From Candidatus Zixiibacteriota bacterium (lineage in GTDB: Bacteria > Zixibacteria > MSB-5A5 > SM23-73-2), in NCBI GenBank assembly GCA_030615745.1, contig JAUWYR010000038.1:1-24981 (forward strand): a stretch of 24,981 nucleotides of DNA, given 5' to 3'. How positions within the stretch are numbered: the first letter of the stretch is position 1; each line of letters starts with the position of its first letter. Shown one piece after another: positions 1 through 24,981 of this stretch. Made by a program: the position numbers and the translations under genes. The notes under the pieces are model-generated. The model was not told the DNA's origin. It saw only the letters and a list, made by a program, of their open reading frames with translations, and did no database searches.

Positions 1-740
1 GAATCTGTTTCTAAATTTCTTAGAAGTCTCCATCCCACCTCCTTTAAGGTCTTTTCATCTTTAATCCTTTTCCCTGCTACAAAGCTTGCCTCATGATGGT
101 TCGGGGTGATAACGGTTACTTTTTTATAGTTCATGAAATGGGTCTCTTTTGGATCAACACCTATGAAAATATTGTTTTTTCGAGCTAAATTTATCACCTC
201 GGTTAAAAGATTAAAAGTTATAACACCCTTCCCATAATCTGAGATGATTATTCCACTCAATTCTTTTCCTCTGGATCCTTCGGATATATATTTTTTAATG
301 AAGTCAAAAATGTGAACTTGTGTTTTTTCAGGTATCTCAAAAGTATCTTCCCTGTCCGCTCTTACAACCTGCTGTTGCTGGGCAATGATTCTGGTCTTGG
401 TAGTGGTTTTTCTCTTTTCGACTGAAATTATTCCATCAGTTGGAATTTTTTGTCTTTTAAGCTCCAGTTTCAATTTTTCACCATTTGCGTCATTGCCGAC
501 CACCCCGACTAAAATAGGTATATCACTTAAAGCAGAGATATTTAAAGCAACATTCCCTGCTCCACCCAATTTGAAACTTTCCTCAAAAATTTCCACAACT
601 GGAACCGGTGCCTCAGGTGAGATCCTTGATACATTACCCCACATATACTCATCCAGCATAATATCACCTAAAATCAATATCTTGTTAGACCCCAAGTTTG
701 AGAAAATCTTTTCAAATCTATCCTCTCTTATCCTCTCCAT
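1..740 (-). CDS. rfaE1: D-glycero-beta-D-manno-heptose-7-phosphate kinase (RfaE1 / HldE N-terminal domain), partial
   Basis: This is a PfkB/ribokinase-family sugar kinase that begins at ATG 738-740 and runs off the left edge of the window, so about 246 codons are visible. Near residue 20 it reads GDIMLDEYMWGNVSRISPEA and then PVPVVEI, which is the signature of the HldE/RfaE kinase domain. GGAGNVALNISAL follows, the usual substrate- and nucleotide-site region of PfkB kinases. Further on come QQQQVVRADRED and IISDYGKGVIT, also typical of RfaE1. The family phosphorylates heptose 7-phosphate at O-1 during ADP-heptose synthesis for the LPS inner core, in the cytoplasm, so a Gram-negative envelope is implied. 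The catalytic GAGD-type motif would lie beyond the window, so it cannot be said whether an adenylyltransferase domain is fused. The gene is divergent from the DUF3467 gene. Confidence 0.9.
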   Translation of the reverse strand, partial: MERIREDRFEKIFSNLGSNKILILGDIMLDEYMWGNVSRISPEAPVPVVEIFEESFKLGGAGNVALNISALSDIPILVGVVGNDANGEKLKLELKRQKIPTDGIISVEKRKTTTKTRIIAQQQQVVRADREDTFEIPEKTQVHIFDFIKKYISEGSRGKELSGIIISDYGKGVITFNLLTEVINLARKNNIFIGVDPKETHFMNYKKVTVITPNHHEASFVAGKRIKDEKTLKEVGWRLLRNLETD

Positions 741-791
741 TTTCTTTTCTCTTGATCTCCGAAAAAAGCTTCGATAATAATTAAAAGAAGC

Positions 792-819
792 TTGACATTG
801 ATATTTAATATATTAAAAT
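792..819 (+). promoter_or_regulatory. Sigma70-like promoter for the DUF3467/GH57 unit
   Basis: A perfect TTGACA (792-797) is followed by a 16-bp AT-rich spacer and TAAAAT (814-819). It lies about 75 bp upstream of the DUF3467 start, in the divergent spacer with rfaE1. This is pattern recognition only; no transcription start is known. Confidence 0.5.
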
Positions 820-894
820 GATTTTTTAGTGCAAGCTTTATTTATCCGATGGATTCATAGAAAAAGAAACATTTTTATAAAAAGGAGAAAAGAG

Positions 895-1197
895 ATGGAA
901 ATGAAAAAGCCACAGATGAAGGTGGAGTTGCCTGAAAAGGAGTCAGAGGGTATATATTCTAATTTAGCTTTTATAACTCATTCACCCTCTGAGATAGTAA
1001 TAGACTTTGCACGGATGATGCCCGGAGTTCCAAAGGCAAAAGTTTATGCAAGGATCGTGATGACCCCTTCCCATGCTAAGATGCTTTTGAACGCTTTAGA
1101 TGAAAATCTGAAAAAATTTGAGAACCAGTTCGGTCCCATAAAAATTTACGGTAAACAAGAAAAAGGTGGAATTGGGTTTCAACCTGCTAAGGAATGA
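895..1197 (+). CDS. DUF3467 domain protein, 100 aa
   Basis: The frame is open further upstream, but ATG 895 is chosen because AGGAG at 883-887 sits 7 bp before it; the upstream part codes for an implausible Arg/Lys-rich stretch. The protein contains YSNLAFITHSPSEIVIDFA and then ARIVMTPSHAKMLLNALDEN, which match the DUF3467 family: small proteins of about 100 residues found in many bacteria, of unknown function. It has no signal peptide or membrane segment, so it is probably cytoplasmic. It ends in TGA 48 bp before the GH57 branching-enzyme gene on the same strand, and the two are probably co-transcribed from the promoter at 792-819. A link to glycogen metabolism is suggested only by this position. 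Confidence 0.85.
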   Translation: MEMKKPQMKVELPEKESEGIYSNLAFITHSPSEIVIDFARMMPGVPKAKVYARIVMTPSHAKMLLNALDENLKKFENQFGPIKIYGKQEKGGIGFQPAKE

Positions 1198-1245
1198 GCT
1201 TTTAGGTCGAATTCACAACGCTTTTATCGATAAAGGAGATTGATT

Positions 1246-2979
1246 ATGAAAAAAAATACAAAAGGAAGCTTTGCACTGGTTTTGCATTCACACCTCCCTT
1301 ATGTTATTGCACATGGAAGATGGCCTCATGGAATGGATTGGCTCAACGAGGCAACAAGTGAAACTTATATTCCATTGCTTAATATACTTTATGAACTCTT
1401 AGATGAAGGGTATTCTCCGAAGCTCACCATTGCAATATCTCCGGTATTGACAGAACAGTTAGCTGACCCATCTTTCAAAGAGGAGCTAATAATTTATCTT
1501 GATCAAAAGGTCGAGGCTGCTCAAAAAAATATTGAGGAGTTCAAAAGACATTCGAGAAAAAATCTTTTAAACCTTGCTTATATGTGGAGAGACCATTATC
1601 AGAAGATAAAAAAGGATTTCGAGTCCAAATATCAAAAAGATTTGATTGGAGCCTTCAAATATCTTCAGGAGGATGGTCATATTGAGATAATGACCTGTGC
1701 AGCAACCCATGGGTATCTTCCACTCCTTTCACAGGACACATCGGTTCAGGCACAGATAAAACTTGCTGTTTTAAACTACAAGAAATTTTTTGGAAAAAAT
1801 CCAAAAGGAATGTGGTTACCTGAATGCGCTTACAGGCCAGGGTATAAATGGGTGCCTCCAGTTGGATCCAAGAAAAATGAATATTTAAGAAAAGGTATTG
1901 AGGAGTTTTTATCTGAAAATGGAATTGACTATTTTATAATAGATAACGCACTTTTAAGGGGTGGAAAAGCGATTGGTGTATATATTGATAGATTCGAGGC
2001 ATTAAAACATCTGTGGGGGCAATTTGAGAAAGAATATCAGCCAAGGGAGGAGGAGATTGATAAGACACCCAGGGAGGTTTATCTGGTGAGCTCAGGCCAG
2101 GGCAAAAAGCCTGTAGCAGTCTTCACCCGTGACCCTGATACCGGGCTTCAGGTCTGGAGCGGAGATTGGGGCTATCCCGGGGATGGAAATTATTTAGATT
2201 TTCATAAAAAGCATTTTCCGGGTGGTCATAGATATTGGAAAGTAACCTCACCTAAATCTGATCTGGCTGATAAGATGGAATATTATCCAAAAGATGCACA
2301 GGCAAGAATTCCTGAGAACGCAGGACATTTCAAGGAACTGATCAAAAGGCTTTTGAGAGATTATAATAAAAAGACAAATAAAAAAGGGATAGTGTGTGCA
2401 CCTTATGACTGTGAGCTTTTCGGGCACTGGTGGTTTGAGGGACCTCAATTCCTTAAATTAGTTTTAAAGTGGGTCGCAGATGACCCTGAGATAGAATTGA
2501 CCACCTGCAGCCAATTTTTGAACGAAACAAAACCCACTCAGGTGATATCTATCCCCGAAGGGTCCTGGGGGGAGGGAGGATATCATTATATCTGGCTTAA
2601 CCAGTGGACCGAATGGAGCTGGAAACATATCTATGCTGATGAAAAAAGGATGCAAAAATTAGCAAAAGAGTTTGGAAGAAAAAAAGATGAGAATTTGCAA
2701 AAGATATTAAAACAAGCTGTAAGGGAACTTTTACTTTTGCAAGCCTCTGATTGGCAATTTCTGATCTCCACCTGGAGCGCCAGAGATTATGCAGAGCTAA
2801 GAATCTCAGAGCATCACCAGAATTTCAATCGCTTGTGCGATATGGCAGAAAGATATGGGAAAAAAGAAATGGTGGATGAGGGTGAATGGACTTTTTTAGG
2901 AGACTGTGAGGCAAAGAATAAGATTTTTGAGGATATAAAATTGGAGTGGTTTGCTAAAATCGAATATCCGCCAGGGTAA
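1246..2979 (+). CDS. GH57 1,4-alpha-glucan branching enzyme-like protein, 577 aa
   Basis: The start is ATG 1246, with AAAGGAG at 1232-1238 seven bases upstream; a TTG two codons earlier is also in frame. The family motifs appear in order. HSHLPYV (residues 14-20) is the first GH57 block, and AATHGYLPLL lies near 152. GMWLPECAY carries the expected nucleophile Glu193. APYDCELFGHWWFEG carries the expected acid Asp388. A C-terminal helical region (ASDWQFLISTWSARDYAE...) is typical of GH57 branching enzymes such as Thermococcus TK1436 and Thermus TT1467. These cut alpha-1,4 glucan and transfer the piece to form alpha-1,6 branches in glycogen. The protein is cytoplasmic, with no signal peptide. 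GH57 also contains amylopullulanases and 4-alpha-glucanotransferases, but length and motifs favour the branching group. No other glycogen gene is in the window. Confidence 0.9.
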   Translation: MKKNTKGSFALVLHSHLPYVIAHGRWPHGMDWLNEATSETYIPLLNILYELLDEGYSPKLTIAISPVLTEQLADPSFKEELIIYLDQKVEAAQKNIEEFKRHSRKNLLNLAYMWRDHYQKIKKDFESKYQKDLIGAFKYLQEDGHIEIMTCAATHGYLPLLSQDTSVQAQIKLAVLNYKKFFGKNPKGMWLPECAYRPGYKWVPPVGSKKNEYLRKGIEEFLSENGIDYFIIDNALLRGGKAIGVYIDRFEALKHLWGQFEKEYQPREEEIDKTPREVYLVSSGQGKKPVAVFTRDPDTGLQVWSGDWGYPGDGNYLDFHKKHFPGGHRYWKVTSPKSDLADKMEYYPKDAQARIPENAGHFKELIKRLLRDYNKKTNKKGIVCAPYDCELFGHWWFEGPQFLKLVLKWVADDPEIELTTCSQFLNETKPTQVISIPEGSWGEGGYHYIWLNQWTEWSWKHIYADEKRMQKLAKEFGRKKDENLQKILKQAVRELLLLQASDWQFLISTWSARDYAELRISEHHQNFNRLCDMAERYGKKEMVDEGEWTFLGDCEAKNKIFEDIKLEWFAKIEYPPG

Positions 2980-3003
2980 ATCGTAACTCAAAGCAAAAGC
3001 CTT

Positions 3004-3297
3004 TAAAATGTCAACCCGATAGGTCATGAGTCTTGCTTTTGACCGAGGTTTTAGATCTCAGCAAGACTGGGGCACTATCTTTTGTTGGGTCGGGAATTGG
3101 ATTTCCCGACCAAACGCTTCTGTGCAGGAATTCCAATTCCTGCACGAACCATTAAAAATATCAACGCGATAGGTCACGAGTTTTGCTCGTGACCGAGGTT
3201 AAGCCCCAGCAAGACTGGGGCACTATCTTTTGTTGGGTCGGGAATTGGATTTCCCGACCAAACGCTTCGGTGCGGGAATTCCAATTCCCGCACGAAC
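3004..3297. repeat. Tandem duplication (period about 148 bp) packed with hairpins
   Basis: Two copies (about 3004-3149 and 3153-3297) lie head to tail. Each holds four palindromes: a GGTCACGAG/CTCGTGACC hairpin, a GCCCCAG/CTGGGGC hairpin, a GTCGGGAA/TTCCCGAC hairpin (3088-3109 and 3236-3257), and a long hairpin with AATT near the tip (3122-3145 and 3270-3293). In the second copy every stem is perfect. In the first copy the first two stems carry mismatches, whereas the last stem has a compensated change (A:T in place of G:C). The segment lies in the 520-bp spacer between the convergent GH57 and tldE genes and shows no protein-coding sign. Confidence 0.85.
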
Positions 3298-3305
3298 TAA
3301 AAATA

Positions 3306-3328
3306 AACTCAACCCTTCAGGTTGAGTT
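3306..3328. repeat. Hairpin AACTCAACC / GGTTGAGTT
   Basis: A perfect 9-bp stem with a CTTCA loop, directly after the tandem duplication. It has the same general form as the loop-insertion hairpins nearby but contains no 15-bp module. Confidence 0.6.
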
Positions 3329-3337
3329 ACGATTTAA

Positions 3338-3370
3338 GTAAACCTGCCTGTCTGCTCAGGAAAGGTTTAC
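3338..3370. repeat. Nested hairpin: GTAAACCT / AGGTTTAC with 15-bp loop module
   Basis: The outer arms GTAAACCT (3338-3345) and AAAGGTTTAC (3361-3370) enclose the 15-mer GCCTGTCTGCTCAGG (3346-3360), and ACTCCA follows. A sister element without the module lies at 8493-8510 and is also followed by ACTCCA. Its stem reads GTAAAGCT/AGCTTTAC, so one C:G pair has become G:C. Confidence 0.8.
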
Positions 3371-3382
3371 ACTCCAATACAA

Positions 3383-3417
3383 AAGACCCACCCTAAAAGC
3401 AAGACGGGTCTTCTTTT
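3383..3417. terminator. Bidirectional intrinsic terminator between GH57 and tldE genes
   Basis: The 7-bp stem AAGACCC (3383-3389) / GGGTCTT (3406-3412) is followed by CTTTT on the plus strand, and by TTTTG on the minus strand. It sits between the convergent genes and could terminate both. Confidence 0.55.
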
Positions 3418-3418
3418 A

Positions 3419-3455
3419 CCCACGTTGCCTGCCCGGCCAGGGAGGGCAACGTGGG
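3419..3455. repeat. Nested hairpin: CCCACGTTG / CAACGTGGG with 15-bp loop module
   Basis: Outer arms at 3419-3426 and 3442-3455 enclose GCCTGCCCGGCCAGG (3427-3441). Removing the 15-mer leaves CCCACGTTG-AGGG-CAACGTGGG, a perfect hairpin, as expected of a precise insertion. Confidence 0.75.
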
Positions 3456-3499
3456 ATTACAGTTATTTGTTTTTGTAAACTTATTTAGACAACAAAAAG

Positions 3500-4849
3500 T
3501 TAAAACTCGGTCTTTCCGGTGAACTTAAAGTTTTTGATAAATATCGAAGGACAGACTATACAGCCTATATCCTCCCACCACGAATTGACGATCTTTCTAT
3601 CTTTAGATAACTCAATCACATTTGAGAAAGCCTTGAGCATAGATTCAGTGAACCTCAGGTTTTTAATCCCGTGTTTGATTTTACCATTCTCAATCAAAAA
3701 TGTTCCATCTCTGGTCATTCCGGTGAATAAGGCATTGCGGGTGTCTAAATACCCATTTATGTAATGAAACCTGGTTACGAGAAGTCCGCGCTCTGTTTTT
3801 TCAATCATCTTTTCCTTTGAGGATTCACCCGCATCGATAAAAAGATTTAAAGCTATTGCTCCCTCAGTGAAATCGGGGGTTAAGGCATGACCGGTCGATT
3901 TAACCTTATCCTTATTTGCGCTCAAACTATCATAGACCACTCCCTTTGCCACACCATTCTGAATAATCACAACCCTTTTTTTAGGAACACCCTCAAGATC
4001 AAAGGGGAAAGCAATGGCTTTTTCGTCGTTACCATCATCATACATTGTGACAGAATCGCTCACTATCTTCTGACCAATTCTATCAGCTAAAAAACTTGTC
4101 TTCTCCTGAAAAGGTTTCGAGCCAAATCCTATGTAATTTAACCATTCGATAAGATTCGCCACAGCAACAGGTTCTAAGATCACATCGTATTCACCGGGTT
4201 CCAACCCTTTTGGATTTTTGCTATCCAGACATTTCTGAATGGCAACATCAGCCAGACTTTCCACATCGATTTTTGTGACATCACGGGTTAAAAAATCAGA
4301 ATATCCAGAGGAGTTATCCGACATCACTACTATGTTGATAAAAGAAGATGTGAGGGGTTGATAACAGGCGACACCTAATGAATTGAACACTGCAATCTCA
4401 GACTCAGACGTTGAGAATGAACCAGCAACTGAAAGGTTATATTTAGATGCGTTTTCAAAAATCTTTTTGACCTTTTCTGCTCTCTGAGCAGGAGAAAAAG
4501 AGGCAGTCTGTTTGAAATGGGTTTCTATTTTTTTATAACTCTCTTTCGAGGGCAAGGAGACAAAATCTGGATTTTCCCTCTGGTTTTTTGCGATCTCTGT
4601 AGCGTTATCCAAAGCCCTTTTCAAATCCTCCCTTTCGAAGGAGTTAGTAGATGCCACGCCGATTTTTTTGCCTGAAATTGCCCTGAAATAGATTTTTGAA
4701 TTGGTCTCAGATACGTTCTGATGGATAATTGAATTAGCATATCTTGTCAGCGCATTTTCTCCACCGATGTAGACCGCCTCAGTTTGGTCAGCAGAGGATT
4801 TTTTAATCACATCATTTAGGGTGCTTATTATTTTATCTTTTCCTATCAT
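3500..4849 (-). CDS. tldE: TldE/PmbA-family protein, partner of TldD, 449 aa
   Basis: This is the second gene of a tldD-tldE pair. Its ATG overlaps the TGA stop of tldD (positions 4846-4849), with a GGGGGTGAG-type ribosome site inside the tldD 3' end, so translation is coupled. The protein is full length for the family (about 450 aa). Features typical of TldE include TEAVYIGGENALTRYANS near the N-terminus, PGEYDVILEPVAVANL in the middle, and RDGTFLIENGKIKHGIKNLRF near the C-terminus. It has no HExxxH motif, which is expected because TldE is the non-catalytic subunit of the heterodimeric TldD/TldE protease. In Escherichia coli that protease processes microcin B17 and degrades CcdA. No peptide substrate is encoded next to it here. 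It is cytoplasmic, with no signal peptide. Confidence 0.92.
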   Translation of the reverse strand: MIGKDKIISTLNDVIKKSSADQTEAVYIGGENALTRYANSIIHQNVSETNSKIYFRAISGKKIGVASTNSFEREDLKRALDNATEIAKNQRENPDFVSLPSKESYKKIETHFKQTASFSPAQRAEKVKKIFENASKYNLSVAGSFSTSESEIAVFNSLGVACYQPLTSSFINIVVMSDNSSGYSDFLTRDVTKIDVESLADVAIQKCLDSKNPKGLEPGEYDVILEPVAVANLIEWLNYIGFGSKPFQEKTSFLADRIGQKIVSDSVTMYDDGNDEKAIAFPFDLEGVPKKRVVIIQNGVAKGVVYDSLSANKDKVKSTGHALTPDFTEGAIALNLFIDAGESSKEKMIEKTERGLLVTRFHYINGYLDTRNALFTGMTRDGTFLIENGKIKHGIKNLRFTESMLKAFSNVIELSKDRKIVNSWWEDIGCIVCPSIFIKNFKFTGKTEF

Positions 4850-6288
4850 TTGCTCACCCCCACCTTAATGTTTCTAAACCTTGTTGGGGATGCACCGTGA
4901 GCCACGTGCATAATCTGCATCGGCTCGCCTTTTCCACAATTGGGGACTCCCCATACTCTCCAGAACTTTTTATTACAAACCGCATCACACGAATTCCAGA
5001 ACTCCGGGGTCATACCAGTATAAACAGGATTTTTATAAACTTTGCCCAATTTTCCATCCTTTATCTCCCAGGCGATCTCTGTTCCAAATTGAAAATTGAG
5101 CCTTTTGTCATCGATGCTCCAGGATTTATTCATGTCCATAAAGATTCCCTCTTTTGTATCAGCGATCAAATCATCAAGATCCCATTCACCCGGCTCTAAA
5201 TTGATATTGGTCATTCTTATCAAAGGAATTCTATTCCATCCATCCGCCCTCATAGTGCCGTTGGATTTTTGATTCAAAACTTTGGCGGTCTCCCTTGAGG
5301 TGAGATATCCTGCGAACAATCCGTCTTTAACCAAAAAAACCCTCTGCGCTTTCACTCCTTCATCATCATATCCAAAGGTGCCCAATCCTCCTGGTATAGT
5401 TGCATCTGCAGTTATGGAGACTTTATCCGAACCATACTCAAGCTTATTCAACTTATCCAGGGTCAAAAAGCTTCCTCCAGCCAAGCTGATCTCTGTTCCT
5501 AATACTCTATCTAATTCAGTTGGATGACCGCACGATTCATGCACCTGTAAAGCCATCTGTGATCCAGAGATTACTATAGTCGTGGTTATATCGGGGCAGG
5601 GGTCTGCGGAGAGGAGCTGAATTGCCTCTTCCCTGACCTTTTCAGCATTTTCCAAAAGCTTCATCTCCTCAATAAATTCATAACCCCGGGTGGCAAAATC
5701 GCCCCGATGGGAATTGGGGTAGGATCTTCTTTGCACCTCACTTTTCTCAACCGCTGTTGCGAAAATACCTGCTCCGGACTCCAAAACAGCTTGGGTTATA
5801 TATGCACCTTCTGTTGAGCAAAAGATTTTTTCGGTTTTGTAAAAGTCCATGCTTCCCTCAGCTACCTTTATTTTATCACTTTTTAAAAGTATCTGGGTTG
5901 CATTCAAAAGAAGCTCGACTTTTTTATCTAAAGACACGGTAAAAGGATCGATCTGGCAAAAGGAAAGGTATTGATCCACAAGAGCTTCTTCCTCGGATAA
6001 AACCACGTTCTCTTTTTTTGTGGTAGCGCTTGCTTTTGCTATTTGAATAGCCCTATTTGCCACCCTTTTCATCTCTGCCTCTGTGGTGATAGATGAAGCG
6101 GCAAATCCCCATGCACCAGAGACGACAACCCTTATTCCAAACCCCTGGTCCTCACTTCTTGAGATAGCTTCAACATTTCTGTTTTTAACTTTTATACTCT
6201 CTATCAGCTTTTTCTGGTGCCGAATATCTCCATAATCGACCTTCTTTTTTCTGAGGTAATCCATGGTAGCTTTAATCTTATCTTCCAA
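4846..6288 (-). CDS. tldD: Metalloprotease TldD, 480 aa
   Basis: This is the catalytic subunit of the TldD/TldE zinc protease. The HExxxH zinc motif is present as HESCGH (residues 250-255). A conserved cysteine in PNCGKGEP (Cys451) matches the third metal ligand known from E. coli TldD. Other family segments are GFGIRVVVSGAWGFA near residue 50 and GMTPEFWNSC near the C-terminus. The start is TTG 6288: a strong AAGGAGG (6294-6300) lies 5 bp upstream, and no nearby ATG has a comparable site. The protein is cytoplasmic and forms one operon with tldE through a 4-bp ATGA overlap. A promoter-like TTGACT/TAAATT pair lies about 55-80 bp upstream. Full length and intact key residues suggest an active enzyme; the substrate is unknown. 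Confidence 0.94.
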   Translation of the reverse strand: MEDKIKATMDYLRKKKVDYGDIRHQKKLIESIKVKNRNVEAISRSEDQGFGIRVVVSGAWGFAASSITTEAEMKRVANRAIQIAKASATTKKENVVLSEEEALVDQYLSFCQIDPFTVSLDKKVELLLNATQILLKSDKIKVAEGSMDFYKTEKIFCSTEGAYITQAVLESGAGIFATAVEKSEVQRRSYPNSHRGDFATRGYEFIEEMKLLENAEKVREEAIQLLSADPCPDITTTIVISGSQMALQVHESCGHPTELDRVLGTEISLAGGSFLTLDKLNKLEYGSDKVSITADATIPGGLGTFGYDDEGVKAQRVFLVKDGLFAGYLTSRETAKVLNQKSNGTMRADGWNRIPLIRMTNINLEPGEWDLDDLIADTKEGIFMDMNKSWSIDDKRLNFQFGTEIAWEIKDGKLGKVYKNPVYTGMTPEFWNSCDAVCNKKFWRVWGVPNCGKGEPMQIMHVAHGASPTRFRNIKVGVSK

Positions 6289-6342
6289 GTGAACCTCCTT
6301 TCATTTAAAGGTTAAAGAACTCAAATAAACAATTCGAGAAGA

Positions 6343-6370
6343 AATTTAAGAAAGAAAAAAATAAAGTCAA
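6343..6370 (-). promoter_or_regulatory. Possible sigma70-like promoter of tldD-tldE
   Basis: On the minus strand TTGACT (6370-6365) is followed by a 16-bp T-rich spacer and TAAATT (6348-6343), about 55 bp before the tldD start. The match is moderate. Confidence 0.35.
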
Positions 6371-6498
6371 GTCTTTTTACATAAACTTGGTGGGTATTTA
6401 CATTTGAAATTTTAGTGTGGGCATTTATTGTATTTGTGTTTTTTTGTCAGATTCGTATGAATGTCCCTAGTGTAGTGTCTCTAACATTTCTTTACAAT

Positions 6499-6594
6499 GT
6501 CATTGCGAGGAGTCCATATGGACGACGAAGCAATCTCACCCAATCCCAACTATAAAGATTGCTTCGCCCCGATTTCATCGGGACTCGCAATGAC
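6499..6594. repeat. 96-bp REP-like inverted repeat with inner hairpins
   Basis: Perfect 11-bp ends GTCATTGCGAG (6499-6509) and CTCGCAATGAC (6584-6594) enclose a second inverted pair, CGAAGCAATCT (6526-6536) and AGATTGCTTCG (6556-6566). Between the outer and inner arms sit two small hairpins: GTCCATATGGAC on the left and CCCGAT/ATCGGG (6568-6582) on the right. Elements with CATTGCGAG and CGAAGCAATC arms recur in many unrelated bacterial genomes (from memory). Confidence 0.8.
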
Positions 6595-6734
6595 AAAAAA
6601 CATACTTTTTCAGAGCTCTCTTTATCGGTCTTTAAAACTGGAGTGCAAACATTTAGCATAGATTACAAAGTTATCAACTGAGATAGGTAACAGATTTAAT
6701 GAAGTCTTTCCTGTAACAGATGTTCAAAAAGCTT

Positions 6735-6785
6735 GTAGGCACGAATTCATTCGTGCATTTTTGCACAGATAGAATCTGTGCCTAC
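6735..6785. repeat. Compound palindrome with competing stems
   Basis: The outer arms GTAGGCAC (6735-6742) and GTGCCTAC (6778-6785) overlap two inner hairpins: GCACGAAT/ATTCGTGC (6739-6756) and GCACAGAT/ATCTGTGC (about 6763-6781). The GCAC/GTGC ends can pair either locally or across the element. A truncated copy lies at 11032-11052. Confidence 0.7.
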
Positions 6786-6800
6786 AAATCTTAAGAATAG

Positions 6801-6848
6801 GTAAAGCTGAAGTCGTAGATTCCGCTTAAGGCGGAGCTTTACACTCCA
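6801..6848. repeat. GTAAAGCT / AGCTTTAC hairpin with a different loop insert
   Basis: Arms GTAAAGCT (6801-6808) and AGCTTTAC (6835-6842), followed by ACTCCA, are the same outer element as at 8493 and 3338. Here the loop holds 26 bp that include the small palindrome TCCGC/GCGGA. Confidence 0.65.
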
Positions 6849-6892
6849 CAACATCATCTTATCAGGATAACTGATTTTCCAGATTTCTTTTT

Positions 6893-7267
6893 TTACTTCC
6901 CTACCAGAATCACACCTAAGAGGATCAAAAATATTCCTATCCACTTAATTGTTGAAAAGGGTTCTCTGAATATCTGCCAGGATATCAAAATAATTAAAGC
7001 ATAGGCTAAACCAGTCAAAAGTGGATAAGCATAGGAAAGATATGCTCTTGATAAAACCACCATATACATTGCTACACTGAGAGCATAGGATAAAAGACCT
7101 AAGATTATAAAGGGAGTTGAAAAAACTTTGGTGAAATCACTCAATAGTTGAGCAGGTGATATCCCTCCTATTTTATTCATTCCAGCCTTTAAAAAGACAT
7201 GCCCTAAAACATTGAGGATGATGACCACAACAAGTAAAATAAAATGTGACATATGCGAAGCATTCAT
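6893..7267 (-). CDS. Small four-TM transporter of the DMT superfamily (SMR/EamA/ArnE-like), 124 aa
   Basis: The start ATG 7267 has AAAGGAG (7282-7276) 8 bp upstream; an open stretch of 15 codons before it has no such site. Four hydrophobic helices are visible (about residues 8-28, 42-64, 70-90 and 98-120), the size and shape of small multidrug resistance proteins and of ArnE/ArnF-type flippase subunits. The fourth helix ends in GIFLILLGVILVGK, typical of DMT proteins. The glutamate in helix 1 that binds substrate in EmrE is not present: the aligned segment reads IILNVLGHVFLKAG, with Asn where Glu is expected. A canonical drug/proton antiporter is therefore unlikely, and a lipid-linked sugar or metabolite role fits better. 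It stands alone, flanked by repeats on one side and a divergent hydrolase gene on the other. Confidence 0.75.
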   Translation of the reverse strand: MNASHMSHFILLVVVIILNVLGHVFLKAGMNKIGGISPAQLLSDFTKVFSTPFIILGLLSYALSVAMYMVVLSRAYLSYAYPLLTGLAYALIILISWQIFREPFSTIKWIGIFLILLGVILVGK

Positions 7268-7345
7268 ACGAAAATCTCCTTTATCTTGGCTTTGTTTAAA
7301 AATTATATTCAATATATTTACAGACCTTTTTAATTAAGATTGTTG

Positions 7346-7374
7346 TTGACTTTAAAATTAAAAAGTATTACTAA
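7346..7374 (+). promoter_or_regulatory. Weak promoter candidate before the isochorismatase-like gene
   Basis: TTGACT (7346-7351), a 17-bp spacer, then TACTAA (7369-7374), about 70 bp upstream of the gene in a very AT-rich divergent spacer. The -10 match is poor. Confidence 0.2.
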
Positions 7375-7443
7375 ATGTAAAATTTTATTTGTTGCTGTCA
7401 ATAAAAATTAAGTTCTTTGATTTACTATTCACCGGAGGAAAAA

Positions 7444-8118
7444 ATGAACGAGGAGTATTACGTAAACGAAAAAAACCTTAAAGACAAAGCTTTGTTTTGG
7501 GAAGAAGAAATTAGACCTTATAATACCCACCAAATGAAGCCTAACTTTCCTTCCTCTGCTCTTCTGGTGATAGACATGCAAAACTTCTTTCTAAATCCAG
7601 AAAGCAAAACTTTCACTCCAGGGGGATTAGCGATAATTCCTAATGTTGTAAAGCTTGTCAAGGTTTTCAGGCAAAATAAGTTTCCAGTAATCTACACTGC
7701 TCATGTTCATAAAAGTCCTGAGATGGACGGGGGTATAATGGCCTGGTGGTGGCAGGGTATGGTTATTGAGAACACAACTGATGCTCAGATTCACCCAGCT
7801 TTAGCTCCTCTACCTAAAGAGAAGGTAATTTATAAGCACCGTTACAGCGGATTCTACAATACTGACTTAGAGATTACTCTGAGATGTCTTAAGATCACTG
7901 ATCTTTTAATTTGTGGAATAATGACCAATTTATGTTGCGAAACCACAGCCAGAGAGGCTTTCATGAGGGACTTTAGAGTTTTCTTTCTTCTGGATGCCAC
8001 CGGAACCATAGATGAAGAACTTCACTTAGCCACTCTTAAAAATGTTGCTTTTGGGTTTGCTTATGTGACCAAGACGGAGGAGGTTTTGAAAAAGTTAAAT
8101 AAAAAGCTTTGTGCTTGA
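7444..8118 (+). CDS. Isochorismatase-family cysteine hydrolase, 224 aa
   Basis: ATG 7444 follows GGAGG (7434-7438) at 5 bp. The catalytic triad of the isochorismatase-like (nicotinamidase/N-carbamoylsarcosine amidase) fold can be assigned. Asp44 lies in ALLVIDMQNFFL, Lys131 in VIYKHRYSGFYNT, and Cys164 in GIMTNLCCETTAREAF; the cis-peptide region before the cysteine is also normal. The family hydrolyses amides, ureas or vinyl ethers through a cysteine nucleophile. The substrate cannot be told from the sequence. An unusual WWW tract (residues 101-103) in the lid region may help define it. An N-terminal extension of about 35 residues precedes the core and has no signal peptide, so the enzyme is cytoplasmic. 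The gene stands alone and ends in TGA. Confidence 0.88.
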   Translation: MNEEYYVNEKNLKDKALFWEEEIRPYNTHQMKPNFPSSALLVIDMQNFFLNPESKTFTPGGLAIIPNVVKLVKVFRQNKFPVIYTAHVHKSPEMDGGIMAWWWQGMVIENTTDAQIHPALAPLPKEKVIYKHRYSGFYNTDLEITLRCLKITDLLICGIMTNLCCETTAREAFMRDFRVFFLLDATGTIDEELHLATLKNVAFGFAYVTKTEEVLKKLNKKLCA

Positions 8119-8192
8119 TAATTATTATCACTATGGAGCGGGAATTCCTATTCCTGATCCAGCTAAGAGACTGTCCAAGAATTAAAACAATG

Positions 8193-8254
8193 GTAGCCGC
8201 CCCGCATCAGATGGGGCGAAAATGTTACTTACGCAACCTAAAGGTTGCGGCTAC
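8193..8254. repeat. Compound hairpin GTAGCCGC / GCGGCTAC containing an empty CGCAACCT site
   Basis: Outer arms at 8193-8200 and 8247-8254 enclose GCCCC/GGGGC and the hairpin CGCAACCT-A-AAGGTTGCG (8232-8249). The latter equals the hairpin at 16120-16152 without its 15-bp module; both are preceded by ACTTA. Confidence 0.75.
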
Positions 8255-8294
8255 CCATGCAAATCATAATTTTTGGAGAAATTTCTAAAGAGTT

Positions 8295-8369
8295 CGTCGG
8301 GCATGTGCGTATGCATCAAGAGATCCGAAGGATGTCCGAAGGACTCTTCGAGCTTCGCAAAGCCCGACG
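8295..8369. repeat. 75-bp dispersed repeat, copy 1
   Basis: Ends CGTCGGGC/GCCCGACG form an 8-bp inverted repeat. Inside, an AAGAG/CTCTT stem encloses two short hairpins, ATCC-GAA-GGAT and GTCC-GAA-GGAC, so the element can form a branched (three-way) structure. It is identical over 75 bp to 8629-8703. Confidence 0.85.
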
Positions 8370-8492
8370 TTACATTTAACTCCTTAACATAAACCCTTTG
8401 AAATACTCTTACAATGCTTTTTGATAACCTATTCTAATTTGAATATAAAAAAATTAGGAGGACAATCAAGTAAAAATTTGGCTAATTTTAAA

Positions 8493-8510
8493 GTAAAGCT
8501 AAAGCTTTAC
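8493..8510. repeat. Empty GTAAAGCT / AGCTTTAC hairpin
   Basis: GTAAAGCT (8493-8500) is followed directly by AAAGCTTTAC (8501-8510) and ACTCCA. This is the uninterrupted form of the elements at 3338-3370 (15-bp insert) and 6801-6842 (26-bp insert). Confidence 0.75.
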
Positions 8511-8540
8511 ACTCCACTAATTTTCACTGTTATTGTGATA

Positions 8541-8605
8541 CGTGCTGTTCGGGTCCCCTGACCCGAACAGGTATTCCGCCAAGTCAGGGGACTTGGCAGT
8601 CACGG
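8541..8605. repeat. Double-hairpin element, empty form
   Basis: Two adjacent hairpins, GTTCGGGTC/GACCCGAAC and GCCAAGTC/GACTTGGC, are joined by a short GTATTCC linker. Read on the minus strand, the segment aligns end to end with 15912-15991, except that the latter carries 15 extra bases in the loop of the second hairpin. Confidence 0.8.
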
Positions 8606-8628
8606 AATTTGGTTTCGACTAAAAAATT

Positions 8629-8703
8629 CGTCGGGCATGTGCGTATGCATCAAGAGATCCGAAGGATGTCCGAAGGACTCTTCGAGCTTCGCAAAGCCCG
8701 ACG
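8629..8703. repeat. 75-bp dispersed repeat, copy 2
   Basis: Identical to 8295-8369 and in the same orientation, 334 bp away. The flanking bases differ apart from a short TTCG/ATTCG lead-in, which suggests that the 75 bp is the mobile or copied unit. Confidence 0.85.
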
Positions 8704-8721
8704 CTACGTTTTTTTTAACTG

Positions 8722-8812
8722 AACCCTAAAACCTACTACCTATCACCTACTACCTATTTCCTATCACCCACCACCTACCACCTAATACCTCTCAAACAAC
8801 CTCCCCCACTCA
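8722..8812. repeat. G-free low-complexity tract of CCTACYA/CCTATCA units
   Basis: Ninety-one bases contain no G on the plus strand. The centre (8731-8790) is a degenerate tandem array of ACCTACTA/CCTATCA/CCACCTA units. It overlaps the last codons of the DUF362 gene. On the minus strand it is a GGT/GGTAG-rich run just after that gene's stop. Confidence 0.7.
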
Positions 8813-9858
8813 GTCTTCTTAAATTCATTTATGAGCCTCCTCCCTACTGTCGGATACCACAGTATATCATGATAAAAATTCGAGGCAAAGGATGCCCATC
8901 CCACCAAAGGTGATTTCAACAATATCCCTTCCAAAAATCTCAGAGGTCCAATTCTTAACATCTGGTCTCCCCAGATAACAAAGCTCTTTTTGACCTTGAA
9001 CCCAAAATTAACAGAAGATATATCTTCTCCGATTATCTCGATCTCTTTTGGGTCGCCAACTCCTAATCCTTTTTCATGACAAATTCTAATGTATGGGATA
9101 GTCATCGGGTCAAAGCCCATGAGTTTAGCTGAGATAGAATCTATGGCTACTGAATCGAAAGAAGCTAAAATGTAATTTTTGATCTCTGGTTTCATTGTTC
9201 TTGGACCTGCTCCGTCACCGCAAACTGTACCGTCCATCACAGCGAAAACACTCGGATGAATTTCTTTTTGCATAAGCAAAAGATCAACCAATACCTGGTG
9301 AATATATTTATGCCCGTAATGCCTGAACTCCTTAAGCAGACCTCCAAATGAGTTTTTTATAGCTCCGGTGGTAATTGAATGTCCGTGGGTTTTAACTGTT
9401 GGAAGATGGATCACCTGTTTGCCAATAAACATCTTTGGAATCTCAATTCCTTTTGGAAAAAGTAAGTTTAATTTCAAGAGTTTGCTTTTGAATTCATATT
9501 TTATCCATTCAACTTCAGTTAAGGGGGTGAATTTAATTTTATATTTATTCAAAACACTTAGCCACCTATTATTTTCCGCTCCTTTCACAGGATCAGTAAC
9601 CACAGTCTTGTTTTCCACAGGTAAAAGTTTTTCTTTTTTAAATCCATCTTCCAATAAAGTCTTTAAAACACCTTCTAACTGCCAGGGTTCAGAGGAGCAG
9701 GATGGAAAATACTTTGTCCAGGAAAGATTAAGTTTTAACAGAGTCTCTTTATCTTTAGGGAGAAACTTTTGATATTCGGATAGTTTCAAAAGCTTTGTGT
9801 AATCTTCTAAGACCTTATCCGGTGAGGTTTTTAATACTATGACTTTAGGCTCTGACAC
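8782..9858 (-). CDS. DUF362 domain protein, about 358 aa
   Basis: The protein matches the DUF362 family. Visible family-type segments are HLPTVKTHGHSITTGAIKNS with FGGLL following (about 155-180), FAVMDGTVCGDGAGP (about 210-225), and ILASFDSVAIDSISAKLMGFDP (about 235-255). No CxxCxxC ferredoxin motif is present, so it lacks the iron-sulfur domain fused to some DUF362 proteins. The biochemical function of the family is not established. Two GTG starts are possible. GTG 9867 abuts the upstream stop and has no ribosome site. GTG 9858 has AGGTGA, made partly from the upstream TAG, 5 bp before it and is preferred. The tight junction with the UbiA-type gene indicates one operon and coupled translation, so a role in the same polyprenyl-phosphate sugar pathway is possible. 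Confidence 0.8.
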   Translation of the reverse strand: MSEPKVIVLKTSPDKVLEDYTKLLKLSEYQKFLPKDKETLLKLNLSWTKYFPSCSSEPWQLEGVLKTLLEDGFKKEKLLPVENKTVVTDPVKGAENNRWLSVLNKYKIKFTPLTEVEWIKYEFKSKLLKLNLLFPKGIEIPKMFIGKQVIHLPTVKTHGHSITTGAIKNSFGGLLKEFRHYGHKYIHQVLVDLLLMQKEIHPSVFAVMDGTVCGDGAGPRTMKPEIKNYILASFDSVAIDSISAKLMGFDPMTIPYIRICHEKGLGVGDPKEIEIIGEDISSVNFGFKVKKSFVIWGDQMLRIGPLRFLEGILLKSPLVGWASFASNFYHDILWYPTVGRRLINEFKKTEWGRLFERY

Positions 9859-9867
9859 AAAAATCAC

Positions 9868-10737
9868 CTATATATATACGATTATCAAAACACAGATAAG
9901 CCATAAAAAGATGTCGATTAAAATCGGAAAATCGGTCAAAAGAAGCTTTGATGGGCTTCCCCCCTCCTCTTTCTGATGAATCAGATAAAGATACCTGAAT
10001 ATTCCATACAAAACAAATGGGATGGTCAGCTCCAGATGTTCAACGTTCAATTTCTCCTTAACCTCAGGTGAAAGGGTATAAAAAGCATAAGCCACCACAG
10101 TTGATGCTGTGACTACTGAGATCAACTGGTCTAAAAAATAAGGGCTGTATTCGGTCAATATTTTTCTATGAGTGTTTGCTTTGTCTTCTAACAAAATCAG
10201 CTCATATCTTCTCTTGCCGAACCCCAAAAAAAGTGCTAAAAGAGTTGTGCATACCACAAGCCAGGAGGAAATAGTTACACCGATAACAACTGCTCCAGCC
10301 ACAGCCCTGAGCACAAATCCAGCTGAAATGCACATCACATCAAGTATGACTATATGTTTTAAATATTTGGAGTAGACAATATTTAGAGCAAAATAGATTA
10401 AACACACAAGAAAAAAATTCCCGCTTAAATAATATGAAAAAAGAAGAGATAACAAAGCCAGTGCGCCTGAAAAAAGTAAAGCGGAAAAGATTTTGAGCTT
10501 ACCAGAGGCTATTGGTCTTCTGGATTTAAGAGGATGTGCTCTATCATAACGTAGGTCTATAACATCGTTTATTATATACACACTTGAGCAGAGAAGGCAG
10601 AAAAGAAAAAAAGCATAAAAAGTTTTGATAAGCATAAAAGAGTTAAGTAGATTTTGAGAAAAGATAACTCCTGCAAAAAGCAAAAGATTTTTTACCCACT
10701 GGTTGGGTCGCATGGAGATTAAAATCTGTTTAATCAT
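9868..10737 (-). CDS. UbiA-family prenyltransferase, decaprenyl-phosphate phosphoribosyltransferase-like, 289 aa
   Basis: This is an integral membrane protein with about eight or nine helices. RPNQWVKNLLLFAGV at the N-terminus and NDVIDLRYDRAHPLKSRRPI (Asn57, Asp58, Asp61, Asp65) followed by ASGK are characteristic of the DPPR-synthase branch of UbiA (the Mycobacterium Rv3806c type). The second aspartate-type region includes GFGKRRYELILLEDK and TEYSPYFLDQLI. In mycobacteria this enzyme joins phosphoribosyl pyrophosphate to polyprenyl phosphate, the first step towards a lipid-linked arabinose donor. In other bacteria related genes serve undefined glycolipid or cell-wall pathways. The partner epimerase genes (DprE1/DprE2) are not in the window. 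A TTTACA/TATATT promoter lies just upstream. ATG 10737 has only a weak GGA ribosome site, which may mean a short leader. Confidence 0.85.
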   Translation of the reverse strand: MIKQILISMRPNQWVKNLLLFAGVIFSQNLLNSFMLIKTFYAFFLFCLLCSSVYIINDVIDLRYDRAHPLKSRRPIASGKLKIFSALLFSGALALLSLLFSYYLSGNFFLVCLIYFALNIVYSKYLKHIVILDVMCISAGFVLRAVAGAVVIGVTISSWLVVCTTLLALFLGFGKRRYELILLEDKANTHRKILTEYSPYFLDQLISVVTASTVVAYAFYTLSPEVKEKLNVEHLELTIPFVLYGIFRYLYLIHQKEEGGSPSKLLLTDFPILIDIFLWLICVLIIVYI

Positions 10738-10763
10738 AGAAGTTCCATTCTGTTAATCGACTT

Positions 10764-10791
10764 AATATATTAAATTTTGAGGGAATGTAAA
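10764..10791 (-). promoter_or_regulatory. Sigma70-like promoter of the UbiA-DUF362 operon
   Basis: Minus strand TTTACA (10791-10786), 16-bp spacer, TATATT (10769-10764). It lies about 25-50 bp before the ATG, giving a leader of about 20 nt. Confidence 0.4.
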
Positions 10792-10816
10792 GGGGAAAAG
10801 AGGTGGGTTTTTGTAC

Positions 10817-11052
10817 GGTCAAAAGTTACCTCGTGACCGGTTAATATCTGGTAGCAGAAGATAACTTCTGTTACCACAGAAAGAGATTTCAGGATTAATA
10901 GAACGATAGTATGATTAACCGAAGAACAATCAGATAAAGTAACTCAGAACTTCTTCCTAATCCGCTTATTAGCAAAAGATTACAATAATCTCTTCAAGTT
11001 ATTTGTCAAGCGCAACAAAATGTAGGCACGAATTCATTGTGCAAATAAAGAA
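10817..11052. repeat. Spacer 10738-11117: scattered and decayed hairpins
   Basis: The 380-bp spacer holds a GGTCAAAAG/CTCGTGACC imperfect hairpin (10817-10838), related to the first hairpin of the 148-bp duplication. It also holds GGTAGCAGAAG/CTTCTGTTACC (10850-10875) and a truncated copy (11032-11052) of the palindrome at 6735. No gene is visible. Confidence 0.55.
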
Positions 11053-11117
11053 TAAAATGAATTTGAGACTTACTAATTCAAACACTTTTTTGAGAACAAC
11101 AAAGAAATGTAGGATTA

Positions 11118-12929
11118 TCAGGGATGTTTGACCGCCATCTTCTCTGTCATATAAATCATCGCCCTGTTCTTCCCCTCGCTTTTAGCCTTTAAAAGAGCCA
11201 TATCAGCACACCAGATCAATCTATCAGAATCTTTTGCGTCCCGAGGATAGATGGCTGAGCCTAAGCTTATGGTTATATGATGGGTGTGGTCCAAATATTC
11301 ATCTTTAAAGGGGAAAGCCTCTATGCTTTTTCGTAGTCTTTCCATAAATTTCCTACATTCCGCTGAATCGGTCTCAGGCATAATCACACAGAACTCCTCC
11401 CCTCCATAGCGACAGACAACATCAATAGACCTGACCACTTTTAAAAGATGATTGCCCAACTGTTTTAAGAGGCTATCCCCTGCTTGATGACCAAAAGAAT
11501 CATTGTAAATTTTAAACTGGTCTATGTCGAACATCACCAAAGCTAACTTTCTTTCAAATCTTTTAGCTCTGAATATCTCCTCATTTAACCTCTTATAGAA
11601 ATACCGATAGTTATAAAGCCCGGTCATGCTATCAGTATAGGAGAGTTCCTCGATCATCTTATATTGCTTGATGTTTCTTAACGATAAAGATGCCATGTTC
11701 AAAAGAATGGAAAAGGAGGATAGGTCAATTCCTTGGTATTCTCGATTTTTCCTTTTTATACCTAATAAGACAACGCCAAATCGACTATCAGGGAGATTTA
11801 GTTTGGAACCAAGAACAAACCCTTTCCTTTCTAAAAAAGCCAAAAGGTAACCCTCTTTTTTCTCGACATCCTTAAGAAAAAATGGCTCGGTTTTGCTTTG
11901 AATCCAAAAATAGAATTGGGATTTTTTGTTCAAAGAAACAGAAGGTGTGTTTTCGAGCTCTATATCTCTGGAATATCTGGGAAAAAGGTCTCCTGTGTCT
12001 TTCTCTGGCAACAAAATCATTATCTTTTCTGAATCAAAGTGCTTTTGCAAAGTTTCTATTAAAATGAAAAATAACCTCTCCTCATCCAAAGAATTGTAGA
12101 GGTTTTCAGTCTCCTGGAAAAGGGCATAAAGATCAAAAATCTTTTTTTTCAACTCCCTTTCTGAACTCTCCTTTCTCCATTTTTCTAAAGATAGGTAGCT
12201 TTCGATTTTTCTTTTTTTTGATTTTATTTCCTCTTTCAACTTTTTTATTTCAAATTCTTTTGCAACTTTCTTACTTACCCAAAGGATTAAATTTTTCTCA
12301 AAATCCAAAAGAGCTGTTCTTTTTGCTTTGATCAGAGCCAGTGCAAAAATTTCAGATTCATCTTCAATTTGAAAAAGTAGGTTAAAACCCACTTCATCTA
12401 TAAGTTTCTCAAAATCTTTGCCTAAATCGTCATATCCTTTGAATTCTATTTTAAAAATAGCCTGCCCAGTTAAGGAAGCCCCTGATTTCAGTTGTGAGAT
12501 TAACTTATCATTTATCTCAAAGTGAAGCCTTTTGTAAACTGATTTAGAAAGGTTGTATCCAAAAACCGGTTTGAATTCTTTTTTGTTTCTTACAAAAAGC
12601 AAAAGGCAATCGAGCCCTATGAGTTCATCTAAAAATTCAGTTAAAAATTTGGTCCACTTAGAGAGGGTAAATTTTTTCTTAGAATCTCTTTTTACCTCAA
12701 ATACCTTTTCTGTCAAAAGCCTTACTTTTTGAGTAAATTGAGAGTTGGTTCGATTCGCTCTATTCCATGCATTATAGATAAATCCTAAGATAAAAAACAA
12801 ACCTATAAAGACTATCTTTACCCCAAGCTGGATCTGTGCCAAAAAAAGCCAGGCAACACACAAAATCACAAGCAAGGAAAAGACAACAAAGGTGGAAATA
12901 TCTTTGGATTTAAAAAGATTAAAACTCAT
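11118..12929 (-). CDS. Membrane-bound diguanylate cyclase with GAF-like region and GGDEF domain, 603 aa
   Basis: Two N-terminal hydrophobic helices (about residues 13-30 and 34-52) anchor the protein in the inner membrane. A long charged region rich in Lys/Glu, likely coiled coil (about 225-265), leads to a GAF-like sensory part (about 275-420). The C-terminal GGDEF domain starts at YTDSMTGLYNYRYFYKRLNE. The active-site signature is GGEEF (509-513), an accepted functional variant, with the metal-binding Asp in MFDIDQFKIYNDSFGHQAGD. The inhibitory I-site RxxD is present as RSID (500-503), five residues before GGEEF, so product inhibition by c-di-GMP is expected. No EAL domain is present. It should make c-di-GMP from two GTP in response to an unknown signal. 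The gene is alone between two spacers; its start at ATG 12929 has a weak ribosome site. Confidence 0.92.
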   Translation of the reverse strand: MSFNLFKSKDISTFVVFSLLVILCVAWLFLAQIQLGVKIVFIGLFFILGFIYNAWNRANRTNSQFTQKVRLLTEKVFEVKRDSKKKFTLSKWTKFLTEFLDELIGLDCLLLFVRNKKEFKPVFGYNLSKSVYKRLHFEINDKLISQLKSGASLTGQAIFKIEFKGYDDLGKDFEKLIDEVGFNLLFQIEDESEIFALALIKAKRTALLDFEKNLILWVSKKVAKEFEIKKLKEEIKSKKRKIESYLSLEKWRKESSERELKKKIFDLYALFQETENLYNSLDEERLFFILIETLQKHFDSEKIMILLPEKDTGDLFPRYSRDIELENTPSVSLNKKSQFYFWIQSKTEPFFLKDVEKKEGYLLAFLERKGFVLGSKLNLPDSRFGVVLLGIKRKNREYQGIDLSSFSILLNMASLSLRNIKQYKMIEELSYTDSMTGLYNYRYFYKRLNEEIFRAKRFERKLALVMFDIDQFKIYNDSFGHQAGDSLLKQLGNHLLKVVRSIDVVCRYGGEEFCVIMPETDSAECRKFMERLRKSIEAFPFKDEYLDHTHHITISLGSAIYPRDAKDSDRLIWCADMALLKAKSEGKNRAMIYMTEKMAVKHP

Positions 12930-13211
12930 AGCCTAAACTCAAGATTTGAGTATAAAATGTTAAAGTTTTTTTCAGCACCATTTAATATTTTAAAAAAGAG
13001 ATTTTTCTTTTTATTAACTTATCGGCTGGATTAGTTGTGGAATAAAGGGAGAAAGGGATGTATTTGATTATATTTAAGTAAGAATGCTGAAAAGCAATTA
13101 AAGAAAATTAAAGTCTTTTCATTAGTAAAGAAAAACACAAAGTTTGTAGATATAATTTATTGGAAGTTACAGTGAGAAGTAATGATAGAATAGAGCATCT
13201 TGCTCTGTTTT

Positions 13212-13250
13212 TGGAGTGCGATCCCGCCTTTGGCGGGACGCATGCACCCC
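13212..13250. repeat. Nested hairpin with TCCCGCC-TTT-GGCGGGA core
   Basis: The 17-bp palindrome at 13222-13238 sits between GGAGTGCG and CGCATGCACCCC arms, which pair imperfectly. The same 17-mer occurs in the opposite orientation at 21630-21646 inside a different hairpin. The rest of the 12930-13380 spacer is AT-rich, with no gene seen. Confidence 0.6.
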
Positions 13251-13287
13251 ATAATTTATTTTGAGGATGTTATCATTTACCCAGAAG

Positions 13288-13342
13288 TCTGTTTGCGGGG
13301 ATGCCTGCCCGTGCTACAGAGATAACATCCCCGCTGAACAGA
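13288..13342. repeat. Nested hairpin TCTGTT..CGGGGAT / ATCCCCG..AACAGA with an 18-bp module variant
   Basis: The arms pair over about 14 bp. In the loop, after GGGGAT, stands GCCTGCCCGTGCTACAGA (13303-13320), a longer variant of the 15-bp module that keeps the GCCTGCCCG start. GATAACATCC follows, as at 15183. Confidence 0.65.
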
Positions 13343-13380
13343 TCAAACGGAGAAAATTTCATCGTATTAAAAAATTTTTC

Positions 13381-15078
13381 TCACTTGAATTCGAGCACTA
13401 TTCCCTCTGTTTCCCATCTGGAGCGAACATTTAGTGTATCAGGATAAATAATTTTTGGCTCTGATGGCAAAAAAGGATAGGGGTTGCCAAAATCAAACTT
13501 CTGGTCACAATCTAAGTCAATAAAAGCACTTAAAAGATAGGCTCCAGGCAAGATACTGTCGAATAAAAATTCATTTGGTTTTTTTAAAATCTTTTGATAA
13601 TCTAATCTCGGTGGTTCTATTTTAGAGAGGATAATAAAGATATCTTTTTCCTCGGTTTTAGATAATACTTCAACTCTTCCTGAAAGGCTTCCTAAGGTAT
13701 CGGGATTCAGAGTTGTAAAGCTTATCTCAAATGGAATTGTGTCCAGAAGATTTCCAGCTAAATCTGTAACTTTGTTTTTCAATTCAAGTCTGTATTCTTT
13801 TTGACCTGAAAGCAAATTTTCTGGAACGAAAACAAAGGTAACTGGACCATTCCAAAAATAATTGCCTTCAATTTTTTCATCTTCTTTCTCTTTTAAAGCA
13901 AAAGATTTTTCAACCGAGAGTTTTTCAGGAGGTTTTTCAAAAAAGATTTTTATCTCGGTATCCAAAGGAACTATTTTTCCTTTGTCAGGGGGAGAAGTCG
14001 CAAGAATTTTTAATCTTGAAGTATCAGGCAAGTCAGCGCCTGTAAAAAAACAGAAGTTTTTTTCAGGGTCAATTCGATTTCCGAACTTATCCTCGATATT
14101 TAATACTGAAAGCTTATAATTTCTTTTTGGCTCAAGCTTATCTGTTATCAAAAAAGCCTTTTGAAAATTTTTATAAAGAGAATAAACTTTTTTAATCTTA
14201 AAAGTTTTCTCTGGTTTTTCCTCATAGGTGATCAAATAGGATTCTGGATCAACAAGTGTTTTTGAGTCAATTAACTCATCGAACTCCACACTTATTAAAT
14301 TTTTATTCAATGCCTTGCACTCAACTAAAGAGGGCTTGGTTGTATCCTGTTTGAATAAAAAGAAATTCAGGTTATCTTTTCTAAAAGATCCAGAATTTAA
14401 TTTCACGTCGCAAGTTGTAACACCAACAAGCTCTTTTTCAACATCCAGCAAATAGTCTTTGTTTTTATCAAGAATTGCAAATAGTCTATAGGTTCCGAAT
14501 GATAGATTTTTTAGCTGGTAACCACCTTTTTCATCTGTCTGGGTAACGTAGTCAGGTAAAAACAAAGATGGGTCCGGCTCCTTTTCAGATAAAAGATAAG
14601 CTAAAATCAAGATCCCTGACATACTTTTTTTATCTGAGTACACAAAACCTGATATAAAGCCCGAATCAATAAAATCTCCAGTTGAAAAAGCAAAACAAAA
14701 AGGCGATTTCATTCTATTACCATGTAAATCCATAGCATCTGTTCCTAAGGTGACAACATAGGTTTTATCCATTAAAAGAGGCTCTTTTGGATAAATGCTT
14801 AATCTTTTCTTATGCCACTTAAACTCAAAAGGCGTTTTTGGCAAAGGTGAAACAAAGACTGCATCCTGAGTTTTTTTCTGCGACATTCTTTCTGAGAAGA
14901 AAATCTCGATTTTAGTATCTAAACCCACTCTGACTGAATCTTTTAGAGGATGGGTCTTGACCACCTCAGGTGGAGTCAAATCCTTTGGACCACCCGGAGG
15001 CATCCCCTGTTTGGCACATCGAGAAAATAAAAGGGTTACCGATAGAAAGATTAAGATAAAAAGTTTTTTTGAACTCAT
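13381..15078 (-). CDS. Lipoprotein with Ig-like (Big_5/SbsA-type) domains, 565 aa
   Basis: An N-terminal signal (MSSKKLFILIFLSVTLLFSRC) ends in a cysteine at residue 21 followed by AKQGMPPGGPKDLTPPEV. This PPGGPKD..PP opening is common in lipoproteins of FCB bacteria. The lipobox has Arg just before Cys (FSRC), which is not canonical, so lipidation is likely but not certain. The first Ig-like domain spans about 34-130 (DLTPPEVVKTHPLKDSVRVG ... FAFSTGD), with the KIEIFFSERMS strand of the SbsA/Big_5 type. A carboxypeptidase-regulatory-like segment follows (about 138-215, GISGFVYSDKK...YQLKNLSFGTYRLFA). Two more Ig-like domains lie at about 245-345 and 355-450, and a second regulatory-like domain is C-terminal. 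It is probably surface or periplasmic, with a structural or adhesive role. It has no enzymatic motif. The ribosome site is weak. Confidence 0.82.
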   Translation of the reverse strand: MSSKKLFILIFLSVTLLFSRCAKQGMPPGGPKDLTPPEVVKTHPLKDSVRVGLDTKIEIFFSERMSQKKTQDAVFVSPLPKTPFEFKWHKKRLSIYPKEPLLMDKTYVVTLGTDAMDLHGNRMKSPFCFAFSTGDFIDSGFISGFVYSDKKSMSGILILAYLLSEKEPDPSLFLPDYVTQTDEKGGYQLKNLSFGTYRLFAILDKNKDYLLDVEKELVGVTTCDVKLNSGSFRKDNLNFFLFKQDTTKPSLVECKALNKNLISVEFDELIDSKTLVDPESYLITYEEKPEKTFKIKKVYSLYKNFQKAFLITDKLEPKRNYKLSVLNIEDKFGNRIDPEKNFCFFTGADLPDTSRLKILATSPPDKGKIVPLDTEIKIFFEKPPEKLSVEKSFALKEKEDEKIEGNYFWNGPVTFVFVPENLLSGQKEYRLELKNKVTDLAGNLLDTIPFEISFTTLNPDTLGSLSGRVEVLSKTEEKDIFIILSKIEPPRLDYQKILKKPNEFLFDSILPGAYLLSAFIDLDCDQKFDFGNPYPFLPSEPKIIYPDTLNVRSRWETEGIVLEFK

Positions 15079-15115
15079 AATTTCTTTTTGTGTTATGTCA
15101 AGATCTCAGTCCTTT

Positions 15116-15202
15116 CGTTCTTGGCGGATGTTATCATCCGCCACGCAGTTAGAATTCTGTCAAGGATGCCTGCCCGGCCAGGGATAACATCCTCGACGAA
15201 CG
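15116..15202. repeat. Compound hairpin with an empty and a filled GGAT..ATCC hairpin side by side
   Basis: Outer CGTTC/GAACG arms enclose an empty hairpin GGCGGATG-TTAT-CATCCGCC (around 15124-15141). A filled one follows, where GGAT is followed by GCCTGCCCGGCCAGG (15168-15182) and GATAACATCC. Removing the 15-mer gives GGATGATAACATCC, exactly the reverse complement of 15126-15139. Confidence 0.75.
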
Positions 15203-15250
15203 TAAAGTTTTAAGCATCAGGAGTAGAGCTTTTGACTAACTATTTAAAAC

Positions 15251-15478
15251 TCAAAGATTGGCTAAAAATTCCTTAGGCGTAACTTTTGCCAGCTTCAAAA
15301 TACCTCTCAAAGTTCCAATCCTAAGCTCTTGGTGAAGGGGAACCACACATCCAATTTCACCGCTCTCTATTTTCCTTTTTAAAACCACATGACTTCCTCG
15401 CTGTCTTACTATTTTGAAACCGAGTCTTTCAAGTGCTTTAATCGTTTCTTTCCCTGATACTTTCCTTAGCTCAGGCAT
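15251..15478 (-). CDS. hicA: HicA-family toxin (mRNA interferase), 75 aa
   Basis: This small double-stranded-RNA-binding-fold protein has KALERLGFKIVRQRGSHVVL. The catalytic His30 lies in the GSH segment that defines HicA (YcfA) toxins, which cleave mRNA in translation-dependent fashion. The length is normal for the family. The ATG (15478) overlaps the end of hicB by 8 bp, and a GAGG ribosome site lies inside hicB, so the toxin is translated only with its antitoxin. No extra domain is present. It is flanked downstream by palindromic repeats. Confidence 0.9.
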   Translation of the reverse strand: MPELRKVSGKETIKALERLGFKIVRQRGSHVVLKRKIESGEIGCVVPLHQELRIGTLRGILKLAKVTPKEFLANL

Positions 15479-15683
15479 TGTAGACTACCTCAAATGTGGT
15501 GAGAATCGGTTTGTCTAATTTGAGGGAGGGAAATTCTTCTAAGTAAAGTTCTGTTGCTTCTTTCAAATTGGCAATTGCTTCTTCAATTGTATGACCTTGA
15601 CTTACAGTTCCGACTTCAGGGCACTCAGCGACATACATATCTTCTTCTTTGTGAAGGATTGCGGTAAATGTTTTAGTGGTCAT
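15471..15683 (-). CDS. hicB: HicB-family antitoxin, 70 aa
   Basis: The start ATG 15683 has GGAGG (15696-15692) 8 bp upstream; a TTG five codons earlier overlaps that site and is unlikely. The protein has the short HicB fold: FTAILHKEEDMYVAECPEVG, then SQGHTIEEAIANLKEATELY, then a C-terminal strand. It lacks the C-terminal helix-turn-helix or ribbon-helix-helix found in longer HicB proteins, so autoregulation by DNA binding is uncertain. It should neutralise HicA by direct binding. The antitoxin gene comes first, the reverse of the classic E. coli hicAB order; this order is common for the short HicB type. Confidence 0.9.
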   Translation of the reverse strand: MTTKTFTAILHKEEDMYVAECPEVGTVSQGHTIEEAIANLKEATELYLEEFPSLKLDKPILTTFEVVYNA

Positions 15684-15826
15684 TTTTGTAACCTCCAAAG
15701 AATTTTTTTTATCAACTTTAGGATAATTAAGTCAATTTAAATCTATGAAATTGCAATAGGATTTGCAAGATTTTTTTATCTCTTTCAATTTGCATTTCTA
15801 AAAGAGACATCTTTCATCTTTAGGTT

Positions 15827-16152
15827 GTGTCGGCACTCTAATCCGGACACCTTTTTTAAGCGTCAGAAGTAGAGCTTCTGACTCAACTATTTTAAAAATA
15901 CCCTTCTCTTTCCGTGCCTGCCAAGTCCCCTTTGGCTGGGCAGGCTGACTTGGCGGAATATCAGTTCGGGTCAGGGGACCCGAACTGCACGAATGATCAT
16001 TATTCTGTGTTGGTGCGGGAATTCCAATTCCCGCACTAACAAAAGAGTTTTTTAAATCGGTAATCCCATGTTTTTCTGTGTTGTGTCGGGACCTCAGTCC
16101 TGACACCTTTTTAAACTTACGCAACCTGCCTGCCCGGCCAGGGAAGGTTGCG
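15827..16152. repeat. Cluster of six palindromes in the spacer 15684-16157
   Basis: In order: GTGTC/GACAC (15827-15850); GTCAGAAG/CTTCTGAC (15862-15882); the filled double-hairpin element (15912-15991), inverse to 8541-8605, with TTTGGCTGGGCAGGC at 15931-15945; the GTGCGGGAATT/AATTCCCGCAC hairpin (16013-16036), same as 3270-3293; GTGTCGGGAC/GTCCTGACAC (16083-16106, one G-T pair); and CGCAACCT/AAGGTTGCG with GCCTGCCCGGCCAGG in its loop (16120-16152). An open frame of 108 codons across this cluster (15798-16124, minus) is made of the palindromes themselves and is not counted as a gene. Confidence 0.8.
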
Positions 16153-16157
16153 ACAAC

Positions 16158-17822
16158 CTATCTTTTAAGTTTCTCCTTTAAGCCCTCATTCTCCGGATCC
16201 AAATCCAAAGCTTTTTCCCAATACTCTTTTGCCTTTTGCCTTTCCCCTTTTGCCTGTAAAATATCTCCTAAGTGCTCATAAATCACTGCATCGGTATCCA
16301 GAAACTCCAAAGCTTTTCTTATCTCCTTTTCCGCCCTATCGATCTCTCCGAGTTTGAACAAAACCCAGCCATATGAATCTATATAAGCAGGATTTTCAGG
16401 GTTTTTTTCCAATGCTTTCTCTATCATAATCTTTGCTTCATCCAATCTTATCCCTTTATCTGCCAGCGTATATCCCAGGTAATTCAAAAAAATATCGTTT
16501 TCAGGTTCAATTTTAATAAGTTTTTCAAATACCTTAATCGACTCCTCAAAATGTCCACTCCTTTCCAAAGATGAACCTAAACCGAAAAGTATATGAGGAG
16601 AATCAGGAGAAAGACTATCTGCTTTTTGAAAATAAAAAATAGCTGAGTCATATTCTTTTAAACGACTATAAGAGATTCCCAAATAATAATAAAGACTAAC
16701 TTTACCTATCACTCTTTCCAAGCCCTCTTTATAAACCTCAATTGCTCTTTTTATGCTATCCTCCTCAATATATGTGAGACCTAAATAAATCCATCCATCA
16801 GGTACAGAATCATTTAGTGTTATTGACTTTTTAAAGTTTTCCTTTGCATTGTGAAAATCTTTTTTCTCCAAAGCCAATTTCCCTGTTAAGAGAAAAACAA
16901 AAGGGTCTTTTGGATAAGTTTTTTTAAGATCAGAAAGGAGTGATTCAGCAGATTCTTTCTGATTTGAGTAAATGTATAACTCAGCCAATATTTTTTGGGT
17001 GTTTTCATCTTCAGGTAAAAGCTTTAATAAATCCTCTGCTTGATAAACAGCCTCCTTTAGTCTTCCCTGATTTTTTAGAAGAAATATCAATCTTTTTTTG
17101 AGGTAGACGTTGGGGTAACCCAGGTTTAAAGCTTTTTGATACGCTTTGATCGCAGCCTCTATGTCATCTTTTACCTCATAGGTTTCAGCCAGACCCACCC
17201 AGGCTCTTCTATCATCAGGAGCTATCTGGGTGGCTTTTATGAATTGCTTCTCTGCCTCATCATACTCTAAGTTCTTTAAAAAGAATGAGGCAGCCTGAAG
17301 TCTAATTTTTAAGTTGAAGGGATAAAGCTCAACTATTTTTTTCCAACAAGACCCCGCTTCTTTTATTTTACCAGTAGCCTGATAGAGCAAAGTTAGATTC
17401 CAGAAAGAGTGAGCATTTGTGGAATCGAGCTCAACTGATTTTTGATAAGATTCTTTAGCTTTTTCAATTCGACCCAACCGTCCATATAGATCACCTAAAA
17501 ATCCCCAGATTATGGAGGATTTGGGCTCAATTAAGGACGCTTCTTTTAAAGCTTTTTCAAATTCGTCTTTTTTGTAATAAGCTTGAGCTAAAGCTAATCT
17601 GCTCTCTTTTATCTTTGGATTTATATTTAAAGCTTTTTTATATTCGAAAATCGCTGAGTCAAGCTCACCTTTTAGCTGATACCAGTCCCCTTTAACAAAG
17701 TGCTGGAAAGCTGAAAGGTCATCTTTTTCATTTTTTTCAACCTGCGCGCTTTTCAAAGCTGGAGCACAACCAGAAAATAAACTTAAAACTACTATAAAAA
17801 TAAGACTTAACGCGTTTCTCAT
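16158..17822 (-). CDS. TPR-repeat lipoprotein, 554 aa
   Basis: A lipoprotein signal (MRNALSLIFIVVLSLFSGC, Cys19, canonical LFSGC lipobox) is followed by about fourteen tetratricopeptide repeats that fill the protein from about residue 40 to the end. Typical helices include WYQLKGELDSAIFEYKKALN near the start and YDSAIFYFQKADSLSPDSPH about two-thirds along. The end reads AKEYWEKALDLDPENEGLKE. ATG 17822 has AAGGA 6 bp upstream. Such lipoproteins are attached to the outer or inner membrane facing the periplasm and act as protein-interaction scaffolds, for example in envelope assembly or secretion. The partner cannot be named. The palindrome cluster begins directly after the stop. Confidence 0.88.
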   Translation of the reverse strand: MRNALSLIFIVVLSLFSGCAPALKSAQVEKNEKDDLSAFQHFVKGDWYQLKGELDSAIFEYKKALNINPKIKESRLALAQAYYKKDEFEKALKEASLIEPKSSIIWGFLGDLYGRLGRIEKAKESYQKSVELDSTNAHSFWNLTLLYQATGKIKEAGSCWKKIVELYPFNLKIRLQAASFFLKNLEYDEAEKQFIKATQIAPDDRRAWVGLAETYEVKDDIEAAIKAYQKALNLGYPNVYLKKRLIFLLKNQGRLKEAVYQAEDLLKLLPEDENTQKILAELYIYSNQKESAESLLSDLKKTYPKDPFVFLLTGKLALEKKDFHNAKENFKKSITLNDSVPDGWIYLGLTYIEEDSIKRAIEVYKEGLERVIGKVSLYYYLGISYSRLKEYDSAIFYFQKADSLSPDSPHILFGLGSSLERSGHFEESIKVFEKLIKIEPENDIFLNYLGYTLADKGIRLDEAKIMIEKALEKNPENPAYIDSYGWVLFKLGEIDRAEKEIRKALEFLDTDAVIYEHLGDILQAKGERQKAKEYWEKALDLDPENEGLKEKLKR

Positions 17823-18072
17823 ACGAATCCTTATATCATTTTAAATCTTTTTATCAAAAAAACAAGGAAAAATTGTGTCAGTGATGTGCATAATATGAAG
17901 TTGCTTCTTTGAACCTGAAAAATAGTGGAAACAAAAAGTAGTTCAACTCGTTTTTTCAAAGGAATTGATTTATAAAATCAACTCATTTTGTTACATTAAC
18001 TTAACCATCCGGTCTTCTGTAAGTCGTTATAATCCTTAGGGTTAAAATTTTAATAGTGTTTTCATTTTTCAC

Positions 18073-18101
18073 TTGACAAGTTATAATACAAAGGATAGAA
18101 T
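18073..18101 (+). promoter_or_regulatory. Sigma70-like promoter before the redoxin/Cys-peptide unit
   Basis: TTGACA (18073-18078), exactly 17 bp, then TAGAAT (18096-18101). It lies about 200 bp upstream of the redoxin start, implying a long leader. The 482-bp spacer (17823-18304) otherwise holds only a small TTGATTT/AAATCAA hairpin near 17967 and no gene. Confidence 0.5.
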
Positions 18102-18304
18102 AAGAATGCATCTAAATAATCAAAAAGAAATTTTTAATTTAAGCAGATAAAATATCTCTTAAATGAGAATGGACTTTCTTCTTAAACCTTAAAACTAAGG
18201 ATTTTTTCTCGGTTTGATTTTGAGCTTATCGACGAAAATGATTTGGACAAAAAATTTAACAAATATCTTTAAACAAAGAAAAGTTCAAAACGGAGTGCTA
18301 CAAA

Positions 18305-18886
18305 ATGACCGAAAAATCAGGATTTTTAAAAACCCAGCTATGGTCTATAATTCTTATTGCAATAGTTTTAGTAATGGGAGTTGAAATCTTTCTTCTGGTC
18401 CAGGAGAATCAGAAACTTCGCAAAGCACTGGATCGTCCGAGAGGTTCCTTTAAAATCCTTAACCCAGAAGAGAAAGTTCCATCCCTTATTGGAATTAATC
18501 TGGATGGGGAGGAGTTCAAAATAGAATATCCTTCATCTAAGAAAACAGTCCTTTTCTGGTTTTCTTCTGCTTGTCCTTCCTGCGAGCATAATATCAAATT
18601 CTGGAAAGAAATTTATCAAAAGCACAGTTCTGAAAAGCTAAGATTTCTCGGAGTCACTCATTCTGGAGAGGAAAAAACAGAGGAGTTTGTAAAGAAATTC
18701 CAATTAGAATTTCCTGTTTTGATTGTCTCTGATTTTTCACTTCTGGATCAATACAAAGTGGAGGTAATTCCGCAGACAATGCTCATTGATACTAATGGTG
18801 TTGTCCAAAAAGTCTGGCCCGGACCTTTATTGGATAATTATAAAAAAGAAATAGAGTTGATGCTTTCATCATCTTCAAAACAATAA
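18305..18886 (+). CDS. Membrane-anchored TlpA/redoxin-like thiol protein, 193 aa
   Basis: One N-terminal helix (about residues 12-32) anchors the protein and a short coiled segment follows. A thioredoxin-fold domain (about 55-190) faces the periplasm. The active site is CPSC (Cys90, Cys93) in FWFSSACPSCEHNI, and the cis-proline loop is VIPQT (Pro156). RFLGVTHSGEEKTEEFVKKF is typical of AhpC/TSA-redoxin proteins of the TlpA/ResA type. Such proteins reduce or reshuffle disulfides outside the cytoplasm, for example in cytochrome c maturation. GGAG (18292-18295) precedes ATG 18305. The cysteine-rich peptide gene starts 37 bp downstream with a very strong ribosome site, and a terminator follows it, so the two are one transcription unit. 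The peptide is an obvious candidate substrate. Confidence 0.85.
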   Translation: MTEKSGFLKTQLWSIILIAIVLVMGVEIFLLVQENQKLRKALDRPRGSFKILNPEEKVPSLIGINLDGEEFKIEYPSSKKTVLFWFSSACPSCEHNIKFWKEIYQKHSSEKLRFLGVTHSGEEKTEEFVKKFQLEFPVLIVSDFSLLDQYKVEVIPQTMLIDTNGVVQKVWPGPLLDNYKKEIELMLSSSSKQ

Positions 18887-18923
18887 AAATAAAAAAAGTT
18901 GTTGCGAAAGGAGGTGAGAACCA

Positions 18924-19118
18924 ATGAAGTTTTTCAGAAAACTTAGAGTTTTTGCGCTCCTGTTTGCAGTGCTGGCTCTGGTTATAGGGTTCACCGTGCT
19001 TAATGCTTCTAATACCGCAGATGCAAGCCGTTGTGACTGCTGGTGTATGTATTGCACAATCAACCCACCTTTCTATTGCTGGTGCGAGTGCTGCCCTTGC
19101 CCTCCACTCTTTCCTTAG
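18924..19118 (+). CDS. Secreted cysteine-rich peptide precursor, 64 aa
   Basis: I do not recognise a family. The N-terminus (residues 1-35) is a clear signal peptide or single anchor: MKFFRKLR, a hydrophobic run at about 9-27, then NASNTADA, an AxA-type cleavage site before Ser35. The remaining 30 residues contain nine cysteines (37, 39, 41, 44, 52, 54, 56, 57, 59) in CxCxCxxC and CxCxCCxC clusters around a TINPPFY linker, and they end in PPLFP. GGAGGTGA lies 8-9 bp before ATG 18924, close to a perfect anti-16S match, which suggests high expression. A terminator follows. The layout is reminiscent of the small Cys-rich exported peptides of Bacteroidetes (NVEALA type) encoded beside TlpA-like genes. 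A metal-binding peptide, a disulfide-rich toxin or a modified peptide are all possible. Confidence 0.75.
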   Translation: MKFFRKLRVFALLFAVLALVIGFTVLNASNTADASRCDCWCMYCTINPPFYCWCECCPCPPLFP

Positions 19119-19157
19119 GAGTTTGAGCGCAGAAGAAGGAGCGTAGAAACACCACTT

Positions 19158-19195
19158 GGGCGAGCAATGATTTTGCTCGCCCAGTTATTTTATTT
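19158..19195 (+). terminator. Intrinsic terminator of the redoxin/Cys-peptide unit
   Basis: A perfect 10-bp stem GGGCGAGCAA (19158-19167) / TTGCTCGCCC (19173-19182) with a 5-nt loop is followed by AGTTATTTTATTT. It is placed 40 bp after the peptide stop. Confidence 0.7.
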
Positions 19196-19240
19196 AGCGA
19201 ATTTTTGTCTCAGATAATATTAAAACTTTGTTGAAAAAAA

Positions 19241-19273
19241 TCAATCCTGCCTGTCCGGCCAGGAAAGGATTGA
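19241..19273. repeat. Nested hairpin TCAATCCT / AGGATTGA with 15-bp loop module
   Basis: Arms TCAATCCT (19241-19248) and AAAGGATTGA (19264-19273) enclose GCCTGTCCGGCCAGG (19249-19263). Without the module the arms form a continuous hairpin with an AA loop, the same pattern as at 3338 and 16120. Confidence 0.75.
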
Positions 19274-19288
19274 ATTACGAGACTTTTC

Positions 19289-19344
19289 CGCGGGCATGTG
19301 CGTATGCATCAAGAGATTCGAAGAATGCTTCGCAAAGCCCGACG
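19289..19344. repeat. Shortened third copy of the 75-bp dispersed repeat
   Basis: It shares the GGGCATGTGCGTATGCATC, AAGAGAT and CTTCGCAAAGCCCGACG parts with 8295-8369 but lacks 18 bp that include the second GAA hairpin. Its remaining hairpin reads ATTC-GAA-GAAT instead of ATCC-GAA-GGAT, a compensated base-pair change. Confidence 0.75.
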
Positions 19345-19356
19345 CTATGCTTTGCC

Positions 19357-19476
19357 CTATTCAGCCAATTTCAAAATCAAAGGCATCTCCCCTAACCATT
19401 CAGCTACACTGATTACTTTTTTATTCTGTTTTTCAGCAGTTTCATAAATCTTTGAAACCCTTTTTTTAATAAGCAT
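19357..19476 (-). CDS. Possible 39-aa ORF or frameshifted tail behind the radical SAM gene
   Basis: ATG 19476 overlaps the 3' end of the radical SAM gene by 11 bp in another frame and runs MLIKKRVSKIYETAEKQNKK, then VISVAEWLGEMPLILKLAE and stop. The composition looks protein-like (amphipathic, Lys/Glu-rich). The radical SAM stop lies in an A-rich run (TTATTAAAAAAAGGG), where a frameshift or slippage would join the two. It may equally be a chance ORF. I recognise no family. Confidence 0.3.
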   Translation of the reverse strand: MLIKKRVSKIYETAEKQNKKVISVAEWLGEMPLILKLAE

Positions 19477-20572
19477 CTGATAAAAGATGAACGTTTCCTA
19501 TCTTTACATTTGAAAGTCCAGAAGACTCTGCTGTCTCTTTGCATTCTTTAACATGTGCTCTTGAAGTGGTAGGTAAATCCATCATATAAAAACAGGGATA
19601 GAAGGCTAAAAGGGAATATGGAATCTCTGGATTCAAACTAACTATGAATTCGGCTATCTTAGAGACTTCATTTTTGTCGACATAACCTGGGATTAAAAGG
19701 GTGCTTGCGACCAAAAATGGAGGATCGGGTCTTTTTTTAACAAAATCTGTTAATATTTTAAAATTCTCCAAAGTTCTTTTATTAGTTACTCCACACAAAG
19801 CGATGTTCAATTTTTCATCATAGGCTTTTAAATCGAATTTGATACATCCACCTGATTTTAAAGAGAGCTCTGCCATCTTTTTCAGATATTTTCGATTCAT
19901 AGAGCCATTTGTCTCCCAGCAGATGCGGAGAATCCGCTCCTTATTTTTCTTTAAAGCTAAGTTGGAAGTTTCTAATGAATGGATTATCTGAGGTGCGGGG
20001 TCACCACCAAAATAACAGATGCAGGAGGTCTTTTTATCTACGCAGTTAGCTAAATCGGATGAAGTTATATTTATCAGGCTTCTTATCTCATTACGATAGT
20101 GCCAGTTCTGACAGAAAAGACAGTTAAAACTACAGGCTTGATAAAAAACAGCTAAGTTTTTATAACCATATTCTGCACCTTTGGAGTAAGAAAACTCAGG
20201 ATACCCGGCTTTTGTTCCTCCTGCACAGATCCAATCTGCAACACAGTTGGTAGGAAGATTATCATAATACCAACTTAAATTTCCATCTTTTATTCCTCCT
20301 CCTAAGAGTTTGTCCCCAACATTTCTTCTTAATCCGCAATATCCGGTCTCCCCTTCAGGTATTGAGCATTCGTTCACACAGAAATCGCATTTGACCCCTT
20401 TTGGGTCTTTTGGTGGCGCAGATGGTAATCCGAACCTCTTTTTTGTTTTCGAATGAACTTTCTTGATATGAGGCAAAACTTTCTCGAAATCATTTCGAAT
20501 ACACTCCAAACAGAGCTCCAGAGTTTTTGATATAAGCTTAGATTCTCTGCCACAGTTAATACATTTAGCCAT
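19466..20572 (-). CDS. AmrS-like radical SAM protein (second paralog), 368 aa
   Basis: The radical SAM cluster motif CxxxCxxC is present as CSFNCLFC (about residue 148) in LAVFYQACSFNCLFCQNWHY, so it should bind a 4Fe-4S cluster and S-adenosylmethionine. Two cysteine-rich parts precede it: CINCGRESKLISKTLELCLEC (residues 4-24), a zinc-ribbon-like finger, and CDFCVNECSIPEGETGYCG (about 63-81), the region seen in AmmeMemoRadiSam-type and PflA-like proteins. The substrate is unknown. The ATG shares one base with the stop of the upstream gene (TAATG at 20570-20574), so the pair is translationally coupled. The end (NVKIGNVHLLSDAY) looks natural, although an out-of-frame 39-codon extension follows. 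Confidence 0.82.
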   Translation of the reverse strand: MAKCINCGRESKLISKTLELCLECIRNDFEKVLPHIKKVHSKTKKRFGLPSAPPKDPKGVKCDFCVNECSIPEGETGYCGLRRNVGDKLLGGGIKDGNLSWYYDNLPTNCVADWICAGGTKAGYPEFSYSKGAEYGYKNLAVFYQACSFNCLFCQNWHYRNEIRSLINITSSDLANCVDKKTSCICYFGGDPAPQIIHSLETSNLALKKNKERILRICWETNGSMNRKYLKKMAELSLKSGGCIKFDLKAYDEKLNIALCGVTNKRTLENFKILTDFVKKRPDPPFLVASTLLIPGYVDKNEVSKIAEFIVSLNPEIPYSLLAFYPCFYMMDLPTTSRAHVKECKETAESSGLSNVKIGNVHLLSDAY

Positions 20573-21594
20573 TACTCAAATCTTCCTGGAATTTCCATCC
20601 CGCAGAACTTGCAATTACCATTCTCTATTTTATAATCTGTTATGTAAAGTCCTTTTCTTTCTATTAAGAGCCTTTTACATCTGTGACAATAAGTATTTTC
20701 AGCAGGGTGACCTAAAACATTTCCTAAATAAACATATAAAAGCCCCTGCTTAAATCCTATATCCCTTGCTTTTTCCAAAGTAGAAACAGGAGTCGCAGGC
20801 AAATCGGATAACTCCAGATAGGGAATAAACCTTGTTAGATGCCAGGGAGTATCTTCACCTAAGTTGTTTTTTATCCATAAAGCAATGTTTTTCAGTTGAT
20901 CTTCATCGTCAGAATATCCTGGGATAACATTGGTAATTATCTCCACCCACATCCCCCATTTTTCCTTAGCCCTAATAGTTGTCTCTAAGATACCTTTGAA
21001 ATCATCGATATGGCATATCTTTTTGTAAAATTTTCTTGAGAATCCCTTTATATCAACTCTGAAAGCATCAAGATATGGAGCGATCATATCCAGAGCTTCT
21101 GGTGTGATATATCCATTGGTAACATAGTTGGTATAAAGATTTTTCTTTTTAGCTAATTTAGCTCCATTTAGAGTATATTCAAACCACACAGTAGGCTCGT
21201 TATAAGTCCACGATATCCCCTTACAATTATAACTTCTTGCCAAAGCCACAGATTTCTCAGGAGTGATGGTCTCTGTCTTTTTCTGGTCAAATTTAACTTC
21301 ATCATGAGCAATACCCCAGTTCTGACAGCCAGGGCAACGAAAATTACATCCCAACGTTCCTAAGGATAACCACTCTGACCCCGGATAAAAATGAAACAAG
21401 GGTTTTTTTTCAATAGGTGATACAGCCCAGGAGGAAACTTCAGAATAGACCAAGGAATAAAGCTTTCCATCTTTGTTCAATCTGGTTAAACAATATCCTC
21501 TTTCTCCAAAAGAGATTACACATCTTCTCTGGCAGATATTGCATTGAACTTTTTTATCCTTAAGTTTTGTGTAAAGCAGAACCTCTTTAATCAT
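20572..21594 (-). CDS. amrS: AmmeMemoRadiSam system radical SAM enzyme, 340 aa
   Basis: The cluster motif is CNFRCPGC in SLGTLGCNFRCPGCQNWGIA (about residues 80-95). An N-terminal four-cysteine region, CNICQRRCVISFGERGYC (18-35), and SEVSSWAVSPIEKKPLFHFY with PGS after it are typical of AmrS. GISWTYNEPTVWFEYTL and YTNYVTNGYITPEAL are conserved radical SAM barrel segments. The C-terminus carries CHRC ... CKFC (about 303-331), a probable zinc or additional cluster site. AmrS occurs with AMMECR1-domain and Memo-family proteins in a widespread set of unknown biochemical role; neither partner is in this window. It is coupled to the second radical SAM gene by TAATG. The start ATG 21594 has a weak ribosome site. 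Confidence 0.87.
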   Translation of the reverse strand: MIKEVLLYTKLKDKKVQCNICQRRCVISFGERGYCLTRLNKDGKLYSLVYSEVSSWAVSPIEKKPLFHFYPGSEWLSLGTLGCNFRCPGCQNWGIAHDEVKFDQKKTETITPEKSVALARSYNCKGISWTYNEPTVWFEYTLNGAKLAKKKNLYTNYVTNGYITPEALDMIAPYLDAFRVDIKGFSRKFYKKICHIDDFKGILETTIRAKEKWGMWVEIITNVIPGYSDDEDQLKNIALWIKNNLGEDTPWHLTRFIPYLELSDLPATPVSTLEKARDIGFKQGLLYVYLGNVLGHPAENTYCHRCKRLLIERKGLYITDYKIENGNCKFCGMEIPGRFE

Positions 21595-21607
21595 CGCTTG
21601 CTTTCAA

Positions 21608-21666
21608 CCTCTCCCCTGTCCCCTCTCCATCCCGCCAAAGGCGGGAGAGAGGGGTATGGGGTGAGG
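21608..21666. repeat. CCCCTCTC / GAGAGGGG hairpin with TCCCGCC-AAA-GGCGGGA in the loop
   Basis: The arms also pair further out (CCTC..CCCC with GGGG..GAGG). The 17-bp palindrome occupies 21630-21646; removing it leaves CCCTCTC-CA-GAGAGGG. The same 17-mer in inverse orientation lies at 13222-13238. Confidence 0.65.
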
Positions 21667-21693
21667 TAAACAGATCAGGTGTGCTTCATAGTT

Positions 21694-21718
21694 CGGATAG
21701 GGGTTGCACCCCTATCCG
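21694..21718. repeat. Hairpin CGGATAGGGGT / ACCCCTATCCG
   Basis: A perfect 11-bp stem with a TGC loop, upstream of the radical SAM pair and before the IS remnant. No other copy was seen in the window. Confidence 0.6.
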
Positions 21719-21804
21719 CAGATTTTTCTATCTTATTATATCTTATCAATCATTTTTTGTAAAGGAAATTTTTATAGAAAGGATCGGTGGTTTATGTAAA
21801 TTAT

Positions 21805-22230
21805 GGGGCTGTTGCCGAACTCTTTGAGTTAAAGGAGCAAGAGGTGGCAATAAATTGCTTGCGAAGGGGGAAAAGATTTCATATAAATAACCCATCAAAG
21901 ATTGACTTTATTTAGAGGAGGGAAAAGTCAATGATGGGAACAAAAGTTTATCAAGAGAAGATGTTCTATAATTTTTCATTGAGTGAGAGGGTGCCCCAGG
22001 ATCATTTTCTGCGGAAGGTAGCTAAGGTTGTAGATTTGAGTTTTGTGCGGAAGTTGGTGAAGCCTTATTACAGCTATACCGGGCAACCGTCTATTGATCC
22101 TTTGGTTTTGTTTAAGATGATGTTGATTGGGTATTTTTATGGTATCACCTCTGAGCGTAGATTAGCTTCAGTAAGAATTCCTCCTCGAGTTTGGCTTTAT
22201 CCGCTTGGTTTTTTGCTAAGTGGTTGAGCA
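21805..22230 (+). mobile_element. Remnant of an IS1182-like insertion sequence
   Basis: GGGGCTGTTGCCGAAC at 21805-21820 resembles the terminal repeats of IS1182-type elements and lies 110 bp before a truncated transposase. No matching inverted end was found between 22228 and 22440, so the right part of the element is missing. Confidence 0.5.
21931..22227 (+). pseudogene. Truncated IS1182-family transposase (N-terminal DUF772 part)
   Basis: The first 80 residues (VPQDHFLRKVAKVVDLSFVR, YYSYTGQPSIDPLVLFKMML, IGYFYGITSERRLA) match the N-terminal domain of IS1182-type transposases, which are normally about 450-500 aa. After SERRLA the sequence diverges (SVRIPPRVWLYPLGFLLSG) and stops at TGA 22227. 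The catalytic DDE core is absent, so it is inactive. ATG 21931 has a strong GAGGAGGG site. The broken element lies just upstream of the large secreted-protein gene. Confidence 0.8.
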
Positions 22231-22280
22231 TAAAGTGTTTGGATTTACTTCTTCATAGATTACTTCATTTAAAAGCCTGT

Positions 22281-22325
22281 GCTTGAGGCTGAAAGGGAGT
22301 ATTATGACCTTTTTCAGCCTCGAGC
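22281..22325. repeat. Hairpin GCTTGAGGCTGAAA / TTTCAGCCTCGAGC
   Basis: A 14-bp stem with one G-T pair and a 17-nt loop, between the transposase remnant and the secreted-protein gene. No T-run follows on either strand, so it is not a classic terminator. A GGAGGTGATGG sequence at 22369-22379 resembles a ribosome site, but no convincing gene starts there. Confidence 0.55.
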
Positions 22326-22439
22326 GCAAAAAGTATTCTCAAACAAAAAAGTCTAACCCTTAAGTAAAGGAGGTGATGGTATTTTTAAACTATCAACTAT
22401 TAACCAACAACTATCTACTTTTTTTAAGGAGGAGGAAAG

Positions 22440-23210
22440 ATGAACAAGAAACTTTTATTAGTTCTTTTAATCTCGGCTTTGATGCTTTTCTGTTTTGCCT
22501 GGGTATATGCCAGGCATGCAGACGAGACTAAAGGGACTACGACTTCCGAAAGACCCTCTGATGAGGTTCTCCAGAAGCTGAAGGAGATGGGACGCAGAAT
22601 GAAGCCTGAGATGGAAGCTGTTCCGGAGGTGAAATTGGAGGATATGCCCTCGTTGCCCCATGTGGGTGAGGTAAGAAGACTCCCATTGGATCAGGCAGTA
22701 GATAAGGTTAAAGATATGCCCTCACAGAGAAGAGTCGTAACTCCTGTTGATCCGGTTGAGATGATGGACAATTTGAAAGGGAGTGCAGTTCCTGTTCCTG
22801 CTGGTGTGGTAGATGAGAGAGGTCTTACTGAGTGTCTGGTCTATGTTCACGATGAAGCCACCTGCTGTTACTATCATCCTGCTGGAGAGGATGGCTTATG
22901 GTGGTACGGTCCAGGGGTTAAGATGAAGACCTGGAACGACCCCCAGGCGGCTCCTGAGCAGAGTGCCTGCGGATATCCGATCTATCCTTTTGCGGTGAAG
23001 GGAGTGGAAGTTAGAATCTACACCGTTGGCCTCAGCAAAATTTTTGCATCCTTTGATATTCAGGATTTTTACTGGGATCACTGCTCCCCTTATCCTGGTG
23101 AGCTTCTTTATGATAGCGAAATTTATGAGTTTGACGTTAGCGGATGGGCTTATATCGGGGTTACGTTCCCTGAACCCATTTGTGTTTATGACCGGTTCTT
23201 TGCCAGCTGA
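22440..23210 (+). CDS. Secreted Cys/Trp-rich protein, N-terminal part up to an in-frame TGA
   Basis: ATG 22440 follows AGGAGGAGG closely. Residues 1-24 are a signal peptide (MNKKLLLVLLISALMLFCFA, cleavage after VYA). A charged linker (about 28-130) repeats DMPS segments (KLEDMPSLPHV, KVKDMPSQRRV). A globular Cys/Trp/Tyr-rich region then starts at ECLVYVHDEATCCYYH (about 137) and includes YPIYPFAVKGVEVRIYTVG, a beta-sandwich-like pattern seen in exported proteins of uncultured FCB bacteria. The frame meets TGA at 23208-23210 (codon 257) in the middle of this domain, after CVYDRFFAS. The same frame continues without any other stop to the window end with the same composition, so this is half of one gene. 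GC content is visibly higher than in neighbouring genes. Confidence 0.75.
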   Translation: MNKKLLLVLLISALMLFCFAWVYARHADETKGTTTSERPSDEVLQKLKEMGRRMKPEMEAVPEVKLEDMPSLPHVGEVRRLPLDQAVDKVKDMPSQRRVVTPVDPVEMMDNLKGSAVPVPAGVVDERGLTECLVYVHDEATCCYYHPAGEDGLWWYGPGVKMKTWNDPQAAPEQSACGYPIYPFAVKGVEVRIYTVGLSKIFASFDIQDFYWDHCSPYPGELLYDSEIYEFDVSGWAYIGVTFPEPICVYDRFFAS

Positions 23211-23225
23211 ACTTTCTACAACGAT

Positions 23226-24981
23226 ATGGATTTCTATCCCCTTGAGGAGGAACCACCTTGTGTGCCGGGTTGGCCAGCGATGAACCCCGACGCTGTGGAC
23301 TCCTGCATCTATGAGATTACTGGTGATCCTCCTGATACCACCTGGGGACATATCGCTCCATATGACTTTTTGCCATCACTTGTTTTTGACCTTTCTGGCT
23401 GGTGTGAGCGCACCTACTGGAGCTTTGGAGGTCTCTGGGAGATTGGTTATTGGTGGGATGCGGTTTGTGACCTTCCAGCCTTTGGTTTTGGCTGGCCTGG
23501 AGCTTGCAGAATCAGAGCCTGGGGCGCGACTGCTGACCAGAATGCTTGCCCGGATTCAACCTTGTGGTGGCAGAAGGAGGCATTCGACATTTATGCTCCT
23601 TGTGGTATGCCTGATTTTGACCAGAAGGAGAAAGAGTTAGCGCATCCAGCGATAGGTCCTTTTGATGGTCCTACTGCGACAGCCAACTGTTTCTGGTGGA
23701 TGGCTTCTGCTGGGATGCTTGAGCCTTTCTGGGCAGTTCAGCCAGGTTGCCCCAATCCAGCTGATCCCTGGGATACTCTAAATGTTCCTTTCTTCATCAA
23801 TATGTTAGCTGGCTATATGGGTCTTGACACCTGTGGTGTAACCCCTGATCAGCTTGACTCAGGTCTTGCAGTTATGAAGGAGGATTTGGTGCTCTGGTTT
23901 ACCCATGAGGAGATTCAGCCACCTACCTGGGAGGATATCGAATACAACTGTAGAATCTCTCAGGAGGTGTTGTTGTTGTTAGGCTTCTGGTATGAGGATC
24001 CTTATGAACCAGATGTCTGGTATAGGATCGGAGGACACTGGGTAACTGTGGCTGGAGTTGATGCTATCCATGGTCTTCTGAAGATCTCTGACCCTGATCT
24101 GGATGCATTCGAGCTTGGTTTGGCTCCTGGATTCGTGGGCAATGGCACTTATATAGCGCACACCCCACCGCACATAGGTAACTTTACTCAGCACAATGAC
24201 GCTGGTAATGTGTCCCACGACATCTATACTGTTGTACTACAAGTAACCCCCGGTTTGACCGAGTGCCCGGGTGAAACCCTGCTGACGCTTTTCGAATACC
24301 CGTATTGGGAGCTTGGCATAGGTGGTCAGGAAGTGGGCTTAGCTAAGTATCTGGGTCACAACCTCAAGCCAGAGTATGTTCCATGCCAGGCACCTTATGT
24401 TCCTGTTGGAGTTCCGATCCATGCTAAGATCGAGTGCGCCAAGATAATCTGTCCTGAGGAGACTTTCAAGTGCGAGACCATGTGGAATTACAGTGCATCA
24501 CAAGACATCTGGACTGGTATGACCAAGTGCAACTATGGTAGAGAAGGAGCCAGAGATGAAAATGGCTTCTGGTGGGACCCCTGGTCTATGGTTTATGGTG
24601 TATCTGCTCTGTTCGATGGCTCGATTATCCTGGGTAACGCTCCAATCAACTTCGCCTTCTTCGGTGGAGACAACGACCCACCTGGAGAGTTCTATTCTTA
24701 TATACCTCTGGACTATACCTACTATCTGGCTGATGAAAAAGTGACCGTTCCTGGTACTGATTCAACAGAGGATCTGTATATCAATAATCTTTACACCAAA
24801 TACATGCACAACTATCCGACAGGTGTTGGACTCCCCCTGGATATTGACCAGACTGCGATCGGTTTTGATGATCCTTACTACAATGCTCACAATCTTATGT
24901 TCCAGATCTTTGTGATCACCAACACTTCAACTGATAAAGAAGTGATAGCTGACCTGAAGTTTGCAATCTGGATGGATTGGG
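23226..24981 (+). CDS. Secreted papain/C39-like cysteine peptidase-type protein, downstream part after the TGA; partial at window end
   Basis: This is the in-frame continuation of 22440-23210, with the first ATG after the TGA at 23226. No signal peptide or ribosome site belongs to this ATG, so it is unlikely to be made on its own. Counting from 22440, the sequence GPFDGPTATANCFWWMASAG holds Cys417. YRIGGHWVTVAGVDA holds His533, and LKISDPDLD holds Asp551. The order Cys-His-Asp and the ANCFWW / GHWVTVAG / ISDP pattern fit a papain- or C39-like peptidase fold found in exported proteins; activity is inferred, not shown. Later residues (about 630-847) are Trp/Tyr/Cys-rich, possibly beta-sandwich modules, and have no stop before the window ends. 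Confidence 0.65.
   Translation, partial: MDFYPLEEEPPCVPGWPAMNPDAVDSCIYEITGDPPDTTWGHIAPYDFLPSLVFDLSGWCERTYWSFGGLWEIGYWWDAVCDLPAFGFGWPGACRIRAWGATADQNACPDSTLWWQKEAFDIYAPCGMPDFDQKEKELAHPAIGPFDGPTATANCFWWMASAGMLEPFWAVQPGCPNPADPWDTLNVPFFINMLAGYMGLDTCGVTPDQLDSGLAVMKEDLVLWFTHEEIQPPTWEDIEYNCRISQEVLLLLGFWYEDPYEPDVWYRIGGHWVTVAGVDAIHGLLKISDPDLDAFELGLAPGFVGNGTYIAHTPPHIGNFTQHNDAGNVSHDIYTVVLQVTPGLTECPGETLLTLFEYPYWELGIGGQEVGLAKYLGHNLKPEYVPCQAPYVPVGVPIHAKIECAKIICPEETFKCETMWNYSASQDIWTGMTKCNYGREGARDENGFWWDPWSMVYGVSALFDGSIILGNAPINFAFFGGDNDPPGEFYSYIPLDYTYYLADEKVTVPGTDSTEDLYINNLYTKYMHNYPTGVGLPLDIDQTAIGFDDPYYNAHNLMFQIFVITNTSTDKEVIADLKFAIWMDW

Follow-up and report, generated by a model that had tools for sequence, protein, structure and literature searches.

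A near-palindrome inserted about 100 times in a Zixibacteria genome appears to act as one of the smallest known mobile elements

The locus and its module copies

The window, which is the whole stretch of 24,981 nucleotides that was analysed (contig JAUWYR010000038.1), contains repeated copies of a 15-mer (GCCTGYCYGSYCAGG, hereafter the module) that lie within hairpins, together with hairpins that are empty (Table 1). The five 15-mers, the reverse-oriented relative, the 18-bp variant and the three empty hairpins reported in the initial annotation of this DNA were all found at the positions it had given. At up to 3 mismatches, 17 matches to the module were counted in the window against 1.94 expected from dinucleotide shuffles, part of these matches overlapping each other because the module is nearly palindromic. 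No Rfam family was matched within the window, and the literature search returned no match to the module sequence.

Table 1. Module copies and empty hairpins of the window (hairpin arms are separated by ^)
Position	Strand	Feature	Hairpin	Basis
3346..3360	+	module copy GCCTGTCTGCTCAGG, diverged	GTAAACCT^AAAGGTTTAC (3338-3370)	sequence, family insert lengths
3427..3441	+	module copy GCCTGCCCGGCCAGG	CCCACGTT^GAGGGCAACGTGGG (3419-3455)	syntenic site empty in sister genome G001
8232..8249	.	empty hairpin	CGCAACCT^AAAGGTTGCG	
8493..8510	.	empty hairpin	GTAAAGCT^AAAGCTTTAC	
13303..13320	+	18-nt variant GCCTGCCCGTGCTACAGA	same position of GGGGAT^GATAACATCCCC hairpin (13295-13334)	
15126..15139	-	empty hairpin	GGATGATAACATCC	
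15168..15182	+	module copy	AAGGAT^GATAACATCCT (about 15160-15196)	empty counterpart, insert lengths
15931..15945	-	decayed module copy GCCTGCCCAGCCAAA	GCCAAGTCA^GGGGACTTGGC (15920-15954)	
16128..16142	+	module copy	CGCAACCT^GAAGGTTGCG (16120-16152)	empty counterpart, insert lengths
19249..19263	+	module copy GCCTGTCCGGCCAGG, T6/A16 subtype	CAATCCT^AAAGGATTG	

Also observed in the window were a 116-bp unit made of several hairpins and present in two copies, 148 bp apart and 89% identical (3059-3322), a repeat of some 95 bp that contains GCGGGCATGTGCGTATGCATCAAGAGATC and is dispersed over three places (8280-8377, 8614-8711 and 19273-19353), and a short ORF of 98 aa (21931-22227) that resembles the N-terminus of an IS transposase and is apparently truncated.

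The window's own genome (G000; 2.28 Mb in 74 contigs, 98.6% complete) was searched as a whole, as the initial annotation had advised, and yielded 140 matches to GCCTGYCYGSYCAGG at up to 1 mismatch (69 + 71), against a single one (0 + 1) for a reversed-pattern control. The exact 16-mer GCCTGYCCGGCCAGGR, which extends the module by one base, was found 46 + 52 times (control: 0). About a quarter of this genome (about 0.58 Mb, picked around copies) was read base by base, and the 97 distinct copies that it contains were used for the analyses of insertion sites.

Precision of the insertion and length of the unit

In 13 hairpin families of G000, inserts between the arms are, with few exceptions, 0 or 15 nt long; an insert of about 30 nt, seen in one case, is a nested copy, and the rare other lengths correspond to unrelated sequence or to adjoining hairpins. 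When the flanks of each copy were joined, an ungapped empty counterpart was found in the same genome for 67 of the 97 copies (with no more than 4 mismatches in 24 and, in several cases, 0-1). This search had no separate shuffled control, and tandem module copies make up three of the matches. A scan blind to the module, which took every hairpin whose stem has 7 bp or more and counted the 12-mers recurring in the loops of different stems, recovered the module in the loops of 28 stems, against at most 5 for any other sequence of normal complexity. In the genome G033, which belongs to the same class, 17 members of the family GTAGGGGTTT^GATTNATCAAACCC are empty and 4 are filled, the insert being exactly 15 nt in three of the latter.

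The filled form is 15 bp longer than the empty form, and no target-site duplication was found between them, beyond a possible 1-base G. Copies nested in opposite orientation inside other copies occur at loci L002 and L115, a triple tandem module at locus L022, and a tandem also in genome G021. The precise, fixed-length insertion without target duplication proposed in the initial annotation is thus supported by empty sites in the same genome, by an empty site in a sister species, by in-frame insertions in genes and by nesting. Its further claim, that deleting 15 bp restores the hairpin, holds in most cases, but about a quarter of the copies lie outside any obvious hairpin.

A 30-nt double hairpin (ATCCACCGTAGGTGGATCCGCCTCTGGCGG) was seen once in the tip of a CGCAACCT^AAAGGTTGCG hairpin (family A of G000), and the sister genome has one near-identical form (locus L184, near 3650); this double hairpin is possibly a second module.

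Directly 3' of the 15-mer, base 16 is always a purine (97 of 97 copies), and it covaries with base 6: 82 copies are of the C6-G16 type, 13 of the T6-A16 type and 2 mixed. In families F and K, the T6 copies have A16, a base that nearly all empty hairpins lack at this place (A in 0/15 and 1/16). This covariation and the A16 of the T6 copies favour a unit of 16 nt that replaces one purine. It is therefore more likely that the unit is 16 nt long and swaps one target purine for a net gain of 15 bp, and a small hairpin YCC-GGCCA-GGR is favoured as well; the argument that base 16 is part of the element, and hence that a purine is replaced, draws on three sites only.

Placement in hairpins and target rule

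When the joined flanks were folded, 72 of the 97 junctions fell within a helix-loop of 5 bp or more, compared with 354 of 1000 positions taken at random, and the mean folding energy was -14.3 against -7.2. Most of the 72 hairpin insertions (57) are on the 5' side of the loop centre, 11 are at 0 or +0.5, and 4 are clearly 3'. In families H, I and J and in the GTAGGGG family of G033, the insert lies in the 5' arm, at a distance of about 4-7.5 nt from the loop centre. At 22 sites outside the REP families, which were chosen by eye and are mostly in genes, the folding signal was at background (combined P 0.47). The folding excess, taken with the background level at gene sites, indicates that a hairpin is favoured and not needed. 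The initial idea of a strict loop placement is consequently retained as a strong preference for the hairpin tip, but not for the many copies of the 5' arm, nor for gene sites, where there is no hairpin preference.

The right flank is usually G(A/G) and no fixed left-flank motif was detected among the 97 copies. The target rule is incomplete, because gene sites show no hairpin enrichment. No orientation bias was found relative to GC skew (51:45), to the majority gene strand (52:44) or to the host gene (6:9). At loci L166, L174 and L112, the module was observed inside palindromes of the GTTCGACAGGCTCACCACGAAC and CACCCTGAACGAAGTGAAGGGTC types, which we take to be widespread dispersed palindromes of other bacteria.

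Distribution across genomes

A scan for CTGCCTGYCCGGCCAGGRAAG in the genome contigs of 84,980 species gave seven stretches, including some from the Chloroflexi genomes RBG_16_64_32 (G132) and NC_groundwater_62 (G133), in which 11 and 8 exact 16-mers were counted, respectively (control: 0). The copies of these two genomes are found in hairpins (for example GCAGGGCT^GAAGCCCTGC and CCCCAGCCT^GAAGGCTGGGG) and in genes. Among 393 genomes of the Chloroflexi class, more than 2 copies of the 16-mer are present in G132 and G133 only; among 132 genomes of the window's class, there are 98 in G000, 10 in G033, 5 in G021, 4 in G001, 2 in G012 and 0 or 1 in each of the others. The distribution of the module is patchy and extends over two phyla. 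The CT-module-RAAG form gave 0 matches in viral contigs. An assembly or adapter artefact was also considered, and was ruled out by the many unique sites in independent genomes, the decay at old sites and the reading frames that are kept.

Search for the moving enzyme

The initial annotation had pointed to a RAYT-like transposase, and three RAYT genes are indeed present in G000; Y1 transposases of this kind were found in 12 of the 12 genomes tested. A specific version of the explanation that we prefer ascribes direct movement of the 16-nt unit to a RAYT or to some other HUH single-strand transposase. It is compatible with the presence of RAYTs in every module-bearing genome tested and with the association of these enzymes with hairpin-forming REP DNA (PMC8266576, PMC2817692), but RAYTs are equally present in genomes rich in copies and free of them, no module lies within about 1.5 kb on each side of the RAYT genes read (loci of about 3 kb), those of G000 included, and the left side of the insertion has no fixed target motif. 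Furthermore, among the RAYTs compared, those of G000 form no specific group with those of other module-bearing genomes. This version is accordingly regarded as unlikely, and the RAYT-like origin first suggested is not borne out. No RVT_1 reverse transcriptase was found in G000, G001, G033, G021, G012, G018, G132 and G133, some of these genomes being incomplete.

Recurrence and comparison with a sister species

Filled and empty copies are interspersed by similarity in families E, G, AB and F (P 0.24-0.49), and a modest grouping of filled copies was seen in families H and I (P 0.03-0.05). Since filled and empty hairpins are mostly interspersed, insertion is taken to have recurred: after a single capture per family, the filled copies should resemble one another, which those of E, G, AB and F do not. 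Part of the spread of families H and I, given their clustering, may be co-mobilisation with the REP. As a general explanation, co-mobilisation supposes that each REP or hairpin family captured the module once and that filled REPs were then spread by their own RAYT transposase. The constant position of the module within each family, the clustering in H and I, and the occurrence of REP-type hairpins together with RAYT genes in the genome are all in its favour. We hold it to be very unlikely nonetheless, since, in families E, G, AB and F, a filled copy has an empty nearest relative about as often as chance predicts, since a syntenic hairpin is empty in the sister species, and since the module also interrupts unique genes and other copies of itself.

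The sister genome (G001, Zixibacteria bacterium SM23_73_2, same genus) was used for syntenic comparison. Its identity follows from the sequence that its copy L037 has in common with the named record L127, and places the window in the Zixibacteria. In the spacer corresponding to position 3427 of the window, the hairpin is present but empty (TTGCCCACGTT^GAGGGCAACGTGGG, 3/32 mismatches), a filled/empty difference of the kind that the initial annotation had proposed to look for in sister strains. The comparison covers only a handful of sites, and matches are looser outside this one: three further sites have empty counterparts in G001 at 4, 6 and 8/32 mismatches, the one at 4/32 spanning a long gap. 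One insertion is common to both genomes and has decayed in G000 (GTCTGCCCGACCAAG at L083, against GCCTGCCTGGCCAGG at L203 in the sister genome). The shared decayed insertion and the empty sister sites together imply insertion before the split of the two species and, most simply, after it as well. Some empty hairpins for which there is no outgroup could be explained by precise deletion.

Insertions inside genes

Some module copies interrupt conserved genes in frame, and no stop codon was seen in the six reading frames of the unit (by inspection). When compared with solved homologues, AroB and RlmD of Chloroflexi are longer by exactly five residues where the module lies; in MltG, a gap of five residues adjoins the module site, and in GatA the gap is longer. 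A multicopy transposase gene, assigned by eye from its sequence to the IS256-like family, carries two in-frame module copies (L012/L013, L017 and L095, at the starts of contigs 9 and 11 and in contig 35). In a Chloroflexi ribonucleotide reductase gene (L180), the module was observed together with apparent in-frame palindromic insertions (ALSGAEGAGR and STRSAGSGQAF).

These gene insertions exclude, as sole mechanism, template switching or gene conversion at replication, by which the tip of a filled hairpin would be copied into an empty one. Such copying would produce a recurrent change in fixed register without target duplication, many hairpins have related tips, and there is no strand bias; against it, the arms are wholly different between families, the insert length is constant, and the gene insertions have neither arm homology nor hairpin preference, so that we find it very improbable. 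The replication slippage from hairpin to hairpin put forward in the initial annotation likewise fails for copies in genes without matching arms. Little credence is given to the remaining alternative, a 15-bp scar left by excision of a longer hairpin-inserting transposon with ends CCTGYCC...GGCCAGG: the unit is nearly palindromic and resembles two joined terminal inverted repeats, but in about 0.58 Mb there were 0 longer inserts of the form GCCTG...GGCCAGG between matching arms, the loosest ends gave 17 matches against 2-13 in controls, and exact nested and tandem units exist.

Proposed mechanism and significance

The 15-mer is, with good probability, a very small non-coding mobile element that is inserted repeatedly in a fixed register and would be moved by an enzyme at the DNA level. 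Transfer at the DNA level is favoured because no reverse transcriptase, RAYT link, orientation bias or longer element was found. In this mechanism, the 16-nt quasi-palindrome would take the place of one target purine, with a net gain of 15 bp and without target duplication. Insertion is repeated in a fixed register, usually before G(A/G), with a strong preference for the tip or the upper 5' arm of REP-like hairpins, its own hairpin included, as in the nested copies. On landing in a gene, the 15 bp add five codons, the unit having no stop codon in any frame. We infer that the substrate of the enzyme would be DNA that is folded or locally unpaired, and that the unit would be copied or transferred from copies already present. 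A more complete reading, towards which we lean slightly, is that the 16-nt unit is an active mobile element of at least two phyla, placed near hairpin tips by a trans-acting enzyme in exchange for a purine, and that it would be the smallest described.

This unit bears on how very small repeats without a gene of their own spread in bacteria. Because it is short, uniform and often caught in both filled and empty states, the moving activity becomes testable: relatives rich in the module can be compared with relatives that are free of it, and about 100 sites are available for reading the target rule. The insertions described here also show one way in which conserved enzymes gain five-residue segments in frame.

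Comparison with known systems

Rickettsia palindromic elements are palindromes of about 100-150 bp found in frame within protein genes. In-frame gene insertion (AroB, RlmD) is common to these elements and the module, which differs from them by its size of 15 bp and by an unrelated sequence.

REP and REPIN sequences are similar to the module in being palindromic, present in about 100 copies and mostly intergenic (PMC3733652, PMC3116915), whereas the module is an insert within such hairpins and has no RAYT link. The GTAG/CGTC tag is not on the module, whose flanks are variable, and GTAG is carried by some host hairpin families. Some REPs lie inside other palindromes (PMC3733652), and REP hairpins are known precise targets of insertion sequences (PMC1525189); the latter are full transposons, in contrast to a module of 15 bp without a gene. 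The GC clusters of yeast mitochondria are short mobile palindromes that merge and nest, with putative AG or ACT target-site duplications, in host genomes that have intron-encoded reverse transcriptases (PMC4478555). The module is like them in merging and nesting, without their duplications and with no reverse transcriptase found.

The remark of the initial annotation that no named family has this nesting is nearly right, but the small dispersed repeats (SDR) of cyanobacteria are a close functional parallel, nesting included. They are said to have been described by Elhai et al. in 2008 as very short (21-27 nt), structured and non-coding sequences, confined to cyanobacteria, that insert precisely in other repeats and in their own copies. 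Judged by this description, the SDR are the nearest functional parallel to the module, which is likewise very short, structured, non-coding, precisely inserted, and embedded in other repeats and in its own copies, and which is smaller, with a net insert of 15 bp and a unit of 16 nt at most. One of them, SDR5, is inserted precisely between bases 3 and 4 of HIP1 (PMC4390886). Unlike the cyanobacterial repeats, the module has Zixibacteria and Chloroflexi as hosts, keeps an identical core sequence in both, and occupies genes as well as many unrelated hairpins.

Follow-up and report, generated by a model that had tools for sequence, protein, structure and literature searches.

A dispersed 15-bp DNA unit, probably inserted at hairpin tips, in a Zixibacteria genome and in other bacterial phyla

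The 15-bp sequence CCTGCCCGGCCAGGG is probably a mobile-type insertion unit, put in after a G in pre-existing sequence and apparently copied in trans. In the window, by which we mean the whole 24,981-nucleotide stretch of DNA analyzed from a Candidatus Zixiibacteriota bacterium, two double-hairpin elements differ in length by exactly 15 bp, a difference that is likely to reflect one insertion of this dispersed unit.

The two elements, 8541-8605 on the minus strand and 15912-15991, belong to a single double-hairpin family (Table 1), as a preliminary description of this DNA had proposed, and the details that it gave all proved correct. Pairwise alignment of the reverse-complemented 8541-8605 with 15912-15991 yielded four substitutions and one 15-bp gap, the sole length difference between the elements; two of the four substitutions form a compensatory stem pair (CTGTTCGG/CCGAACAG vs. 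CAGTTCGG/CCGAACTG). The pair was also recovered in the repeat search, as inverted repeats I2 (50 nt, 92%) and I18 (22 nt, 95%). Each element is laid out as GTG, a hairpin tipped GTCCCCTGAC, an AATAYC linker, a hairpin tipped GTCAGGGGAC, and CAC, and both fold much better than shuffled sequences (z -7.3 and -5.7). The extra bases, TTTGGCTGGGCAGGC, are located at the tip of the first hairpin, the one with GCCAAGTC/GACTTGGC arms; this copy of the unit is diverged, with three mismatches to the consensus, and its orientation relative to the AGGGG loop is that of all other filled double-hairpin copies. The two elements had been presented as a filled/empty comparison, and this stands insofar as a discrete 15-bp unit is present or absent at one hairpin tip, with which the genome-wide data agree, but the elements are paralogues and not alleles.

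Table 1. Coordinates of the double-hairpin elements and of copies of the 15-bp unit in the window.
Feature	Position	Strand	Remarks
Double-hairpin element, empty copy	8541..8605	-	65 bp, both loops 4 nt
Hairpin of empty copy	8545..8570	.	CTGTTCGGGTC-CCCT-GACCCGAACAG
Hairpin of empty copy	8578..8597	.	GCCAAGTC-AGGG-GACTTGGC; counterpart filled in the other element
Double-hairpin element, filled copy	15912..15991	+	80 bp
15-bp unit, diverged copy	15931..15945	-	GCCTGCCCAGCCAAA on the minus strand; 15930-15944 equally good (one-base ambiguity)
Second hairpin of filled copy	15962..15987	.	CAGTTCGGGTC-AGGG-GACCCGAACTG; unfilled
15-bp unit, exact copy	3428..3442	+	Arms CCCACGTTG and CAACGTGGG on either side
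15-bp unit, exact copy	15169..15183	+	GGATG/ATAACATCC hairpin family
15-bp unit, exact copy	16129..16143	+	CGCAACCTG/AAGGTTGCG hairpin family
15-bp unit, variant copy	19250..19264	+	CCTGTCCGGCCAGGA, in CAATCCTG/AAGGATTG hairpin
15-bp unit, probable degenerate copy	3347..3361	+	CCTGTCTGCTCAGGA, flanks AAACCTG and AAGGTTT; repeat family D8, putative assignment

At up to three mismatches, the 15-bp module occurs at five places in the window vs. 0.19 matches in shuffles, and no Rfam families were found in the window. Other small repeats are present as well. A second small palindrome, CCGCCWWWGGCGG, lies at 13224-13236 and 21632-21644 (two window copies; chance 0.00) and recurs at L043, L148, L153, and L159; it is found at hairpin tips at several loci, sometimes adjoining ATCCACCTWCGGTGGAT, and the related CCCGCCTCTGGCGGG is located in a LeuRS loop of another Paceibacteria genome (L274). 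This palindrome is possibly another dispersed module. A repeat of about 90 bp (8285-8377, 8619-8711, and 19273-19353), which starts with CGTCGGGCATGTGCGTATGCATCAAGAG and ends with GCAAAGCCCGACG, the two ends being complementary, looks like a small MITE, and a 116-bp segment with several tagged hairpins is present at both 3059-3174 and 3207-3322 (148-bp spacing, 89% identical).

We analyzed the assembly of the window's organism (G000; 2.28 Mb, 74 contigs, 98.55% complete), which was read in stretches and not whole. The consensus CCTGCCCGGCCAGGG is an imperfect palindrome plus one G, and its 14-base core is present at ≤1 mismatch in 126 copies, vs. 0 for the reversed control; a count of 258 obtained at two mismatches was discarded because the near-palindrome had been counted on both strands. 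Pieces of the unit are the commonest 12-mers in the 487 kb read, a density that is biased upon selection of the stretches around hits. By itself, the unit has no stable fold (z 0.16).

The preliminary description had named a range of loop lengths as the mark of random drift, and no such continuum exists. In the DNA read, GTC-loop-GAC hairpins of the CCCT/AGGG type have loops of 4 nt (a few of 3 or 5) or of exactly 19 nt, with none between, and each of the ten loops of 19 nt contains the same 15-bp unit; drift is refuted by these bimodal lengths. Random drift of the loop, or else a sequencing or assembly artefact, is a virtually negligible explanation: all genomes analyzed are metagenome assemblies, and repeats are prone to assembly error, but intermediate loop lengths are lacking, diverged variant copies of the unit exist among the hairpin sites, the same unit appears in assemblies of unrelated studies, and reading frames stay open in essential genes.

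Evidence for insertion of a discrete unit also comes from its flanks. Deletion of exactly 15 bp produces a 16-nt junction that is present elsewhere in the organism's own DNA read at 43 of 94 sites, the empty sites being mostly paralogous, compared with zero to three junction matches for any other deletion length in the range 9-23 and with 4.4 when flank pairs are shuffled. The base 5' of the unit is G at 91 of the 94 sites, the base 3' is mostly A or G, and the unit is inserted without loss of target bases and without target duplication beyond the one-base ambiguity. Approximately 46% of unit copies are situated between arms of ≥7 bp, vs. 1.5% of random positions. The hosts comprise at least nine unrelated hairpin families, and the unit is also found within genes, in tandem with a period of 15 (L049, L091, L092), and nested in itself, either directly (L233, CCTGCCCG[CCTGCCCGGCCAGGG]GCCAGGG) or inverted (L161). 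A longer parent element was rejected, given that gapped forms CCTGCCC...CCAGG have essentially one length (14 bp, 177 sites) and that a 27-28-nt form was encountered only twice, both times in KSB1. The 28-nt form, CCTGCCCGTGGCCGGGCTACGGCCAGGG, contains an internal hairpin (L205 and L246, KSB1) and may be either a parent form or the product of nesting.

The genome search for further double hairpins that had been suggested at the outset returned about 20 clear copies in the organism's own assembly. In an alignment of eleven unfilled copies, 97% of cells are paired, and 26 cells are double-changed vs. 8 expected, a covariation reached in 0 of 500 shuffles. The two loops are mutually complementary (CCCCT, AGGGG), so the two hairpins of the element form an inverted pair, an arrangement close to that of a REPIN; like a REPIN, the element is a single dispersed unit of two inverted hairpins with structural covariation. 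At the hairpin foot, however, there is no GTAG (or CGTC) tag, most copies ending in GTGC...GCAC, and all three host RAYT genes are flanked by hairpins other than this one, with the reservation that approximately 1.5% of the genome may be missing. Because the tag is lacking and no RAYT flanked by the double hairpin was found in the stretches read, we describe the element only as "REPIN-like", without assigning it to the REPINs. The three genes in G000 are RAYT-type Y1 genes, each with one copy of another tagged hairpin (GTAG or GTTG) on either side, and many of the small hairpin repeats that host the unit resemble REP sequences of the kind that RAYT (Y1) transposases spread.

Approximately eight hairpins are chimeric, with the left arm of one family and the right arm of another joined across the unit (among them L010, L039, L048, L059, L151, L155, and L173), indicating that the unit is also a recombination point, which could explain part of its spread. 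It is unlikely, however, that the unit spreads mainly as a point of crossover or strand switching (possibly a site for site-specific recombination) at which recombination or template switching between repeats exchanges arms and carries the 15 bp along. The chimeras, the near-palindromic core, and the single orientation of the filled double-hairpin copies are all consistent with such exchange, while about 58 classifiable sites have both arms of the same family, many of them exactly 15 bp off an empty copy, insertions in heptamer repeats and housekeeping genes have no flanking homology to the hairpins, and nested and tandem copies exist, all of which argue against such exchange as the main route.

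We surveyed 132 genomes of the phylum, ten of which contain the exact 15-mer, with many copies in only a few. Zixibacteria PMV_8.32 (G033) has ten copies, several of them in GGGTTTG[unit]ATTAATCAAACCC hairpins of which the empty form is present in the same genome. The rplV gene of this organism holds one unit, and the rplV-rpsC region of G018, from the same genus, is 80% identical with a 15-nt gap at that position; this is an orthologous filled/empty site at the DNA level. The genes flanking 15912-15991 are syntenic in G001, which belongs to the same genus as the window's organism (73% nucleotide identity), and the spacer that holds the element is about 1.1 kb in the window genome vs. about 200 bp in G001, so the whole hairpin/unit block is either lineage-specific here or was lost in G001. 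Within G000, in-frame copies of the unit are also found in a gene for an rve-type integrase and in several Mutator-family transposase copies, mostly near contig ends (L144, contig C34; L041, L045, and L145, contigs C9, C11, and C35). IS elements could be vehicles for its transfer from one genome to another.

Dispersed copies of the identical unit occur outside Zixibacteria as well, in a KSB1 genome (17; control 0) and in Paceibacteria, including Colwellbacteria (22 copies), Terrybacteria (14), Paceibacter (12), and two Kaiserbacteria genomes (nine and five), with controls of 0 throughout; only 5 of the 121 genomes in the Colwellbacteria neighborhood carry it. For the name search across phyla, a single 19-base form was used, which misses carriers with other flanks, and a few single hits of this search in GC-rich genomes are probably due to chance. 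The 19-base form has no match among IMG/VR contigs, a narrow test from which virus-borne spread gains no support. In the KSB1 and Paceibacteria carriers, three in-frame copies of the unit lie in leuS, two in lepA, and one in rnhB. The five residues are missing at the three leuS sites from 18 related LeuRS proteins, LeuRS and RNase HII proteins of known structure are gapped at the unit positions, and none of the six frames of the unit contains a stop codon. Many of the unit sites in these organisms are heptamer repeats, and exact removal of 15 bp restores the heptamer register there (7 of 61 sites).

Such exact conservation across phyla, together with the near-palindrome and its frequency in intergenic hairpins, in which neisserial uptake sequences are frequent as well, might suggest a selected protein-binding or DNA-uptake signal that is renewed by selection or biased uptake and not by insertion. 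We regard this as exceedingly improbable, since the 15 bp are added exactly to intact sequence, whereas origin by point mutation would add no length; moreover, copies are tandem, nested, and present inside conserved enzymes, and nearly all relatives are without the unit.

CCTGCCCGGCCAGGG is added after a G, leaving the target bases intact, and in this genome it most commonly targets small hairpin repeats, at the tip or in the upper stem. We infer that it spreads by being copied in trans, the enzyme being one that the unit does not itself encode, with hairpin tips, single-stranded or nicked during replication, as the preferred entry points. Among the candidate enzyme classes considered, Y1/HUH-type single-strand transfer is the most plausible. 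Every Zixibacteria genome tested has Y1 transposases, as do KSB1 and three of the five Paceibacteria carriers, and Y1_Tnp was not found in the Paceibacteria carriers G138 and G206, genomes that may be incomplete; a Y1 enzyme in every host, as befits an element mobilized by IS200/IS605 or RAYT, is thus not what is seen for the 15-bp unit. Y1 transposases normally need a fold. Since Y1 was not found in two carriers and the unit does not fold by itself, Y1 involvement is treated here as hypothetical. RAYT genes with a unit nearby were rejected as a candidate, as none of the three RAYT genes of the host has a unit within approximately 1.5 kb.

Insertion might alternatively proceed from a short RNA that is reverse-transcribed, with the cDNA entering new sites, a route proposed for the small dispersed repeats of cyanobacteria and brought to mind by the heptamer-repeat settings, the nesting, and the small size of the unit. 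This route is very improbable for the present unit: no PF00078 reverse transcriptase was found in the Zixibacteria genomes searched, among them the 98.55% complete one of the host, which has the most copies, and reverse transcriptases occur in only some of the Paceibacteria carriers. A reverse transcriptase is therefore unlikely as a general answer and was rejected as a required partner.

No prior description of CCTGCCCGGCCAGGG was found in the literature searched by sequence and by keyword. Mobile DNA is normally recognized by genes or terminal repeats, and we give an even chance to the broader proposition that CCTGCCCGGCCAGGG is the smallest mobile DNA unit known, with no genes and no fold, copied in trans in at least three bacterial phyla, and tolerated in essential proteins as five stop-free codons. 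If this is true, the known lower size limit of mobile elements would drop, the unit would hint at an undescribed insertion enzyme, and it would also be a source of five-residue insertions in protein loops.

Several known systems share features with the unit. Among them are the small dispersed repeats (SDRs) of Nostoc and its relatives (Elhai et al. 2008, cited in PMC3116915 and PMC2884548). SDRs are approximately 20-27 nt in length and are not known from outside cyanobacteria, some of them with a conserved fold. Similarly to the present unit, they are very small dispersed units proposed to be mobile, they nest within themselves, and they are often embedded in heptamer tandem repeats and other small repeats, settings also seen here (heptamer register restored at 7 of 61 sites; self-nesting at L233 and L161). 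In contrast to SDRs, the unit is exactly 15 bp, has no conserved secondary structure (z 0.16 for the unit alone), is present in three phyla (Zixibacteria, KSB1, and Paceibacteria), and lies in frame in genes.

With REP/REPIN sequences and their RAYT transposases (PMC3116915, PMC3733652), the resemblance is on the side of the host hairpins, which are short palindromes and inverted dimers, and of the RAYT genes with GTAG- or GTTG-tagged hairpin flanks, whereas the 15-bp unit has neither a REP hairpin nor a GTAG/CGTC tag. According to Tobes and Pareja (2006; PMC1525189), IS elements insert in REP sequences, so that small palindromic repeats serve as insertion targets in both cases; there the inserted element is a full IS with transposase genes, whereas the 15-bp unit is noncoding. 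Finally, the Rickettsia palindromic elements (RPE), which belong to Rickettsia, are palindromic units of approximately 150 bp that each contain a reading frame of their own, and they resemble the present unit as tolerated in-frame insertions in unrelated protein genes (PMC10969869). The unit described here is only 15 bp, open in all six frames, and inserted in frame in leuS, lepA, rnhB, and rplV.
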